64,000 nt of DNA from Sphingomonas quercus (GTDB lineage Bacteria > Pseudomonadota > Alphaproteobacteria > Sphingomonadales > Sphingomonadaceae), in assembly GCF_018863195.1 (NCBI RefSeq), contig NZ_JAHKRT010000007.1, positions 1-64,000 on the forward strand, read 5' to 3'. Of the stretch, positions 1 to 64,000 are shown one piece after another. Under the pieces are notes generated by a model. The model ran no database searches and had not been told where the DNA came from. It worked only from the letters and a program-made list of their open reading frames with translations. The position numbers were made by a program, and so were the translations under genes. Positions within the stretch are counted from its first letter, which is position 1; each line of letters opens with the position of its first letter.

Positions 1-301
1 GCTCCTCCAGCACCAGCCGGCATTTCAGCCCCTCGCGCACCGCCGCGGCAGCGGTGAGGCGGCAATGGTTGGACTGGACGGCGCCGACCGTGATCAGCGT
101 GTCGGCGCCCTGCGCCAGCGCATCGGCCACGAGATATTCGAGCTTGCGCGTCTTGTTGCCGCCACCGGTCAGCCCGGTCTGGTCGTCGCGCTTGATCCAC
201 AGCGTCGGCCCGCCGAGATGGGCAGAAAGGCGCTCCATGCGTTCGATCGCGGTCGGCGCCAGCGTGTAGCGGCGGCGGGGGAAACGGGACAGGCTGGCCA
301 T
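1..301 (-). CDS. D-cysteine desulfhydrase / ACC deaminase family protein (N-terminal part, cut by window edge)
   Basis: Only the first 100 codons lie in the window; the gene continues past base 1. The translation starts [17 protein letters not shown] and contains [19 protein letters not shown] followed by LEYL and, later, GAVQSNHCR. These are signature stretches of the fold-type II PLP family of D-cysteine desulfhydrase and 1-aminocyclopropane-1-carboxylate deaminase; the Lys in GGGNK is the expected PLP Schiff-base lysine. The family releases pyruvate, ammonia and sulfide from D-cysteine, or 2-oxobutyrate and ammonia from ACC. The N-terminal part does not separate the two activities. The next gene on this strand lies only 3 bases upstream, so the two are probably co-transcribed. 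Confidence 0.88.
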
Positions 302-304
302 CGA

Positions 305-571
305 TCAGATCTCGTACTCAAGTTGCCACTGCGGTTCGCTGTAGGCCGGTGCGGCGTCGCGGAAAGCCGGCTGACGGGCCTTCATCCTGCCATAGAGGCG
401 CTTGACCGTGTCGCTGCCCGTACGGACGCACAGCGCCGGCACGAAGGCGTGCGCGATGCACGCCAGGCCGCCCGCGACCATCGCCGTGCCGAAGCCCAGC
501 GCGGTGCGGAAATGCGCGCCGTAGCTTTCGCCGACGGTGCGCGGGTGGGCGAGGAAGAGACGGTCGATCAT
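305..571 (-). CDS. DUF6356-type small membrane-associated protein
   Basis: An 88-residue protein beginning MIDRLFLAHPRTVGESYGAHF, with one hydrophobic stretch (about residues 24-48, ALGFGTAMVAGGLACIAHAF) and a conserved-looking VRTGSDTVKRLYGRM segment. This arrangement matches my memory of DUF6356 proteins, common in sphingomonads and without known function. One membrane helix is likely. It ends 3 bases before the desulfhydrase start, which suggests an operon. Start chosen at the first ATG because it begins the recognisable conserved N-terminus. Confidence 0.75.
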   Translation of the reverse strand: MIDRLFLAHPRTVGESYGAHFRTALGFGTAMVAGGLACIAHAFVPALCVRTGSDTVKRLYGRMKARQPAFRDAAPAYSEPQWQLEYEI

Positions 572-704
572 TGTCGGAGCCCCATGGGAATCGCGTGCCG
601 GCCTTGTGCCGCATGCAGGCCCGCCGCGCCAGTCATCGCTCGGGCGGGGCTTTACCGGGACCGTGTCATTGCCCTACCACACCGAGCATACACAGTTCAT
701 ACGG

Positions 705-2744
705 ATGGCTTTTGTCATGAAGACAGCAATTCTCCTCGGCGCCGGTCTGGCCGCGCTGATTGCCGGCACGGCGCAGGGGCAGACCGGCCGCCCGCAGCTC
801 GGCAGCTTCGGCCTCGACGTGTCGGGCATGGACCGGTCGGTGAAGCCGGGCGACGACTTCTATCGCTTCGCCAATGGCGCATGGGCCGACAAGACCGAGA
901 TCCCCGCCGATCGCTCGGTCTACGGGATGTTCGTCGTGCTCGATGACCTGTCCCAGGCGCGCACCCGCGAGATCATCGAGCTCGCCGCCAACAACCCGGC
1001 GGGCAACGGCCAGAAGGTCGGCGATTATTTCGCCAGCTTCATGGACGAGGCCGGGATCGAGGCGAAGGGCGCCGCGCCGCTCAAGGCCGATCTCGCCCGC
1101 CTCGACGCGGTCACCGACAAGACCGGCTTCGTGCGCCTGCTTGGCCAGGAGATGCGCGCGCAGGGGCCGACCCTGTTCGACATGGGCGTGGACCAGGACA
1201 TCAAGGCGCCCGATAGCTATATCGCCTATCTCGGCCAATCCGGCCTCGGCCTGCCGGATCGCGACTATTATGTCGTCGACAATCCCCGTTTCGCCGAGAT
1301 CCGCGACAAATATATCGCCCATATCGCGCGCATGCTGGTGCTGGCCGGCACCCCGGAGGCGGCGGCCACCGCGAAGGCCCAGGGCATCTACGCCTTCGAG
1401 AAGAAGCTCGCCGAGGTGCAATGGTCGCGCGCGGACAGCCGCGACACCGACAAGATCTACAACAAGTGGACACCGGCCGAACTCGCCCAGAAGGCGCCCG
1501 GCTTCGACTGGGCGACGCTGTTCGCCACCACCGGGCTCAACGGCCAGAGCGCGTTCGTCGTCCAGCAGCCGAGCGCCTTCACGGGAATGGCCAGGATCTA
1601 CGCCGATACCCCGCTCGACACGCTGAAGGACTGGCTGGCCTTTCACATTATCGTCGATCGCGCGCCGGTGCTGTCCAAGGCGTTCGTTGACGCCAATTTC
1701 GATTTCCGCGGCCGCACGCTGTCCGGCCAGCCGCAGATTCAGGAGCGGTGGAAGCGCGGCGTCAATCAGGTCAACAATGCGATGGGCGAGGCGGTCGGCC
1801 AGCTCTACGTCGCCAAATATTTCCCGCCCGAGGCGAAGGCGGCCGCCGACGAACTGGTGCGCAACCTGATCGCGGCGATGGACAATCGGCTCGCCAACCT
1901 CAGCTGGATGGCGCCCGAGACCAAGCAGAAGGCGCGCGAGAAGCTGGCCGCCTTCACTCCCAAGATCGGCTACCCGGACAAGTGGCGCGACTATGCGGCG
2001 CTGCGGGTCGTGCGTGGCGACGCCTATGGCAATGCCGAGCGCGCGGCGGCGTTCGAATATGATCGCAACATCGCCAAGCTCGGCCAGCCGGTGGATCGCG
2101 GCGAGTGGTTCATGACGCCGATGACGATCAACGCCTACGCCAACCCGCCGATGAACGAGATCGTGTTCCCGGCCGCGATCCTGCAGCCGCCCTTCTTCGA
2201 TCCCAATGCCGATCCGGCGATCAACTATGGCGCGATCGGCGTCGTCATCGGCCACGAGATCAGCCATCATTTCGACGATCAGGGCCGCAAATATGACAAG
2301 ACCGGCAAGCTCGCCGACTGGTGGACGCCGCAGGACGTGGCGCGCTTCAAGGCGTTCACCGACCGCGTCGTCAAGCAATATGCCGAATATATGCCGCTGC
2401 CGGGCCATCATGTGAACGGCGAGCTGACGCTCGGCGAGAACATGGCCGATCTCGCCGGCCTGTTCGTGGCGCACGATGCGTGGATCCGCTCGCTGAAAGG
2501 AAAGCCCGCGCCGGTCATTGACGGTTTCACCGGGGAGCAGCGCTTCTTCCTCGGCTTCGCGCAGGTGTGGCGGCAGAAGATGCGCGAGCCGGCCCTGCTG
2601 GAACGGCTGACCACCGATCCGCACACGCCGGGCGACTGGCGCCCCTATGTCGTGCGCAACAATGACGACTGGTACAAGGCGTTCGACGTGAAGCCCGGCA
2701 CCAAATTCTACCTGCCGCCGGATCAGCGCATCAAAGTGTGGTGA
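705..2744 (+). CDS. M13 family zinc metallopeptidase (neprilysin/PepO-like), exported
   Basis: Predicted periplasmic zinc endopeptidase of about 675 residues, the usual size for bacterial M13 enzymes. A signal peptide (MKTAILLGAGLAALIAGTAQG) starts at the ATG at 717; another in-frame ATG lies at 705, so the exact start is uncertain. The N-terminal M13 stretch VKPGDDFYRFANGAW is present. The catalytic motif VIGHEISHHFDDQG gives the two zinc histidines and catalytic Glu at about H513, E514 and H517 (numbering from 717). GENMADLAGL supplies the third ligand, about E574. The C-terminus keeps the family-typical NNDDWYKAFDVKPG region. The gene stands alone, divergent from the DUF6356 gene. Substrate unknown; peptide turnover is likely. 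Confidence 0.93.
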   Translation: MAFVMKTAILLGAGLAALIAGTAQGQTGRPQLGSFGLDVSGMDRSVKPGDDFYRFANGAWADKTEIPADRSVYGMFVVLDDLSQARTREIIELAANNPAGNGQKVGDYFASFMDEAGIEAKGAAPLKADLARLDAVTDKTGFVRLLGQEMRAQGPTLFDMGVDQDIKAPDSYIAYLGQSGLGLPDRDYYVVDNPRFAEIRDKYIAHIARMLVLAGTPEAAATAKAQGIYAFEKKLAEVQWSRADSRDTDKIYNKWTPAELAQKAPGFDWATLFATTGLNGQSAFVVQQPSAFTGMARIYADTPLDTLKDWLAFHIIVDRAPVLSKAFVDANFDFRGRTLSGQPQIQERWKRGVNQVNNAMGEAVGQLYVAKYFPPEAKAAADELVRNLIAAMDNRLANLSWMAPETKQKAREKLAAFTPKIGYPDKWRDYAALRVVRGDAYGNAERAAAFEYDRNIAKLGQPVDRGEWFMTPMTINAYANPPMNEIVFPAAILQPPFFDPNADPAINYGAIGVVIGHEISHHFDDQGRKYDKTGKLADWWTPQDVARFKAFTDRVVKQYAEYMPLPGHHVNGELTLGENMADLAGLFVAHDAWIRSLKGKPAPVIDGFTGEQRFFLGFAQVWRQKMREPALLERLTTDPHTPGDWRPYVVRNNDDWYKAFDVKPGTKFYLPPDQRIKVW

Positions 2745-2803
2745 GATGGGCACGGGCGGCTTGTGGCAGGCCGCCCTCCTATCGGGCCGAATAGCTGCAA
2801 CCG

Positions 2804-4849
2804 ATGCGGGGGCCTCGCGTTGGCATGGGCGTGAAGGGGGACATCTCAATTCTGTGCGCGGGTGCCGCGCTGCTCGCAATCGCGGGCGGCGCGCATGCGC
2901 AGGCGCAGCCGGCGCCGCAGGACGATCCGTTCGACGATCCGTTGTTCCAGCAGGCGCTGCCGCCGCTCGATCCCGTCCCGCCCGATCCGGCGGCGCCCCC
3001 GGCTGTGCCGGCCGCGCCGGCCGATCCCGCGCTGTCCGAGCCGTTGCCGCCGCTCGCCACCTTCGACACCGTGCCGCCGGAGGCGCCGCCGGAGGTGAAG
3101 GACGAGGCGGCGAGCCTGGTCCGTTACTCGGTGACGGTGAGCGGTCTCAAGCCGATCGGGCTGGAGGACGAGTTCCGCGACCTCGCCTCGCTCTACAAGG
3201 ATCGCAAGGACACCACCAACGCCACCCAGGTGCAGGCCCGCGCCGACGAGGACGTGAAGCTCGCCGAGCGGATGATGCGCGCCGAGGGCTATTATGACGG
3301 CACCGCCTCGGCGACGATCACGCCGACGGCGAACAAGCCCGGCGAGGTCAGCGTCGCGATCGTTGCGGCGCCGGGCACGCGCTACTCCCTGGGCACCATT
3401 GCCGTCACCGGGCCGGACACGGCGCCCCCGGGTCTCGTCCTCAAGGCGCTGGCGCTGAAGAGCGGCGATCCGCTGCAGGCGCTGGCGGTGGAGAATGCCG
3501 AGGCCCAGGTGGCGCTGCACCTGCCGGAGCAAGGCTATCCCTTCATCCGGCTGGGCCCGCGCGACATCGCCCTCGACGAGGCCACGCACAGCGGCGATTA
3601 CACGCTGCCCGTCGAGCCCGGTCCTCGCGCGAGCTATGGCGGTTTCCGCGTCGAGGGCGAGCCGATCCTCGATGCGCGGCGGGTTGCCCGCTTCGCCCGC
3701 TTCAAGTCCGGCGAGGTCTATGACAGCCGCGAGGTGGACGATCTGCGCCAGGCGCTGATCGCGACCAGCCTGTTCTCGACAGTTTCGGTGGAGCCGGTGC
3801 GCACCAACGCCCCCGGCCCGGACGGCACCGAGACTGTGGACCTGCTCGTCCGCGAAGTGCGCGGGCCGTGGCGCAGCCTGTCCGTGCTCGGCGGCTATGG
3901 CACCGGCGAGGGCCTGAAGATCACCGGCAGCTGGAGCCACCGCAACCTCTTCCCGCCCGAGGGGGCGCTGATCCTGGAAGGCGTCGCCGGCACCCAGCAG
4001 CAAAGCGTCAAGAGCACCTTCCGCCGCTCCGACCTCGGCAAGCGCGACCGCACTTTCCAGGCCTCGGCGGAGGTCGCCCGCCAGCGCTACGACGCCTATG
4101 ATGCCGAGACGCTGACCCTTGGCGCCAGCCTGTCGCGGCAAAGCACGCCGCTGTGGCAGAAACGCTGGACCTATTCGCTTGGCGGCGAGCTGATCGCCAG
4201 CCGCGAGCGCGCCACCGGCAGCGACCTTCTGACCCGCGATCGCGGCACCTACATCATCGCGGCGCTTCCCTTGCAGGTGGGGTATGACCGCTCCGACAGC
4301 CTGCTCGACCCGACGCGAGGTTTTCGCCTGTCGGCGCGGATCAGCCCGGAGGCGCAGAAGCAGACCAGTGCCGGCTTCGACGGCTATGTCCGCATGCAGT
4401 TCGACGCCAGCACCTATCGCCCGTTGATGGACGGGCTGGTGCTGGCGGCGCGGGCGCGGCTGGGCATGATCAACGGCGCGAGCCGGGATTCGATCGCGCC
4501 TTCCCGGCGCCTCTACGCCGGCGGCGGCGGCTCGGTGCGCGGCTTCGGCTATCAGGAACTCGGCCCCAAGGATCTCGATGCCAATCCGATCGGCGGGCGC
4601 TCGCTCACCGAGTTCGCGGTCGAGGCGCGCTATCGCTTCGGCAATTTCGGCGTGGTGCCGTTCCTCGATGCCGGGCGGGTGGGCGAGGGGTCGACCCCGT
4701 CCATCTCGGGCATGCGCTACGGCGCGGGTATCGGCGCGCGCTACTATACCAATTTCGGGCCGATGCGCATCGATGTGGCGACGCCGCTCGCCCGGCAGCG
4801 CGGCGAGAGTCGGGTCGCCGTCTATATCTCGATCGGGCAGGCCTTCTGA
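2804..4849 (+). CDS. tamA: TamA, Omp85-family outer-membrane assembly protein
   Basis: 681 residues: a signal peptide ending near GGAHA, a Pro/Ala-rich linker (about residues 34-95), POTRA-like repeats (about 100-330), then a 16-strand-type beta-barrel. Barrel markers include LYAGGGGSVRGFGYQELGP, which holds the R-G-F/Y element of lid loop 6, and a C-terminal strand ending in IGQAF. It should sit in the outer membrane and, with TamB, help insert outer-membrane proteins or move phospholipids. The stop overlaps the tamB start (TGATG), so the pair is translationally coupled. An in-frame ATG at 2825 gives a shorter and also plausible signal peptide. The acidic, proline-rich linker ahead of the POTRA domains is longer than in enteric TamA. 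Confidence 0.9.
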   Translation: MRGPRVGMGVKGDISILCAGAALLAIAGGAHAQAQPAPQDDPFDDPLFQQALPPLDPVPPDPAAPPAVPAAPADPALSEPLPPLATFDTVPPEAPPEVKDEAASLVRYSVTVSGLKPIGLEDEFRDLASLYKDRKDTTNATQVQARADEDVKLAERMMRAEGYYDGTASATITPTANKPGEVSVAIVAAPGTRYSLGTIAVTGPDTAPPGLVLKALALKSGDPLQALAVENAEAQVALHLPEQGYPFIRLGPRDIALDEATHSGDYTLPVEPGPRASYGGFRVEGEPILDARRVARFARFKSGEVYDSREVDDLRQALIATSLFSTVSVEPVRTNAPGPDGTETVDLLVREVRGPWRSLSVLGGYGTGEGLKITGSWSHRNLFPPEGALILEGVAGTQQQSVKSTFRRSDLGKRDRTFQASAEVARQRYDAYDAETLTLGASLSRQSTPLWQKRWTYSLGGELIASRERATGSDLLTRDRGTYIIAALPLQVGYDRSDSLLDPTRGFRLSARISPEAQKQTSAGFDGYVRMQFDASTYRPLMDGLVLAARARLGMINGASRDSIAPSRRLYAGGGGSVRGFGYQELGPKDLDANPIGGRSLTEFAVEARYRFGNFGVVPFLDAGRVGEGSTPSISGMRYGAGIGARYYTNFGPMRIDVATPLARQRGESRVAVYISIGQAF

Positions 4850-7800
4850 TGGCACGCCGCATCCTCAAATGGGGCGGCATCGCGGTGGGCTCGCTGGCGC
4901 TACTGGTGCTGGCGGTGGTGCTCGGGCTCAACACTTCGCCGGGGCGGCGCTTCGTCGCGGACCAGATCAACGGCTATGAGACGCAGTCCGGCCTGAAGCT
5001 GACGGTCGGGCGGATCGAAGGCTCCCTTTACGGGCGGATGACGCTGCGCAGCGTGGCGCTGCGTGATCCCAGGGGCATTTTCCTGACGGCGCCGGCAATC
5101 AACCTCGACTGGCGGCCCTTCGCCTATCTCCACAACAAGGTCGACGTGCGCGCGCTGTGGGCCGGGCAGATGACGCTGCTGCGCGTGCCCGAGACCAAGA
5201 CGGTGCCGACCGATCCCAACGCGCCATTGCTGCCGGATATCGACATCGTCGTCGGCCGGCTGGCGATCGACCAGTTCGACATCGCCCCGGCGGTGACCGG
5301 GCGGCGGCACTCGTTGCGCATGCTGGGCTCGGCCGACATCGCCGACGGGCGCGCGCGGATCACTGCCGATGCCTTTGCCCGCAAGGCGCCGGGGCTGGCC
5401 GGGGGCGATCGGCTGACCCTGATGCTGGATGCCGTTCCAGAGCAAAACCGGCTGGTGATCAGCACCAAGCTCGATGCGCCGGCGGGCGGGCTGGTCGACA
5501 GCTATGCCGCACTCGGCAAGCCGCTCGGCCTGAGCATCAACGGAACCGGCGACTGGTCCAGCTGGCGCGGCCAGCTTCATGCCACGGCCGGCGGCGACGA
5601 GCTGGCGGCGCTGGCCGTGACCGGCCGCAACGGCGTTTTCACGGTGAAGGGTCCGCTGACGGCGGGCAGCCTGCTCAGCGGCCCGGCGGCGCGGCTGGCC
5701 CAGCCGAACGTCGATCTCGATCTGACTGCGGCGTTGGCCGATCGCAAGGTGGACCTCACCGCCGCCGCGCGGTCCGGCGCGGCGACGGTCAGCGCGCGCG
5801 GGCTGGTCGATCTTGGTGCCAGCCGCTTCGGCAACCTGCGGCTGGTGGCGAAGCTGCTCAGGCCCGGCGCCATCGCCGACGAGGCGCGTGGCCGCGACGT
5901 GACGCTGGACGCCGTGCTGGACGGGCCGATGGCGACGCCGACGATCGACTATACGCTGCGCGCAGCGGCCCTCGGTTTCGGCGCGACCGGGCTGGAGGAG
6001 GTGACGGCGCGCGGGCGGGCGACGATCGACGCCGACCGCATCCTGATCCCGGTGTCGATGACGGCGCGGCGGGTGACGGGGCTGAATGCGGCGGCGGGCG
6101 GCCTGCTCACCAATGTTCGCGCGGACGGGCATCTGGCATGGTCGGCGGGTCGGCTGTTGTCCGACGACCTCAAGCTGCGCTCGGACCGCATCGATGCGAC
6201 CGCGATCCTCATCGCCGACATCGCCCATGGCAAATATACCGGCGCGCTGAAGGGCCGGGTCAACGACTATCAGGTCGACGGGCTCGGCCGCATCAACCTC
6301 GTCACCGACGCCAGGCTGGTGACCGGGCCGCGCGGGGGCTTCGGCATTCGCGGCCATGTCCGCGCGGTGACGCGGCGGCTCGACGATGCATCCGTGCAGG
6401 GCTTTCTCGGCGGGCAGGCGGTGACCACCGCCATCGTCGGCTATGACGAGAATGGCCGCGTCACCGTCGAGCGGCTGCGTCTCGACGCGCCGCAATTCCG
6501 GGTGACGCAGGGCCAGGGCAGCTATCGCCTGTCGGACGGCCGCATCGCCTTTTCCGCACAGGCGGTGTCGAAGCAATATGGCCCGCTCGCCGTCGTCGCG
6601 CGCGGCACGGTGGCAAGGCCGCTGGTGACGCTGAAGGCCGCACGGCCGGGCGTCGGCCTCGGCCTGCGCGATCTGGAGGCGGAGCTGCGCGGCGTGCCGA
6701 GCGGTTACGCGGTGAACGCGCGGGGCCAGTCCGACTATGGACCGTTCACCACCGCGCTGACCATCGGCACCGGCACGCCGCTCGCCATCGACATCGCCAA
6801 TGTCCATGTCGCCGGCATCGACCTGAAAGGGCGGCTGACCCAGCTGCCGGCGGGGCCGTTCGCCGGCACGGTGACGATCGCCGGGCCGGGGCTGACCGGC
6901 GCGGTCGGTCTCTCCGCCGAGGGCCGGTATCAGCGCGCCGATGCCGATTTGCGTGCCAATGGCGCCAGCATCCCCGGTCAGCCGCCGATCACCATCGAGC
7001 GCGGCGCTATCCGCGGGACGATGGTCCTCAACGATACCGGACCGACCGTGAGCGGGGATGTCGCCCTCACCAATGTGCGGCGCGAGGGCAATCTGCTCAG
7101 CCGGCTGCGCGCGCGGCTGCGCTGGCAGGACGGGCGCGGTAACGTCGCCTTCGCCGGGCGCGGCGTCAGCGGGGTACCGTTCACGCTGGCCGGACAGGCG
7201 GAGATGACGCCGGAACTGGTGCGCGCCAATCTCCGCGGCTCGGCCAACGACGTCGCCTTCCGCCTCGCCGCCCCGGTGGAGGTGCGAAAGACCGGCGAAG
7301 ACTGGCGGATGGCGCCGGCGACGATCGTGCTGCCGCAGGGCCAGGTGCGGATCGAGGGCAGCTATGGCGCCCGCACCACGGCCAAGGCGGTGCTCGACAA
7401 TCTCGATCTGTCACTAAGCCAGGCGTTCGCGCCGGGGCTGCGGCTGGGCGGCAAGGCGTCCGGCAGCATTGATTATGCCGCCCAGGGGGATGCCGCGCCG
7501 CAGATGACCGCCCGGCTGACGCTGAAGGGCATCACCCGCTCCGGCATCGCCACCGTCTCGGCACCGGTCGACATGGCCGTGCTCGCCACGCTGGGCGAGG
7601 GCGGGGCGGACCTGCGGGCCGTAGCGCGGCGTGGTGGCGGCGTGGTCGGGCGCGTGCTCGCCCGCCTCGGCCCGGTGGCGCCGGGCGAGGCGCCGTGGAG
7701 CGAGCGGCTGATGGCGGCGCCGCTTTCCGGCGGCATCCGCTATAACGGCCCCTCCGAGCTGCTATGGTCGCTGACCGGGGTTGCCGGACAGACCGTCGCC

Positions 7801-9015
7801 GGGCCGATCGCGGTAGCGGCGGATTTCGCGGGCCGGCTCGATCAGCCGCAGCTGAACGGGGTCATCCGCGCCGACAGCCTGCGTTACGAGAATGAGGCCT
7901 ATGGCACGACCCTGACCAACCTCGCCTTGCGCGGCCGCTTCACCCAGTCGCGGCTGGAGGTCAGCTCGCTGACCGCCAAGGCCGGCGAGGGCTCGATCGC
8001 GGCGCGCGGCAATATCGGGCTGGATGCGGCGAGCGGTTTCCCGATGGACATCAACGCCACGCTCAACCGCGCCCAGCTGGCGCGCTCCGACGCGCTTGGC
8101 GGCACGGTGTCGGGCACGCTTTCCGTGACCAGCCGGCGCGGCACCACCGCGCTCATCAAGGGCGACCTCAATATCCCCGAGGCGCGCTACCAGATCATCC
8201 GCCAGGGCGCCGCCGAGGTGCCGGAGCTGACCGGGGTCCACCGCAAGGGCGTGGAGCCGGTGGCCGAGGAAGCCTCGTCGCTGCCCTCGCGCTGGCGGCT
8301 CGACATCCGCGTGCGTGCCGACAACCAGCTGTTCGTCACCGGCATGGGCCTGGAATCCGAGTGGAAATCCAACCTGCAGGTGACGGGAACGTCGGACGAC
8401 CCGCGGCTGGTCGGCCAGCTGGAGGTGATCCGCGGCACCTACAGCTTCGCCGGCCGCCGCTTCGATCTGACCCGCGGCATCATCCGGTTCGAAGGCGGGC
8501 CGATGACCGATCCGCTGCTCGACATCGAGGCCAACACCACGGTGAACAGCAACGCCAGCAGCATCACCGCCACCATCGTCATCGGCGGCCACGCGCTCGC
8601 GCCGCAGATCACGCTGACCTCGACCCCCGCGCTCCCGCAGGACGAGATCATGGCCCGGCTGCTGTTCGGCGGTCCGGTGACATCGCTGTCGCCGACCCAG
8701 GCGATCCAGCTCGCCGCGGCGCTCAACTCGCTGCGCGGCACCGGCGGCGGGCTCAACCCGCTCGGCAAGCTGCGCTCCGCCACCGGCATCGACCGGCTGC
8801 GCGTTCTCGGCGAGGACAAGACCGCGGGGCGGGGCACGGCGCTGGCGGCCGGCCAGTATCTCACCAACAATATCTATGTGGAGGTGATCACCGACGCGCG
8901 CGGCTATACCGCGACACAGCTGGAGATCGCGCTGAGCCGGGCGTTGTCCATCCTGTCCCAGACCGCGAGCTTCGGCGGATCGAGCGTGAACCTGCGTTAC
9001 CGCAAGGATTATTAG
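4849..9015 (+). CDS. tamB: TamB, inner-membrane anchored translocation and assembly module protein
   Basis: 1388 residues, within the normal range of the AsmA/TamB superfamily. An N-terminal transmembrane anchor (about residues 12-32, GSLALLVLAVVLGLNTSPG) is followed by NGYETQSGLKLTVGRIEGSL and then long repetitive beta-rich sequence expected to form the hydrophobic periplasm-spanning groove. The C-terminal DUF490 region is clear: IRFEGGPMTDPLLDIEA, the Thr/Ser-rich stretch after it, LPQDEIMARLLFG, and a terminal SVNLRYRKDY. It partners with TamA; the reading frame begins on the last base of the tamA stop codon. It converges on the Crp/Fnr gene with a 30-base gap and no strong terminator hairpin. 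Confidence 0.92.
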   Translation: MARRILKWGGIAVGSLALLVLAVVLGLNTSPGRRFVADQINGYETQSGLKLTVGRIEGSLYGRMTLRSVALRDPRGIFLTAPAINLDWRPFAYLHNKVDVRALWAGQMTLLRVPETKTVPTDPNAPLLPDIDIVVGRLAIDQFDIAPAVTGRRHSLRMLGSADIADGRARITADAFARKAPGLAGGDRLTLMLDAVPEQNRLVISTKLDAPAGGLVDSYAALGKPLGLSINGTGDWSSWRGQLHATAGGDELAALAVTGRNGVFTVKGPLTAGSLLSGPAARLAQPNVDLDLTAALADRKVDLTAAARSGAATVSARGLVDLGASRFGNLRLVAKLLRPGAIADEARGRDVTLDAVLDGPMATPTIDYTLRAAALGFGATGLEEVTARGRATIDADRILIPVSMTARRVTGLNAAAGGLLTNVRADGHLAWSAGRLLSDDLKLRSDRIDATAILIADIAHGKYTGALKGRVNDYQVDGLGRINLVTDARLVTGPRGGFGIRGHVRAVTRRLDDASVQGFLGGQAVTTAIVGYDENGRVTVERLRLDAPQFRVTQGQGSYRLSDGRIAFSAQAVSKQYGPLAVVARGTVARPLVTLKAARPGVGLGLRDLEAELRGVPSGYAVNARGQSDYGPFTTALTIGTGTPLAIDIANVHVAGIDLKGRLTQLPAGPFAGTVTIAGPGLTGAVGLSAEGRYQRADADLRANGASIPGQPPITIERGAIRGTMVLNDTGPTVSGDVALTNVRREGNLLSRLRARLRWQDGRGNVAFAGRGVSGVPFTLAGQAEMTPELVRANLRGSANDVAFRLAAPVEVRKTGEDWRMAPATIVLPQGQVRIEGSYGARTTAKAVLDNLDLSLSQAFAPGLRLGGKASGSIDYAAQGDAAPQMTARLTLKGITRSGIATVSAPVDMAVLATLGEGGADLRAVARRGGGVVGRVLARLGPVAPGEAPWSERLMAAPLSGGIRYNGPSELLWSLTGVAGQTVAGPIAVAADFAGRLDQPQLNGVIRADSLRYENEAYGTTLTNLALRGRFTQSRLEVSSLTAKAGEGSIAARGNIGLDAASGFPMDINATLNRAQLARSDALGGTVSGTLSVTSRRGTTALIKGDLNIPEARYQIIRQGAAEVPELTGVHRKGVEPVAEEASSLPSRWRLDIRVRADNQLFVTGMGLESEWKSNLQVTGTSDDPRLVGQLEVIRGTYSFAGRRFDLTRGIIRFEGGPMTDPLLDIEANTTVNSNASSITATIVIGGHALAPQITLTSTPALPQDEIMARLLFGGPVTSLSPTQAIQLAAALNSLRGTGGGLNPLGKLRSATGIDRLRVLGEDKTAGRGTALAAGQYLTNNIYVEVITDARGYTATQLEIALSRALSILSQTASFGGSSVNLRYRKDY

Positions 9016-9045
9016 CGCCCGACACCCTCCGGCATGACGAGAAGG

Positions 9046-9765
9046 TCAGCGCGGTTCGCTGTGCAGGTAGAGATAGGCCGGGTCGAACTCGGCGATGTCG
9101 GCCAGCGCGGGGCGGTTGGTGATCGTCACCCGGCCATCGCGGAAGGTCATCACGCCATCGTCGCGCAACACCCGCAACATGCGGTTGACGTGGATCGAGG
9201 TCAGGCCGGTGGCGTCGGCGATATCGGCCTGGGTGAACGGCAGGAAGAAGCTGTTCCCGTCGGAAAGCCCGGCGACGTCGAGCCTCGTATCCAGCTCGCA
9301 CATCAGATGCGCGACACGGGCGATCGCCGAGCGGCGGCCGTTGGAGACGATCCACTGCCGGTGGATGGCGGCGTCGATCAGGGTCGTGAACCACAGCAGC
9401 CGGGTAAGGTGCGGCTCGTTCTCGGTGATGTGGCGCAACGTGGTGTGCGGCACCAGCGCCACCGTCACCGGCGAGACTGACGCCATATTATGCTCCAGCG
9501 ATTTCAGCAGGAAGCCCTGCAGATCAATGAAATCGCCGGGCATATGGAATTCGAGGATCTGCCGCTTGCCGTCGGCCAGATCGATATAGCGGCAGACGAA
9601 TCCGTCGAGCAGCAGCATCGACTGGGTGAGCGGCTCGCCCTGGCGGACGATGTTGCGGCGAGGCCCGAACTGCTTCGTGCCGGCGGGCGCGGCCATCAGC
9701 ACCGCGCGCTCATGCTCATCCAGCATGTCGCGGCGGGCGAGCTTGTTCAACAGATTGACGATCAT
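9046..9765 (-). CDS. Crp/Fnr family transcriptional regulator
   Basis: 239 residues. The N-terminal half is a cyclic-nucleotide-binding type beta-roll (GPRRNIVRQGEP, ILEFHMPGDFIDLQGFLL). The C-terminal half is a Crp-type winged helix (FTQADIADATGLTSIHVNRM, then LRVLRDDGVMTFRDGRVTI). Only two cysteines are visible and they are not arranged like the FNR iron-sulfur cluster, so direct oxygen sensing by a cluster is unlikely. I chose the ATG at 9765 because a purine-rich GAGGGGGTGAG sits just upstream; the open frame extends much further (to 10347) but that part is antisense to the PccR-like gene. Target genes are unknown. Confidence 0.9.
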   Translation of the reverse strand: MIVNLLNKLARRDMLDEHERAVLMAAPAGTKQFGPRRNIVRQGEPLTQSMLLLDGFVCRYIDLADGKRQILEFHMPGDFIDLQGFLLKSLEHNMASVSPVTVALVPHTTLRHITENEPHLTRLLWFTTLIDAAIHRQWIVSNGRRSAIARVAHLMCELDTRLDVAGLSDGNSFFLPFTQADIADATGLTSIHVNRMLRVLRDDGVMTFRDGRVTITNRPALADIAEFDPAYLYLHSEPR

Positions 9766-9815
9766 CGGCCTCACCCCCTCAACGCGGATTATCATGGCCG
9801 CAGCCGGACACAAGG

Positions 9816-11213
9816 TCAGCCCGTCCGATAGGGCACGACCGTGCGGACATCCGGATCGACGAGGATGCGCCGCCCGGCGGGCGGGAAGGCGCGCTGCTCG
9901 CAATCCTCGCGGGGGCAGATGCGGCACGATACGCCGATCGGCGTCACGCCGCGGGCGCCGGACAGGTCCAGCCCGTCGGCATAGATGAACGCGCCGGCAT
10001 GGGCGACCTCGCAGCCGATCGCCACCGCATAGCGGCGCGGCGGCCGGGCGAAGCTGCCGGTCGGCTTCACCAGCCCCTTGGCCATGGAGACATAGCGCAC
10101 CCCGTCCGGCGTCTCGGCCAGCTGGGTGAGGATGCGGTCCGGGATCGCCACCGCCTCGTGCACGATCCACAACGGGCAGGCGCCGCCATAGCGGGCGAAT
10201 TGCAGGCGCGTGGCGGAATGGCGCTTGGTGATGTTGCCGGCCATGTCGACCCGGCAGAAATGGAAGGGCAGGCCGCGCGCGCCCGGCCGTTGCAGCGTCG
10301 ACAGCCGATGGCATGCCTGCTCGAAGGAAACCCCGAAAATCTGGCACAGGCGATCAATGTCATGGCGGGTGGCGGTGGCGGCGGCGCGGAACGCCGCATA
10401 GGGCATGACCAGCGCCCCGGCCGCATAATTGGCGAGACCGACAGAGAGAAGCTGGCGGGCCTCCTCGGATTTGAGGCCGGCCCCGGCGACGATCGCGGCA
10501 ATCTCGCCGGCCAGCTCAAGCCGGGTGAGCTGGTGGGCGAGATGGAAGGCGGCGCTCTCGCGCGGCAGCGCCCGATCCAGGGTCAGCACGCCGCGAACCG
10601 CGTCGAAGCGGCGCAGCGGCGTGCCCGGCTCCGACGTGTCCGACCACATCGTCTCGACGCCGTGCCGTTCGCGCAGGCGCCGCGCGATGTCGCCGCCGAT
10701 GGTTCCGGCCAGCGCCTCGGCAGCGGTGTCCAGCGTGTCGATGTAGTTGCCGGCGTCGTGAAACCAGTCGCGCGCTTCCTCCCAGGGCAGGCGGGCGCTG
10801 CCGGTGGCACCGCTGTCGACCGCATCGTCGAGGATCATCAACTGCTCCTCGGCGCGCCGCCACGCGGCGTGGAGCGCGACGAGGCGGCGGGCCAGCGCGG
10901 GCTGCTGCTCGGCGGCACGGGCGAGCGCGGCGTCGTCGGGGATATCCGGGGAAAGCGGATCGGCCGCCGCCTCGGCCAGCGCGACGTGGAAGCGCGCGGC
11001 GTCTTCGGCATCGGGCAGCGACCAGTCGTGCGGGAAGGCGCGCGCGAGCGCGATGGCCACCGCGCTGGTCAGCGGACGATCGTCGGTCTCGATCTGCGAG
11101 AGATAGGAGACGGAGATGCCGGCGCGGCGCGCCATCTCCGCCTGGCCGAGGCGCAGGCTCAGCCGCAGCGCGCGCACACGGGCGCCGGCGAAGGTGCGGG
11201 CAGGAGGGTTCAT
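9816..11213 (-). CDS. pccR: short-chain acyl-CoA responsive XRE regulator (PccR/RamB/MccR type)
   Basis: 465 residues. An N-terminal XRE helix-turn-helix (about residues 10-65, [21 protein letters not shown]) is followed by an IrrE/ImmA-like middle domain, seen as the degenerate LAHQLTR segment, and a Cys-rich C-terminal DUF2083-type domain ([18 protein letters not shown] appears as [13 protein letters not shown]). This is the architecture of RamB, PrpR and PccR, which sense short-chain acyl-CoA and control acetate or propionate genes. It is transcribed divergently from pccB with about 113 bases between, which fits control of the propionyl-CoA operon. The gene name is assigned by architecture and position, not by test. 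Confidence 0.85.
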
Positions 11214-11227
11214 CCCGCGCAGGCTAT

Positions 11228-11270
11228 TTCACAAAGCTGCGGTTCGCAACTTCGCAAAACCACATTTGCC
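11228..11270. promoter_or_regulatory. candidate PccR operator between pccR and pccB
   Basis: The intergenic region contains two direct copies of TTCGCAA (11243-11249 and 11251-11257) separated by one base, with further related AT-rich pieces on either side (ACAAAG at 11231, ATTTGC at 11264). Regulators of the RamB/PccR group are known to bind TTTGCAAA-like elements, so these repeats are the obvious candidate operator. Binding is inferred. Confidence 0.5.
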
Positions 11271-11326
11271 TCGGCATCGCCGGCGGGGAAGGGAGGAGCG
11301 GCAAGACCTTAGGGACGGCACGAGCT

Positions 11327-12853
<1,527 letters not shown>

Positions 12854-12872
12854 CCCAAGGCAGTCCAATCCC

Positions 12873-14057
12873 ATGACCAGCGATCCGACCGTCATCCTCT
12901 CCTACGCGCGCACGCCGATGGGCGGCTTTCAGGGAAGTCTCGCCGGCGCCTCGGCCGTCGATCTCGGCGCCGCTGCCGTCCGGGCGGCGGTGGAGCGGGC
13001 TGGCCTCTCGGGCGATGCGGTCGAGCGCGTCTATATGGGCTGCGTGCTGCCCGCCGGCCTCGGCCAGGCGCCGGCGCGACAGGCGGCGATCCATGCCGGC
13101 CTGCCCCAGTCGGTCGAGGCGGTGACGGTCAACAAGATGTGCGGCTCCGGCATGGCCGCCGCGATGCTCGCCGCCGATGCGATCGCGGCCGGTTCTGCCG
13201 ATATCATCGTCGCGGGCGGCATGGAGAGCATGACCAACGCGCCCTATCTGCTCAAGAAGCACCGCGCCGGCGCGCGCATCGGCCATGACGCGATCTACGA
13301 CCACATGATGCTGGACGGGCTGGAGGACGCCTATGAGCCCGGCCGCGCCATGGGCACCTTCGCCGAGGATTCGGCGCGCGATTATCAGTTCACGCGCGAG
13401 GCGCAGGATGCCTATGCGGTCGAGAGCCTCTCGCGCGCCCGCAAGGCGCAGGAGACTGGAGCCTTCGCCGACGAGATCGTTCCCGTCGAGGTGAAGGGGC
13501 GCAAGGGCGCGGTCACCGTGAGCGAGGACGAGCAGCCGCCCAAGGGCGATCCAGCCAAGATCCCGACGCTACGCGCTGCCTTCGCCAAGGAGGGCACGAT
13601 CACCGCGGCGAGCTCCGCCTCCATCTCGGATGGGGCGGCGGCGCTGGTGCTGACCCGCGCATCGCTGGCCGAGGCGAAGGGGCTGAAGCCGGTGGCGCGC
13701 ATTGTCGCCCATGCAGCCCACGCCCGCGCGCCGGCGCAGTTCACCACCGCCCCGGTCGGCGCCGTCAGCCGCGTCCTCGAAAAGGCCGGCTGGACGGTGG
13801 ATGACGTCGATCTGTTCGAGATCAACGAGGCGTTCGCCTGCGTGACGATGATCGCCATGCACGATCTCGGCATTCCCCATGACAAGACCAACATCAACGG
13901 CGGCGCCACCGCGCTCGGTCATCCGATCGGCGCGTCCGGCGCCCGCATCCTCGCCACCCTGATCGCGGCGCTGCGACGGACCGGCGGCAGGCGCGGCGTG
14001 GCTTCGCTCTGCATCGGTGGCGGCGAGGCGACGGCGATGGCTGTGGAGCTGATCTGA
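12873..14057 (+). CDS. acetyl-CoA C-acetyltransferase (thiolase)
   Basis: 394 residues, a standard biosynthetic-type thiolase. The nucleophile is C90 in NKMCGSGM, and the second active-site pair is H350 in GHPIGASGAR and C380 in SLCIGGG. It condenses two acetyl-CoA molecules or cleaves 3-ketoacyl-CoA. In this operon it can deliver propionyl-CoA from odd-chain or branched-chain degradation (for example by thiolysis of 2-methylacetoacetyl-CoA), but the sequence alone does not fix the chain specificity. It lies 19 bases after pccB, and its stop overlaps the start of the epimerase gene (TGATG). Confidence 0.92.
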   Translation: MTSDPTVILSYARTPMGGFQGSLAGASAVDLGAAAVRAAVERAGLSGDAVERVYMGCVLPAGLGQAPARQAAIHAGLPQSVEAVTVNKMCGSGMAAAMLAADAIAAGSADIIVAGGMESMTNAPYLLKKHRAGARIGHDAIYDHMMLDGLEDAYEPGRAMGTFAEDSARDYQFTREAQDAYAVESLSRARKAQETGAFADEIVPVEVKGRKGAVTVSEDEQPPKGDPAKIPTLRAAFAKEGTITAASSASISDGAAALVLTRASLAEAKGLKPVARIVAHAAHARAPAQFTTAPVGAVSRVLEKAGWTVDDVDLFEINEAFACVTMIAMHDLGIPHDKTNINGGATALGHPIGASGARILATLIAALRRTGGRRGVASLCIGGGEATAMAVELI

Positions 14058-14465
14058 TGGCGCGGCTCGGGCGGCTCAACCATGTCGGCATCGCCACGCC
14101 CAGCATCGCCGAGGGGCTGCGGCTCTATCGAGACCTGCTTGGCGGCACGGTGTCGCGCGAGCCGTTCGACCTGCCCGCGCAGGGCGTGCGCGTCTGCTTC
14201 GTAGACACGCCTAACTCTCAGGTCGAACTGCTTGAGCCGCTTGGTGAAAATTCCCCGATCCTGAAATTCCTGGAGAAGAATCCGGCGGGCGGGCAGCACC
14301 ATGTCTGTTTCGAGGTCGCCGATATCCACGCCGCCAAGGCGGACATGGAGGCCAAGGGGTGCCGCGTGCTCGGCGAGCCGCGCATCGGCGCCCATGGCAC
14401 GCCGGTGATCTTCGTCCACCCCAAGGACATGGGCGGCACGTTGATCGAGCTGATGGAGACGCCCC

Positions 14466-14479
<14 letters not shown>
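14057..14479 (+). CDS. mce: methylmalonyl-CoA epimerase
   Basis: 140 residues, the typical length. It interconverts (S)- and (R)-methylmalonyl-CoA between PccAB and the mutase. It shows two vicinal-oxygen-chelate modules: [20 protein letters not shown] near the N-terminus, with a metal-ligand His, and [16 protein letters not shown] in the middle. The C-terminal [17 protein letters not shown] carries the last Glu ligand. Coupled at both ends: it starts in the thiolase stop codon and overlaps the mutase start by 14 bases. Confidence 0.93.
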
Positions 14480-16600
<2,121 letters not shown>

Positions 16601-16601
<1 letters not shown>

Positions 16602-17590
16602 TGCGTACCGACTGGAGCCGCGACGAGATCGCCGCGCTGTTCGACCTGCCGTTCCTCGATCTCCTGTGGCAGGCGCAGGGCGTCCATCGCGCGCATCATG
16701 CCCGCAACGAGGTGCAGCTTTCCACGCTGCTGTCGATCAAGACCGGCGGCTGCGCTGAGGATTGCGGCTATTGCAGCCAGTCCGTTCACGCCGAGACCGG
16801 CCTTCAGGCGAGCAAGCTGATGGATGTCGGCGCCGTGGTCGCAGCGGCGCGGGAGGCGGCGGACAATGGCTCGGATCGCTTCTGCATGGGCGCGGCGTGG
16901 CGCGAGCCCAAGGACCGCGACATGGACGCCTTGTGCGACATGGTGTCGCGGGTGAAGGCGCTCGGCCTCGAGACGTGCATGACCCTCGGGATGCTGAGCG
17001 AAGGGCAGGCGGCGCGGCTCGCCGAGGCCGGGCTCGATTACTACAACCATAATCTCGATACCTCGCCCGAGCATTACGGCAATGTCATCACCACCCGCGT
17101 CTGGCAGGATCGGCTGGACACGCTGGAACGGGTCCGCGACGCCGGCATTGCGGTGTGCTGCGGCGGCATTCTGGGCATGGGGGAGACGCGGTCGGACCGC
17201 ATCGGCTTCGTCCATGCGCTCGCCACCCTGCCGCGCCATCCGGAGAGCGTGCCGATCAATGCCCTGGTGCCGATCGCCGGCACCGTCCTCGGCGACATGC
17301 TAAAGGATGTGCCCTCGGCGCGGGTCGACGATATCGAGTTCGTGCGCACGGTGGCGGTGGCGCGCATCACCATGCCGCTGTCGATCGTGCGCCTGTCGGC
17401 GGGCCGCGAAAGCATGTCGGACACGACACAGGCGCTGTGCTTCATGGCCGGCGCCAATTCGATCTTCACGGGCGATCGACTGCTCACCACCGGCAATGCC
17501 GGCGATGATGCCGACGCCGCCCTGTTCGCCAGGCTGGGTCTCAAGCCCATGCATCATGATGAGCCTGCCCGCATGGTGGCGGCCGAATAG
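16601..17590 (+). CDS. bioB: biotin synthase
   Basis: 329 residues. A radical-SAM enzyme that inserts sulfur into dethiobiotin. The cluster motif is C51-x3-C55-x2-C58 in [14 protein letters not shown]. Other family landmarks are [38 protein letters not shown] and the C-terminal [13 protein letters not shown]. It begins on the last base of the mutase stop codon (TAATG) and ends 11 bases before pccA. Its place inside the propionate operon makes sense because PccA is biotinylated, but bioB is more often found with bioFDA, so the position is notable. None of the other biotin genes is in the window. Confidence 0.96.
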
Positions 17591-17601
17591 CGGGACCGGG
17601 G

Positions 17602-19572
17602 ATGTTCAAGAAAATCCTGATCGCCAATCGCGGCGAAATCGCCTGCCGCGTCATCCGCACCGCCCGGCGGATGGGTATCGCCACTGTCGCCGTCTATTCG
17701 GACGCGGACGCGCGGGCGCCGCATGTGCTGATGGCTGACGAGGCGGTGCGCCTCGGCCCGCCGCCGGCGGCGGAGAGCTATCTGCTTGCCGACGCGCTGC
17801 TCCTCGCCTGTAAGGAGACGGGGGCCGAAGCGGTCCACCCCGGCTATGGCTTCCTGTCGGAGCGGGAGAGCTTCGCCCGGCTGCTCGCCGACAACGGCAT
17901 CGCCTTCATCGGCCCGCCGCCCGCCGCCATCGCCGCGATGGGCGACAAGATCGAGTCCAAGAAGCTGGCGCAGGCCGCCGGCGTGTCTGTGGTGCCCGGC
18001 TTCGTCGGCGAGATCCGCGACACCGAGCACGCCGTCGAGATCGCCGGCGGCATCGGCTACCCGGTGATGATGAAGGCGTCGGCCGGCGGCGGCGGCAAGG
18101 GCATGCGGCTGGCGTGGTCCGAGAAGGATGTCCGCGAGACGTTCCAGTCGGTCCGCAACGAAGCCAAGGCCAGTTTCGGCGACGACCGGGTGTTCATCGA
18201 GAAGTTCATCGAGAGCCCGCGCCATATCGAGATCCAGCTGCTCGGCGACGCGCAGGGCAACATCGTCTATCTGGGCGAGCGCGAATGCTCGATCCAGCGC
18301 CGCCACCAGAAGGTGGTGGAGGAGGCGCCGTCGCCCTTCGTCACGCCGGAGATGCGGCGCGCGATGGGCGAGCAGGCGGTCGGGCTGGCGCGCGCCGTCG
18401 GCTATACCTCGGCCGGCACCGTGGAGTTCATCGCCGGCGCCGATCGCGGCTTCTATTTTCTCGAGATGAACACGCGGCTGCAGGTCGAGCATCCCGTCAC
18501 CGAATGCGTGACCGGCCTCGATCTCGTCGAGCAGATGATCCGGGTGGCGGCCGGCGAACCCCTCGGCTTCACGCAGGATGACGTGACGCTCAAGGGCTGG
18601 GCTGTAGAGACGCGCGTCTATGCCGAGGATCCCTATCGCAATTTCCTGCCGTCCACCGGCCGGCTGACCCGCTATCGCCCCCCGCACGAGGGCGGCGGCG
18701 TGCGCGTCGACACCGGCGTCGGCGAGGGATCGGACATCTCGATGTTCTATGATCCGATGGTTGCCAAGCTGATCACCTGGGGTGACAGCCGCGAGGAAGC
18801 GATTGACCGCCAGATCGCCGCCCTGGACAGCTATGAGGTGGAGGGCATCGGCCACAATATCGATTTCCTGTCGAGCGTGATGCAGCACCCGCGCTTTCGT
18901 GCCGGCGCGATCACCACCGGCTTCATCGCCGAGGAATATCCCGAGGGCTTTGCCGGGGCGCCCGCTGATGAGGGCCGGACCGAGGAACTGGCGGCGATCG
19001 CGGCGGCCATCGCTGCGGTGCGCGCCGAGCGGGCGGGGCTGATCGACGGCCAGCTCAACGGCGGCCAGCTGGTGCCGATCGAATGGGTGGTGGCGCTCGG
19101 CGGCGTCGAGCATCGCGTCGATTGTCAGGCCGGCACGGCTCTGGTCGACGGCAAGGGGCTGGCGATCGAGGTGCCCTATGTCCCCGGCCAAAGGCTGATC
19201 GAGGCGACGATCGACGGGCGGCCGCTGGCGGTGAAGCTCGCCGTCAGGCGCAGCCATTATGTGCTGACGACCCGCGGCCGCGCCTGGGAGGCCCGCGTGC
19301 GGCGTCCGTCTGTAGCGGCGCTGACCCGCCATATGATCGAGAAGGTGCCCCCGGACCTGTCGCGCTTCCTCGTCTCGCCGATGCCGGGGCTGCTGACGCG
19401 GCTTGAGGTCAAGGCCGGCGACCGCGTCGAGGCGGGCCAGCCGCTCGCCGCTGTCGAGGCGATGAAGATGGAGAATATCCTGCGCGCCGAGAAAGCGGGC
19501 ATGGTCAAGTCGGTGTCGGCCGCGCCGGGGGCCAGCCTCGCGATCGACGAGGTGATCCTCGAGTTCGAGTGA
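17602..19572 (+). CDS. pccA: propionyl-CoA carboxylase alpha subunit (biotin carboxylase plus biotin carrier)
   Basis: 656 residues. The N-terminal biotin carboxylase region has FKKILIANRGEIACRVIRTA, an ATP-grasp glycine loop at KASAGGGGKGMRL, and the catalytic segment FIEKFIESPRHIEIQ, continuing into ERECSIQRRHQKVVEEAPS. The middle BT linker domain is the less conserved stretch around residues 450-570. The C-terminal carrier domain holds the biotinylation motif EAMKMEN with the target lysine at about K622. It forms the alpha6beta6-type enzyme with PccB and completes the six-gene operon. The length matches other alphaproteobacterial PccA proteins. Confidence 0.95.
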   Translation: MFKKILIANRGEIACRVIRTARRMGIATVAVYSDADARAPHVLMADEAVRLGPPPAAESYLLADALLLACKETGAEAVHPGYGFLSERESFARLLADNGIAFIGPPPAAIAAMGDKIESKKLAQAAGVSVVPGFVGEIRDTEHAVEIAGGIGYPVMMKASAGGGGKGMRLAWSEKDVRETFQSVRNEAKASFGDDRVFIEKFIESPRHIEIQLLGDAQGNIVYLGERECSIQRRHQKVVEEAPSPFVTPEMRRAMGEQAVGLARAVGYTSAGTVEFIAGADRGFYFLEMNTRLQVEHPVTECVTGLDLVEQMIRVAAGEPLGFTQDDVTLKGWAVETRVYAEDPYRNFLPSTGRLTRYRPPHEGGGVRVDTGVGEGSDISMFYDPMVAKLITWGDSREEAIDRQIAALDSYEVEGIGHNIDFLSSVMQHPRFRAGAITTGFIAEEYPEGFAGAPADEGRTEELAAIAAAIAAVRAERAGLIDGQLNGGQLVPIEWVVALGGVEHRVDCQAGTALVDGKGLAIEVPYVPGQRLIEATIDGRPLAVKLAVRRSHYVLTTRGRAWEARVRRPSVAALTRHMIEKVPPDLSRFLVSPMPGLLTRLEVKAGDRVEAGQPLAAVEAMKMENILRAEKAGMVKSVSAAPGASLAIDEVILEFE

Positions 19573-19648
19573 GGTCACGGCGCCCGCGCGCCTGGGCTCG
19601 CGGTCCGCTCCGCGGCGGATGCCCGGGCGGGCAGCGACGGCGGGTCGC

Positions 19649-20275
19649 TCAGGCGCGCAGGCCGAGCAGCGCCGCGCCGAAACCGATGAAGATGGTGCCG
19701 GTCAGCCGGTTGAACCAGCGCGCCAGCGCCGGGCGGCGGAGCTGGTGTTGCAGGCTGTGCCCGCCGAGTCCGTAAAGGCCGTACCAGAAGGCTTCACAGG
19801 TCGTGAAGGTCGCGGCGAGGATCAGGAATTGCGGCCCCTCCGGCGCGCCGCGGTTGATGAACTGGGGAAAGAAGGCGGCGGCGAACAGCAGCAGCTTGGG
19901 ATTGCTCAATCCGATCAGCAGCCCACCGCGGAACAGCTGGAGCGGCGACAGCGCCGGCGCCAGCCGGTCGGGGGCGACGTCGATCGGCGCGTCGTTCGCC
20001 CGAAATGCCTGCACGCCGAGATAAAGGAGATAAGCGACGCCGCCATAGCGCAGCACGTCGAACAGGCGCGGCCAGGCAGCGAGCAGGGCGGCCATCCCCG
20101 CCGCCGAGGCGGAGATGGCGAGCACCACCGCCAGCAGGCAACCGGCCATCGCCGGCACGCTGCGGCGGATGCCGAAGCGGGCGCTTCGCGTCATCACGTG
20201 CAGCATGTTCGGCCCCGGCGTCCCGCACAGCAGGAACACGGCGACGAGGAAGATCCACCAGTCATGCCATGTCAT
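19649..20275 (-). CDS. LysE/RhtB family amino-acid exporter
   Basis: 208 residues with about six hydrophobic segments. The N-terminal family signature appears as FLLCGTPGPNMLHVMTRSA, followed by GIRRSVPAMAGCLLAV; the mid-protein GLLIGLSNPKLLLFAAAFFPQF is the other conserved block. These exporters move amino acids or derivatives such as homoserine lactone out of the cell; the substrate cannot be read from sequence. It converges on pccA and is divergent from rnr, with about 83 bases between the two starts. Confidence 0.9.
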   Translation of the reverse strand: MTWHDWWIFLVAVFLLCGTPGPNMLHVMTRSARFGIRRSVPAMAGCLLAVVLAISASAAGMAALLAAWPRLFDVLRYGGVAYLLYLGVQAFRANDAPIDVAPDRLAPALSPLQLFRGGLLIGLSNPKLLLFAAAFFPQFINRGAPEGPQFLILAATFTTCEAFWYGLYGLGGHSLQHQLRRPALARWFNRLTGTIFIGFGAALLGLRA

Positions 20276-20358
20276 GCGCGGCCCTTATTCGCCGCGCCTT
20301 CCGGTCGCAATGGCGGCGGGCAGGTGACGCGGGCCGCAATCGGACCTATCTCCGGCAC

Positions 20359-22620
20359 ATGGCCCGCAAATCCCCCGGCTTGCCCTCGCGCGAGCAGATA
20401 CTGAAGTTCATCGAGGAAAGCCGCGAGCCCGCCGGCAAGCGCGAGATCGCGCGCGCCTTCGCGCTGTCCGGCGCGGACAAGATCGCGCTCAAGGCGTTGT
20501 TGAAGGATATGACCGACGAGGGGCTGATCGATGTCGCCCCCGGCCGCGCCTTCCACAAGATGGGCGGCGTGCCGCGCGTCACCGTGCTGCGCATCGTCGA
20601 CGTCGACGGCGATCAGCCGATCGCGGTGCCCGAGCGCTGGGAGGCCGAGGGCAAGCCGCCGCCACGCATGCGCGTGATCGAGCGGGGGCGGAAGGCCCCG
20701 GCGCTCAGCGTCGGCGATCGCATCCTTGCGCGCACGGAGGACGCCGGGCGGGGCATGATCGCCCATCCGATGAAGAAGCTGGCGCGCGGCGAGGAGTTGA
20801 TCCTCGGCGTGCTCCACCGCGAGGGTGACCGGCTGTGGCTGAAGCCGGTCGACAAGCGCGAGCGGCGCGACCTCCTCGTTTCCGATGCCGGCGAGGCGGA
20901 TGTCGGCGATCTCGTGCTGGCGGAGAAGGCCGGACGCCCGCCGCGCATCACCGCGCGGGTGACGGAGCGGCTGGGCGATCCCTTCGCGCCGCGCAGCTTC
21001 AGTCTCGTCGCCATCCACAAGTTCGGCATTCCCGACCAGTTTCGGGAGGAGACGCTGGCCGAGGCGGACGCCGCCGCCCAATTACCGTTGGTCGATCCGC
21101 AGGGCGAGGGGCGCGAGGATCTGCGCGCACTGCCGATCGTGGCGATCGACCCCGCTGACGCGCGCGACCATGACGACGCGGTGTGGGCCGAGCCGGACGG
21201 GCAGGGCGGCTGCCGCGCGATCGTCGCTATCGCCGACGTCAGCTATTATGTCCGTCCGGGCTCGGCACTGGACCGCGAGGCGCGGCGGCGCGGCAACAGC
21301 GTCTACTTCCCCGATCGCGTCGTGCCGATGTTGCCGGAGCGGCTTTCGGCGGATGTCTGCTCGCTGAAGGAGGGCGAGGATCGCGCGGCGCTGGCCTGCC
21401 ACCTGGAGATCGGCGCCGACGGCGCGATCAAGGGCTGGCGCTTTACCCGCGCACTGGTCCGCATTGCCGCCAACATCGCCTATGAGGACGCGCAGGCCGC
21501 GATCGACGGCACGGCGGCCCACCCGCTCACCGATACCGCGCTCCGCCCGCTCTGGGATTGCTGGGCGGCGCTGGCCAAGGCGCGCGACCGCCGCGAGCCG
21601 CTCGACCTCGACCTTCCCGAGCGGCGCGTCATGCTCGACGAGAAGGGGCGCATCCTCTCCGTCGCGCCGCGCGAGCGGCTGGACGCCCATCGGCTGATCG
21701 AGGATTTCATGATCGCCGCCAACGTCGCCGCCGCCAAGGCGCTGGAGGCGAAGAAGGCGCCGGTGATGTATCGCGACCACGAGCCGCCGAGCCGCGAGAA
21801 GCTGGTCGCGCTCAAGGATTATCTGGCGACGTTCGGGATCGCCTTCGCGCTCGGCCAGGTGGTGAAGCCCGCCACCTTCAACCGACTGCTGGAGCAGGTC
21901 GGCGACGATGTCAGCCGGCCACAGGTGATGGAGCAGATCCTGCGTACCCAGACGCAGGCCTATTACGCGCCGCAGAACACCGGCCATTTCGGCCTGTCGC
22001 TGGCGAGCTACGCCCATTTCACCTCGCCGATCCGGCGCTATGCGGACCTGCTGGTGCATCGCGCGCTGGTCGGCGCCTACGGGCTGGAGGTGGCGCTGCC
22101 GGCCGCCACCTTGAAGGCGCTGCCGCGGTTCACGTCCTTGTCCGCCGAGGATGCGGACGCGATGGCGCGGCTTGGCGAGGCGATCAGCAATGCCGAGCGC
22201 CGCGCCATGGAGGCGGAGCGCGAAACGGTCGATCGCTATGTCGCTGCCTATCTGGCGATGCATCTCGGCGAGGTGATGGACACGCGCATCACCGGCGTGA
22301 AATCGTTCGGCTTCTTCGCGACCGTGGAGGGGCTGGGCGGCGACGGGCTGGTGCCGGTGTCGACGCTCGGCGCCGAACGTTTCAGCTTCGACGAAGGCGC
22401 GCAGCGTCTTGAAGGCGAGCAGAGCGGCGAGAGCTATGTGCCCGGCATGAAGCTCAAGCTGCGGCTGGTCGAGGCGGACCCGGTGTCCGGCTCGCTCCGC
22501 TTCGAGCTGCCGGAAGGGGCGAGCCATATGCCGCCGCCGCGCAAAGGCCCGGACCGCGGCCGCCGCATGGCCGGCCGGCGCGGCCGCCCGCCCGGCATCC
22601 GCCATCAGGGGCGGCGCTGA
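20359..22620 (+). CDS. rnr: ribonuclease R
   Basis: 753 residues from the ATG at 20359 (MARKSPGLPSREQILKFIEE). The open frame extends upstream to 20005, but that part is antisense to the LysE gene and looks nothing like the family. Domains in order: a winged-helix N-terminus, cold-shock-like domains, the RNB catalytic domain with VAIDPADARDHDDAVW (Asp residues that bind Mg) and SYAHFTSPIRRYADLLVHR, and a C-terminal S1 domain followed by a short Arg/Gly-rich tail. It is a processive 3'-5' exoribonuclease that degrades structured RNA. Confidence 0.94.
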   Translation: MARKSPGLPSREQILKFIEESREPAGKREIARAFALSGADKIALKALLKDMTDEGLIDVAPGRAFHKMGGVPRVTVLRIVDVDGDQPIAVPERWEAEGKPPPRMRVIERGRKAPALSVGDRILARTEDAGRGMIAHPMKKLARGEELILGVLHREGDRLWLKPVDKRERRDLLVSDAGEADVGDLVLAEKAGRPPRITARVTERLGDPFAPRSFSLVAIHKFGIPDQFREETLAEADAAAQLPLVDPQGEGREDLRALPIVAIDPADARDHDDAVWAEPDGQGGCRAIVAIADVSYYVRPGSALDREARRRGNSVYFPDRVVPMLPERLSADVCSLKEGEDRAALACHLEIGADGAIKGWRFTRALVRIAANIAYEDAQAAIDGTAAHPLTDTALRPLWDCWAALAKARDRREPLDLDLPERRVMLDEKGRILSVAPRERLDAHRLIEDFMIAANVAAAKALEAKKAPVMYRDHEPPSREKLVALKDYLATFGIAFALGQVVKPATFNRLLEQVGDDVSRPQVMEQILRTQTQAYYAPQNTGHFGLSLASYAHFTSPIRRYADLLVHRALVGAYGLEVALPAATLKALPRFTSLSAEDADAMARLGEAISNAERRAMEAERETVDRYVAAYLAMHLGEVMDTRITGVKSFGFFATVEGLGGDGLVPVSTLGAERFSFDEGAQRLEGEQSGESYVPGMKLKLRLVEADPVSGSLRFELPEGASHMPPPRKGPDRGRRMAGRRGRPPGIRHQGRR

Positions 22621-22664
22621 CGACCGCGCTGGAATAAACCCGTCGGCTGGCGCGTAATTGCCGC

Positions 22665-23201
22665 GTGACGAGCTGGAAGACATCGGAGATCACGCAGCAT
22701 CTGCCCGCGTTGCGCGGCTATGCGCGGGCGCTGACGCGGAACGAGGCGGCGGCGGACGATCTCGTGCAGGATGCGCTGCTGCGCGCCTATGAGCGGGCCG
22801 AGACATATCGGCCGGACCGCTCGCTCCGATCGTGGCTGTTCGCGATCCTGCACAATCTGTTCGTCGACGGCCGCCGGCGCGGCGCCAGCGAGGAGCGGGG
22901 CCATGCCGGGCTGGCCGGCCTGTGGGCCGATCGCATGGCCGAGGCGGGGCAGGAGCATGCCGTCGCGCTGGCCGAAATCGCGGCCCGGTTCGATGCGCTG
23001 CCGGACGAGCAACGCGCCGTGCTCGATCTCGTGGCGGTGCGCGGGCTCACCTATCAGGAGGCGGCCGACGCACTCGATGCGCCGATCGGGACGATCATGT
23101 CGCGGCTGAGCCGGGCGCGCGCCGCGCTCCGGGCGCACATGGTCTCAGCGAAGACGGAGGCCGGCGGAACCCTGCGTATCATCGGAGGCAAGGATGCATG
23201 A
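22665..23201 (+). CDS. ECF-type RNA polymerase sigma factor
   Basis: 178 residues. Region 2 includes ALTRNEAAADDLVQDALLRAY and SLRSWLFAILHNLFVD; region 4 includes ARFDALPDEQRAVLDLVAVR and YQEAADALDAPIGTIMSRLS. There is no region 3, as expected for an ECF sigma. The start is GTG. It overlaps the downstream anti-sigma gene by 8 bases, so the pair is coupled. The third gene of the run is a redoxin-dioxygenase fusion, which hints at an oxidative or redox signal, but the inducing signal is unknown. Confidence 0.92.
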   Translation: MTSWKTSEITQHLPALRGYARALTRNEAAADDLVQDALLRAYERAETYRPDRSLRSWLFAILHNLFVDGRRRGASEERGHAGLAGLWADRMAEAGQEHAVALAEIAARFDALPDEQRAVLDLVAVRGLTYQEAADALDAPIGTIMSRLSRARAALRAHMVSAKTEAGGTLRIIGGKDA

Positions 23202-23949
23202 TCCCGTGACCGAGCTGGACATCCAGGCCTATCTCGACGGCGAACTCGACCTGCCGCGGCGGCTCGCGGTGGAGGATCATCTCGCCGGCGATCCGGCGGC
23301 GGCGGCCCGCTACATGGCCGAGCTGCGTGCCCAGACCGCGCTGCGCCTGCTCGCCGAGCCGCGCGATCCGGCGCCGGCCGCGCTGATCGCGGCAGCCGGG
23401 CGGCTGGCGGCGCGAATGGCCCCGCCGCCGCGGCCGCTCCGCCACCGGACCTTCGGCGGCATGGCGGTCGGCGGACTGGCCGCGATCGCGGCGACGTTGC
23501 TGGTGTTCGTGGTGCCCGGCGTCAGCCCGGCGGCGCCGCCATCCTATGTCGGCGATGCGGTGATGGCCTATCGCACCGGCCTGTTGCGCGCCGAACTGCG
23601 CTCGCAACTGGAAAGCCCGCATTTCGACGCGGGCGAAATCCAGCGCAGCACCCATATCCGCGTGCCCCGTCTGCCCCGCGGCTGGCAGATCACCGACGCG
23701 CAGATCTTCCCGTCGGACGAAGGGCCGGCGCTGCAGCTGATGATCCGGACGCCGGCGGGCAAGAACCTGTCGGTGTTCGCGGTGCGCGCGCGCAGCGCCG
23801 CTCCGCGCTCGCCGCTGGCGATGCGGCATGACAATGCCTCGGTCGCCTACTGGCGGGCAGGCGACATGTCGTACGCGCTGATCGGCATGGAGGCGCCCGA
23901 GGCGCTCGACCTCGCCGCCGAGAACCTCGCCACCGAGGGGGTTTTCTGA
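23194..23949 (+). CDS. membrane anti-sigma factor
   Basis: 251 residues. The N-terminal anti-sigma domain has the common layout VTELDIQAYLDGELDLPRR followed by VEDHLAGDPAAAARY; it lacks the zinc HxxxCxxC motif, so a non-zinc type. One transmembrane helix lies at about residues 88-110 (FGGMAVGGLAAIAATLLVFV), followed by a periplasmic domain of about 140 residues. It presumably holds the preceding ECF sigma at the membrane until a periplasmic signal releases it. The start follows a good ribosome site (GGAGGCAAGG) and overlaps the sigma gene by 8 bases. Confidence 0.85.
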   Translation: MHDPVTELDIQAYLDGELDLPRRLAVEDHLAGDPAAAARYMAELRAQTALRLLAEPRDPAPAALIAAAGRLAARMAPPPRPLRHRTFGGMAVGGLAAIAATLLVFVVPGVSPAAPPSYVGDAVMAYRTGLLRAELRSQLESPHFDAGEIQRSTHIRVPRLPRGWQITDAQIFPSDEGPALQLMIRTPAGKNLSVFAVRARSAAPRSPLAMRHDNASVAYWRAGDMSYALIGMEAPEALDLAAENLATEGVF

Positions 23950-23978
23950 GCCGCTTGTCCTGAACCCATCCGACAGGA

Positions 23979-25061
23979 ATGACGATGCTGTTGCCCGGTG
24001 ACGCGGCGCCCTGGTTCCGCGCGCCCGCCTTGAGCGGAAACCCCAATTATAATTTCGATCAGGCGGCAGGCCGCGCGATCGTCATGCTGTTCCTCGGCAG
24101 GGCGGCCTGGCCGCCCTGCGCCGCCGCGCTTGCGCTCGTCGAGCGCCACCGCCACCTGTTCGATGACGAGAACGCCTGCTTCTTCGGTGTCAGCCTCGAT
24201 CCGGCGGACGCGGCGCAAGGGCGCATCCGTCAGCAATTGCCCGGCATCCGCTGGTTCCTCGATCATGACGGCGTCATCGCGCGCGTCTACGGCGCATGCC
24301 GCGCTACCGGAGAGGCGCAGAATTACCAGCCGCACTGGCTGTTGCTCGATCCGATGCTGCGCGTCGTGCGGCGCGCGCCGATCGATCGGGGCGCCGAAAT
24401 ATTCGCCGCGCTCGACGCGCTGCGCGCCGCCCCCAACCCGGATATGAGCGCGCCGGTGCTGATCCTGCCACGGGTATTCGAGCCGGCGATGTGCCGCCGC
24501 CTGATCGAGCTTTATGAAACGCATGGCGGCGAGGAGAGCGGCTTCATGCAGGAGGTGGCCGGCCGGACGATCGGCAAGCTCGATCACCGCTCCAAGCGCC
24601 GCTCGGACTATGTGATCGAGGACGAGGGGCTGCGCGAGCAGATCGCCCGCCGTCTCTCCCGCTTCCTGCTGCCCCAGCTCGCCCGCGCCTTCCAGTTCAA
24701 GGCGACGCGGATCGAGCGTTACCTCGTCGCCTGTTATGACGGGGACAATGGCGGCGGCTATTTCCGCGCCCATCGCGACAATACCACCAAGGGCACCGCG
24801 CATCGCCGCTTCGCCTGTACGATCAACCTCAATGCCGAGGACTTCGAGGGCGGCGAGCTGTGCTTCCCGGAATTCGGGCCGCGTACCTATCGCGCCCCGA
24901 CGGGAGGAGCGGTGGTCTTCTCCTGCTCGCTGCTGCACGAGGCGCGCCCGGTGGTGCGCGGCCGGCGCTTCGCCTTCCTGCCGTTCTTCTATGACGAGGA
25001 GAGCGCACGGCTTCGCGAGGCGAATGCGGTGTTCATCGGCCCGGCCGGGGCGGGGGGCTAG
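23979..25061 (+). CDS. redoxin-like domain fused to a 2OG-Fe(II) oxygenase (prolyl 4-hydroxylase type)
   Basis: 360 residues in two parts. Residues 1-150 look like a peroxiredoxin/thioredoxin-fold domain (LLPGDAAPWFRAPAL at the start, FFGVSLDPAD, and PGIRWFLDHDGVIARVYGA), with a candidate Cys at 47 in AAWPPCAAAL. Residues 155-345 are a P4H-like double-stranded beta-helix: iron ligands H265 and D267 in YFRAHRDN, distal H320 in SLLHEARPVVRG, and an Arg near 327-330 for 2-oxoglutarate. The gene follows the anti-sigma gene by 29 bases and ends on a CTAG that is also the stop of the convergent gene. Substrate unknown; protein hydroxylation is one possibility. Confidence 0.83.
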   Translation: MTMLLPGDAAPWFRAPALSGNPNYNFDQAAGRAIVMLFLGRAAWPPCAAALALVERHRHLFDDENACFFGVSLDPADAAQGRIRQQLPGIRWFLDHDGVIARVYGACRATGEAQNYQPHWLLLDPMLRVVRRAPIDRGAEIFAALDALRAAPNPDMSAPVLILPRVFEPAMCRRLIELYETHGGEESGFMQEVAGRTIGKLDHRSKRRSDYVIEDEGLREQIARRLSRFLLPQLARAFQFKATRIERYLVACYDGDNGGGYFRAHRDNTTKGTAHRRFACTINLNAEDFEGGELCFPEFGPRTYRAPTGGAVVFSCSLLHEARPVVRGRRFAFLPFFYDEESARLREANAVFIGPAGAGG

Positions 25062-25846
25062 CGCCCCTCGTCGCGCCAGACGGCGGTGAGCGCGCGGGCG
25101 ACGTCGAGATCGGCGGGGAAATCCACCTCGCACCAGTCGAACCCGTTGACGGAGACAGTACCGATCTCGCTCTCGTCGGCGAGCATGTCGATGACCTTGA
25201 GATACCAGCTCGCCGTGCCGAGCGGAGTATGCATGATGCGATCGACGGCGCTGATGAAGGCGTCGCGCCCCTCGCCCCGGAAGGCGAGCAGGCCGATCGA
25301 TTCCGCGTTGGTTTCCTGCGCCGACAGCGTCTTGCCGATGCGCCGCAGCCGATCGCCCTCGCGACGGACCTTCATGTCGTCATCGTCATAGGCCGGCTTC
25401 TCGTCGACGGTGACGGTGATCGGGGCGGCGGCCGCGGCGGTGATCACCCGCTGCACCAGTTCGTACGGAACCAGCGTGTCGCCGTTGAGCAGCAGGGTGT
25501 CGCGGTCGAACAGATCGCGCGCCATCCACACCGAGCCGAGATTGTCGGCGACATGGTAAAAAGGATTGAACAGCGTGCTGGCGCCGGCGCGCGGCGCCAC
25601 CACCGCGTCGACAAGGTCGGCACGAAAGCCCGATACCACGGTCACTTCCTCGATCCCGGCGGCGTCGAGCGCGTCGAGCTGCCATTCGAGCAGCGTCCGG
25701 CCCGACAGCTCGATCAGGCATTTCGGCCGATCCTCGGTCAGCGGCAGCAGGCGTGAACCCTTGCCCGCGCTGAGCACGATCGCCCGGCGAATCATCATCT
25801 CGGCCGTGTCCCCGGCGTGCCGTTCGGAGGCCTCCGCCAATTTCAT
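25058..25846 (-). CDS. nucleotidyltransferase of the phosphocholine-cytidylyltransferase / sugar-NTP type
   Basis: 262 residues. The nucleotide-binding signature is AIVLSAGKGSRLLPLTEDR followed by PKCLIEL; LLLNGDTLVPYEL holds the metal-binding Asp. The stretch HVADNLGSVWMARD and the later WCEVDFPADLDVA resemble the group that activates phosphocholine or similar small phosphates with CTP. The ATG at 25846 overlaps the stop of the GMC oxidoreductase gene (TGATG), which argues for this start over the internal ATG at 25798. The open frame upstream of 25846 is a shadow of that neighbour. The true substrate is not decided by sequence. Confidence 0.75.
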   Translation of the reverse strand: MKLAEASERHAGDTAEMMIRRAIVLSAGKGSRLLPLTEDRPKCLIELSGRTLLEWQLDALDAAGIEEVTVVSGFRADLVDAVVAPRAGASTLFNPFYHVADNLGSVWMARDLFDRDTLLLNGDTLVPYELVQRVITAAAAAPITVTVDEKPAYDDDDMKVRREGDRLRRIGKTLSAQETNAESIGLLAFRGEGRDAFISAVDRIMHTPLGTASWYLKVIDMLADESEIGTVSVNGFDWCEVDFPADLDVARALTAVWRDEGR

Positions 25847-27480
25847 CAAGAGGCCTTCGCGATGGGAACGGACGTCATGGAAATGCTCTTTGATCTCTGG
25901 GCGATGATCCGATCGGCCGTACGCATCGCCAGCGCGACGATGGTCAATGTCGGATTGGCCCAGCCGGATGTCGGGAAAAGCGAACTGCCGGCGATATACA
26001 AATTGCCCAGCCCATGCACCAGACCATAACCGTCCGCGACGCCGTGGCGCGGGCTCGCCGACATGCGCGTGGTGCCCATATGATGATAGCCGCCGATCGG
26101 ATGAGCGCTGATCAGCGCGTCGGTGCGCCACGCGCGTGACGGGTCCGACAGCCACTCCGCAGGCTCCACCTTGCCGAGACCGAGCCGCGCCGTCTCGCGG
26201 CCGAGCGCGGCCACCAGCCCCTCCACGCTGGCCGCGTCGAGCGCGCTGGTCCGCCAGTCGAGGGCGAGGCGCGGCATGCCGAGAGGGTCGCGCTCCTGCG
26301 ACAGATAGACGCGGCTGTCGGGATTGGGCGCCTGCTCGCCGCGGACGACCAGCGCCACCTCCAGCCGGCCGAGCCGATTGAGCAGCCAGGGGCGCAGCGG
26401 ATCGGTGTGCTGCTGCAACCAGCCGACGGTGCGCTTGGTGGCCTTCCACAGGCCACGCCCGAAGCGGGTCGGCGACGCATCGTGCTTGGCGCGCAGATAG
26501 AGGCGCATCGCCCACGCTTCGCTGTCGCTGGCGGCACGGCGCGGCGCCAGCGTGAGCGAGGTGTTGAGCAGCCCGAGCCGCCGCTGCAGTTCGCTCCCGG
26601 GCGCGATCAGCGGCGCGACCGTCTGCGCGCCGATGCGACGCTTGGCGAAGGCCGAAAGCAACGCCCAGACCCGGCCATGGACGATCCGTCCGCCGCGGGC
26701 ATGGGGATGTTCCATGAAGTAACGGCCGACCTGGTCGTGACCATTGCCCAGCCCCTGCGGCATCACCGAGCGCGAGGCGAGCAGCAGTCGCGGATTTTCC
26801 AGTCCGCCCGCCGCCAGCACGTAATCGTCGGCGACCACCGTCAGGCGCCGCCCGCCGATGCTGGTCACGTCGAGCCGCGCAACGCCGCGCCCGGAGCGTT
26901 CGGCGACGATCTCGCGAACGGTGGCGTGGGTGACGACGATGCAATGGGGGTGATCGAGCACGTCCCGGCAGCGATCGAAGGTGAAGCGATCGAACTGGTC
27001 GTCAAAGGCCCAGAGCGGGGTCGCCAGCTCCCCCTCGGCGAAACGGGGCAGGGGCACGCCGGCGTCGCGCAGCAGTTCCGGCTGCGGTGCGCCGGGCAGA
27101 TCGAACGTCGCCCATGCCTCGGCATAATGGTTCTTCAGATCGGCGTGGGCGATCGGCCAGCCGGAATGCGCCACCCAGGGGCGGCGCTCGAAATCGATCG
27201 GGTCCAGCTCGGCGCAGCGGCCGCCCCAGATCGCCGTGGTGCCTCCGAAGAAGCGCAAGCGGGCGTGATCGAGGGGATAATAATCCTGTCCGGTGACCTC
27301 GCCCGCGTTCAGCGCGGCAGTCGCCGCCTCGAAATCCCGGCCGCCGCTTTCCAGAAGAACGACGTGCAGACCCTGGGCCAGCAGCCGGCGGGCAAGGGTG
27401 ATTCCCGCCACGCCGGCACCGATGACGGCGACGTCGCCGCTCAGCCGGGCGGGTGATCCCTTGTCGAGATCGAGGTACAT
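25846..27480 (-). CDS. GMC family FAD oxidoreductase
   Basis: 544 residues. The Rossmann FAD motif is DVAVIGAGVAGITLARRLL near the N-terminus, then RFFGGTTAIWGGRCAELDP, and the C-terminal GMC region has HPIGGYHHMGTTRMS and FPTSGWANPTLTIVALAMR. The His in GGYHHMG is the likely catalytic base. GMC enzymes oxidise alcohols, sugars or sterols. ATG 27480 was chosen because AAAGGGG lies upstream and the FAD motif follows closely. The gene is coupled by stop-start overlap to the cytidylyltransferase-like gene, suggesting one pathway, perhaps making or modifying a surface or lipid head group. The function is not established. Confidence 0.85.
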   Translation of the reverse strand: MYLDLDKGSPARLSGDVAVIGAGVAGITLARRLLAQGLHVVLLESGGRDFEAATAALNAGEVTGQDYYPLDHARLRFFGGTTAIWGGRCAELDPIDFERRPWVAHSGWPIAHADLKNHYAEAWATFDLPGAPQPELLRDAGVPLPRFAEGELATPLWAFDDQFDRFTFDRCRDVLDHPHCIVVTHATVREIVAERSGRGVARLDVTSIGGRRLTVVADDYVLAAGGLENPRLLLASRSVMPQGLGNGHDQVGRYFMEHPHARGGRIVHGRVWALLSAFAKRRIGAQTVAPLIAPGSELQRRLGLLNTSLTLAPRRAASDSEAWAMRLYLRAKHDASPTRFGRGLWKATKRTVGWLQQHTDPLRPWLLNRLGRLEVALVVRGEQAPNPDSRVYLSQERDPLGMPRLALDWRTSALDAASVEGLVAALGRETARLGLGKVEPAEWLSDPSRAWRTDALISAHPIGGYHHMGTTRMSASPRHGVADGYGLVHGLGNLYIAGSSLFPTSGWANPTLTIVALAMRTADRIIAQRSKSISMTSVPIAKAS

Positions 27481-27660
27481 GGCACTGGCCCCTTTACGCA
27501 CGCCGGTCGCCCGGCGCCTTGCAAACGCCCATCACGACCGGACTTCCCGTTCCCGGGACGTCCTAGATGGGCTCATGCCTCTCATACGCAACAGGCAGGT
27601 GTGTTATTCCACAACAACAGTGAGCAGCAAGCGCGCGCGGGGGGTCGGCCGCTATGCGGG

Positions 27661-28506
27661 TCAGGCGATGCCGTGGGCCTTGAAGAAGGCGATCAGCCGA
27701 CTCCAGCCGTCCGCTGCCGCCGTCGCGTCATAGCTGGCACGATAATCGGCGTGGAAACCATGGCCGGCATCCGGATAGACGACGATCTCCGCATTGGTCT
27801 TGCCCGCCGCCTTGAGCGCGGCGCGCATCGCCTCGACATCGGCAAGGGGGATGCCCTGGTCCTTGCCGGCATAAAGGCCCAGCACGGGCGCCTTGAGTTC
27901 GCCCGCGCGGGCGATCAGTTGCTTGAGCTGGCCGTACCACGCGACGCCCGCGCCGACGTTCGGATCGATCATCGCGGCGCGCCACACCACGTTGCCGCCC
28001 CAGCAGAAGCCGGTGATGCCGACCTTGCCGGGCCTCGCGAACGGGCGGGAGACGATCCAGCGCGTCGCTGCCTGGACATCGCCGTCGACCTGCGCCTCGG
28101 ATGCCTGGCGCACAGTGGCCATGATCGCCTGCATGTCCGTCTGGGCGGGGAGGTTGACGCCGGAGCGGTAGAAGAAATCGGGCGCCACCGCGACATAGCC
28201 GAGCTTGGCCAGGCGACGGCATATGTCCTTGATATAGTCGTGGATGCCGAACACCTCGTTGACCACCAGGATCGCCGGGTGGCGGCCGGCGCCCGATGGG
28301 CGCGCGACATAGGCCGGCAGGCCGCCCGGCCCCGCATTGGCGATGGTCACCTCCTCGATCGTCAGCCCTTCTGACGAGGTGGTGATCGGCGCGGCGTCGG
28401 CGGACACGGCGGCCAGCGCATAGCCGGCGAAGAACATGCCGGTCACGGCGCGTCGGCTGAGGTGGAAGTCCTCGGGCATCGAACCGTCGGGGCGGGTGAG
28501 TTCCAT
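27661..28506 (-). CDS. dienelactone hydrolase family protein, probably exported
   Basis: 281 residues. An N-terminal HLSRRAVTGMFFAGYALAAV resembles a Tat-type leader. The hydrolase domain shows VVNEVFGIHDYIKDI with the conserved Glu, GITGFCWGGNVVW with nucleophile Cys, and DAGHGFHADYR with the catalytic His. The family cleaves dienelactones or related esters; in sphingomonads such proteins are often annotated without a proven substrate. AAGGAG lies 8 bases before the ATG at 28506. An internal ATG (28479) would still keep the twin-arginine stretch. Confidence 0.87.
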   Translation of the reverse strand: MELTRPDGSMPEDFHLSRRAVTGMFFAGYALAAVSADAAPITTSSEGLTIEEVTIANAGPGGLPAYVARPSGAGRHPAILVVNEVFGIHDYIKDICRRLAKLGYVAVAPDFFYRSGVNLPAQTDMQAIMATVRQASEAQVDGDVQAATRWIVSRPFARPGKVGITGFCWGGNVVWRAAMIDPNVGAGVAWYGQLKQLIARAGELKAPVLGLYAGKDQGIPLADVEAMRAALKAAGKTNAEIVVYPDAGHGFHADYRASYDATAAADGWSRLIAFFKAHGIA

Positions 28507-28588
28507 CAGGCTGCTCCTTCTACCCGGCTTGCTGGCGAGGCTAGCGGAGATTGCGCCCGCCGCAAGGGATTTCGGTGTCGCCTGAGCC

Positions 28589-28612
28589 GCAATCGCGATT
28601 GACTTGCAATAG
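28589..28612. promoter_or_regulatory. possible Fur-like or promoter element upstream of the PepSY gene
   Basis: The sequence GCAATCGCGATTG followed by ACTTGCAATAG has the GCAAT / ATTGC half-sites seen in iron-responsive boxes of alphaproteobacteria, and it contains a TTGACT -35-like hexamer. It lies about 45 bases before the PepSY gene start. Assignment is weak and rests on resemblance only. Confidence 0.3.
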
Positions 28613-28654
28613 CGCCAATGTCAGGGAGACGGGACGAAAAGGGGACTGGGAACG

Positions 28655-29830
28655 ATGACCAAGGTCGGCATGCGCAACGCATGGTTTCAGGTGCACAAGT
28701 GGATCGGCCTGATCCTGGCGATCGCGATCATTCCGATCTGTGTCACCGGCGCCGCTCTGGTATGGGACGAGCCGCTGGGCGAGATGCTCAACCCGCAGCG
28801 CGTGGCGCATGGCGCGGCGACGCTGGCGCCCGAGGCCTATGTCGCCGCCGCCACCGCCGCGCTGCGGCCGGGGGAGAGGCTGATCGACCTGCGCTTCCCG
28901 GATCCGAAGAAGGGTGGTGCGGTGGTCGCGTCCGCGGCCCAGCCCTCGAAGGGGCAGGGCGGACGGCCGTCGCGCACCACATTGTGGCTCGATCCGACGA
29001 CGGGCGTGATCCTCGACCGCGCCGGCTCGAACGAGGGCGCCATCCGCGTCATGCACATGATCCACGGCAGCCTGATGATCCCCGGCATGGGCCGGCCGAT
29101 CGTCGGCTGGATCGGCGTGGCGATGACGGTGTCGTGCATTTCCGGCCTGTGGCTGTGGTGGCCGACCGTGGGCCGTTGGGCGCGCGGGCTGCGCTGGCGC
29201 CGGCATCGCAATTTCGACACCAACCTTCACCATCTGTTCGGCTTCTGGATCGTGCTGCCGCTGGCGGTGCTGTCGATCACCGGCGTGTGGATCAGCTTCC
29301 CGCAGGTGTTCGGCGGCGGCCCCGGCGGCGCGCCCCAGGCGCAGCAGCGCGGCGGCGCGGGCGCCGCGGCGCGTCCGCAGCGTGCCCAGCCGGACCGCGC
29401 CGCGATGATGCGCGCCCAGCCGCTCCCCGATCCGGCGACCGACCTCGCCACCGCGATCACCCTCGCCGAGGCCCGGCCGGATCAGCTTGCCGCCATCTCC
29501 TGGCCGACCGACGTGCAGCCGGTGTGGACGATTTCGGTGCGCGGCAAGGGCGAGCGCCCGACCCAGATCAAGGTCGACGACGCCACGCGGCAGGTCGACC
29601 GTCCGCGCCGCGAGGCCCGCGCCGGGCCCGAGCGCGAAACGACCAGCCGGCTGATGCGCCGCATCCATGACGGCACCAACACCGGCGTCATCTGGAAGGT
29701 GATCATCACGCTGGGCGGCATCCTGCCGGCGATCCTCGCGGTGACCGGCATCATCATGTGGTGGCGCGCCCGCGGCTGGCGCGGGGACGTCGCGCGGCGC
29801 AAGAAGGCGAAGCTGGTCGCAGCGGAATGA
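28655..29830 (+). CDS. PepSY-associated transmembrane protein
   Basis: 391 residues. The opening AWFQVHKWIGLILAIAIIPI is the hallmark N-terminal helix of PepSY_TM proteins. Further helices lie near residues 150-172, 195-215 and 345-372, separated by a periplasmic PepSY part with DPTTGVILDR and a Gly/Ala/Gln-rich insert (about residues 223-250). The second hallmark WRRHRNFDTNLHHLFGFW is present. Proteins of this family are often linked to ferric-siderophore reduction or TonB receptors in sphingomonads, but no receptor gene is adjacent here. The role is unknown. Confidence 0.88.
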   Translation: MTKVGMRNAWFQVHKWIGLILAIAIIPICVTGAALVWDEPLGEMLNPQRVAHGAATLAPEAYVAAATAALRPGERLIDLRFPDPKKGGAVVASAAQPSKGQGGRPSRTTLWLDPTTGVILDRAGSNEGAIRVMHMIHGSLMIPGMGRPIVGWIGVAMTVSCISGLWLWWPTVGRWARGLRWRRHRNFDTNLHHLFGFWIVLPLAVLSITGVWISFPQVFGGGPGGAPQAQQRGGAGAAARPQRAQPDRAAMMRAQPLPDPATDLATAITLAEARPDQLAAISWPTDVQPVWTISVRGKGERPTQIKVDDATRQVDRPRREARAGPERETTSRLMRRIHDGTNTGVIWKVIITLGGILPAILAVTGIIMWWRARGWRGDVARRKKAKLVAAE

Positions 29831-29860
29831 CGCCAGCGACAATGGCCCGCGAACAGACCC

Positions 29861-29890
29861 CGTCACCCTGAACCAGGGTTCAGGGTGACG
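29861..29890. terminator. bidirectional hairpin between convergent PepSY and glutamate dehydrogenase genes
   Basis: A perfect inverted repeat: left arm CGTCACCCTGAAC (29861-29873), loop CAGG, right arm GTTCAGGGTGACG (29878-29890). It sits between two convergent genes and lacks a long T run, so it may act as a two-way terminator or mRNA stabiliser. The GTCACCCTGAA core is, in my recollection, a frequent intergenic repeat in sphingomonad genomes. Confidence 0.7.
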
Positions 29891-29911
29891 GCATCGGCGA
29901 GGTCGGGGGGG

Positions 29912-32900
29912 CTATCGCGCCAACAGCAATCGCGCCTGCGCGGCGATCTGGGCGAGCATCGCTGCGGACGGCGTCGCCGTCACCCGGCCACGGGCGACCA
30001 GCGCGTTGAACTGGGTGACGCGGGCGGCATGCGCGCCAAGCCACTCCTCGACGCCGGCGACAGGGTCCCCCGATTGGCCGGCAAGGAAGACGAGGCGGAG
30101 CTGCTCGAACTCGCTGACCAGCCCGGCGACGAGCAGCCGCTCCCACGGATCGGCCGAGCGGAAGCGGATCGCCGCCGCCTTGGCCCAGTCCAGCCCCAAC
30201 GCCTCGCCGAGGCGAGTATAGGCGGACGTCGCCTCCACCTCGCTCAGGCCCATCCGGGCGGAGAGGGTGGCAATGCCGATCGCGCCGTCCAGCTCGTAAA
30301 GCCGCACCAGTCGCGCAATCAGCTCGGCGGAGGCGCCAGTCTGGGCGAGGCGTTCGCGCAGGGAGCCGGCCTGCAGCCGCGCCTCATCCTTCAGCAGCCC
30401 CTCCGTCGCGTCGTCGAGCCGGGCGATGCCGGGGCGCAGCCGCTCGGCGATCGCGCCTGGCAGCGCATCCGTCTCGCTGGACTGGATGATGTCGGAGATG
30501 TGGAGGCGCACGCCGCCCGCCGCGATGGCGAACAGCGCGAGCCGTTCCGTCTCGACCACCGGCGCCTGCTCGATCGCGGTCCACAAAAGCGCCAGGTCGA
30601 AGATGGTGTCGGCCGCGGCATAGGCCCCCGCCACCCGCGCCAGCGAACAGCCCTCTTCCTCGGCCAGTTCGAACGGCATCACCGGCCCGAGCCGGTTGAC
30701 GACGAGGTTGGCGAGCTTGGTGGCGACGATCTCGCGGCGCAGGCGATGCGCGTCGATCGCCTCCGACTGCCGTTCCTGCATGGCCGGCGGGAAGGCGGCG
30801 TGGAGCATCGGCCGGAACAGCGCGTCGTCCGGGATCGCCGAAGCCTCGATGCCGGCCTGTAGCGCCAGCTTGCCATGGGCGAGCAGCACCGACAGCTCCG
30901 GCCGGGTGAGGCCGCGATCTTCCTGGCCACGCCGCAACAACACGTCATTGGCCTCCAGCCCTTCGACCTTGCGGTCGATGCGGCCCGACGCTTCCAATAT
31001 CTCCAGCACGCGCACCTGGGAGGGCAGCGCCGTCGCCCCGCCATGCTCGGCGAGCGACAGGGCCAACGTCTGGAGACGGTTATCTTCCAGCACGATGGCG
31101 GCGACGTCGTCGGTCATCTCGGCGAGGAGGCTGTTGCGATCCTCGAACGATAGCCGCCCTTCCACCATCTCGCGATTGAGCGGGATCTTGATGTTGACCT
31201 CATTGTCCGAACAGTCGACGCCGGCCGAATTGTCGATGAAGTCGGTGTTGATGCGTCCGCCCCGCGCCGCGAAGGCGATGCGGCCGGCCTGCGTCACCGC
31301 GAGGTTGGCGCCTTCGCCGATGACCTTGGCGCGCACCTCCTCGCCGGTGACGCGGTGCGCGTCGTTGGGGGGATCGCCGACGGCGCCTTCCAGCGGGCCC
31401 TTCACATAGGTGCCGATGCCGCCGAACCACAGCAGGTCGGCCGGCGCCTTCAGGATCGCCGAGATCAGGCCCGACGGGTCGAGCGCCTCGGCATCGATGC
31501 CGAGCACGGCGCGCACCTCCGGCGTCAGCGGGATCGACTTTTGCGAGCGGGGGAAGATGCCGCCGCCGGTTGAGATCAGCGCAGCGTCGTAATCCCCCCA
31601 GGAGGAGGCCGGCAGCCGGAACATGCGATCGCGCTCGGCCCAGCTTGCCGCCGGATCGGGATCGGGATCGAGGAAGATGTGCCGGTGATCGAAGGCGGCG
31701 ACCAGCTTCAGCGATTTGGACAGCAGCATGCCGTTACCGAACACGTCGCCAGACATGTCGCCGCAGCCGACCACCGTCACCGGATCGTTGGCGACATCGA
31801 CGCCCATTTCGGCGAAATGGCGGGTGACGGAAATCCACGCGCCCCGCGCGGTGATGCCCATCGCCTTGTGGTCATAGCCGTGTGAGCCGCCGGAGGCGAA
31901 CGCATCGCCCAGCCAGAACCCGCGCTCCACCGCGATCGCGTTGGCGACATCGGAAAAGGCGGCCGTGCCCTTGTCGGCGGCGACGACGAAATAGGGATCG
32001 TCGCCGTCCCGGATCGCCACGCCCTCGGGATGGACCACCGCGCCCTCGACGAGATTGTCGGTGACGGAAAGCAAGGCGCGGATGAAGACACGATAGCTTT
32101 CCGTGCCCTCGGCATACCAGGCAGCGCGATCGGAGGCGGGGGGCAGCTGCTTGGCGTAGAAGCCGCCCTTGGCGCCGGTCGGGACGATCACCGCGTTCTT
32201 GACCACCTGCGCCTTCATCAGGCCGAGGATTTCGGTGCGGAAATCGTCACGCCGGTCGGACCAGCGCAGGCCGCCGCGGGCGATCGGGCCGCCGCGCAGA
32301 TGGATGCCCTCGACGCGCGGCGAATAGACCCAGATCTCCCGCCATGGCAACGGCTTGGGCAGATCGGGCACGCGCGCGGAATCCAGCTTGAAGGCGAGCG
32401 CCTCCGTGGCGGCGGGCGAGAATGCGTTGGTGCGCAGCGTCGCCTCGACGACCGCGCGCAGGCGCCGCAGGATGCGGTCGTCGTCGATCGCGGCGACCTG
32501 GGCGAGGCCCGCATCGAGCGCCCGCCCGGCCTCGGCGGCGGCCTTATCCGAAGCGTGGCGCGGATGATGCAGCGCGTGGAACAGGGCAATCAGGCCGCGC
32601 GTGATCTCCGGCGCGCGGCGGGCGGCGTCGACCACCGTCTGGATGCCATAGGGCAGGCCGGTCTGGCGCAGATAGCGGAACCACGCCCGCAACAGCACCA
32701 CCGCGTCCGGATCGAGCCCGGCGGCGACGAGCAGCTGGTTGAACGCATCATTCTCGGCCCGCCCTTCGAGCACAGCGGCAATGGCGCCTTCCACCGTCGC
32801 GGCACGATCCATCACTCCACGCGCGCCCTCAGGAAGCTCAAGGGTGAATTCGTGGATATGGCCGAGCCCGCCCTCGAGCGCGGTGGGAATCTCCTCCATC

Positions 32901-34540
32901 ACGCGGAAGCCGAAATTCTCCAGCACCGGCACCGCGTCCGATAGGGGCACCACGCCGCCGGTGCGATAGATCTTAAGATGGAGGCGGCTGTCGGGCTCGT
33001 CCTCCTGGGCGTAGAGGCGCGCGGCACGGCTGGCGTCGCCGTCCAGGCCCTGAAGGCGCAGCACGTCGGATGCCGCGCCGGCCGGGCCGTAGCGCAGGCG
33101 ATAGGCGGCCGGGAAGGCGGCGGCATAGGTGATGTTGAGGCGGGTGGCGCGCGATCCGGCCCCTGCATCCGCAAGCGCGGCCTCGAGCGCCGGGGCCCAG
33201 CCGCGCACCATCTGCTCCAGCCGTCTGTCCAGCGCGTCGGCGTCGGGCGCCGCGCTGCCGGGGCCGGTGTCGAGCGTAAAGCGCAGGAAGGCGAGGTCGC
33301 CGTCGCCCAGCTCGAACGACCAGCTCGATACCGGGGCGCCGGCCGCTTCCTCGAGCATCCGGCCGATCTGGACGCGCCTCGCGGTGGTCAGCTCGTCACG
33401 GGGCAGCCAGACGAAGGCGAAGAGATGGATGCCAAGCGCCCCCTCGGCAAGCAGCAGCTTCGAGCGGGGCCGGTCGGTCAGCGACATGGCGGTGAGAGCC
33501 ACGGCCTCCAGCGTCTGCGGCGCGAAGCCGATCAGCAGATCGTGCGGCAGCACCGACAGCGTGTGGCGCAGCGCCTTGCCGGCATGGCCACGCGGATCGA
33601 AGCCGAACTTTTCCTCAAGCGCCGCCAGCCGCTGGCGCAGCACGGGCACGCGATCGGCTTTGGTGGACAGCGCCGCCGAAGTCCACAGGCCGGCATGGAT
33701 GGAAAGCGCGACGACGCTGCCGTCTCGGCGCACCGGCGCCACGACGAGGTCGAGGGGCACGCGGCGGTGGACGGTGGCCACCCGATCGGCCTTGACGAGC
33801 AGCGGCGCCGTGCCGCCCTGATCGAAATAGGCGAAGGCAGCTGCGCGGGCCGGCTCGCTCCACAGGGCGACGCTGGCGGTGCGGCAAATGCCCAGCGCGT
33901 CATGCGCGGCGCCGTCGCGGCCCTGCGTCTCGGCGCCGAGCAGCGTCATATTGCCTTCCAGGAACCAGCGCATCAGCGCCGCGCCTTCGCCATCGGGCAG
34001 CGTATCGGCGGTGTCGCGCAAGGCCAGCTGCATGCGCTGCCAATCCTGCACTGAGGCGCGGACATCGGCGAGCACGGCGTGAAGCTCGTCGACCAGCGCG
34101 CGCCGATCCCGGGCATCGGCGCGGTCGATCTCCATATAGATCAGGGATTCGCGCCGCTCGCCCGCCTCGCCGGCCGGCAGCAGGGCAACGAGCTGGCCGG
34201 CGCCGTCGCGCCGCACCGTGATCACCGGATGGAGCAGGCGGACCACGCCGAGATTGCGCGCCGAAAACACTGAGGCCACCGAATCGACCAGGAACGGCAT
34301 GTCGTCGTTGACGACGGCCAGCCGCATCAGCCGGCGCGGCCCATCCGTGCCAAGCGATTCCAGCGCAATGGCGGGCTCGCCGGCCGGACGGGAAAGGGCG
34401 GCGGCAGCGGAGAACTCGGCGGCGGCGGCCAGCGCCTCACCCTCCAGCCCCAGCGTCTCGCCGGGCAGCGCGCCCTCCGTCAGCACGCGCGCGAGATCCT
34501 CGCCCAAACCCGGAAGCTGTTCCGCCTTCGCCGCCATCAT
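29912..34540 (-). CDS. gdh2: NAD-specific glutamate dehydrogenase, large (about 170-180 kDa) type
   Basis: 1542 residues, typical for the L_180 class first described in Streptomyces and Caulobacter. It oxidises glutamate to 2-oxoglutarate and ammonia with NAD. The N-terminal 700 residues are the regulatory ACT-like region. The catalytic part starts near VYSPRVEGIHLRGGPIARGG with GGLRWSDRRDDFRTE and KNAVIVPTGAKGGF, followed by the NAD-binding region with VVGCGDMSGDVFGNG. The start is set by AGGAGA just before two adjacent ATGs (34540 and 34537); both give MAAKAEQLPG or one extra Met. The open frame beyond has no support. Confidence 0.94.
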   Translation of the reverse strand: MMAAKAEQLPGLGEDLARVLTEGALPGETLGLEGEALAAAAEFSAAAALSRPAGEPAIALESLGTDGPRRLMRLAVVNDDMPFLVDSVASVFSARNLGVVRLLHPVITVRRDGAGQLVALLPAGEAGERRESLIYMEIDRADARDRRALVDELHAVLADVRASVQDWQRMQLALRDTADTLPDGEGAALMRWFLEGNMTLLGAETQGRDGAAHDALGICRTASVALWSEPARAAAFAYFDQGGTAPLLVKADRVATVHRRVPLDLVVAPVRRDGSVVALSIHAGLWTSAALSTKADRVPVLRQRLAALEEKFGFDPRGHAGKALRHTLSVLPHDLLIGFAPQTLEAVALTAMSLTDRPRSKLLLAEGALGIHLFAFVWLPRDELTTARRVQIGRMLEEAAGAPVSSWSFELGDGDLAFLRFTLDTGPGSAAPDADALDRRLEQMVRGWAPALEAALADAGAGSRATRLNITYAAAFPAAYRLRYGPAGAASDVLRLQGLDGDASRAARLYAQEDEPDSRLHLKIYRTGGVVPLSDAVPVLENFGFRVMEEIPTALEGGLGHIHEFTLELPEGARGVMDRAATVEGAIAAVLEGRAENDAFNQLLVAAGLDPDAVVLLRAWFRYLRQTGLPYGIQTVVDAARRAPEITRGLIALFHALHHPRHASDKAAAEAGRALDAGLAQVAAIDDDRILRRLRAVVEATLRTNAFSPAATEALAFKLDSARVPDLPKPLPWREIWVYSPRVEGIHLRGGPIARGGLRWSDRRDDFRTEILGLMKAQVVKNAVIVPTGAKGGFYAKQLPPASDRAAWYAEGTESYRVFIRALLSVTDNLVEGAVVHPEGVAIRDGDDPYFVVAADKGTAAFSDVANAIAVERGFWLGDAFASGGSHGYDHKAMGITARGAWISVTRHFAEMGVDVANDPVTVVGCGDMSGDVFGNGMLLSKSLKLVAAFDHRHIFLDPDPDPAASWAERDRMFRLPASSWGDYDAALISTGGGIFPRSQKSIPLTPEVRAVLGIDAEALDPSGLISAILKAPADLLWFGGIGTYVKGPLEGAVGDPPNDAHRVTGEEVRAKVIGEGANLAVTQAGRIAFAARGGRINTDFIDNSAGVDCSDNEVNIKIPLNREMVEGRLSFEDRNSLLAEMTDDVAAIVLEDNRLQTLALSLAEHGGATALPSQVRVLEILEASGRIDRKVEGLEANDVLLRRGQEDRGLTRPELSVLLAHGKLALQAGIEASAIPDDALFRPMLHAAFPPAMQERQSEAIDAHRLRREIVATKLANLVVNRLGPVMPFELAEEEGCSLARVAGAYAAADTIFDLALLWTAIEQAPVVETERLALFAIAAGGVRLHISDIIQSSETDALPGAIAERLRPGIARLDDATEGLLKDEARLQAGSLRERLAQTGASAELIARLVRLYELDGAIGIATLSARMGLSEVEATSAYTRLGEALGLDWAKAAAIRFRSADPWERLLVAGLVSEFEQLRLVFLAGQSGDPVAGVEEWLGAHAARVTQFNALVARGRVTATPSAAMLAQIAAQARLLLAR

Positions 34541-34690
34541 TCTCTCCTGTCCGAGCCATCTCCGGCGCGTCACATCCGCGGATATGCGCGCCTATTCCGG
34601 GCTACTCAAGGCTAGGGAGAGGGGGTTTCCAAAGGGTGTCGGAATGCTGGCGGGTAAGACATTTTCTGTCGGCGCGCCGCCGAGCGGCGA

Positions 34691-35479
34691 TCAGAGTGTG
34701 CGTGCGACGCTCTCGATCAGGCGCGGGTCGGCGGGAAGCGTCGAGAGCACGGACAGGCCGCCTGAAGCCTCACGCCGCGCCAGCAGCACCACGAACTCCT
34801 CGGACGCGGCCAGCGCGACATGGGCCAGCGCCGGCGCGGCGCGCGCGGCTTCCAGCGGATCGATCCCGTCGTGACGGGGGAGCGGCTGGGCCACCGGCAG
34901 CGGCAATTCGTCGAGCCCGGCGTCCCGTAGCGCACGATCGACCTCAAGCACCAGCTCGGCGGTGGTCTCGTGGTCGGCCAGTTCCTTCCAGTTGATGACA
35001 CCGTAGATATAGTCGATCGTGACATCGTCGGACGAACAGGGCATCAATATGCCGCGATAAAGCGTGTTCAGCCCGCGCTGCGACACGAATTCGGCCTCGA
35101 ATCCAATCGGCGCACGATTGGCGATGATCTGCAGATAATGGTCGGTGAGGCGCGAGAGCAGCGAGCGGCTGGGAATATCCGCCACCGAGCGGACATCGGC
35201 GACACCGCATTCCGCACGCAGCGCCTCGCCGAGATAGACGATATGGGGGTTTGCGGGCCCTGCCGAGAAATCGAGCACGACGCCGCGATCGCCGAAGCCG
35301 CCCTCGTCCTCGCGCAGATCGTCGATCGAGGGATAGGCGCGACCGCGCAGCAGCGCGACCCAGCGATTATAGGCGCGGACCTGCAACCGGCGCTCGTCGC
35401 TGGCGACGGACGGCGGACGATCGACGCCCTGCTCCTCGCCATCGAGCCACCACAGATCATCGAGCGCGCGCGCGTCCAT
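34691..35479 (-). CDS. PAS-domain-like protein of unknown role
   Basis: 262 residues. The central segment with GVVLDFSAGPANPHIVYLGEAL, the later RSLLSRLTDHYLQIIANRAPIGFEAEF and YRGILMPCSSDDVTIDYIYGVINWKE have the spacing of a PAS_5-type sensory domain found in proteobacterial proteins of unknown function. There is no output domain, and no membrane helix. The ATG at 35479 was preferred over the open-frame end at 35542 because GGAGACGGG lies just upstream and the extra N-terminus is low-complexity. It lies about 150 bases before the glutamate dehydrogenase gene on the same strand. Confidence 0.7.
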   Translation of the reverse strand: MDARALDDLWWLDGEEQGVDRPPSVASDERRLQVRAYNRWVALLRGRAYPSIDDLREDEGGFGDRGVVLDFSAGPANPHIVYLGEALRAECGVADVRSVADIPSRSLLSRLTDHYLQIIANRAPIGFEAEFVSQRGLNTLYRGILMPCSSDDVTIDYIYGVINWKELADHETTAELVLEVDRALRDAGLDELPLPVAQPLPRHDGIDPLEAARAAPALAHVALAASEEFVVLLARREASGGLSVLSTLPADPRLIESVARTL

Positions 35480-35614
35480 ATCTACCCGTCTCCACCGGAC
35501 TTTCCCGCCCGCCCGAGACCTTGGCGCCGGGTGCGTTAGCATCGGGTTAAGACCTGTCAGGCAAAGACGCTTGTGCCCGGGCGGCAGCGCTGATAGAGGC
35601 GCGCCACCTTTTGG

Positions 35615-35690
35615 GCCGCCTTAGCTCAGCTGGTAGAGCATCGCATTCGTAATGCGAGGGTCACAGGTTCGAGTCCTGTAGGCGGCACCA
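35615..35690 (+). tRNA. tRNA-Thr (anticodon CGT)
   Basis: 76 bases including an encoded CCA end. The acceptor stem GCCGCCT pairs with AGGCGGC. The D arm is TAGCTCAGCTGGTAGAGCA, and the anticodon stem TCGCA/TGCGA encloses the loop TTCGTAA with anticodon CGT, reading ACG (Thr). The T arm carries GGTTCGAGTCC. The accessory block begins shortly after its 3' end, which is a classic position for integrated DNA, but I found no second copy of the tRNA 3' end in the window. Confidence 0.97.
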
Positions 35691-35752
35691 CCCGTTCCAA
35701 ACGATTGTATGGGCCGGGAAAATATCGGAAAATAAAGGCTTTTTGCAGGCGT

Positions 35753-35770
35753 CTGTTACAGATGTAACAG
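35753..35770. promoter_or_regulatory. perfect operator-like palindrome CTGTTACA-GA-TGTAACAG
   Basis: Eight-base arms CTGTTACA and TGTAACAG separated by GA, 62 bases after the tRNA. The size and symmetry fit a binding site for a dimeric repressor, but no adjacent gene reads from it and no regulator is identified. Confidence 0.35.
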
Positions 35771-36041
35771 GAGCGGTGAACCCTGTGTGCCTTCCTGCGT
35801 CAGCGGTCGACCTCCTACCTCAGGCGTGGTCCCGGCCGAGCGCGGTGATGCGCCCTGGCTCCCCGGAATGGAGCCACACACTTCCGGTGACATTGGTAAT
35901 CGCGCGCTGGCGGCAAGGTTAACCGATTCCTATTGGTGAGTCGCTATTCTCGGGCATGTAGAGTGAGCCGAGTGACTCACCGCAGGCCCCCTTAAGGGCC
36001 ATTGAGCAAGATGAATAACCGGTTAGGATCGTTTGCGTCCG

Positions 36042-36057
36042 ACACCAATGTACAATT
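36042..36057 (+). promoter_or_regulatory. cluster motif copy 1 (ACACCAATGTACAATT)
   Basis: First of the strong copies of a 16-base AT-rich motif. It ends 85 bases before the DJ-1/PfpI start and points toward it. The same 17-base string, GACACCAAyGTAyAATTG, recurs at the far end of the block (53051-53067) with two transitions. Confidence 0.55.
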
Positions 36058-36141
36058 GAGAAGGGGGATACCCAGAGGCACGCTGGCGGAGCGACGAAGC
36101 GCTAGGCAAGGCTGCTTCGCGCCAATTGCGAAAGGCCTCCC

Positions 36142-36834
36142 ATGAAAATCCTGATGATCCTCACCTCGCACGATCAGCTGGGGACAACCGGCCGGAAGAC
36201 TGGCTTTTGGCTGGAGGAGTTCGCAGCCCCCTATTTCACTTTCAAGGATGCAGGCGCCGAGGTCACTATCGCCTCACCCAATGGCGGGCAGCCACCGCTT
36301 GATCCCAAGAGCAACGAGCCTGAATTCCAGACCGACCTTACCCATCGTTTCGAGCGGGATGCGGATGCTCAGCGGGCCCTGGCAAACACGGTCGAGCTGC
36401 GAACTGTTTCGCAAGCCGATTTCGACACTGTCTTCTACACCGGCGGCCACGGCCCCATGTGGGATCTGGCGGAAGACGAGGACTCGATCCGGTTGATCGA
36501 GACCACGTTGGCGGCGAACAAGCCGCTGGCCCTTGTCTGCCATGCACCGGCCGCGCTGCATCGTGCCCGCGCCCCTGATGGCAACCCGCTTGTGAAAGGC
36601 AAGCGGGTCACCGGCTTCACCAACACCGAGGAGGAGGCGGTGCAGCTCACACACGTCGTCCCGTTCCTCGTCGAGACCGAACTTCGCCGCCTGGGCGGCA
36701 TTTTCTCCAAGGCAGACGACTGGCAACCCCATGTCGTGCGCGACGGGTTGCTGCTGACGGGCCAGAATCCGGCCTCTTCCGGACCAGCAGCGCAAGCGCT
36801 CCTCGACCTGTTCAAACCGATGATCAGCGTCTGA
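36142..36834 (+). CDS. DJ-1/PfpI family protein (type 1 glutamine amidotransferase-like, Hsp31-type)
   Basis: 230 residues. The nucleophile elbow is LALVCHAPAAL with C133 and H134; E25/E26 in GFWLEEFAAPY is the conserved acidic partner. TGGHGPMWDLAED and the N-terminal MKILMILTSHD complete the family pattern of Hsp31-like glyoxalase III/chaperone proteins. It may detoxify reactive aldehydes, which would fit a block full of epoxide and carbonyl enzymes. The first gene of the accessory block, preceded by motif copy 1 and followed by a hairpin. Confidence 0.9.
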   Translation: MKILMILTSHDQLGTTGRKTGFWLEEFAAPYFTFKDAGAEVTIASPNGGQPPLDPKSNEPEFQTDLTHRFERDADAQRALANTVELRTVSQADFDTVFYTGGHGPMWDLAEDEDSIRLIETTLAANKPLALVCHAPAALHRARAPDGNPLVKGKRVTGFTNTEEEAVQLTHVVPFLVETELRRLGGIFSKADDWQPHVVRDGLLLTGQNPASSGPAAQALLDLFKPMISV

Positions 36835-36844
36835 AACGATCGAC

Positions 36845-36874
36845 GCGAGCCGCGGACCTGTTCCCGCGGCTCGC
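36845..36874 (+). terminator. hairpin after the DJ-1/PfpI gene
   Basis: Perfect 11-base arms GCGAGCCGCGG (36845-36855) and CCGCGGCTCGC (36864-36874) with an 8-base loop, 10 bases after the stop codon. No T tract follows, so termination strength is uncertain. Confidence 0.6.
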
Positions 36875-37011
36875 GCGTCGGCCGCTTGCATTGATAGCGC
36901 GATTACGCTCGGCACCGACACTGACGGCTCGCATCATGCAAGGATGCATCGAGATCGGCAGAGTGGGGTGCCGCCTCCGACCAACATAATTGACCGTTGC
37001 GTGACGTGCCC

Positions 37012-37488
37012 TCAGTGGTTGCGCGGATCATCGGCAGGGTCGACATAGGCGATGCCGAGCGGGCCGCTACCGCTGACCTGGGTCACATAAGCACCCGACT
37101 TTGCCCAGTGAAAATGTGGCGTATCCTTTGGAAGGACAACGATGCTGCCGGGCCCGAACGCCTGAAGCTTCATGGGATCGAAGGTCTGGCCGAAGCCAAT
37201 ATAGAAGACTCCCGAGATCACCGTGTAAATCCTGTCCCCGGGATGAATATGGGGTTGCAATCTGACACCCTTGCCGACCCGCACGCGCACCACATAAGGA
37301 CCGGGCCGGCTGGGATTACCCACGACCGTAGCAATCTCGGCTCCTTTCGGGAATGCTGCGAAAGGCGCGAACGCGATCTCTTCACTATGGGCGCAGGCGA
37401 CGCGATGAGCCGAAAGCCCTTGCGGCGACGCCGGGCCCGGCGCGAGTGCGAGCGAGGACAGGCATAGGAAGGCAGTTTTACTATGCAT
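37012..37488 (-). CDS. exported cupin-domain protein
   Basis: 158 residues with a cleavable-looking signal peptide (MHSKTAFLCLSSLALAPGPA). The cupin barrel shows motif 1 as LQPHIHPGDRIYTVISGVFY and motif 2 as PKDTPHFHWAKSG, supplying several metal-binding His residues and a candidate Asp/Glu. Exported single-domain cupins may act as isomerases, dioxygenases or binding proteins; the activity is not known. Last gene of the probable minus-strand operon that begins with the exported crotonase. Confidence 0.85.
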   Translation of the reverse strand: MHSKTAFLCLSSLALAPGPASPQGLSAHRVACAHSEEIAFAPFAAFPKGAEIATVVGNPSRPGPYVVRVRVGKGVRLQPHIHPGDRIYTVISGVFYIGFGQTFDPMKLQAFGPGSIVVLPKDTPHFHWAKSGAYVTQVSGSGPLGIAYVDPADDPRNH

Positions 37489-37564
37489 TTCGTCCGTCCT
37501 TTGACCGATGTTGGGGAAGCGCGGGTCGTGTGGCCGCTTGGTTCAGTCGACAACGCCAACCGCA

Positions 37565-37774
37565 TCAGTCGGTCCGTGCCGTGTGCCGCGTTCGGGCGAG
37601 GGCGGCGGCATTGACGAGGGCGAGCCCGGTGACGGCAATGGCGACGAGGGCGTCGCCGAGATAATGAGCAAGCCATTTCACCTCGAGCGCGACCAGCGCT
37701 GCCGAGGTCACGGCGCTGATCAGCTTGATCGCCGAGCATCGCACCACCGCGGCCTTCGTCTGGCCCTTTCGCAC
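37565..37774 (-). CDS. small putative membrane protein
   Basis: 69 residues from a GTG start, with two hydrophobic stretches (about residues 17-30 and 39-58, LGDALVAIAVTGLALVNAAA). It fits between the SDR gene (9 bases upstream) and the cupin gene on the same strand, so it may be an operon member. No family was recognised, and the ribosome site is weak, so it could also be a spurious frame. Confidence 0.35.
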   Translation of the reverse strand: MRKGQTKAAVVRCSAIKLISAVTSAALVALEVKWLAHYLGDALVAIAVTGLALVNAAALARTRHTARTD

Positions 37775-37783
37775 GGCACGCTT

Positions 37784-38581
37784 CTACAGCCCGCGGTAGC
37801 GCGGAGCGGGGATGGCGTGCGAAAGACCGGGGAACAGGTTTTTCCGGGCGTCCTCCAGCGCTTGCCAGTCGGCGAGATCGGGGAGTGAGGGGATGGTGAC
37901 GACTTCACCGGCATCAAGGCCGGCAAGTGCCGCATCCACCGCGTCTTCCGCAGACATGACGATGTCAGCCGGCAGGTGCTCGACTGAGGTCCCAGCGGTT
38001 CCCCAGAAGGCTGTGGCGACCGCACCCGGCAAGACCACCTGGATCCGAATGCCCTTGTCGGACAGCTCGTGGTGCAGCGATTGGCTGAATGCCAGCACGA
38101 ACGCCTTTGCCGCCCCATAGACGCCGTTCAGCAGCTCCGGTGCGACGGCGACGATCGACGCCATGTTGACGATCGTCCCGCTCCCGCGAGAGGCGAAGGC
38201 GGCCGCGGCTGCATAAGCGAGCCGCACCGGCGCAATCACGTCGAGCCGGATCAAGGCGTCCAATTGGTTGATATCCGACTGCAGGAGCGGGCCGACCGCG
38301 CCAATCCCCGCATTGTTGACGAGCATGGATATGGCGCGCTCCGAACAAAGAATTTGCTCGACAGAGTTCAGACCCTGAGCGGTCTGAAGGTCAGCAGCCA
38401 CGATGCGGATGGTGCGGTCTTCGCGTTTGGCGAGACTTGCTGCGCATTGCTCCAGCCGCTCGCGATCACGCCCAGCAAGGATGAGGTCATAGCCGCGCCG
38501 CGCGAGCCGATCTGCATAGATCGCCCCCATTCCGGACGACGCGCCGGTGACAAGAGCAGTTCCGGGATGAAAGGATGCCAT
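37784..38581 (-). CDS. short-chain dehydrogenase/reductase (SDR)
   Basis: 265 residues from the ATG at 38581, which follows GAGGAGACAAGGA. Cofactor motif TGASSGMGAIYADRLARRG, NNAGIGAVG, catalytic Ser in NMASIVAVAP, and an intact YGAAK catalytic motif. The basic residues after the first strands (AGRDRERL) favour NADP(H). A cytoplasmic oxidoreductase of unknown substrate. It lies 36 bases after the exported crotonase gene, in the same operon. Confidence 0.9.
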   Translation of the reverse strand: MASFHPGTALVTGASSGMGAIYADRLARRGYDLILAGRDRERLEQCAASLAKREDRTIRIVAADLQTAQGLNSVEQILCSERAISMLVNNAGIGAVGPLLQSDINQLDALIRLDVIAPVRLAYAAAAAFASRGSGTIVNMASIVAVAPELLNGVYGAAKAFVLAFSQSLHHELSDKGIRIQVVLPGAVATAFWGTAGTSVEHLPADIVMSAEDAVDAALAGLDAGEVVTIPSLPDLADWQALEDARKNLFPGLSHAIPAPRYRGL

Positions 38582-38617
38582 TCCTTGTCTCCTCAAGGAT
38601 TTGCGATAGCGATTGAC

Positions 38618-39586
38618 CTATTTGCGGGCGGCGCGCTGCTCGACGTCGCGGCTGGCCTGCCCGGTATATTGCGGAAGATCGACCTCGACTTCCGGCCTTG
38701 TCTGCAGGCCGAGCTTCATCAGCAGCTCAATTCGTTCTTGGGCGGCGGGGCGCTGCACCGAGCCGATGAAGCTACTCCATTCGGCTGCAAGGTCCTGGTC
38801 GGCGGGCAGGGTTGAGCGGTTTACCAACGCCTTGATCTCGCCGATCACCGTCCGGTCATAGGACGCGATGCGGCGCGCGAGATTGTCGATGAAGCCGTCG
38901 AGCTCGGTGTCCGGAAGCGCGCGGTTCACATAACCGTAGCGCTCGGCAAGGTCGCCGCTGATATCGTCGCCGCCGAGCAGGATCTCGAGTGCACGGCCCC
39001 GCCCCACCAAGCGGGGCAGGCGCGCCATCGGTCCACCACCCGGTACGAAGCCCGCGCCGACCTCGAACTGGGACAATCTCGCGTTCTCGCGGCTGGCGAA
39101 GCGCATGTCGCTGGCGAGCGACAGCTCGCTGCCGACGCCTGACGCGCGTCCCCGGATTTCTACGATCGAAACGACCGGGGCCTTGCTCAGGCGCACGAGA
39201 ATGTCGGTGAGCGCCGGGAGGCCGGTTCGCCCCGAGGGAATGCTCGTCGTGCGCGCCAGCGGCGGCGTGAAGTCATAATGGGTCAGGAAAAACCCGGGCA
39301 CGTTGCTTGCGAACACGACCACTTTGAGTTGAGGATCCTGTTCGATCGCGCGGATCACCTCCTCGAGCTGCGGAATCGACTCCGGCCCGAAAATGTTGAA
39401 CGGCGGATGATCGATCGAGACCCGCCAATAGGCGGGACTAACGCGCGTGATCCGGAATTGAACCCGGCCCGCTGCGTTGTCACCTTGCGCTGCCGAACCC
39501 GCCAGCCCGGCGCCGTTTCCCGGAGCGGCGCTCGCGGCAATCGGCATGACCCACAGCAGCGCGGCAGCAAAACGTTTCGAGAGCAT
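38618..39586 (-). CDS. crotonase (enoyl-CoA hydratase/isomerase) family protein with a Sec signal peptide
   Basis: 322 residues. A signal peptide, MLSKRFAAALLWVMPIAASA, precedes the crotonase fold. Both catalytic-type glutamates are kept: E154 in GVGSELSLASD and E175 in LSQFEVGAGFVPGGG. The start codon has GGAG 7 bases upstream, so the leader is probably real. CoA thioesters are not expected in the periplasm, so the protein may act on a non-CoA substrate or have been recruited for another reaction. It heads a four-gene operon, and the divergent neighbour is an OprB-type porin; cluster motif copy 2 lies 53 bases before the start. Confidence 0.88.
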   Translation of the reverse strand: MLSKRFAAALLWVMPIAASAAPGNGAGLAGSAAQGDNAAGRVQFRITRVSPAYWRVSIDHPPFNIFGPESIPQLEEVIRAIEQDPQLKVVVFASNVPGFFLTHYDFTPPLARTTSIPSGRTGLPALTDILVRLSKAPVVSIVEIRGRASGVGSELSLASDMRFASRENARLSQFEVGAGFVPGGGPMARLPRLVGRGRALEILLGGDDISGDLAERYGYVNRALPDTELDGFIDNLARRIASYDRTVIGEIKALVNRSTLPADQDLAAEWSSFIGSVQRPAAQERIELLMKLGLQTRPEVEVDLPQYTGQASRDVEQRAARK

Positions 39587-39638
39587 TGCGAATCTCCGAT
39601 AAACTTGACGAAGAATTGTACAAGTCGGAGCGCGGACA

Positions 39639-39654
39639 AATTATACATTGGTAT
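39639..39654 (-). promoter_or_regulatory. cluster motif copy 2 (ATACCAATGTATAATT on the minus strand)
   Basis: On the minus strand the sequence reads ATACCAATGTATAATT, 13 to 14 of 16 positions matching the copy at 36042. It faces the crotonase operon, 53 bases from its start codon. A shorter GTACAATTC piece on the same strand lies at 39612-39620. Confidence 0.55.
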
Positions 39655-39688
39655 GGCGAGCGTCGCGCGGCGATCATCGGGAAGTCTT

Positions 39689-39704
39689 ACGCCAACGTAT
39701 AATC
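39689..39704 (+). promoter_or_regulatory. cluster motif copy 3 (ACGCCAACGTATAATC)
   Basis: Plus-strand copy ending 82 bases before the OprB-type porin start. Copies 2 and 3 lie back to back in this one divergent intergenic region, each facing its own gene. Confidence 0.55.
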
Positions 39705-39785
39705 AAACTATCGTTCAATGGGTAATGATCAATCTCGCATTACTATGGTCTTGTTGCACGATATGTTCAGGAGAGGATTTGGCCG

Positions 39786-41198
39786 GTGCCCGGGATGCCG
39801 ACGAGATGGTGTGGCCCCCGCCGGTGCCATCTGCTGCTCACCGCGAGCTTTGTGCTCATACAGGCGCCCGTGCGGGAGGCATGCACGCAACCTGGCCCCA
39901 TTTCTGCGTCCGTTCTCAGGGAGGTCGAGGTTCCGGACCGCGCATTGCGACGTCGGAGCGGGGATCTCTCTCCCGCCAGCGAGCAAGGTGGTGCGCAACT
40001 TCCGCCGCCTCCCGGGGCGGCCGGGAACTGGTTCGGGCTGAAGCAATGGTTGGCGCAGGCTGGTGTCGGCCTAAGCGGACGCTACGTCTCGGAAGCCGCC
40101 TGGAACCCGACAGGTGGCCAGCGCCATGATGTAACGGAAGCCGGCCAGGTCGATCTAGGCCTGCACCTGGACCTCGGCCGGATCGCCCACACCGACGGGA
40201 CTTTCCAGGCCACGATTACCTCGCGCCGTGGGCATCAGCTGGATCGCCGGGCCGGACTAGGCACCCTGCAGGAGGTGCAGGAGATATATGGGCGAGGCCA
40301 GACATGGCGGCTTACGCAGTTCTGGTATGAGCAGCGACTTCTTTCGGGTACCGTCGACCTTAGGGCCGGGCGCACCTCACCGGGCGAGGATTTCGCCGCC
40401 TTCTCCTGCTCTTTCCAGAATTTGAGCTTCTGCGGCTCGCAACCGGGCAATGTGGCAGGTGCCTACTGGTACAATTGGCCGATAAGCCAATGGGGTGCGC
40501 GCTTGCGCGTCAGCTCAACGCGTGCCTACGTACAAATTGCAGTCTTCGAGGAAAACCCGCGCAATCTCGAGAAAGGCTTTAGCCTCGGCCATTTCGGCGG
40601 CGCGACCGGCGCGCTGATTCCCGCTGAGGTGGGCGTGACCACCGGCCGCAAGGAAGGGGGCCCGGTTGGATCGTACAAGGTCGGCGCGTGGCTGAGCACG
40701 TCCGACAAACCGGACCTCTACTATGATCGCGACCGCCAACCCCAGGTGCTTACTCGGCAGCCGGCGTTGCTCCATCGGGCAGGCTACGGCTTCTGGATCA
40801 ACGCCCAGCAGCAACTGACCGGCAGGTCTGCGGCTGGCGAATCCGTATCGGGGCTGACGGTTTTCCTCAACGCGACGATCACCGACAGGCGGACATCCTT
40901 GATCGACAATCAGGTCGCGGTCGGCGTCTTCGAGAAGCGAATCCTACCCTGGTTCACCGACGATGTGCTCGGCTTCGGTGTCGTGCGCACACACGTTGCA
41001 GGCAGGGTCGGCCGCTTAGAACGGTTGAAGGGCAAAGAGAAACAGTCTGCCGAATATGGGGCTGAACTCTATTACGGCTTTCATCCCTTTGGCTGGCTCG
41101 AGGTTCGTCCAAACCTGCAGTGGATTCACCACGCCGGCGGCTTCCGGAGCGCACGCGAGGTGGGCGTGATCGGCCTGAAGAGTGCGGTTAGGCTCTAG
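39786..41198 (+). CDS. OprB-type carbohydrate-selective porin
   Basis: About 470 residues, beginning at GTG 39786 or ATG 39795, with AGGAGAGG upstream. A short hydrophobic leader (LLLTASFVLIQAPV) precedes NWFGLKQWLAQAGVGLSGRYVSE and a series of amphipathic beta strands with aromatic-rich turns, for example FWYEQRLLSGTVDLRAGRTS, GFWINAQQQLTG and the C-terminal LEVRPNLQWIHHAGG. The layout matches OprB porins. It probably provides outer-membrane entry for the compound handled by the cluster. The leader is somewhat Arg/Cys-rich for a signal peptide, so the true start could be elsewhere. Confidence 0.85.
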   Translation: MPGMPTRWCGPRRCHLLLTASFVLIQAPVREACTQPGPISASVLREVEVPDRALRRRSGDLSPASEQGGAQLPPPPGAAGNWFGLKQWLAQAGVGLSGRYVSEAAWNPTGGQRHDVTEAGQVDLGLHLDLGRIAHTDGTFQATITSRRGHQLDRRAGLGTLQEVQEIYGRGQTWRLTQFWYEQRLLSGTVDLRAGRTSPGEDFAAFSCSFQNLSFCGSQPGNVAGAYWYNWPISQWGARLRVSSTRAYVQIAVFEENPRNLEKGFSLGHFGGATGALIPAEVGVTTGRKEGGPVGSYKVGAWLSTSDKPDLYYDRDRQPQVLTRQPALLHRAGYGFWINAQQQLTGRSAAGESVSGLTVFLNATITDRRTSLIDNQVAVGVFEKRILPWFTDDVLGFGVVRTHVAGRVGRLERLKGKEKQSAEYGAELYYGFHPFGWLEVRPNLQWIHHAGGFRSAREVGVIGLKSAVRL

Positions 41199-41264
41199 AG
41201 AGGCACCACACGTCCCGATCAGAATGCAAGCGACGAGGCAGGGGGGGGCTGCGACCAACCGCGC

Positions 41265-41897
41265 TCAACGCTTGGAGGGTGATAGCGCGCTGAGAATATC
41301 GGCCGTGGTCAGAATTGCATGGGCGAAAGTGGGCGCGCTCAGCTCGTGCGCTGCGTGCATCAGCTCCTGGCTATAAGCCGCCGTAGCATCGCGAACCAGC
41401 GTCACGTGATAGCCGAGTTCCATCGCATAGCGAGCGGTTGAATCGACGCAGGTGTTAGCGAGCAAACCGACGATGATCAGGTGCGTGATCCCATGCTGCC
41501 GCAATTGCTGATCGAGGTCGGTGTTGGCAAAGCCGCTCTGCGCCCAATGCTCCTTGGCCACGATATCGCCCGCCTGAGGCGCAAAGTCGGGATGCCAATC
41601 TCCGCCCCATTCTCCTCGCGCAAAGGTATGGCGCTGCATGATCCCCTGTTGCGTCGGGTTGGGATGAGCCCAGCTTTCATAATCGCCCGCCTCCCATCGT
41701 CTATGAGGGGCGATGAACAGCCTGATCCCCGCCGCCCGCACGGTTGCGACGATCGCGCGGAGATGGTCGAGCAGGTTGACCTGCTCAGCGACGGTTTTGA
41801 CTCTCGGCCAGGCCTTGCCGCCTTCCGACAGAAAGTCGTTATACGGATCGACGAACAGCAGCGCGGTCGATCGCGGCTCGTAGCTCGAAACGCCCAT
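41265..41897 (-). CDS. isochorismatase-like cysteine hydrolase
   Basis: 210 residues. The catalytic triad of the family is intact: D17 in LLFVDPYNDFLS, K115 in DIVAKEHW, and C150 in LLANTCVDSTARYA. No signal peptide. The family cleaves amides such as N-carbamoyl compounds, nicotinamide or ureidoacrylate, or vinyl ethers. The substrate is unknown here. It follows the SRPBCC-like gene by 23 bases, on the same strand. Confidence 0.9.
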   Translation of the reverse strand: MGVSSYEPRSTALLFVDPYNDFLSEGGKAWPRVKTVAEQVNLLDHLRAIVATVRAAGIRLFIAPHRRWEAGDYESWAHPNPTQQGIMQRHTFARGEWGGDWHPDFAPQAGDIVAKEHWAQSGFANTDLDQQLRQHGITHLIIVGLLANTCVDSTARYAMELGYHVTLVRDATAAYSQELMHAAHELSAPTFAHAILTTADILSALSPSKR

Positions 41898-41920
41898 GCA
41901 ATCCTCCTGCAGATCGTGAG

Positions 41921-42445
41921 TCAGGCGCGGAGCGCGAAGCGTTCGATGCTGGCGGCGAAAAGGGGGGTTTCGCCCTGATTGTGCGCGATCGACATCGGCT
42001 GACGCTGGGCGCGGAAAACCTCGAACGGAATCCCTTGCCGATCAAGCAGCGCCAGCATCTCACTGGTCGCGCTGGATCGCACATGATTGGTGAATTCACA
42101 TCGGTGCGCGTCGAGTTGTGCCACGCGCAGTTCCCATACAACGTTGATCGTGGTGCGCCCGTTCGGTGTGAAAACGTCCGAGACCGATTCGAGGATAAGA
42201 TGGTCGCGCTCTGCGAGCCTCTCGACATAATGTTGAACCATCGGGCTCCCGCCGATTACCTCGACGTTGATCGACATGCGCTTGCCGTCGGGCGAAGTTG
42301 TGGCGCCGGCCGCGACATGGGCAGGGGAGCAACCCTGATATTCGGCATCCGGGAGCGAGAAGGCCCAGGCGGGCAGGTCGATCCTCTCGATCGGCGCCTG
42401 GATGATGGCGCTGAAGCTGGAATCGACAATCTGTGCATCGCTCAT
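41921..42445 (-). CDS. SRPBCC/START-like protein of unknown function
   Basis: 174 residues, starting MSDAQIVDSSFSAIIQAPIE. The opening SFSAIIQAPIERIDLPAW, the central NVEVIGGSPMVQHYVERL and GRTTINVVWELRV, and DAHRCEFTNHVRS have the strand spacing of SRPBCC-type ligand-binding proteins. Similar proteins exist in other proteobacteria next to FixJ-linked gene sets, as far as I recall. The fold suggests binding of a hydrophobic small molecule. Head of a two-gene operon with the isochorismatase-like hydrolase. Confidence 0.65.
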   Translation of the reverse strand: MSDAQIVDSSFSAIIQAPIERIDLPAWAFSLPDAEYQGCSPAHVAAGATTSPDGKRMSINVEVIGGSPMVQHYVERLAERDHLILESVSDVFTPNGRTTINVVWELRVAQLDAHRCEFTNHVRSSATSEMLALLDRQGIPFEVFRAQRQPMSIAHNQGETPLFAASIERFALRA

Positions 42446-42506
42446 CTCAGGCTCCTGTTCGCTTCGAATGGCAAACAGCTAATTTTAGTGGTCAGATGAG
42501 ACAATT

Positions 42507-42522
42507 CAACTAATGTATAAGA
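42507..42522 (+). promoter_or_regulatory. cluster motif, weaker copy (CAACTAATGTATAAGA)
   Basis: Matches the core ACyAATGTAyAA of the strong copies (about 10 of 14 core positions). It lies in the divergent region between the SRPBCC-like operon (minus) and the epoxide hydrolase gene (plus). Confidence 0.35.
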
Positions 42523-42550
42523 CTCTCGAATATTTAACAAAGACGGCAGC

Positions 42551-42566
42551 TATACCATAGTATACC
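42551..42566. promoter_or_regulatory. near-palindrome TATACCATAGTATACC, motif-related
   Basis: Shares ACCA-N2-GTATA with the cluster motif and also resembles the element at 48587. It lies in the same divergent promoter region, about 137 bases before the epoxide hydrolase start. Confidence 0.3.
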
Positions 42567-42702
42567 GATACTATTGATCAGTTTCGTTTATCTATCATCT
42601 GCGGCAAGTCTCATGATCAGCGCATCTAGGGCGTCCAGCTTGGTCCGGCCGCAGCCGCGAGCTGGCACCCGGCTCCCTACAATTATCCATGAGGAGGCAG
42701 AT

Positions 42703-44013
42703 ATGGCATCGACGCAAGCAGCGATGGATCGTCGTGATTTTCTGAGTTCGAGTGCCATCGGCTCGGCAGGCCTGCTGCTACCGGTCGCCCCGGCGCGCGC
42801 CGCTGCCTATGGTCAAATCGCCACTGCGGTGGGCGGGGCGGGTGAAGTTCGTTCCTTCCGATATCGTGCGTCGGACGAGGACCTCTCCGATCTCAGACGT
42901 CGCATCGCGGCCACGCGCTGGCCGTCACAGGAGCTGGTCGACGACGCCTCCCAGGGGGTGCGGCTCAGGACAATGCGTCAGCTCGCTGAATATTGGGCGG
43001 TCGATTACGATTGGCGCAAGCTTGAGACGCGGCTCAATCGCTATCCACAGTTCGTCACCAATATCGATGGTGTCGACATTCACTTCATACACGTTCGTTC
43101 GAAGCATGAGAAGGCGCTGCCAGTGATCATCACCCATGGCTGGCCAGGTTCGATCATCGAGCAGATGAAGGTGATCGGGCCGTTGAGCGATCCTACCGCA
43201 TTCGGCGGCACGCCGTCCGATGCCTTCGACGTCGTGATCCCGTCGCTGCCGGGCCACGGTTTTTCGGCCAAACCTGACCAGCTCGGCTGGGATCCAATCC
43301 GGATCGCCAAGGCGTGGGCCGAGCTCATGAGCAGGCTGGGATACAGAGCCTATGTTGCGCAGGGCGGTGATTGGGGCAACGCGGTGACTGAGCAGATGGC
43401 ATTGCTGACCCCGCCCGGCCTGATCGCGGTTCACACCAATATGCCCGCCACCGTACCGACGGAGATCGCGACCGCGCTTTCCTCCGGCGGGGCGGCGCCG
43501 GTCGGGCTCTCCGCTGAGGAGAAGAATGCGTATGACCAGCTCGACACCTTCTACAAGCACGGCCTCGGCTACGCTCAGGAAATGGCGAACCGCCCTCAAA
43601 CGCTGTACGCACTGGACGATTCCCCGATTGGTCTCGCAGCCTGGATGCTGGATCACGACGCGCGTAGTGAGGAGCTGATCGCGCGCGTGTTCGGCGGCCA
43701 GAGCGAGGGGCTCACGCGCGACGACATTCTCGACAATATCACCCTCTATTGGCTGACGCGCAGCGCCGTGTCCTCGGCGCGGCTCTATTGGGAAAGCAAG
43801 CTTGCTTTCTTCGCGCCAAAGGGTGTCACGTTGCCGATCGGTGTGAGCGCCTTCCCAGACGAAATCTACACCGCGCCGCGGAGCTGGGCCGAAAAGGCTT
43901 ACCCAAAACTTATCCACTATAATCGTCTTCAAAAAGGCGGGCATTTTGCCGCCTGGGAACAACCTCGCATTTTTGCCGAGGAACTGCGCGCCACGTTTCG
44001 TTCCGTTCGCTGA
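42703..44013 (+). CDS. Tat-exported epoxide hydrolase (alpha/beta fold, EHN domain)
   Basis: 436 residues from ATG 42703, set by GAGGAGG 5 bases upstream. The twin-arginine leader is MDRRDFLSSSAIGSAGLLL followed by APARAAA. The epoxide hydrolase N-terminal domain covers about residues 48-155 (FRYRASDEDLSDLRRRIAATRW). The alpha/beta core has the oxyanion motif HGWPGS, nucleophile D223 in AQGGDWGN, and catalytic H414 in KGGHFAAWEQP. It should add water to an epoxide in the periplasm. A strong T-tailed terminator follows. Confidence 0.9.
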   Translation: MASTQAAMDRRDFLSSSAIGSAGLLLPVAPARAAAYGQIATAVGGAGEVRSFRYRASDEDLSDLRRRIAATRWPSQELVDDASQGVRLRTMRQLAEYWAVDYDWRKLETRLNRYPQFVTNIDGVDIHFIHVRSKHEKALPVIITHGWPGSIIEQMKVIGPLSDPTAFGGTPSDAFDVVIPSLPGHGFSAKPDQLGWDPIRIAKAWAELMSRLGYRAYVAQGGDWGNAVTEQMALLTPPGLIAVHTNMPATVPTEIATALSSGGAAPVGLSAEEKNAYDQLDTFYKHGLGYAQEMANRPQTLYALDDSPIGLAAWMLDHDARSEELIARVFGGQSEGLTRDDILDNITLYWLTRSAVSSARLYWESKLAFFAPKGVTLPIGVSAFPDEIYTAPRSWAEKAYPKLIHYNRLQKGGHFAAWEQPRIFAEELRATFRSVR

Positions 44014-44067
44014 GGCGATCGGCGGGCCGCGACGATCTCTCCCCCCGTCGTCCGGCTCCAGACCTGG

Positions 44068-44093
44068 AGGGCGCTCCGGCGCCCTTCATTTTT
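44068..44093 (+). terminator. rho-independent terminator of the epoxide hydrolase gene
   Basis: Stem AGGGCGC (44068-44074) and GCGCCCT (44079-44085) with a TCCG loop, followed by TCATTTTT. It lies 55 bases after the stop codon. Confidence 0.85.
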
Positions 44094-44293
44094 GTGGATT
44101 GTCGTTTGCCACTGATGCGGCGCAGCGGCGGGGCGATGTCCGTCAGCGGCATTGTGCCTCGCGACACCTGCACGCACGTTCCAACCAGCTGAGGAAAGTC
44201 TTCAGACCCGGACGCACTGATCCTCTCTCGCGCTGCATGCGAAGGGCATTGACCCGGTGATGTCTCGCCGTCCGCCGGCCCGGCGGTATTTGA

Positions 44294-45226
44294 TTAGTCC
44301 AAGGGAAGACGACCGAGAAAGTCGAGCATTAACCTCGCGACCTCGTCCTTTTGCTCGTCGAGCGCAAAATGCCCAGCGTCGAGAATGTGCAGCTCTGCCT
44401 CCGGCAGATCGCGCAGATAGGCGTGCGCACCCGGAACAATGAACGACGGGTCATATTTGCCCCAGAGGATCAACGCGGGGGGACGATAACGTCGCATCCA
44501 GTCCTGCCATTTCGGATAGGAGGCTACATTGTGCCGATAGTCGCGGAGCAAAGCGGCCTGGATCGCGCGTTCCCCCGGGCGCGAGAGAAAGGCGAACTCA
44601 TCGGTCCAGCTGTCGGGGTCATATCTGTCGATGTGAGGGCTGAGGCCGAGGTGGCGCTGCTTGGCGCCCGCGAGGGAGACGAAGGCGTCGACCTGGTCCT
44701 GGTGCTTGGTCGGATCCGACCAATAACCTGCGATGCCGGCCCACTTCGGACCGAGCCCCTCACGGTAGGCATTGGCATTCTGCACGATGATCGCGCGAAC
44801 CGCGGATGGGTGGGCGATCGCGAGCCGGAAACCGACCGGTCCGCCATAATCCTGCATGACGAGGACGTAGCGGGAGATTGCCAGCCTTGCGAGCAGCCGG
44901 TTGATCGTCTCCGCGAGACGGTCAAATGTGTAGATATATGCGCCCGGCGGCGGCGCATCGCTGTGTCCGAAACCCGGATAATCCGGCGCGATCACATGGT
45001 ATTTGCGGGCGAGGAGCGGAAGCAGGGGCCCCCACATGCGCGACGAGGAGGGATAGCCATGCAGCAGCACGACTGCCGGCGCGGCCGGATTGCCGGCTTC
45101 GCGATAGAAAACCCCCACGCCGTCTACATCGACGCGATGGTAACGGACGGCCGTGACGGGAGCCGGGTGATCAGACGGTCCGGCTGCAGCGAGAGCAGCG
45201 GCGAGCGCGAGGGCGGAGAGTGGCAT
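44294..45226 (-). CDS. alpha/beta hydrolase with Asp nucleophile (haloalkane dehalogenase / epoxide hydrolase type), exported
   Basis: 310 residues. A short signal peptide, MPLSALALAAALAAAGPSD, precedes the domain. HGYPSSSRMW is the oxyanion region. The nucleophile is D126 in VMQDYGGPVGF, an Asp as in dehalogenases and epoxide hydrolases and unlike the Ser of esterases. The catalytic His is H286 in LDAGHFALDEQ. APDYPGFGHSD is the conserved strand after the core. Last gene of a five-gene minus-strand operon; it starts 6 bases after the VOC gene. Confidence 0.88.
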   Translation of the reverse strand: MPLSALALAAALAAAGPSDHPAPVTAVRYHRVDVDGVGVFYREAGNPAAPAVVLLHGYPSSSRMWGPLLPLLARKYHVIAPDYPGFGHSDAPPPGAYIYTFDRLAETINRLLARLAISRYVLVMQDYGGPVGFRLAIAHPSAVRAIIVQNANAYREGLGPKWAGIAGYWSDPTKHQDQVDAFVSLAGAKQRHLGLSPHIDRYDPDSWTDEFAFLSRPGERAIQAALLRDYRHNVASYPKWQDWMRRYRPPALILWGKYDPSFIVPGAHAYLRDLPEAELHILDAGHFALDEQKDEVARLMLDFLGRLPLD

Positions 45227-45232
45227 CTGGCG

Positions 45233-45856
45233 TCAACGCGGCAGCGATGCGCCAGACTGCTCGGTAGCAAGATAGGCTGCATACCAGTCCGGCCAGTCGG
45301 GGTCATTTTGTCCGGAGCGCTGCTCATGGTCGCCATGCGCCGCAGCCGCACGGCGTAGTGCAGCGGCAAGTTCCGCTGCCGAGCCAAAGCTGGTCACACC
45401 GCTGTCGATCCTTCCGGGGAATCGCTGCGTGATCTCCTGCAGCACCCATCCGTTCCCGTCAGGATCGGTAAAGGTGAGGAATGAGGCATAGCTTCGCCGC
45501 TTTGGATCCGGCCCGTCGACGCGCACCGCCGGGTTGAAGCGATTATAGCCGCCACCGCCATCGTGGAAGACCTTGCCGGCCTCGATGCCACGCGCGATCA
45601 ATTCTGCGCGTGCCTTTACGATATCGCCGACGACCAGATGGATGAACTGCGAGGAGCCGGGCGGGGACGGTGTCAACCCGCTGCCGATCAGCACGGAGCA
45701 TGGCGATCCGGAGGGAGTGAACTGGACGATTCGGCCGCCGGCCTCGTTCGAGATATCCGCATCGATCCGCCAGCCGAGCCTGCTGTAAAAGGCGTAGGCG
45801 CGATCGACGTCCGCCACGGGGAGCACGATCGCTTCCAGCTTCATGTCCATGCTCAT
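45233..45856 (-). CDS. VOC family (glyoxalase/dioxygenase superfamily) protein
   Basis: 207 residues from ATG 45856, preceded by GGGAGACAACAGG. The VOC module is MKLEAIVLPVADVDRAYAFY, LGWRIDADISNE, FTPSGSPCSVLIGSG, FIHLVVGDIVKARAELIARG and FLTFTDPDGNGWVLQEI. The C-terminal 60 residues (AAELAAALRRAAAAHGD onward) form an extra tail with SGQNDPDWPDWYAAYLATE, a segment often seen at the end of such proteins. Metal-dependent lyase, isomerase or resistance activity is possible. Cytoplasmic. Confidence 0.86.
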   Translation of the reverse strand: MSMDMKLEAIVLPVADVDRAYAFYSRLGWRIDADISNEAGGRIVQFTPSGSPCSVLIGSGLTPSPPGSSQFIHLVVGDIVKARAELIARGIEAGKVFHDGGGGYNRFNPAVRVDGPDPKRRSYASFLTFTDPDGNGWVLQEITQRFPGRIDSGVTSFGSAAELAAALRRAAAAHGDHEQRSGQNDPDWPDWYAAYLATEQSGASLPR

Positions 45857-45893
45857 CCTGTTGTCTCCCAAAATGACGGACGCCAGCCGGCGC

Positions 45894-46370
45894 CTAAATG
45901 ATTTCGTGGACGTCGTAGATCGGCCCGGCGGGGGTGCGATGGCCGATGCCAATGGCGAGTGCGCGGTTGAGCCATTCGTACCGCGGATCGGAGGTCGCGA
46001 AGGCGGGCAGGATCCGGAAGTAATATTCGGACGGCGCCACCGCCGCGCCACGGGCCAGCCGCTCCATCACTGCCGCGGGGCCGTAGCGAAGGCCGCTATA
46101 GCTCATCGCGATGAGTGCGTCGTCGTCTGTTCGCAGCACGATCCGCGCATCGAGCACGATAGCGCCGTCGCCACGTTCGGTCTGCCAGTCGGCGCCGCCC
46201 GGAAGGATTGCACCACGCAAGCGCCTTCCCTCGAAGCGACCGCCGGGCAACGTGCCGATCCGCCGCGCTGCACCCACGGGACCTCCCACGATCTGAAGGG
46301 GATCGACCAGCACTTCCGCGACGAAGAGCGGTCGCGTCCGCATTGCCGGCAGCCTGACACTCTCAACCAT
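45894..46370 (-). CDS. DUF3237 domain protein
   Basis: 158 residues from ATG 46370, which has a strong GGGGGAGGTGG ribosome site. The DUF3237 signature is GGRFEGRRLRGAILPGGADW, then GAIVLDARIVLRTDDDALIAM and EYYFRILPAFATSDPRYEWLN. The domain forms a beta-barrel-like fold of unknown function and is often found near aromatic or terpene degradation genes. It lies 37 bases before the VOC gene. A possible longer, frame-shifted membrane N-terminus is described separately. Confidence 0.85.
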   Translation of the reverse strand: MVESVRLPAMRTRPLFVAEVLVDPLQIVGGPVGAARRIGTLPGGRFEGRRLRGAILPGGADWQTERGDGAIVLDARIVLRTDDDALIAMSYSGLRYGPAAVMERLARGAAVAPSEYYFRILPAFATSDPRYEWLNRALAIGIGHRTPAGPIYDVHEII

Positions 46371-46524
46371 GCGACCACCTCCCCCCGGCGAGCCGTGGCC
46401 GAATTGTGCGGCCAAGAGTGCAACCACGCCTGCAGCGCGAGGGGCGCGCGTGAACCCCCGCCACCGGTGCCCGATTAATCGGCAACGCGATGCCGAGGAA
46501 AGCGAGGTAGTCGGCGAACGCCAT
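46363..46524 (-). other. possible small or frameshifted membrane ORF between tautomerase and DUF3237 genes
   Basis: An ATG at 46524, 7 bases after the tautomerase stop, opens a 53-codon frame starting MAFADYLAFLGIALP. The rest of this frame is Arg-rich and unconvincing. If one shifts frame near 46485 the sequence instead continues hydrophobically (LIGHRWRGFTRAPRAAGVV, then ALLAAQFGHG) and runs into the DUF3237 frame. It could be a decayed or mis-sequenced two-helix protein. It overlaps the DUF3237 start by 8 bases. Confidence 0.25.
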
Positions 46525-46531
46525 GCCCGCT

Positions 46532-46780
46532 CTAGCTCGCGGAGCTAGCCGCATGTTCGGCGAGCTGCTTGCGGTATTCGAGGACTGGCAAGCCGCCCCA
46601 GCCCCAGTCCTCAAGTGCCACCTCGCGGATCACGACCCAGGTCCAGTCGGCAGGCTTGCCGAGCACATCTGACAGGACCTGACTGACGCCCTTGAAGATT
46701 GCCGCCTTCTGCTCAGGGGTCACGCCGGCGACGTCCGGCTCGGTGCCCTCGCGGGTAAGTTCGACCGTAACAAATGGCAT
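46532..46780 (-). CDS. 4-oxalocrotonate tautomerase family protein
   Basis: 82 residues with the N-terminal Pro exposed after Met removal (MPFVTVELTREG), the catalytic base of the superfamily. VTPEQKAAIFKGVSQVLSDVLGK and TWVVIREVALEDWGWGG are the other conserved blocks. Enzymes of this group tautomerise keto-enol compounds or dehalogenate small acids. It lies 18 bases after the SDR gene in the same operon. Confidence 0.88.
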   Translation of the reverse strand: MPFVTVELTREGTEPDVAGVTPEQKAAIFKGVSQVLSDVLGKPADWTWVVIREVALEDWGWGGLPVLEYRKQLAEHAASSAS

Positions 46781-46798
46781 GGTTCGTCTCCCCGCCTT

Positions 46799-47509
46799 TT
46801 AGTGACCGGCCGCCTGGCCGCCGTCGACGTGAAGCGTCTCGCCAGTGACAAAAGGCGCGCCCTCGAGATAGAGCACTGCCTCGACGACGTCGCCGATCTC
46901 TCCCATATGCCCAAGGGGGTGGAGTGCACCGAGCGCCTCATGAGTGTCGGCCGGATGCATCGGCGTCTTGATCACGCCCGGCGCCACGGCATTCACCCTG
47001 ATGCCACGACTGGCATACTCGATCGCAAGGCTGCGCGTGGATGCGTCAATGCCGCCTTTTGAAAGAGCCGCGAGCGCCGAGGGCACCGCTGACAATGATT
47101 GGCGCACGAGCGCGGTCGTGATGCTCACGACATGGCCGGCTCCCTGCTTTTCCATTGCGTGGATCGCCGCCTGGGTGATGAAAAAGAAGCCGTTCAGGTT
47201 GGTGGCGATCACCTGTGCGTATTGCTCGGCGCTGTAGCGGGTAAAAGGTGAGGCAACAAAGATGCCGGCGTTGTTGATCAGCGTGTCCACCCTGCCGAAC
47301 TTGTCCAGCGCCTCGGTGATCACTTTGGCGCCGGTTGCTGGGTCGCCAATATCGCCTGCTATTGCCAGCATGTCGGGATTGTCGGTCGGCTGAATCGATC
47401 GCGACGTGGCAACCACGCGAAACCCGCGCGCGAGATAGGCGTCGCGCAGACCCGCGCCGATGCCCTGCGAAGCCCCCGTGATGACGGCGACCTTCTTGTC
47501 GTTGTTCAT
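46799..47509 (-). CDS. SDR family protein lacking the catalytic tyrosine
   Basis: 236 residues. Cofactor motif TGASQGIGAGLRDAYLARG, and NNAGIFVASPF. The normal YxxxK motif is replaced by A147-A-L-S-K151, so the catalytic Tyr is Ala. The Ser region VVSITTALV is also unusual. The conserved C-terminal GGQAAGH-type end is present (FVTGETLHVDGG). Members without Tyr may be binding proteins or use another residue. First gene of the five-gene operon SDR, tautomerase, DUF3237, VOC, hydrolase. Confidence 0.88.
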   Translation of the reverse strand: MNNDKKVAVITGASQGIGAGLRDAYLARGFRVVATSRSIQPTDNPDMLAIAGDIGDPATGAKVITEALDKFGRVDTLINNAGIFVASPFTRYSAEQYAQVIATNLNGFFFITQAAIHAMEKQGAGHVVSITTALVRQSLSAVPSALAALSKGGIDASTRSLAIEYASRGIRVNAVAPGVIKTPMHPADTHEALGALHPLGHMGEIGDVVEAVLYLEGAPFVTGETLHVDGGQAAGH

Positions 47510-47843
47510 GAGCGAATCCTTTGCTGTTCTGAGCGAGAAGGGCGGCGTTGAAAGTTCAGCGCCGGGTCAGATGAGTTGGCGCAGGGAGCATCGCCGCCCG
47601 CGCTGGTTGGGCAGGGCAGGCCGCGCGATGTGCCAGGCGGCGCAGAGCCGCCGTCGGCATCACACCCCGCTTGGCTTACGACGCGCGCCCTGGAGACTCC
47701 CGAGAAGCCGATGTTGAATAGCTGCCGGTTGGCATGCAGGTTTCTCCTCGAGAGCGGGCGGGGCCGAACGGTCTGAAGATGACGTGGGCCGCTGTCGGTC
47801 GAAATTGCACTTTCGTATGGTGATACTTTGGTGTGGACCCAGG
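47510..47843. other. 334-base intergenic region upstream of the SDR operon
   Basis: No gene supported on either strand. It holds a motif-related element on the minus strand at 47819-47834 (ACACCAAAGTATCACC, 12 of 16 matches to the cluster motif), about 310 bases before the SDR start. The preceding part is unremarkable GC-rich sequence. Confidence 0.4.
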
Positions 47844-48512
47844 CTATTCGGATGGCCCGGAAGACAGTTGTCCGCAAATCGGCGTCGCCAGGGGCAGATC
47901 GACGCGTGCCTGGCTCCCTGCCGGGCCTAGGCGCCAAGTCGCGTGTCCCCCCAATTCTGCGGCAAGGGACTGAACCAAATGACGCCCCCGGCCCGGTCTG
48001 GCCGCGGGCGAGGCCTGGCCGCTATCGCAGACGCTGCAGGTAAGGCCGCCGTCCGCGAGCGTGAGGTCCACGGTGATCAGGCCGCCCGGCTTGAGTTGTG
48101 CGTGTCGTGCAGCATTCCGGACCAGCTCCATGACGATCAGAGCCACACGCCACGCCTCGCCGCTTGCCAGCTGGACCTCGTCCGAGCGCAGCAACAACCG
48201 CACCCCGCGCCGCGCCAGCACGGTGGCCGAAAAGCTTTGGCAGATGCGCGCGAGATACCCCGGCAGGCTGACTGGATGGGCGGACGTTGGAGGAAGCAAG
48301 GCCCGGTGTAATTCCGCGTGACCTGACAGGCCCAGGGCGGCTCGCTCGATGCTGGCCCGCTCCGCGCTCGACGGGGCGGTCCTGGCGGCGAGCGAGAGTG
48401 TCGAAATGGCCTCTGCGAATTCGTTGATCACGCGGTGGCCGATTTCCTCGACGAGCATCAGTGCAAGCGGCCCGCATTCCCGCCTCGATGATATTTGCAT
48501 TCCCTCGCTCAC
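47844..48512 (-). CDS. soluble histidine kinase of HWE/HisKA_2 type, without sensor domain
   Basis: 222 residues. GTG 48512 was chosen because AGGAGGA lies at ideal distance (6 bases); an ATG four codons later and an upstream frame to 48662 are alternatives. The phosphoacceptor region is LVEEIGHRVINEFAEAIS, His at about residue 26. The ATPase domain has WRVALIVMELVRNAARHAQ (N box), CSVCDSGQ and GRGRHLVQSLAAELGG. No membrane segment or sensory domain is visible, so it needs a partner or senses internally. It could supply phosphate to the cluster's FixJ regulator or receiver. Confidence 0.8.
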   Translation of the reverse strand: MSEGMQISSRRECGPLALMLVEEIGHRVINEFAEAISTLSLAARTAPSSAERASIERAALGLSGHAELHRALLPPTSAHPVSLPGYLARICQSFSATVLARRGVRLLLRSDEVQLASGEAWRVALIVMELVRNAARHAQLKPGGLITVDLTLADGGLTCSVCDSGQASPAARPGRGRHLVQSLAAELGGHATWRLGPAGSQARVDLPLATPICGQLSSGPSE

Positions 48513-48907
48513 GGCAGTCCTCCTCTGGCGCGATTGCAAGCAGCGCTTGATGGGCCTGCCTTGGCGGACACCCGCGATCCATTGCTCCAAGGTATGACTA
48601 TACCAAGGTGATAAGAGTTCTGGTTCGAGCCGGCCGACGTTTGCCGCGGTCGTCTGAAGCACCGGCCGACACGATGGTTTAATGGACCAGCCGCCGGCCC
48701 ACGTTTAAGTCGCGTTCGTCAGGCCGCACAGCCGCTACCCCCGACGAGACCGGATGCTGATTCCATGCATCTCATTTTGTTGATTGGCATGCTCAGCCTA
48801 GGCGCAAATTGTGCTTGGCCGGCCCGCTGGCTGCTGGCGGACGCCGACGGCGTCTGCCATTCGCGCTGGTGGAGGCGGGCTTGCCGTATCTAGCGAGGAG
48901 CAGGAGC
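48513..48907. other. 395-base divergent region between the soluble kinase and the Tat alpha/beta hydrolase
   Basis: No convincing gene. It contains the inverted element at 48587-48608 facing the kinase gene. The half nearer the hydrolase shows only GC-rich sequence and a good AGGAG ribosome site just before the hydrolase start. Confidence 0.4.
48587..48608. promoter_or_regulatory. inverted element CCAAGGTAT-GACT-ATACCAAGG, motif-related
   Basis: Imperfect palindrome with GGTAT/ATACC inner arms. It resembles TATACCATAGTATACC at 42551 and the ACCAA...GTAT core of the cluster motif. It lies 75 bases before the soluble kinase start on the minus strand. Confidence 0.35.
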
Positions 48908-49948
48908 ATGATACAGCCGAACGGGCGCGACACGATTGATAGCTCCAGGCGGGCGTTGGTGGCTGGTGGCGCCGCCAGCCTGTTCCTACCTTTTGCAGGC
49001 TCAGTTCTGGCGGCAGCGCCCGCTCAAGGCGAAGGCAATGATGCGCACCTCGGCAGCCTGCCGTTGCGGCAAATCGCTGCGGGGGATCTCGATTGTGGCT
49101 ATGCGGACCTTGGGCCTCGGCGCGGCCCGGTTGCGCTTCTACTCCACGGCTGGCCCTATGACATTCACAGCTTCGCCGAGGTGGCACCGCTGCTGGTGAC
49201 CGCCGGATACCGCGTGATCATCCCGTATTTGCGGGGCTACGGCACCACCCGCTTCCGCTCCGCTGATATCTTGCGCAATGGCCAGCAGGCCGCGCTGGCC
49301 GCGGACGTTGTCGCTTTGCTCGACGCTTTAGGCATTGGGGAGGCGGTCGTCGCAGGGTTCGACTGGGGCGCGCGCACCGCGAACATCCTCGCGGCGCTCT
49401 GGCCGGACCGGTGCCGCGCGCACGTCTCGGTGAGTGGCTATCTGATCGGTAGCCAAAAGGTGAACGCGCTGCCGCTTGCGCCGGAGGCTGAGCTGGCTTG
49501 GTGGTATCAATTCTACTTTGCGACGGAGCGCGGCCGCCTGGGCTATGACCGCAACCGCGTCACCTTCAATCGGCTGATCTGGCGGCTCGCTTCACCGCGT
49601 TGGGATTTTTCAGATGCGGTCTATCAGCGTACTGCCGCGGCCTTCGATAATCCTGATCACGTCGCGATCGTGATCGACAACTATCGTTGGCGGCTCGGCC
49701 TTGCCGCCGGCGAGGCGCGATACGACCGCCTCGAGCAGCGTCTCGCCGAGGCGCCGCCGATCGCGGTGCCTACGATCACGCTTGAGGGCGACGCCAACGG
49801 TGCGCCCCATCCTCCAGCGGCGGCTTATGCCGCCAAATTTACCGGGCGGTACGCTCATCGTGAAATCACCGGGGGCATTGGCCATAATCTCCCTCAGGAG
49901 GCGCCGCGCGCCTTCGCGGAGGCGATTGTGGACGTGACACGCCTTTGA
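48908..49948 (+). CDS. Tat-exported alpha/beta hydrolase with Asp nucleophile
   Basis: 346 residues from ATG 48908, preceded by GAGGAGCAGGAG. A twin-arginine leader (SSRRALVAGGAASLFLPFA) is followed by the hydrolase domain: HGWPYDIHSF oxyanion loop, nucleophile D152 in AGFDWGARTANI, and a C-terminal His in GGIGHNLPQEAP. The Asp nucleophile groups it with epoxide hydrolases and dehalogenases. It is the third exported enzyme of this type in the block, so the cluster may handle several epoxide or halide steps, or this one may have another role. Confidence 0.87.
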   Translation: MIQPNGRDTIDSSRRALVAGGAASLFLPFAGSVLAAAPAQGEGNDAHLGSLPLRQIAAGDLDCGYADLGPRRGPVALLLHGWPYDIHSFAEVAPLLVTAGYRVIIPYLRGYGTTRFRSADILRNGQQAALAADVVALLDALGIGEAVVAGFDWGARTANILAALWPDRCRAHVSVSGYLIGSQKVNALPLAPEAELAWWYQFYFATERGRLGYDRNRVTFNRLIWRLASPRWDFSDAVYQRTAAAFDNPDHVAIVIDNYRWRLGLAAGEARYDRLEQRLAEAPPIAVPTITLEGDANGAPHPPAAAYAAKFTGRYAHREITGGIGHNLPQEAPRAFAEAIVDVTRL

Positions 49949-50180
49949 TGCAGCGCCGCTGGCCGGCTCGGCGGCTTGTCGAACACGCGGAAGTCCGTGC
50001 TCCCGCCGGGTGGCAGGCCGTACAAGTGAGGTGCGGCTGCGCGTCCGTTCGCATGCTCGCGCAACTCATTCATCGTTGGCGCAGCCTTACCGCCGCACGC
50101 CAAGTCACTGCTTGGCACCCGATGCCGTTACGATCGGGTATCCTGGCAGCAGGCGCTGAGCCCTCCGTTTTGCCGCCGGC

Positions 50181-51764
50181 TCATGCCAGCGGGAGAGCGA
50201 ATTCCAAGACCGCGCCCTTGCTTTGATTACGCAACACGGAGATCCGCCCGTCATGGGCCTCAATGATCGACCGGCAAATCGAGAGCCCCATGCCCATACC
50301 GTCGGCCTTGGTTGAGAACAGCGGATTGAAGATGTGCTCTATATCTTGTGGCGCCACGCCTTTTCCGGTGTCCGACACTGTCACCACCAGCTCGCCTGTG
50401 TCCCGGGTCGCGGAGCCGATCGTGAGTTTTCGTGGAGGCGGCTCGTCGAGCATCGCGTCGATGGCATTGGTGCAGAGGTTCAGCACGACCTGCTGCAACT
50501 GCGTCCGATCGCCATATACCGTTGCCGCGCGGGCTCGCATCTCGTCCTCAACGATGACACCGTGGCGCTGAAGGTCGTCACGCAGCAGGGCGACCGTCTC
50601 GCGTACCAGGGCATTGAGATCCAGCAATGTCCGGATTCTCGCCCCTTTCTTGAAGTTCGCCCGGATGCTGTCGATTACCTCCGCCGCGCGATGCCCATCG
50701 GCAGCCACTTGCTTGATGTCCGCTTTGGCCTTTTCGAGATCGGGCGTATCTCGTTCAAGGCGACGGAGGCCTGCCTCGGCGCGGGTTATCATCGCGGAAA
50801 GCGGCTGTTTGACGTCATGCGAGATCATCGCCGCCACGGCGTCGCCGGTGACAAGACGTGCCTCCCGCTCGAGATATTGGGCCCGCACCGCTTGCATGAC
50901 CCGCGCATATAGCTTCGAGAATTCAAACAGCAGCACCACCAGAACCAGGGTGTTGGCTGCAAGGTTCATGAGGATGACTGTGTACCAACCAACGCTGAAG
51001 CGGGCGGGGGCCGGGTGAAAGCCGAGTGGCACGCCGGTGAGGTGGACAAGCGCCACAACCATCAGCCACAGGCCGAGAATGGTGTTCCGCCTGAACCAGA
51101 GCAAGGCGAGTGCCACGGCGTAGGAGCAAGCGATCGGGATGCCGGCGTACAGCGGCCATGTCATCGAGAACCGACGGGTGTCGTCAATCACGATCGGGAG
51201 CGCACCGCGATGGTGAATGCAAACGAAGGCCGCGAGGAGCACCAGTCCGGTGGTCACCAGCATGCTTACGGGCATCACAGTACGGGCCATTCGCTGAGCG
51301 AAGGGAGGCTGCTCGCTTCGGTCGGCGAGCGCAAATGCGGACAGGAAGAGCGCGAGTCCGCAATGACGCACTATGTACAGCCAGGGTGTGCTTTGCAGAT
51401 TACCCGCCAGGCTCCCGGATGAGAAAACATCCGGAAACGACAATGTGTAGGGTATCAGCATCAACGCGGCGAACAGATAGCCGTTCGCTACGATCAGCAT
51501 CGCACGCGTCCGCAGAATGGAGAATTGTGCGAACAGCAAGCACGCCGTGATGAGATCGTTTAGGAAAATCGCGGTCACGTAGAACGGGATGAACGGCTGG
51601 AGAGGGTAGAGTTGAAGGCCCGAAAGAGGTTTCGCACAGACGAATATGACGAGCAAAATCAAGGGTACGACGCGCGTTGCTAGTAAGACTTGCATGGGCG
51701 TCGGCGACGCCCGTGTGAGCGTCAGGAAATCATCGTTAGATCCAGAAGGGGAGCCTCTCTGCAT
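50181..51764 (-). CDS. membrane histidine kinase with MASE4-like sensor
   Basis: 527 residues from ATG 51764; the frame extends further with no Met. The first 285 residues contain about eight hydrophobic helices with the pattern of MASE-type integral sensor domains (LQPFIPFYVTAIFLNDLITA, PWLYIVRHCGLALFLSAFAL). The kinase part has AAMISHDVKQPLSAMITRAE with phosphoacceptor H316, an N box in VVLNLCTNAIDAML, and G boxes in VSDTGKGVAPQDIEHIF and GMGMGLSICRSIIEAH. It lies downstream of a receiver gene and the FixJ-type gene on the same strand, so it is the likely partner of one of them. Confidence 0.88.
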   Translation of the reverse strand: MQRGSPSGSNDDFLTLTRASPTPMQVLLATRVVPLILLVIFVCAKPLSGLQLYPLQPFIPFYVTAIFLNDLITACLLFAQFSILRTRAMLIVANGYLFAALMLIPYTLSFPDVFSSGSLAGNLQSTPWLYIVRHCGLALFLSAFALADRSEQPPFAQRMARTVMPVSMLVTTGLVLLAAFVCIHHRGALPIVIDDTRRFSMTWPLYAGIPIACSYAVALALLWFRRNTILGLWLMVVALVHLTGVPLGFHPAPARFSVGWYTVILMNLAANTLVLVVLLFEFSKLYARVMQAVRAQYLEREARLVTGDAVAAMISHDVKQPLSAMITRAEAGLRRLERDTPDLEKAKADIKQVAADGHRAAEVIDSIRANFKKGARIRTLLDLNALVRETVALLRDDLQRHGVIVEDEMRARAATVYGDRTQLQQVVLNLCTNAIDAMLDEPPPRKLTIGSATRDTGELVVTVSDTGKGVAPQDIEHIFNPLFSTKADGMGMGLSICRSIIEAHDGRISVLRNQSKGAVLEFALPLA

Positions 51765-51872
51765 CGCGGGGCTGTTCAAACTTGGCCAGGGCGGACGCAG
51801 GACAGGACGAATTTTTTCGGCTGAAAGGCCCAAACAGGCGTGCCATGCGATTGACTGTATCTCACGGTCATC

Positions 51873-52253
51873 TCAAGATCCTTGCCCACCGGAGGTCGCC
51901 CTCTCCAAACAGCGGATCAAAGCGCCGGCCTCGAAGGGCTTCCTAAGCAGGCAAACCGCGCCCATCGCCGCCACCCGTGCCTCAAGCCCCGGCTCCGCGC
52001 GCGCCGTAATCAAGATCACAGAAGCTCGATAGTCTTCGAATCGAAGCTTCTGTATCAAATCGACACCGCTCATTCCGGGCATATGAATATCAGTAATGAT
52101 GCAATCGAGAGATCGCGCGCCGTCAAATCCGAGGAACGCCTCCGCCGACGCGAAGCCATAGGCCTCATAGTCCAGCGAGCTGAGTAGTTCTAGGAGCGCG
52201 GCACGAAAAAGCCCATCATCGTCTATAACTGCTATAACCGCGTCTCGTGACAC
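51873..52253 (-). CDS. stand-alone response regulator receiver domain
   Basis: 126 residues, a single CheY-like domain. Acidic pocket D11/D12, phosphorylation site D55 in CIITDIHMPGMSG, T83 and K105 in LLRKPF. There is no output domain. It lies between the FixJ-type gene (86 bases upstream) and the membrane kinase gene (about 108 bases downstream), so the three probably form one unit; it may act as a phosphate sink or relay. Confidence 0.9.
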   Translation of the reverse strand: MSRDAVIAVIDDDGLFRAALLELLSSLDYEAYGFASAEAFLGFDGARSLDCIITDIHMPGMSGVDLIQKLRFEDYRASVILITARAEPGLEARVAAMGAVCLLRKPFEAGALIRCLERATSGGQGS

Positions 52254-52339
52254 CGAACTTCCTTAGGTTTGCGCGAATGCCCGTCAGTAGCCTGACCAGT
52301 GGCTCCGGCACTCGTTATCTATCGCGAGAAGCGACGCGG

Positions 52340-52993
52340 CTAGACCCACTTCGCCGCCGGTTCAACCGCCTGCCTTTGCCTTAGCTTGTCCGCCATTCTG
52401 ACAAGTTCGGGGAGCGTGCGCGCACCCATTTTGCGCATCGCCGCACCACGGTGGACCTTGACCGTGATCTCGCTGATGCCAAGATCGCCTGCCGCTTGCT
52501 TGTTCAGCTTGCCGGCAGTGACGAGTAGCATCACCTCCTTCTCACGCGGAGACAGGCGCGCGAACCTTGCCTCAAGTGCGCTTTCGCCCTCATCGAGCGC
52601 TCGCCGGCGTTGGTCCCGCTCGATTGCGGCCGCTACAGCGTCCAGCAGTTCCTGATCGCGGAAAGGCTTCGGCAGAAAGTCGAGCGCGCCATGCTTCATC
52701 GCTTTCACCGACATGGGTATATCTCCATAGCCGGTCATGACGATTACGGGCAGGCGCACGCCCAGCTCCCCGAGCGCAGCCTGGAATTCGATCCCGTCGG
52801 CATCGGGCAAGCGGACGTCGATCAGGATACAGCCCGGCGGATGGTCGCGCTCTGACTGAAGGAACTCGCTCGCCGAACCATAGGTCTTCGCGGTCAGCCC
52901 GACCGAATCGAACAGGCTCTCGAGCGCGCCGCGAATCGACGGATCATCGTCGATCACGTGAATGACCGATGTGTCATGGGGTTGAACGGCCAT
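52340..52993 (-). CDS. FixJ-type response regulator (receiver plus LuxR/GerE HTH)
   Basis: 217 residues. The receiver has D15-D17, phosphorylation site D59 in CILIDVRLPDADG, T87 in VIVMTGYGDIPMSVKAMKHG and K109 in FLPKPF. The DNA-binding domain is LSPREKEVMLLVTAGKLNKQ with the recognition helix region SEITVKVHRGAAMRKMG. The FixJ/TodT/NodW group binds partly palindromic AT-rich sites, so this is the best candidate to read the ACACCAAyGTAyAATT motif. A copy of the motif lies 59 bases before its own start, which suggests autoregulation. Confidence 0.92.
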   Translation of the reverse strand: MAVQPHDTSVIHVIDDDPSIRGALESLFDSVGLTAKTYGSASEFLQSERDHPPGCILIDVRLPDADGIEFQAALGELGVRLPVIVMTGYGDIPMSVKAMKHGALDFLPKPFRDQELLDAVAAAIERDQRRRALDEGESALEARFARLSPREKEVMLLVTAGKLNKQAAGDLGISEITVKVHRGAAMRKMGARTLPELVRMADKLRQRQAVEPAAKWV

Positions 52994-53051
52994 GCGCGGA
53001 TCCTGCTACCTCTTGGCGCAGCCTAGCACCTCAAGGCAATGCTTGTGGATG

Positions 53052-53067
53052 ACACCAACGTATAATT
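53052..53067 (+). promoter_or_regulatory. cluster motif copy 4 (ACACCAACGTATAATT)
   Basis: Best match to copy 1: GACACCAAyGTAyAATTG is shared over 17 bases with two transitions. It lies 59 bases before the FixJ-type gene but in the opposite reading direction, and marks the right edge of the accessory block. Confidence 0.55.
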
Positions 53068-53134
53068 GCCGTTTCCCGGGCGCCTGCTCGGCGGGCCGTC
53101 GATGAGCAGCGATCGACCGGCCGTAGCACCTCTG

Positions 53135-53722
53135 TCAGCGCAGGTGGGCGCTGCTTGACCTCCGGCGGAAACGGTTATTCCGTTGCCGCGAGTCCTCCCA
53201 CGCCTGCCGGCTTATGGCCCAGTCGACTTCGCGCCAGCCGCGTTGAACCATCCATGGCGTTCCGTCGCGCTCGGCGACGATATCGGCACCGAACCACCGG
53301 GCAAGCCTAGCCACCCGCTTGTTGCCGCTCGCCGTGTCACCGAGGATCGTTTCGAGGCGCAGTTCGGAGAAACCGAAGTCGGCTAGCGCCGCGGCGGCAT
53401 CGAGGGCAAGCGCGAAGCAGCCCCATTTCGCCGGGGCGAGCTCGATCCCGAGAACACCCGTGCCGTCCGCCCCCTTACGAATTCCGCCACAGCCGCATAG
53501 CGCTCCGGTTCGCCTGTCGAAAATACCGAGTTGGAAGTTCCTGCGCGGCATCTCGCCGCTCCACCGGGTGAAAAGATCAAAAAGATCGTTCGGCCGCCGA
53601 ACGTCGGACGCATCGAAATCATATAGTGCGAGGTAACGTGGATCCAGCTGATAGGCGAGGAACGCGGGTCGGTCTGCCTCAGTGAAATCACGCAAGAGGA
53701 TGCGGCGATCTTCTATGAGCAT
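53135..53722 (-). CDS. GNAT family N-acetyltransferase (RimJ/RimL-like)
   Basis: 195 residues. MLIEDRRILLRDFTEADRPA at the start, FQLGIFDRRTGALCGCGGIR, then GVLGIELAPAKWGCFALALDAA and ADFGFSELRLETILGDTASGNKRV are the order of motifs seen in RimJ/RimL-type acetyltransferases. The acetyl-CoA loop is less canonical than usual (no clear QxxGxG). Substrate unknown. Divergent from the MBL gene. Confidence 0.85.
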   Translation of the reverse strand: MLIEDRRILLRDFTEADRPAFLAYQLDPRYLALYDFDASDVRRPNDLFDLFTRWSGEMPRRNFQLGIFDRRTGALCGCGGIRKGADGTGVLGIELAPAKWGCFALALDAAAALADFGFSELRLETILGDTASGNKRVARLARWFGADIVAERDGTPWMVQRGWREVDWAISRQAWEDSRQRNNRFRRRSSSAHLR

Positions 53723-53876
53723 AAGGTCTTGCGAGCTGGCGCCCCGCTATCTGGTCCAGGAAGCGGACATATCGCAGGTTCAAACGCCCTTGGCGAGCGA
53801 CAGCTGACCAGTCGGGGCTGGCAATCGGTCTAGCCAGTTCCCAACTGGGGCATCCCTGGACGAGGCCCCCCGACGG

Positions 53877-54905
53877 ATGACTGCGCGCAATCGCTACTAT
53901 GACGGCCCGGTTTCGGATCATTTTGACGGCGTCCGCTTCTTCAATCCGAACCATCCTGACACCGACCGGTCGCTTCGTCAGTTGCTGCAATGGAAGTTCG
54001 GCGAGAAGCAGCAGAGATGGCCCCGGCTCGTCCCCGGGCGGCAGGTCAAGCCGGATGCCCGCGTCGAAGGGCTGCGGATCACCATGGTGGGCCATGCAAC
54101 GCTGTTGATCCAGGCGGACGGGCTCAACGTGCTCACCGACCCTGTATGGTCTGAGCGGGCAAGTCCGCTCAGCTTTGCCGGGCCGCAACGCGTGTCGCCG
54201 CCGGGCATTGCCTTTGGCGACCTGCCGCCGATCGACGCCGTCCTCCTTTCCCACAATCATTATGATCATCTGGATATGGCCACCCTGCGGCGTTTGCAGG
54301 CTGTCCACCAGCCGCTCATCGTCACACCGCTCGGCAACGACAAAATTGTGCGTGACGCAGTCCCCGATGCCCGGGTCGCCGCCGGAGACTGGGGCAGCTG
54401 CACGGGCCTCGAAGGCGGCGCCGAGGTTCACATCGTGCCCGCCTATCACTGGTCGGCGCGCGGCATTGGTGATCGGCGCATGGCCCTGTGGGGCGGCTTC
54501 ATGCTTCGTACGCCATCCGGGCAGGTCTATTTTGCTGGCGATACCGGCTATGGCGATGGCGCGATTTTCCGGTCGATGCGCGCATCCTATGGCCCGAGCG
54601 ATGTCGCGCTGCTGCCGATCGGCGCCTATGCGCCTCGCTGGTTCATGGCTACCCAGCACACCGACCCGGACGAAGCCGTTCGCATCATGCTGGACCTTGA
54701 GACGCGACAGGCCATTGGCATCCACTGGGGGGGCTTCCAACTGACGGACGAGGCGTGGGACGAGCCAGCCCTTCTTCTCAGCCGCGCGCTCAGCGAGAGA
54801 GGGATCGACGAAGCGCGGTTCCCTGCGGCCGTGCCTGGCGACGTGTTCGACAATAACCGGCGGATCATCCGCGGCTGGTTGTCGCGCGAGCGTCCACCCA
54901 ATTGA
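53877..54905 (+). CDS. MBL-fold metallo-hydrolase, NAPE-PLD / UlaG-like
   Basis: 342 residues. The metallo-beta-lactamase zinc motif is LLSHNHYDHLD, followed by further His/Asp ligands in YHWSAR and FAGDTGYGDG. The opening DHFDGVRFFNPN and the ending IHWGGFQLTDEAWDEP match the NAPE-PLD-like lipid hydrolase group. It may cleave a phosphodiester in a lipid. It lies 80 bases before the DUF1543 gene on the same strand. Confidence 0.88.
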   Translation: MTARNRYYDGPVSDHFDGVRFFNPNHPDTDRSLRQLLQWKFGEKQQRWPRLVPGRQVKPDARVEGLRITMVGHATLLIQADGLNVLTDPVWSERASPLSFAGPQRVSPPGIAFGDLPPIDAVLLSHNHYDHLDMATLRRLQAVHQPLIVTPLGNDKIVRDAVPDARVAAGDWGSCTGLEGGAEVHIVPAYHWSARGIGDRRMALWGGFMLRTPSGQVYFAGDTGYGDGAIFRSMRASYGPSDVALLPIGAYAPRWFMATQHTDPDEAVRIMLDLETRQAIGIHWGGFQLTDEAWDEPALLLSRALSERGIDEARFPAAVPGDVFDNNRRIIRGWLSRERPPN

Positions 54906-54985
54906 CGCCGTGGCCTGCGACGGGCACGCGAGCCGGGCGCGTCGCGGGCAACCGCCCGGGCGCGCGCCGGACGTCGGGGAGCCAT

Positions 54986-55555
54986 ATGGTCGAATCCAGA
55001 GATGACCGCGAGACGATGGCTGCCGGCGTCGCCGCCGGCAGCTGCAAGCTTTACATGTTCTATGTCGGCGGCAACGCTGGGCGATCCAATATCGAAGTCC
55101 ATGATGTCCAGTTCGTCGCCGTGGCGCGGGTCGAGGATGCGTACCCGGCGCTGCGGGAGGCATGGTTCGGCGATGCGGACAAGCTTCATCTCGATGGCTA
55201 CATGGCGATCGACTGGGCCGATGGATATGATGTGGAGCTTGCTGCCGCCCCGTGTGAAGGCGGACAGACTCTGTTCTTCGTCAATATGGGCGGGTACAGC
55301 CGCGATACGCTGGCGGAACTCCATGAATTCGGCTTGTTCGTGGCGGCAAGCGCCGACGAGGCCCGGTCCAGGGCGAAGCGGGCGCTGCTGATCGGCGCCG
55401 ATCTGCTCCACAAGGACAATCTCAAAGATGTCGACAATTGCCTGGCGTTGACCAGCGTCGGCGGCTTCCATCTGCGCCTGACCGCCAACCCCGGCGGCGT
55501 CCCGAGCCGGCCCGAATGGCAAGGCTATCGGCCGATCGGCATCGAAGCCGCCTAG
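54986..55555 (+). CDS. DUF1543 domain protein
   Basis: 189 residues from ATG 54986, preceded by GGGGAG; the frame is open to a TTG at 54902 but the extra part is not protein-like. The DUF1543 pattern is LYMFYVGGNAGRSNIEVHD followed by VQFVAV, and repeats partly in the second half (ADKLHLDGYMAIDWADGYDV). The domain binds nothing known. A strong hairpin follows the stop codon. Confidence 0.82.
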   Translation: MVESRDDRETMAAGVAAGSCKLYMFYVGGNAGRSNIEVHDVQFVAVARVEDAYPALREAWFGDADKLHLDGYMAIDWADGYDVELAAAPCEGGQTLFFVNMGGYSRDTLAELHEFGLFVAASADEARSRAKRALLIGADLLHKDNLKDVDNCLALTSVGGFHLRLTANPGGVPSRPEWQGYRPIGIEAA

Positions 55556-55598
55556 CCCGGCCTTCCGGTCGGGCGATGAAGCCCGTCATGCCCGGTGC

Positions 55599-55634
55599 GG
55601 AAGGCCGGCGGCTGTGATCAGCCGCCGGCCTTCC
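55599..55634. terminator. long perfect hairpin between convergent DUF1543 and PEP-CTERM genes
   Basis: Sixteen-base arms GGAAGGCCGGCGGCTG (55599-55614) and CAGCCGCCGGCCTTCC (55619-55634) with loop TGAT. A two-way terminator is the simplest reading. Confidence 0.8.
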
Positions 55635-55651
55635 TCACGCGTGGAGCGAGG

Positions 55652-56440
55652 TCAGGCGAGCTGGGCCAGGGCAGGGCGGCGCCGCATCGCCGCACCGATC
55701 AGGCCGAAGCCGCCGATGAACATCGCCCAGGTCGCAGGCTCCGGCACACCCGGGATCACGACCTGACCGGCGACGCCGAAGCGCAGGTTGTCGATCGCGA
55801 AGCCCGCCGGCTCACTCCCGACGAGCGTGAGCTGCACGCCGGCGATGCGAGCGAGGCCGTCGGTGGTCGCGAGGCCCAGGAATTCAATGCCTTCCTGGAG
55901 GTTCGCGACGGTGCCGAGGATATTGCCCTGACGGTCGAACGCGCGGATGCCGGTGCTGCCGACGGCGTTGAAGAAGCCGCCGTCAAAGCCCACCGCCAGC
56001 TGGTCGACGCTGAACAGCACGCTGATCGGGCCGTCGAATTGCGGCGAGCCCGACAACACCGGCGAGGTGGGATTCGAGCCGTCACTGGTGATGAATGTCG
56101 CCGGCGCATTGCCGTCCAGCGCCAGACCGGCGCTCGGATTGCCGGACAGGCAGGCCGACGCAGCCGCGCCCGGACAATCGACCCCCGGATTGGCGCTCAG
56201 CGACTGCCCGACGAACCAGCCGCCGAAGGTGACGTTTGGCGCACTCACCGGATCGCCGCCATATTGGGCTGGCGCATAGCTCGGATTCTCGGTCCCGCCG
56301 GCATATTCCGAGAAGGTGATGACGCCGGCGCTGGCGTTGAAATTGCCCGAAGAAACGCGCGTTATCTGCGCGCTGGCGGCGCCCGCGCCCATTGCGCCGG
56401 CGACGATTGCAATCGACGCCGCGAATAAGATCCGTCGCAT
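55652..56440 (-). CDS. exported PEP-CTERM (PEPxxWA) sorting-signal protein
   Basis: 262 residues from ATG 56440, with AGGAGGG 7 bases upstream. A signal peptide (MRRILFAASIAIVAGAMGAG) starts the protein and the sorting tail VPEPATWAMFIGGFGLIGAA ends it, followed by MRRR. The middle is low in charge and rich in Gly, Ser and Asn, with beta-rich segments such as FGGWFVGQSLSANPG, and one CPGAAASAC pair of cysteines. The tail should direct it to an exosortase-dependent surface route. The surface role is unknown. Confidence 0.9.
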   Translation of the reverse strand: MRRILFAASIAIVAGAMGAGAASAQITRVSSGNFNASAGVITFSEYAGGTENPSYAPAQYGGDPVSAPNVTFGGWFVGQSLSANPGVDCPGAAASACLSGNPSAGLALDGNAPATFITSDGSNPTSPVLSGSPQFDGPISVLFSVDQLAVGFDGGFFNAVGSTGIRAFDRQGNILGTVANLQEGIEFLGLATTDGLARIAGVQLTLVGSEPAGFAIDNLRFGVAGQVVIPGVPEPATWAMFIGGFGLIGAAMRRRPALAQLA

Positions 56441-56458
56441 GGAAATCCCTCCTCTCAT

Positions 56459-56779
56459 TTGAAAAACGAAAAGAGTCGGCAGAGCCCCGGCCCGACCATG
56501 TTTAACGTTAATCCTAAAAGGTAATGAGTCAAGCTTTATGCTCCCAAGAAGCCTGATGGTTCTGGTGCATTTGGCCTAAATACCTTGGGCTGATTATTCG
56601 TCGCATGAATATCGGCGTTCGTCGCAAAGTTAAGCGGTAGCCGGGTCATCGCGCGACGGTTGCCGGTGACGGCCCCGGGGGCCGCCGACCGACCGGCAAC
56701 GCCGCGGGAGCGCCGTTTCCAGGCCACGCGCTACCGTGGTACGGAGGGGGGTGAGCCACGTGTCCAATGGAACGCCGCC
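56459..56779. other. 321-base divergent region between PEP-CTERM and PAP2 genes
   Basis: No convincing gene. The left half is AT-rich for this genome (around 56505-56640, with TTTAACGTTAATCC and TTGATTATTCG-like stretches) and probably contains the PEP-CTERM promoter. The right half holds a purine-rich run GGAGGGGGGTGAG at about 56742 that does not sit at a good distance from any in-frame start. Confidence 0.4.
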
Positions 56780-57337
56780 GTGAGGCGAGCCGCCAGATGC
56801 TGCCTGCGATCGGTCGCGGGCGGCGCAAGCGCGCTCGTGCTGGCGGTTTCCCCGGTCGCGGCTGCCGGCCATGGCTGGGACAAGGCCAGCGACGTAGGCC
56901 GCAACCTGCTGGTCGTTGCCGCGCTCGGCGTCCCCGCCATTCAGGGGGACTGGACCGGGGACCTGCAGGCCGGCGGAAGCCTTCTCCTCGCGCACGGCAC
57001 GGCCTATGGCCTCAAGCGCATCTTTCCGGAAGAGCGACCCGATCGGAGCGACCGCCACAGCTTTCCATCGGGCCATAGCAGCGTATCGTTCGCGGCAGCC
57101 GCGACGTTGGAGAACCGCTATGGCTGGAAGGCCGGTTTGCCCGCCTTGCTGGTGGCGAGTTTCGTCGGCGTCAGCCGCATCGAGGCCAACAAGCACCATT
57201 GGTACGATGTCGTCGCCGGCGCTGCGATCGGCACCGGAAGCGGCCTGTTGTTGACCTCGAAGCGAACCAACGGCGTCAGGCTCATTCCCTTCGTGGACAG
57301 CCGGGGCGGCGGCTTCTCATTCGCCACGCGCTTCTGA
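56780..57337 (+). CDS. PAP2 family phosphatase
   Basis: About 185 residues from GTG 56780, which places a signal-peptide-like segment (SVAGGASALVLAVSPVAAA) at the N-terminus; the frame is open further upstream to 56660 with a basic, unlikely sequence. The three PAP2 motifs are complete: KRIFPEERPD, the PSGHSS motif in RHSFPSGHSSVSFAAA, and SRIEANKHHWYDVVAGA. It dephosphorylates lipid phosphates such as undecaprenyl or phosphatidate. Start uncertain. Confidence 0.85.
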   Translation: MRRAARCCLRSVAGGASALVLAVSPVAAAGHGWDKASDVGRNLLVVAALGVPAIQGDWTGDLQAGGSLLLAHGTAYGLKRIFPEERPDRSDRHSFPSGHSSVSFAAAATLENRYGWKAGLPALLVASFVGVSRIEANKHHWYDVVAGAAIGTGSGLLLTSKRTNGVRLIPFVDSRGGGFSFATRF

Positions 57338-57475
57338 TCGCCGGTCTGCGCGTAACGCGACGTGATGCCCGGCAGCGCACGCCGGCACGATTTTAGCCAA
57401 GCTCTTCATGTGGCCATAAAGGCCGATTTCCCTGACCGCCTGCCGCCTGCACGGGCGGTGCCGCGGCCTCGCCGG

Positions 57476-58246
57476 TCAGATCCCGGCATACCAGTCATAG
57501 TCGGCGACATCCTCCCAATAGCCGCCCTTGCCGCCGGCGATGCCGTCGAGGGAAGCGACCGCTTCGATGCGCTGCACATATTTGGCATGTTTGTAGCCGA
57601 GTTGACGTTCAACGCGCAGGCGGACGGGAGCGCCGTGCCCGACCGACAGCGCCCGATCGTTCAGCGCCAGCGCGAGGATGGTCTGGGGGTGGAGCGCGTC
57701 CACCATGTCGATGGATTCATAATAGGGACGGCGCGCGCGCCCGAGGCGATCCGCGCAATGGAAGACGATGTAGCGCGCGCTATCCTTCACGCCGGCGACG
57801 TCGAGCAGGGTGGCAAGACGCGGCCCCGTCCACTTTCCGATCGCGCTCCAGCCCTCGACGCAATCATGGCGGGTGATTTGCGCGCGAAGCGGCATCGATC
57901 GCAGCTGCGCGACGGAGAACGCCGTCGGCCTGTTCACCAGGCCGTCGACCGGAATCCGCCAATCCACGAAGTTGGAGGCGACATGGGCGGCATAGTCCGG
58001 CGTTCCCGGATCGCGCGTGCCATTGGTGCGGAACACCGGCGACATCTGGTCGGGACGATATTCGCGCGCCGGAGCATCGCGGTTCGACAGCAGGCGCTGG
58101 AGCGAGCGGTTCCAGTCATCGCCGCGGAACAGCAGGCCCTTGCGAAATGTCGGATCGTCACCGAGCCGATCGCACCCGGCCAGCAAAGAGCCGGCGCCGG
58201 CGGCGAATGCGCCCACCAGCCCGCGCCGGGTGATGAGCTTGCTCAC
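57476..58246 (-). CDS. molybdopterin-dependent oxidoreductase (MsrP/YedY-like), Tat-exported, lipoprotein-like
   Basis: 256 residues from GTG 58246, which overlaps the stop of the upstream cytochrome gene (GTGA). The leader SKLITRRGLVGAFAAGAGS has RR at 7-8 and continues into a lipobox LLAGC with C25. The molybdopterin-ligand Cys is C129 in ITRHDCVEGWSAIGKW, and VERQLGYKHAKYVQRIE is the typical C-terminal stretch. It probably reduces an oxidised sulfur or related substrate, with electrons from the b-type subunit. A lipid anchor on this family is less usual. Confidence 0.87.
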   Translation of the reverse strand: MSKLITRRGLVGAFAAGAGSLLAGCDRLGDDPTFRKGLLFRGDDWNRSLQRLLSNRDAPAREYRPDQMSPVFRTNGTRDPGTPDYAAHVASNFVDWRIPVDGLVNRPTAFSVAQLRSMPLRAQITRHDCVEGWSAIGKWTGPRLATLLDVAGVKDSARYIVFHCADRLGRARRPYYESIDMVDALHPQTILALALNDRALSVGHGAPVRLRVERQLGYKHAKYVQRIEAVASLDGIAGGKGGYWEDVADYDWYAGI

Positions 58247-59004
58247 GGCGTTTCTCCCGGCACGCGCCACCAGCCCGTGATCATCGAACGAATCCCGTTG
58301 ATCGGCCCGGCCGCCACCACCAGCAGGAGATGGACGAGGATGAACCCGGCGATCGACATCGCGGCGATGAAATGGATCGAGCGCGCCGACTGCCGGCCGC
58401 CGAACAGATCGAGCAGCCAGGGCCAGGCGGCATCCATCGCCGGCGACATGGTGAGCCCGGTCAGAATGACGAGGGGCAGCAACACGAAGATCAGCACCAC
58501 ATAGGCCAGCTTCTGCAGGATGTTGAATGCCGTGGGGTCCGCCGGATCGTGGAACCTGAAGGCGAGATGCTCGCGAATGTCATGCAGCAACGCGCGCGGG
58601 GCGAGCTCGCGCAGCCGCATCCGGAAGGCGCGGGCATGGCCGTTGGCCAGCGCGGCGACCATGAACAGGAGCAGTCCGAACCCGAGGATCAGCGCGAAAG
58701 TGAGGTGCCATCGGCGCGCGAGCGCGAGATTATATTGGGACGGGATGGTCAGCCACCCGGGCACCCGCCCACCTTCGAAGACGCTGCTGACGTTGAACCA
58801 GGGCCTGTCGAAATTCGCCCCATATTGGCCCCAGTAAAGATGCGGATGGGCGTTCAGGATCATGAGGCCCGATCCCAGCATCACCAGGATGGTGACGGCG
58901 TTCACCCAATGCCAGATGCGCGTCGCCAGCCCGTGGCGCTTGACCAGCGAGCTCGGCCGGGCCTGCGGCGGGGCAGCCATGTCAGCCGGCTCGGACGTCG
59001 CCAT
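58243..59004 (-). CDS. cytochrome b561-type membrane subunit, partner of the molybdoenzyme
   Basis: 253 residues from ATG 59004; a longer frame to 59064 is possible. Four or five helices with His residues in heme-ligand positions: RHGLATRIWHWVNAVTILVM, RRWHLTFALILGFGLLLFMV, and SIHFIAAMSIAGFILVHLLL. The order resembles prokaryotic cytochrome b561 proteins that carry quinol electrons to periplasmic molybdoenzymes. Translational coupling to the molybdoenzyme gene supports the pairing. Confidence 0.87.
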   Translation of the reverse strand: MATSEPADMAAPPQARPSSLVKRHGLATRIWHWVNAVTILVMLGSGLMILNAHPHLYWGQYGANFDRPWFNVSSVFEGGRVPGWLTIPSQYNLALARRWHLTFALILGFGLLLFMVAALANGHARAFRMRLRELAPRALLHDIREHLAFRFHDPADPTAFNILQKLAYVVLIFVLLPLVILTGLTMSPAMDAAWPWLLDLFGGRQSARSIHFIAAMSIAGFILVHLLLVVAAGPINGIRSMITGWWRVPGETP

Positions 59005-59126
59005 ATCGCCAATTCTCCCGCATCCCGTCGCCTCGCCGAAATCCATGATGGCATGAATTCGCACGGTGGCGCAGGATGGTTACACCTTCTCAGGCGCGCG
59101 GGTAGCTCATTTTAGCAGGCGGGGCT

Positions 59127-59390
59127 TCAGGAGATTCCCGTGCCGGGCGTCACCGGATGAGCGATCAGCTCCGGCTCGGACGCCAGCTGTATCGCGATCG
59201 ATCTTATCGACGACCAGGGAAAGAAGACATGTCGCCGATCCTTGCCGCTTTCGCCCAGTACGACGATGCCGACATCATCCGCTCCGGCAAGGATCGCCTT
59301 CGAATGCTCCAGCCCGCTGGCAAGCTGCAGCGCGACGACAAGTGAGCCACTGCCGCGATCCAGATGATCCTTGAGCATTTCGAGCAACAT
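59127..59390 (-). CDS. small conserved-looking protein of unknown function
   Basis: 87 residues. The middle part, ALQLASGLEHSKAILAGADD, followed by VGIVVLGESGKDRRHVFFPW, reads like a folded beta-rich domain. No family was recognised. No membrane helix. It begins the run of very small minus-strand genes that extends to infA. Confidence 0.55.
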   Translation of the reverse strand: MLLEMLKDHLDRGSGSLVVALQLASGLEHSKAILAGADDVGIVVLGESGKDRRHVFFPWSSIRSIAIQLASEPELIAHPVTPGTGIS

Positions 59391-59418
59391 CGTCTCCTGA
59401 ACGATAGCGGGTAACGGG

Positions 59419-59565
59419 TCAGCTGGTTTCGGACGAAAGCGGCGTTTTGGGGCCGGAGACGAGCTTGTCGCCTGCGACGCGGGCCCGCGCGATCCTCGCC
59501 AGCACGATCATCGGGGTCGCCCCCAGCAGCGTACCCACCAGCACGCCGATCAGAAATTCTGTCAT
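59419..59565 (-). CDS. 48-residue single-pass membrane microprotein
   Basis: Read by eye: MTEFLIGVLVGTLLGATPMI, then VLARIARARVAGDKL and a Ser/Thr-rich tail ending SSETS. One hydrophobic helix (residues 4-24) followed by basic residues gives an N-out/C-in protein. The ribosome site is weak (AGCGAGCG). Codon pattern is similar to neighbouring genes. Confidence 0.55.
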   Translation of the reverse strand: MTEFLIGVLVGTLLGATPMIVLARIARARVAGDKLVSGPKTPLSSETS

Positions 59566-59579
59566 CGCTCGCTATGCGT

Positions 59580-59720
59580 CTAGCGCGCCGCCTGCCAGGG
59601 AAGGCCGGGAAGACGCGACATCCTGCAGTTGCAGACCATGCAGGTCGTCGTGAAGTTCCCATTTCCCCAGCGGCTGGCATGCAAATCGGGAACGTGCCGC
59701 CCGAACCATTTATGAAACAC
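59580..59720 (-). CDS. 46-residue cysteine-motif microprotein
   Basis: GTG start at 59720 with a good AGGAG ribosome site 7-8 bases upstream. The translation begins MFHKWFGRHVPDLHASRWGN and contains TTTCMVCNCRMSRLPGLPWQ, a C-x2-C-x-C arrangement that could bind zinc. The sequence RWGNGNFTTTC looks like a small zinc-ribbon element. No function known. Confidence 0.6.
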   Translation of the reverse strand: MFHKWFGRHVPDLHASRWGNGNFTTTCMVCNCRMSRLPGLPWQAAR

Positions 59721-59753
59721 CGGTGATCTCCTCGATCGGTGGATGCGCGGCCG

Positions 59754-59951
59754 TCAGGCGAACGTATGGGCGGGGCGGACGAGTCGCGCGGGATGGGACG
59801 TGCCCAAGGGGCGGTCGGCCCGGTCCTTCTCGATGAGCCGCGCATAATTTCGCGCGAGTTCCTGATGGGCGTGGCGCGACGCGCTGCAACTTGCCTCGCG
59901 CGCACGGACGAGCGAAACCTGATGGCGATAAAAGAGATAATTGAGGTCCAT
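59754..59951 (-). CDS. 65-residue small soluble protein
   Basis: From ATG 59951 with AGGAG 5 bases upstream: MDLNYLFYRHQVSLVRAREA, then an amphipathic helix with SASRHAHQELARNYARLIE. The helical pattern resembles the two paralogues at 60311 and 62512 only loosely (aromatic-rich start, helix with Arg). Function unknown. Confidence 0.65.
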   Translation of the reverse strand: MDLNYLFYRHQVSLVRAREASCSASRHAHQELARNYARLIEKDRADRPLGTSHPARLVRPAHTFA

Positions 59952-60077
59952 GACTTCTCCTGCTGTTGGTAAGCGGGAGCGCGACGCCTGTCTCTCAGCC
60001 ACCGGCGCTTACTTCAGTCTGCCGGTGATGTGCCATCTTATCACAGGTCCGTGATTTCGAGGCATGGATTCGTATCC

Positions 60078-60311
60078 TCAGGCGGCCCCACTGCCCATCA
60101 GCGCCTCGACAGCGGCCAATCCCTCGTCACTCGCAATGGCGAGATCGAGGGGGCGCGCGCCGAGCGCCCCGTGATGGGTGTTCAGGAATGCGGTGACGGC
60201 GGCGGCATCGCCGAACCGCGCGATCGCCATGCGCGTGACGCGGCCCTGCCGATCGGCCTGCGCCGCTGACAGGGGTTGCGTCTTGACGCGATGGGCGAAG
60301 GGGCGGCCCAT
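60078..60311 (-). CDS. MbcA/ParS-type (DUF2384) toxin-binding domain protein, no toxin nearby
   Basis: 77 residues from ATG 60311, which overlaps the stop of the preceding small gene (TGATG). The DUF2384 core is AAAVTAFLNTHHGALGARPL followed by DLAIASDEGLAAVEALMG. In known systems this domain in Xre-type antitoxins contacts a RES toxin; here no HTH and no RES toxin are adjacent. It may be an orphan, or pair with the coupled 67-residue protein. Confidence 0.75.
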   Translation of the reverse strand: MGRPFAHRVKTQPLSAAQADRQGRVTRMAIARFGDAAAVTAFLNTHHGALGARPLDLAIASDEGLAAVEALMGSGAA

Positions 60312-60514
60312 CAGAGGACCGCCGCGTCGACAAGCGCGCGCTTGCTCGCGAGATCGGCGCGGATCGCCTCGGCATGCTGCAGCCGCTCGGCCAGCACCCG
60401 CCATGCGCGCGCCGAGCGGAGGTGGCATTCGCGGACATTGCCGAGCGCGGTGCGGCTGGCCGCCCGTTCGTCAATCTCGGCCTGGGCGAAATAATAACCA
60501 CTTGTCGTGGACAT
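60311..60514 (-). CDS. 67-residue helical protein, paralogue of the one at 62512
   Basis: Starts MSTTSGYYFAQAEIDERAAS and contains LGNVRECHLRSARAWRVLAE. The pattern YF-x2-QA, NVRE, R-x2-AW-x2-LA-x-R is shared with the 79-residue protein at 62512-62751. AAAGGAA lies 8 bases before the ATG. Coupled to the DUF2384 gene. All-helical and probably cytoplasmic; function unknown. Confidence 0.75.
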   Translation of the reverse strand: MSTTSGYYFAQAEIDERAASRTALGNVRECHLRSARAWRVLAERLQHAEAIRADLASKRALVDAAVL

Positions 60515-60557
60515 GCCGATTTCCTTTCAGGCGCCGCTCGCGACGACAATAGATGGA

Positions 60558-60692
60558 TCAGTCGATCATTTCGGCGACGATACGGCGCAAGTCGCGCCTG
60601 GAAAGCGGGGCTGTGGTCACCGGAATGGCCTGGAACGGGTGATGGGGGGTTCGGGTCTTGCCGACCGGTAGCGATATAGTCTGAGTTTGCAT
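60558..60692 (-). CDS. 44-residue microprotein upstream of the helical pair
   Basis: Read by eye from ATG 60692 with AGGGA 6 bases upstream: MQTQTISLPVGKTRTPHHPF, then QAIPVTTAPLSRRDLRRIV and a short acidic end. The HPFQAIPVTTAPLSRRDLR stretch reads like a short conserved peptide. Its function is unknown. It lies between infA and the helical gene, on the same strand. Confidence 0.55.
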   Translation of the reverse strand: MQTQTISLPVGKTRTPHHPFQAIPVTTAPLSRRDLRRIVAEMID

Positions 60693-60734
60693 ATTTATCC
60701 CTGGCGCAAACGCGCCGATATCAAGTTGGACGCG

Positions 60735-60995
60735 CTAACGGCGCGGGCCACGACGGGGGCCGGAGCCGCCACCCGCCGTTCTTTCACGGAAGATGATGCG
60801 ACCCTTCTCAAGATCATAAGGCGTCATCTCCACGATGACTCGATCCCCTACCACCGAGCGAATGCGGTGGCGCCGCATCTTGCCCGCGGTGTAGGCGATG
60901 ATTTGATGATCATTCTCCAGTCGAACCCTGAAACGGCCATCGGGGAGAATGTCTTCGATCTGGCCGTCGAGGGAGAGGAGTTCTTCCTTGGCCAC
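60735..60995 (-). CDS. infA: translation initiation factor IF-1 with an extended basic tail
   Basis: 86 residues, against about 72 for standard IF-1. The S1-like OB fold is clear: [38 protein letters not shown] and [19 protein letters not shown] Gly/Arg tail ([14 protein letters not shown]) is added. Several residues differ from the usual alphaproteobacterial IF-1 (for example RLENDHQ), so it could be an extra or stress-linked copy; whether another infA exists cannot be seen here. Confidence 0.88.
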
Positions 60996-61043
60996 CCGGC
61001 TCAGCCCTGCCCGAGAGTGACGGCTGCCTGCTGGCAGTGCCTG

Positions 61044-61196
61044 TCAGTCTCCAGCGTGTGACTCGCGAAACACTCGGCGGTGCCGATCGGCATAAACTTC
61101 CCTTCGCAAAAACTCGGTGTTCCGCGCGACGTGAACGTCCGCGGAGCCAGCAGCGAGAAAAGGAAGGATCAGCCCGGAGGCTTCAAGTTCCGTCAC
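61044..61196 (-). other. doubtful ORF in the infA to NTF2-like intergenic region
   Basis: The stretch from 60996 to 61319 has no clear gene. On the minus strand a frame ending at 61044 reads protein-like (for example LTSLVTELEASGLILPFLAA and FLRREVYADRHRRVFRES), but no start codon has a good ribosome site; GTG 61196 or an upstream TTG are the only options. It may be a short real protein or a remnant. Confidence 0.25.
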
Positions 61197-61319
61197 AAGC
61201 GACGTTAGCCCGCCCCATATAGGCGAGGCCGGCTCAATTATCAACCTGGCGCGGCCTGGTTTGACGTAGCCGCGACAGACAATATCATCGGCGCCGATCG
61301 ATACGTCATTGGAGGGACC

Positions 61320-61796
61320 ATGAAAGCCTATACGCTCGCCGGCATCGTTGTTTGCGGCCTGATTGCCACCGGCTGCTCGAAGCCTGCCGCGCCCCCCGCG
61401 CCCCCCGCGCCGGCCGCTGCGGCCGCGCCGACCACGGAGGCCGCGATGCGAGCCGCCGTGGACCGGCACGTCACCGCCGTGAAGGCCGCCAATGTCGACG
61501 GCGTGATGGCCGATTATGCCGACGATGCGGTGCTGGTCTCGCCGCCGGGCATGGTCACCCCGACCGGCACTTTCGTCGGCAAGCAGAAGGTGCGCGATTT
61601 CTTCGTCTGGTTGTCGACCCCGGCAGTGCTGCCGGCCGCGCAGAGCATGGAATCGAGCAGCGAGATGGTCGGCCCCGATACGCTGCTGTTCCGCTGGACC
61701 CAGTTTCCGGGGACGCCCAAGCAGGTAAAGGGATCGGACGTCTTCGTGTTCCGTGACGGCAAGATCGTGTTCCAGACCACCGCCGCGCTTCCCTGA
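61320..61796 (+). CDS. lipoprotein with an NTF2-like (SnoaL/DUF4440) domain
   Basis: 158 residues. The lipobox is IATGC after a hydrophobic leader (MKAYTLAGIVVCGLIATGC), then an Ala/Pro linker. The NTF2-like domain has MRAAVDRHVTAVKAANVDGV, ADYADDAVLVSPPGMVTPTG and KGSDVFVFRDGKIVFQTTAA. GGAGGG lies just before the ATG. It should be anchored in a membrane facing the periplasm. Ligand or reaction unknown. Confidence 0.85.
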   Translation: MKAYTLAGIVVCGLIATGCSKPAAPPAPPAPAAAAAPTTEAAMRAAVDRHVTAVKAANVDGVMADYADDAVLVSPPGMVTPTGTFVGKQKVRDFFVWLSTPAVLPAAQSMESSSEMVGPDTLLFRWTQFPGTPKQVKGSDVFVFRDGKIVFQTTAALP

Positions 61797-61816
61797 CGGA
61801 TCGGCCGGGCTCGCCC

Positions 61817-62515
61817 CTAATCTGGCCGCACCGCGAGCCAGATCAGGTGGCGGGTGTCCTCCTCGGTGTCGCCGGACGGGATGCTGACCTCTTCGACCTC
61901 GAACCCGGCCTTGCGCAGGCGGCTGGAAAAGGCCGGGTCGGAATAAGCGGACCAGATCGCCAGCACGCCGCCTCCCCGGAGCGAGGCGTAGATGTCACGC
62001 AACCCCCAGTCGCAATAGAGCCGGTCGTTGGCGAGGTTGATCAGGCCATCGGGGCCGTTGTCGACATCGAGCATGATGGCGTCGAAGCCCGCCCGCTGCT
62101 CGGCGATGACATCGTGAACGTCGCGGATTTCGAGCGAAACGCGGGGATCGCCGAGCGAATTGCCGTGGATCGACGCCAGTGGTCCGTGCGCCCAGCTGAC
62201 CACCTTGGGAACAAGCTCCGCGACGACGATGGTCGCCGAGGCGGGCAGCGCCGATCGCGCCGCGGCGAGCGTGAAGCCCATGCCGAGGCCGCCGATCAGC
62301 ACGCGGCTGGCCCGTCGGCCAAGGCGCGCACAGGCGAGGGTGGCCAGGGCCTCCTCCGATCGATAGGCCCAGCTTCCCATCAGCTGTTCCTCACCGAACA
62401 GAATCTCGTAATCGTCACCGTGGCGGACCAGGCGCAATTGTCCGCCCCCCGGAATATCGGCCGTATCGATAAGCACCCCTGACGGCCCGAGCGCTGCGGC
62501 CGCGGCCAAGGTCAA
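61817..62515 (-). CDS. spermidine-synthase-like methyltransferase-fold protein
   Basis: 232 residues. The Rossmann part is VLIGGLGMGFTLAAARSALP followed by VVAELVPKVVSWAHG, then DVHDVIAEQRAGFDAIMLDVDNG and GGGVLAIWSAYSDPAF. This is the spermine/spermidine synthase-like fold used by many sphingomonad proteins of unknown substrate. It starts at a TTG that overlaps the stop of the upstream small gene (TTGA); a GTG at 62476 is the alternative start. Confidence 0.8.
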   Translation of the reverse strand: MTLAAAAALGPSGVLIDTADIPGGGQLRLVRHGDDYEILFGEEQLMGSWAYRSEEALATLACARLGRRASRVLIGGLGMGFTLAAARSALPASATIVVAELVPKVVSWAHGPLASIHGNSLGDPRVSLEIRDVHDVIAEQRAGFDAIMLDVDNGPDGLINLANDRLYCDWGLRDIYASLRGGGVLAIWSAYSDPAFSSRLRKAGFEVEEVSIPSGDTEEDTRHLIWLAVRPD

Positions 62516-62751
62516 TCAACGGCCTCCGACGATGCCGTCATGAGGGACTCGCCGTCATCGCCCGAGCCGGTGAGAAGCTTGGCCGAGGCGGCCTGGATGC
62601 GGGCATTGTCCGTACGCTCGGTCCTGACCGCCAGGGCAGCCCATGCATCGGATGCGCGCTGGCACCGCTCGCGGACATTTTCGAGCGTGGCGGCATCGGC
62701 CGCCAACTGCTGTTTGGCGGCCTGGTCCTGGTAGAAATGCAAGGCTGACAT
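62512..62751 (-). CDS. 79-residue helical protein, paralogue of the one at 60311
   Basis: From ATG 62751, with CGGGAG upstream: MSALHFYQDQAAKQQLAADA, then ATLENVRERCQRASDAWAAL. The pattern FY-x2-QA, L-x-NVRE, RA-x2-AW-x2-LA-x-R matches the 67-residue protein near infA. Here the coupled neighbour is the spermidine-synthase-like gene rather than a DUF2384 gene, and the cspA terminator lies upstream. Confidence 0.72.
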   Translation of the reverse strand: MSALHFYQDQAAKQQLAADAATLENVRERCQRASDAWAALAVRTERTDNARIQAASAKLLTGSGDDGESLMTASSEAVD

Positions 62752-62775
62752 TGGGGGCTCCCGAGGATGAGGGGA

Positions 62776-62802
62776 ACAGGCGAGGTCGATGACCTCGCCT
62801 GT
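62776..62802 (-). terminator. terminator hairpin of cspA
   Basis: Perfect 12-base arms ACAGGCGAGGTC (62776-62787) and GACCTCGCCTGT (62791-62802) with a three-base loop, 8 bases after the cspA stop on the minus strand. Confidence 0.75.
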
Positions 62803-62810
62803 CTCAATCC

Positions 62811-63017
62811 TCAGGCAGCCTGCAGGTTCACCGCAGAAGTCTTGCCGCGCCGATCGGTCTCGAGCTCGTACGAAACGCGCTGATCCTTGTCGAGGGTGCG
62901 CATGCCGGCCCGCTCGACGGCGGTGATGTGCACGAACGCATCGGTGCCGCCGTCCTCGGGCGCGATGAAGCCATAACCCTTGTCGGCGTTGAAGAATTTG
63001 ACGGTTCCGGTGATCAT
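62811..63017 (-). CDS. cspA: cold-shock protein
   Basis: 68 residues from ATG 63017 (AAAGGA upstream); the frame is longer but only this part is protein-like. RNP1 is KGYGFIAPEDG and RNP2 is DAFVHITAVE, with MITGTVKFFNADKGYGF at the start. It is a single-stranded nucleic-acid-binding chaperone. It lies close to infA and the small helical genes; together these look like a translation or stress module, which is inference. Confidence 0.93.
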   Translation of the reverse strand: MITGTVKFFNADKGYGFIAPEDGGTDAFVHITAVERAGMRTLDKDQRVSYELETDRRGKTSAVNLQAA

Positions 63018-63169
63018 CTGGGTATCCTTTATCCCATGTGTGACGGGCATGCGCCACGCGGCGCATCCCGGCTTCGTGAGGCAAGAAAGGGACAAAGGAA
63101 GCCTGAGCGGCCCGTTATCCGTCGCAGGCGACGTCAGCATCCCGAATATAGGCGGGTTCGCGTCCGAAT

Positions 63170-63334
63170 CTAGTCCGAATGTCCGTGAGCGTGATCGGCC
63201 CTGTCGATTGCGTGCAGCAAGTCATCAAGGGAGGGATCGTGCTCAGGCAGAAATGTCTGCCTCAGCCCCTGGCTTATGATCCTCAGATCGACCCCGAACG
63301 CGGGGGCAGGGACGACTCGGTCGCGATCGTCCAC
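63170..63334 (-). CDS. 54-residue acidic microprotein
   Basis: GTG start with GGAG 6 bases upstream. The translation contains FGVDLRIISQGLRQTFLPEH, then DPSLDDLLHAIDRADHAHG, which reads like a short helical protein. A plus-strand frame over the same bases (63179-63355) reads worse and lacks a ribosome site. Function unknown. Confidence 0.5.
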   Translation of the reverse strand: MDDRDRVVPAPAFGVDLRIISQGLRQTFLPEHDPSLDDLLHAIDRADHAHGHSD

Positions 63335-63608
63335 CGATATCTCCGCTGGTGGTGAGCTGAAACCGGGTTAAGCGATCGACGCGGTTTTTGTTCCGCTGAT
63401 GCGCATCCTCGTCGGGGATTATCTGGCCCGTCCTGTCCAGGGACAGGTTGCCTGAGGGAGGGGGCCTCGGTCCCCCGGCGCCGGCTGATCCAAATTAGCG
63501 CGCGACGCGCCACTTTCGGCTATACAGAATCTCGACGCCGTCCGTTTGGCGCCGTTTGCCGAGAGTAACTGGAAAGCTCCCGCTCCAAAATCGCCGGAGG
63601 AGCTAACT

Positions 63609-63869
63609 ATGCCTCACTTTGAACTATTCACATTGGACGGTGAGTTTGCCTCATGCATCGCTACCTATGACGTCGCTGATGCGGAGGAAGTGCTTGCCTT
63701 ATGCATGTTGCGACTGGAAGGCTGTGATCTGGAAATCCGGCGTGACGATAAGCTCGTCGCGCGCATAGCCAGGTCTGGCCATGTCACCCGCGCCGTCGAT
63801 TGCCCCGGATTCGTCTACGCCGGCGGCCATCGGCCCGCCCCGGGCCGGGGCGACTCAGCGTCGAACTGA
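63609..63869 (+). CDS. 86-residue protein of unknown function
   Basis: From ATG 63609 with GGAGGAG 6 bases upstream. MPHFELFTLDGEFASCIATY, then DVADAEEVLALCMLRLEGCD and LEIRRDDKLVARIARSGH read like one small mixed alpha/beta domain. No family recognised. The last dozen residues are low-complexity. Confidence 0.6.
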   Translation: MPHFELFTLDGEFASCIATYDVADAEEVLALCMLRLEGCDLEIRRDDKLVARIARSGHVTRAVDCPGFVYAGGHRPAPGRGDSASN

Positions 63870-63879
63870 CATCGGACTC

Positions 63880-64000
63880 CTAGTCCTCCCGCCGGCTCCG
63901 CTGCCGCCGCACCGCCAGGAACAGCCCTCCCGCCGCCAGCGACGCGACCAGCGCGGCGGCGGCAAGCCCGGCCCTGCGGGCGGGAGGGGTGCGCAGGCCG
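63880..64000 (-). CDS. C-terminal end of a membrane protein (cut by window edge)
   Basis: Only the last 39 codons are visible. They contain one hydrophobic helix (AGLAAAALVASLAAGGLFLAV) followed by a basic tail RRQRSRRED and a TAG stop. This could be the end of many membrane proteins, such as one with a C-terminal anchor; the family cannot be named. Confidence 0.5.
   Translation of the reverse strand, partial: GLRTPPARRAGLAAAALVASLAAGGLFLAVRRQRSRRED

Follow-up and report, generated by a model that had tools for sequence, protein, structure and literature searches.

A putative operator of a StyR/TodT-like FixJ-type response regulator in a low-GC island of Sphingomonas quercus

A short motif recurring in an 18-kb island of Sphingomonas quercus is, in our judgement, likely to be the operator of the island's own StyR/TodT-like FixJ-type response regulator, a putative site from which this protein would activate the island promoters. 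The motif clusters in the island and recurs beside related regulator genes in many bacteria; on this comparison of sequences, the two-component regulator encoded in the island very probably binds there. The island lies in the 64,000-nucleotide stretch analysed here (the window), adjoins a tRNA-Thr gene and has a GC content of 62.6 vs 68.3% (Table 1); the 25-bp end of the tRNA-Thr gene, looked for as an integration repeat, has no second copy in the window.

Table 1. Genes and motif copies of the island, in order along the window (A39/T43, bases of the -10-like signal at positions 38-43; see Results)
Feature	Position	Strand	Remarks
tRNA-Thr(CGT)	35615..35690	+	left edge of low-GC island
Site 1	36042..36057	+	before DJ-1; -10-like A39/T43 (CACGCT)
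DJ-1/PfpI protein	36142..36834	+	
Cupin	37012..37488	-	Cupin_7/Cupin_2, below cut-off
Short-chain dehydrogenase	37784..38596	-	
Crotonase-fold protein	38618..39586	-	N-terminus signal-peptide-like (by eye)
Site 2	39639..39654	-	before crotonase; -10-like A39/T43 (AATTCT), alternatively TACAAT 3 bp closer
Site 3	39689..39704	+	upstream of OprB porin; without A39/T43; possible TAATGA 3 bp closer
OprB porin	39786..41198	+	
Isochorismatase-family hydrolase	41265..41897	-	
ORF without Pfam match	41921..42445	-	
Site 4	42552..42567	+	exact core ATACCATAGTAT; A39 present, T43 absent; between isochorismatase operon (-) and epoxide hydrolase (+)
Epoxide hydrolase (EHN)	42703..44013	+	N-terminus Tat-like (by eye)
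Alpha/beta hydrolase	44294..45226	-	
Glyoxalase/VOC protein	45233..45850	-	
DUF3237 protein	45894..46427	-	
82-aa ORF	46532..46780	-	starts 18 bp past SDR stop; presumably tautomerase-like
SDR	46799..47509	-	sites 5a/5b in its upstream region
Sites 5a/5b	47803..47834	-	tandem (47803, 47819), some 294-310 bp before SDR; 47803 with A39/T43 (CATCTT), 47819 without
HisKA_2/HATPase_c_2 kinase-like protein	47844..48500	-	from first ATG
Weak relative ATACCAAGGTGA	48600..48611	+	between small kinase (-) and alpha/beta hydrolase (+); not above background
Alpha/beta hydrolase	48908..49948	+	from an ATG; Tat-like N-terminus by eye
MASE4 histidine kinase	50181..51833	-	proposed partner kinase
Stand-alone receiver (REC)	51873..52253	-	
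FixJ/StyR-type response regulator	52340..52993	-	REC + GerE HTH; putative reader of the motif
Site 6	53052..53067	+	upstream of fixJ, facing away from it

Results

The 16-mer pattern ACACCAAYGTAYAATT was scanned across the window at up to 3 mismatches, with shuffled windows as the control; exactly four matches were found (36042, plus strand, 0 mismatches; 39639, minus, 1; 39689, plus, 2; 53052, plus, 0), compared with a mean of 0.07 per shuffled window. The whole 3.64-Mb genome contains the 16-mer at up to 2 mismatches only at the same four places, and with shuffles giving far fewer, the four strong copies reported in the initial annotation are borne out. At 3 mismatches the genome holds seven further matches, the reversed control pattern at up to 3 mismatches giving three. 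The exact 12-bp core AYACCANNGTAY occurs six times in the genome, five of them inside the block, and neither the 16-mer nor the exact core shows the motif to be common outside it. With up to 1 mismatch allowed, matches to the core are at background (113 in the genome vs 129 for the control). A looser 16-mer, AHACCNNNGTATRATT, also occurs elsewhere: three of its six genome matches at up to one mismatch fall outside the block, and at up to two mismatches it yields 43 vs 13 for the control.

The motif, first described as AT-rich, is neither merely AT-rich nor a plain palindrome: it reads ATAC-N4-GTAT, the right half being extended to GTATRATT. The distance from motif to start codon is 84 bp for DJ-1, 52 for crotonase, 81 for the porin (GTG start) and 58 for FixJ, in agreement with the 53-85 bases first given. 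Among the weaker relatives proposed alongside the strong copies, those at 42551 (really 42552, ATACCATAGTAT) and 47819 on the minus strand (ACACCAAAGTAT) carry exact cores, whereas those at 42507 and 48587 (where the relative of the core is at 48600) are indistinguishable from background. The relative at 48600 falls inside the small-kinase ORF as read from its GTG start, yet upstream of its first ATG (48500).

A clear association of the motif with fixJ is evident from the analysis of 80 homologous FixJ loci, in which a site was counted if it lay within 300 bp of fixJ; column-permuted matrices and 1630 distant 600-bp segments served as controls. A first matrix, derived solely from the four copies in the window, places a site scoring at least 15 near fixJ in 18 of the 80 loci (permuted mean 0.57, maximum 6) and in 12 of the 1630 distant segments. 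With a second matrix, whose training set was 15 sites of the window and other genomes, the counts are 49 of 80 at a score of at least 14 (permuted mean 1.05, maximum 15; distant 18/1630) and 29 of 80 at no less than 18 (permuted mean 0.15, maximum 4; distant 4/1630), and the sites found near fixJ in this way span Alpha-, Beta- and Gammaproteobacteria. Scores near fixJ stay below 12 in 27 of the 80 loci; in loci without a site, differences at residues 180 and 183 of the helix are more frequent, an association confounded by relatedness.

Kinases vary among these loci, and FixJ is the constant element. We rejected the MASE4 kinase as the motif's travelling companion: a near-full-length match is listed in only two of the 80 FixJ loci (L206 and L284), so the motif follows fixJ rather than the kinase. 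Among 57 MASE4 loci, 26 list no FixJ homologue (L143, L144 and the 43% FixJ of L170 being counted apart), and one of these 26, L071 (19.5), exceeds 15.0 by the window matrix; good sites without a FixJ homologue in the fetched stretch occur in L071, L143 (20.0) and L144 (17.7), all of them MASE4-kinase loci. The sites are also conserved before orthologous genes, as variants precede DJ-1 in three of three Bradyrhizobium islands and the receiver in three of three, and a variant precedes the OprB gene of locus L330. The initial proposal that a FixJ-type regulator would read the motif is well supported: the motif accompanies fixJ in different classes and beside different kinases, and a scan of 3.6 kb surrounding the second FixJ of the genome gave no copy of it.

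The best site is downstream of fixJ in 40 of the 50 site-bearing loci; a receiver ORF follows this downstream site in 39 of the 40, with the site forward in 37. In the window no site scoring at least 8 lies between fixJ and the receiver, the usual place in relatives. At a fixed spacing from the motif there is a -10-like signal, at positions 38-43: of 31 non-redundant sites located after fixJ, 11 have A39 together with T43 (at most 7 in shuffles), as do three of the seven window sites, compared with a block background of 3.8%, while the strict pattern TANNNT at 38-43 is found in only 2 of the 31. This spacing would place the dyad near -43, comparable to StyR. In many relatives an operator precedes a receiver gene just downstream of fixJ, an arrangement suggestive of a FixT-like modulator loop. 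Only three cysteines are present in the window receiver (51, 101 and 115, shared by 84, 49 and 76 of 89 sequences), which therefore lacks the four-Cys Fe-S motif of Caulobacter FixT.

The block had further been taken as one regulon with an autoregulated FixJ. The regulon is in keeping with sites that precede several units, namely DJ-1, crotonase, the porin, the isochorismatase/epoxide-hydrolase pair and the SDR, whereas for the HK-like gene and the alpha/beta hydrolase at 48.9 kb there is just a weak relative. The weakest part of the proposal is autoregulation, because the 53052 site points away from fixJ; that site also has no -10 in its own direction, and upstream sites in other FixJ loci likewise point away from fixJ in 8 of 10 cases. 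Only a mirror reading of 53052, with the extended -10 TGCTAGGCT at 53028-53020 toward fixJ, would serve this gene.

Discussion

Targets of the StyR/TodT group are aromatic-ring oxygenase pathways; unlike that group, the island system has a MASE4 membrane kinase and genes for hydrolases, DJ-1, SDRs and a porin. Its regulator matches PF00072 (2.6e-25) and PF00196 (7e-19) and hence has the REC + LuxR/GerE HTH architecture, with StyR as nearest solved relative (1YIO, 2.6e-51) and FixJ next (5XSO, 1.1e-38). It scores 206.7 bits against the 255-bit cut-off of the canonical FixJ model NCBIfam NF006900, and the kinase is MASE4-HisKA-HATPase with no PAS match in the Pfam scan, so it is not a PAS-type partner of the FixL kind.

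Activation by StyR-P uses a site at about -40 (PMC2442086), against a proposed position near -43 here. StyS/StyR and TodS/TodT (TutB, TmoT) have in common with the island an N4-spaced dyad with AC..GT flanking the centre, but the half-sites differ: AHAC / GTATRATT here, ATAAAC / GTTTAT in StyR-like operators (ATAAACN4GTTTAT; PMC5874301). Two of the three StyR recognition residues, Lys175, Val176 and His179 (PMC5874301), are retained in the island FixJ, which keeps the Lys and Val and has Gly183 in place of His179 in an alignment whose numbering match is our own; in TdiR-like anaerobic toluene regulators these residues are not conserved (PMC5874301). The latter are likewise NarL/FixJ-type HTH regulators, and a palindrome upstream of -35 has been proposed as their operator, but its sequence, GGTGTTCGCACC, is different (PMC5874301). 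FixL-FixJ-FixT of Rhizobiales and Caulobacter also joins a FixJ-type regulator to a stand-alone receiver, and the operator before the receiver gene in relatives parallels the induction of fixT by FixLJ (PMC7078487); canonical FixJ sites, such as TAAGTAATTTCCCTTA or GTAMGTAG (PMC4999443), differ from the island motif. Searches of a PMC library, most subscription journals lying outside it, gave no title on this FixJ-receiver group and no lead on the identity of the signal; MASE4 is mentioned in four papers there, and the two papers that contain one of the motif strings as text are unrelated by title.

Another regulator might read the sites, for instance the second FixJ of the genome (49% identical, at C12:64820), with fixJ merely one target, given that related regulators are able to share operators; we regard this as unlikely, with no site scoring 11 or more in the 3.6 kb around the second fixJ, a motif that accompanies fixJ genes homologous to that of the window across many genera, and an island that brings its own copy. 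A second alternative, a core promoter for sigma-70 or an alternative sigma factor in place of an operator, with the internal TATAAT as its -10, draws on the TATAAT found in the right half of several copies and on the resemblance of ACACCAACG-TATAAT to a -10 context. We disfavour it as improbable: A1, A3 and C4 of the left half are conserved about as well as the right half, the spacing is dyadic, the -10-like signal lies further on, and no column upstream of the motif passes a 0.25-bit cut-off, so there is no -35 at the right place; a core promoter, moreover, would not be almost limited to one island. Least credible is a repeat duplicated within the AT-richer island without a regulatory role, for although the GC content there is indeed lower, shuffles of the block alone give a mean of 0.003 copies at up to 2 mismatches (0.073 at up to 3, maximum 1 in 300), intergenic-only shuffles likewise give 0.003 at up to 2, the flanks of the four copies have no extended similarity by eye, and the sites are present in other bacterial classes.

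Returning to the island's own regulator as the reader of the motif, we infer binding, activation, a signal and feedback as follows. The MASE4 membrane kinase would sense a signal and phosphorylate the regulator, a dimer of which would bind ATAC-N4-GTAT with its extended right half, overlapping the -35 region with the dyad near -43. So bound, it would activate sigma-70-type promoters of the island hydrolases, DJ-1, SDR and porin, probably in the class II mode, as StyR does; in relatives, the receiver would stand under the operator of its own regulator in a FixT-like modulator loop.

More broadly, the balance of the sequence evidence tips somewhat toward a large, apparently undescribed (no match was found in the literature searched) StyR-like FixJ subfamily in Alpha-, Beta- and Gammaproteobacteria, with one operator code, AHACCNNNGTATRATT, at about -43 that would drive an adjacent receiver plus exchangeable cargo. 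If this is true, the adjacent receiver would be a built-in modulator loop whatever kinase is attached, the exchangeable cargo would comprise, e.g., exported hydrolases and DJ-1/SDR enzymes, and the operator would predict targets in any genome with such a fixJ-receiver pair. Since the fixJ-operator-receiver arrangement recurs, control of a receiver-only modulator by its own regulator, as in FixLJ-FixT, may be a general feature of the group irrespective of what the kinase senses. The analysis yields a putative operator sequence, a promoter geometry and candidate target genes for a widespread, apparently uncharacterised two-component group, and target genes in other genomes can now be proposed by pattern.

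Motif copies in the window and the genome

The initial annotation inferred that the block is one regulon sharing an AT-rich motif, with four strong copies and none noticed elsewhere in the window, and this count holds: at up to 3 mismatches ACACCAAYGTAYAATT matches only at 36042 (+), 39639 (-), 39689 (+) and 53052 (+), against 0.07 copies expected from window shuffles. Since the GC content of the block is lower than that of the rest of the window (62.6% vs 68.3%), the block was also shuffled separately, giving 0.003 copies at up to 2 mismatches vs 4 observed; a shuffle of the ~3.1 kb of block intergenic DNA gave 0.003 copies vs 4 observed. The restriction to the block extends to the whole genome (3,636,518 bases), where the same four are the only matches at up to 2 mismatches; at 3 mismatches there are 7 further matches, and the reversed control pattern has 3 at up to 3 mismatches.

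Exact matches to the core AYACCANNGTAY number 6 genome-wide: 5 are in the block (36042, 39643-, 42552, 47823-, 53052), and the sixth is within a 694-aa ORF (C9:79568). Two of the four proposed weaker relatives, 42551 and 47819, are exact core copies, whereas 42507 and 48587 are no better than background, because the core at up to one mismatch has 113 genome matches vs 129 for the control. The family consensus AHACCNNNGTATRATT is looser and less exclusive, with 6 genome matches at up to 1 mismatch (3 of them in the block) and 43 at up to 2 mismatches vs 13 for the control.

The motif in homologous loci

Loci were gathered by FixJ sequence alone, keeping the best 80 of at least 589 confirmed relatives, and were scanned with a matrix built only from the four window copies; 200 column-permuted matrices and 1630 distant 600-bp segments served as controls. 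Of these best 80 loci, 18 score at least 15 no more than ~300 bp from the fixJ-matching segment, compared with 12/1630 distant segments and a permuted mean of 0.57 (maximum 6). A matrix trained on 15 sites from the window and other loci finds 49/80 loci at ≥14 (distant 18/1630; permuted mean 1.05, maximum 15) and 29/80 at ≥18 (distant 4/1630; permuted mean 0.15, maximum 4), the 80 being partly non-independent, with many Bradyrhizobium and some maybe from a training genus. Sites occur in Herbaspirillum (L240), Duganella (L282) and Luteibacter (L246), among others; 27 of the 80 loci score below 12 near fixJ.

When the whole window was scanned and the loci recounted, 50 carried a site. The best site is downstream of fixJ in 40, forward in 37 of these, with a receiver ORF ending no more than 900 bp past it in 39 of the 40; in the other 10 it is upstream, facing away from fixJ in 8. 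The 3.6-kb stretch around the second FixJ-type regulator of the genome has no site at ≥11. A symmetric form, ATACCAAGGTAT, is found near HK/fixJ genes in L146-L159 (14/14), L213, L220, L229, L232, L252 and L265, with the GTATRATT form alongside it in L213 and L265; it is possibly a sister operator.

The motif tracks the regulator gene and not the MASE4 kinase, because a near-full-length MASE4 kinase match is listed in only 2 of the 80 FixJ loci (L206, L284). The kinase was matched in 22 of 118 genomes at 1e-30, own genome counted, and outside the own genome no match starts before residue 231 of 550 (among those listed, none before 293); the MASE4 part therefore goes unmatched in the rest of that set. 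At 1e-6 the MASE4 part, searched by itself, is found in 18 of the 385 class-sample genomes (own counted); further searches found it in 6/18 genomes at 1e-20 and, with alignment at 1e-30, in 33/82, 1/25 and 13/398 genomes (own counted in the last). Twenty loci from the class sample were fetched first. A FixJ homologue (52-55%) lies beside the kinase in L066, L068, L069, L070 and L078, and 4 of these 5 have motif copies (up to 3 mismatches) beside the operon; in L068 a weaker copy lies directly downstream of fixJ (window-matrix score 15.3). L071, L143 and L144 are exceptions: each has a site, but the matches listed for its fetched stretch include no FixJ homologue. A FixJ match is not listed in 15 of 20 stretches fetched around Bradyrhizobium kinases, in one of which (L326) fixJ lies just outside the fetched stretch.

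Promoter geometry and regulator family

The consensus of 72 non-redundant sites is A-H-A-C-C-n-n-n-G-T-A-T-R-A-T-T, and in the 70 bases past the motif only A39 and T43 exceed 0.25 bits. These would correspond to a -10 element TANNNT at 38-43, in which the A and T at those two places are the best conserved letters. A39 with T43 occurs in 11 of 31 non-redundant forward sites after fixJ (next best offset, 5; highest count at any offset in 1000 shuffles, 7), and the complete T38-A39-T43 pattern in only 2 of the 31. In the window the pair is present at 3 of 7 sites (36042, 39639-, 47803-), vs a block background of 3.8%, and absent at 39689, 42552, 47819 and 53052. Read as a promoter, this would centre the dyad ATAC-N4-GTAT near -43 and set the 3' end of the motif on the -35 element, a geometry from which class II activation would follow.

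The nearest solved relative of the regulator is StyR (2.6e-51), then FixJ (1.1e-38), and the FixJ equivalog cut-off is missed (206.7 of 255). StyR-P activates from a site at about -40 (PMC2442086); ATAAACN4GTTTAT is the operator reported for StyR/TodT-like regulators, and StyR Lys175, Val176 and His179 are putative DNA contacts (PMC5874301). Compared with these accounts, the window regulator keeps Lys and Val but has Gly in place of His, and its motif keeps the N4 centre but differs in the half-sites. Judged by sequence, the regulator seems to work like StyR, yet we do not assign it to StyR/TodT because the operator and one recognition residue, both compared, do not agree. Leu at position 180 is found in 0/49 loci with a site vs 6/26 without (Fisher p 0.001), and Gly at position 183 in 46/49 vs 18/26 (p 0.007), in tests that ignore relatedness; omitted from the 80 were 4 loci with scores of 12-14 and one whose helix was unreadable.

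Gene content of the island

The sites lie within a low-GC island in which third-position GC is lower too, at 0.61-0.79 in block genes vs 0.87 in the adjoining 1553-aa ORF, which we take to be NAD-glutamate dehydrogenase. A repeat of the tRNA-Thr end was sought in the window and none was found, so the right boundary of the island is unmarked. The island encodes DJ-1, a cupin, two SDRs, a crotonase, an isochorismatase, an epoxide hydrolase, two alpha/beta hydrolases and a glyoxalase, together with an OprB porin, DUF3237, a small kinase-like protein and fixJ-receiver-MASE4 kinase. Near fixJ/receiver in L216, L218, L221, L223, L224, L227 and L237, which span several genera, lies an isochorismatase-family hydrolase 57-64% identical to that of the window. 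Because the 82-aa ORF, presumably tautomerase-like, starts only 18 bp past the SDR stop, SDR-tautomerase-DUF3237-glyoxalase-hydrolase may be a single operon behind the 47803/47819 sites. Several island enzymes have signal-peptide or Tat-like N-termini by eye; the crotonase and two hydrolases would form an exported set, odd for a CoA-type fold.

Coordinates of genes and other features in the window and in related sequences
Feature	Position	Strand	Remark
tRNA-Thr(CGT)	35615-35690		low-GC island (~36-54 kb) starts beside it
Crotonase	38618-39586		Sec-like signal (by eye)
Hydrolase	42703-44013		Tat-like signal (by eye)
82-aa ORF	46532-46780	-	between SDR and DUF3237
Hydrolase	48908-49948		Tat-like signal (by eye)
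Receiver	51873-52253	-	without an operator of its own
Second FixJ-type regulator (own genome)	G000:C12:64820-65422		49% identity, beside a kinase
Second kinase copy	G1174:C1:3312637-3314157		seven internal stop codons

Orthologous promoters, proposed autoregulation and the receiver

Three Bradyrhizobium islands (B. niftali, L206/L325/L337; B. sp. 164, L207/L326/L336; and G1174, L330/L338, genus inferred) hold FixJ (64-67%), receiver (54-58%), kinase (45-46%), DJ-1 (67-69%), cupin, crotonase and epoxide hydrolase. In all three, AYATCAAYGTATGAGT lies upstream of DJ-1 (scores 15.8-17.4) and AYACTCTTGTATARTT upstream of the receiver (13.2-20.5). The DJ-1 form also precedes a 53% glyoxalase (2/2), and a second glyoxalase (48%) in L336 has no site. 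Conservation before orthologous genes holds for DJ-1 and, as a variant site (14.0), for the porin in one of the two islands listing one. The crotonase of these islands lies within a hydrolase run with no site of its own, and fixJ is preceded by a variant (14.3) in L207 alone. The proposed autoregulation of fixJ would depend on a single site (53052), which faces away from the gene and has an extended -10, TGCTAGGCT, in mirror reading.

The receiver set, ORFs of up to 260 aa whose alignment does not span the whole of FixJ, comprises 88 homologues from 85 of 157 loci, and two genomes occur in it twice. Asp12, Asp55 and Lys105 are kept in 89/89 aligned receivers, the window's included, and Cys51 (84/89) and Cys115 (76/89) are strongly conserved. 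In relatives the receiver gene stands behind the operator, a place reminiscent of FixT, a feedback inhibitor of FixL (PMC7078487).
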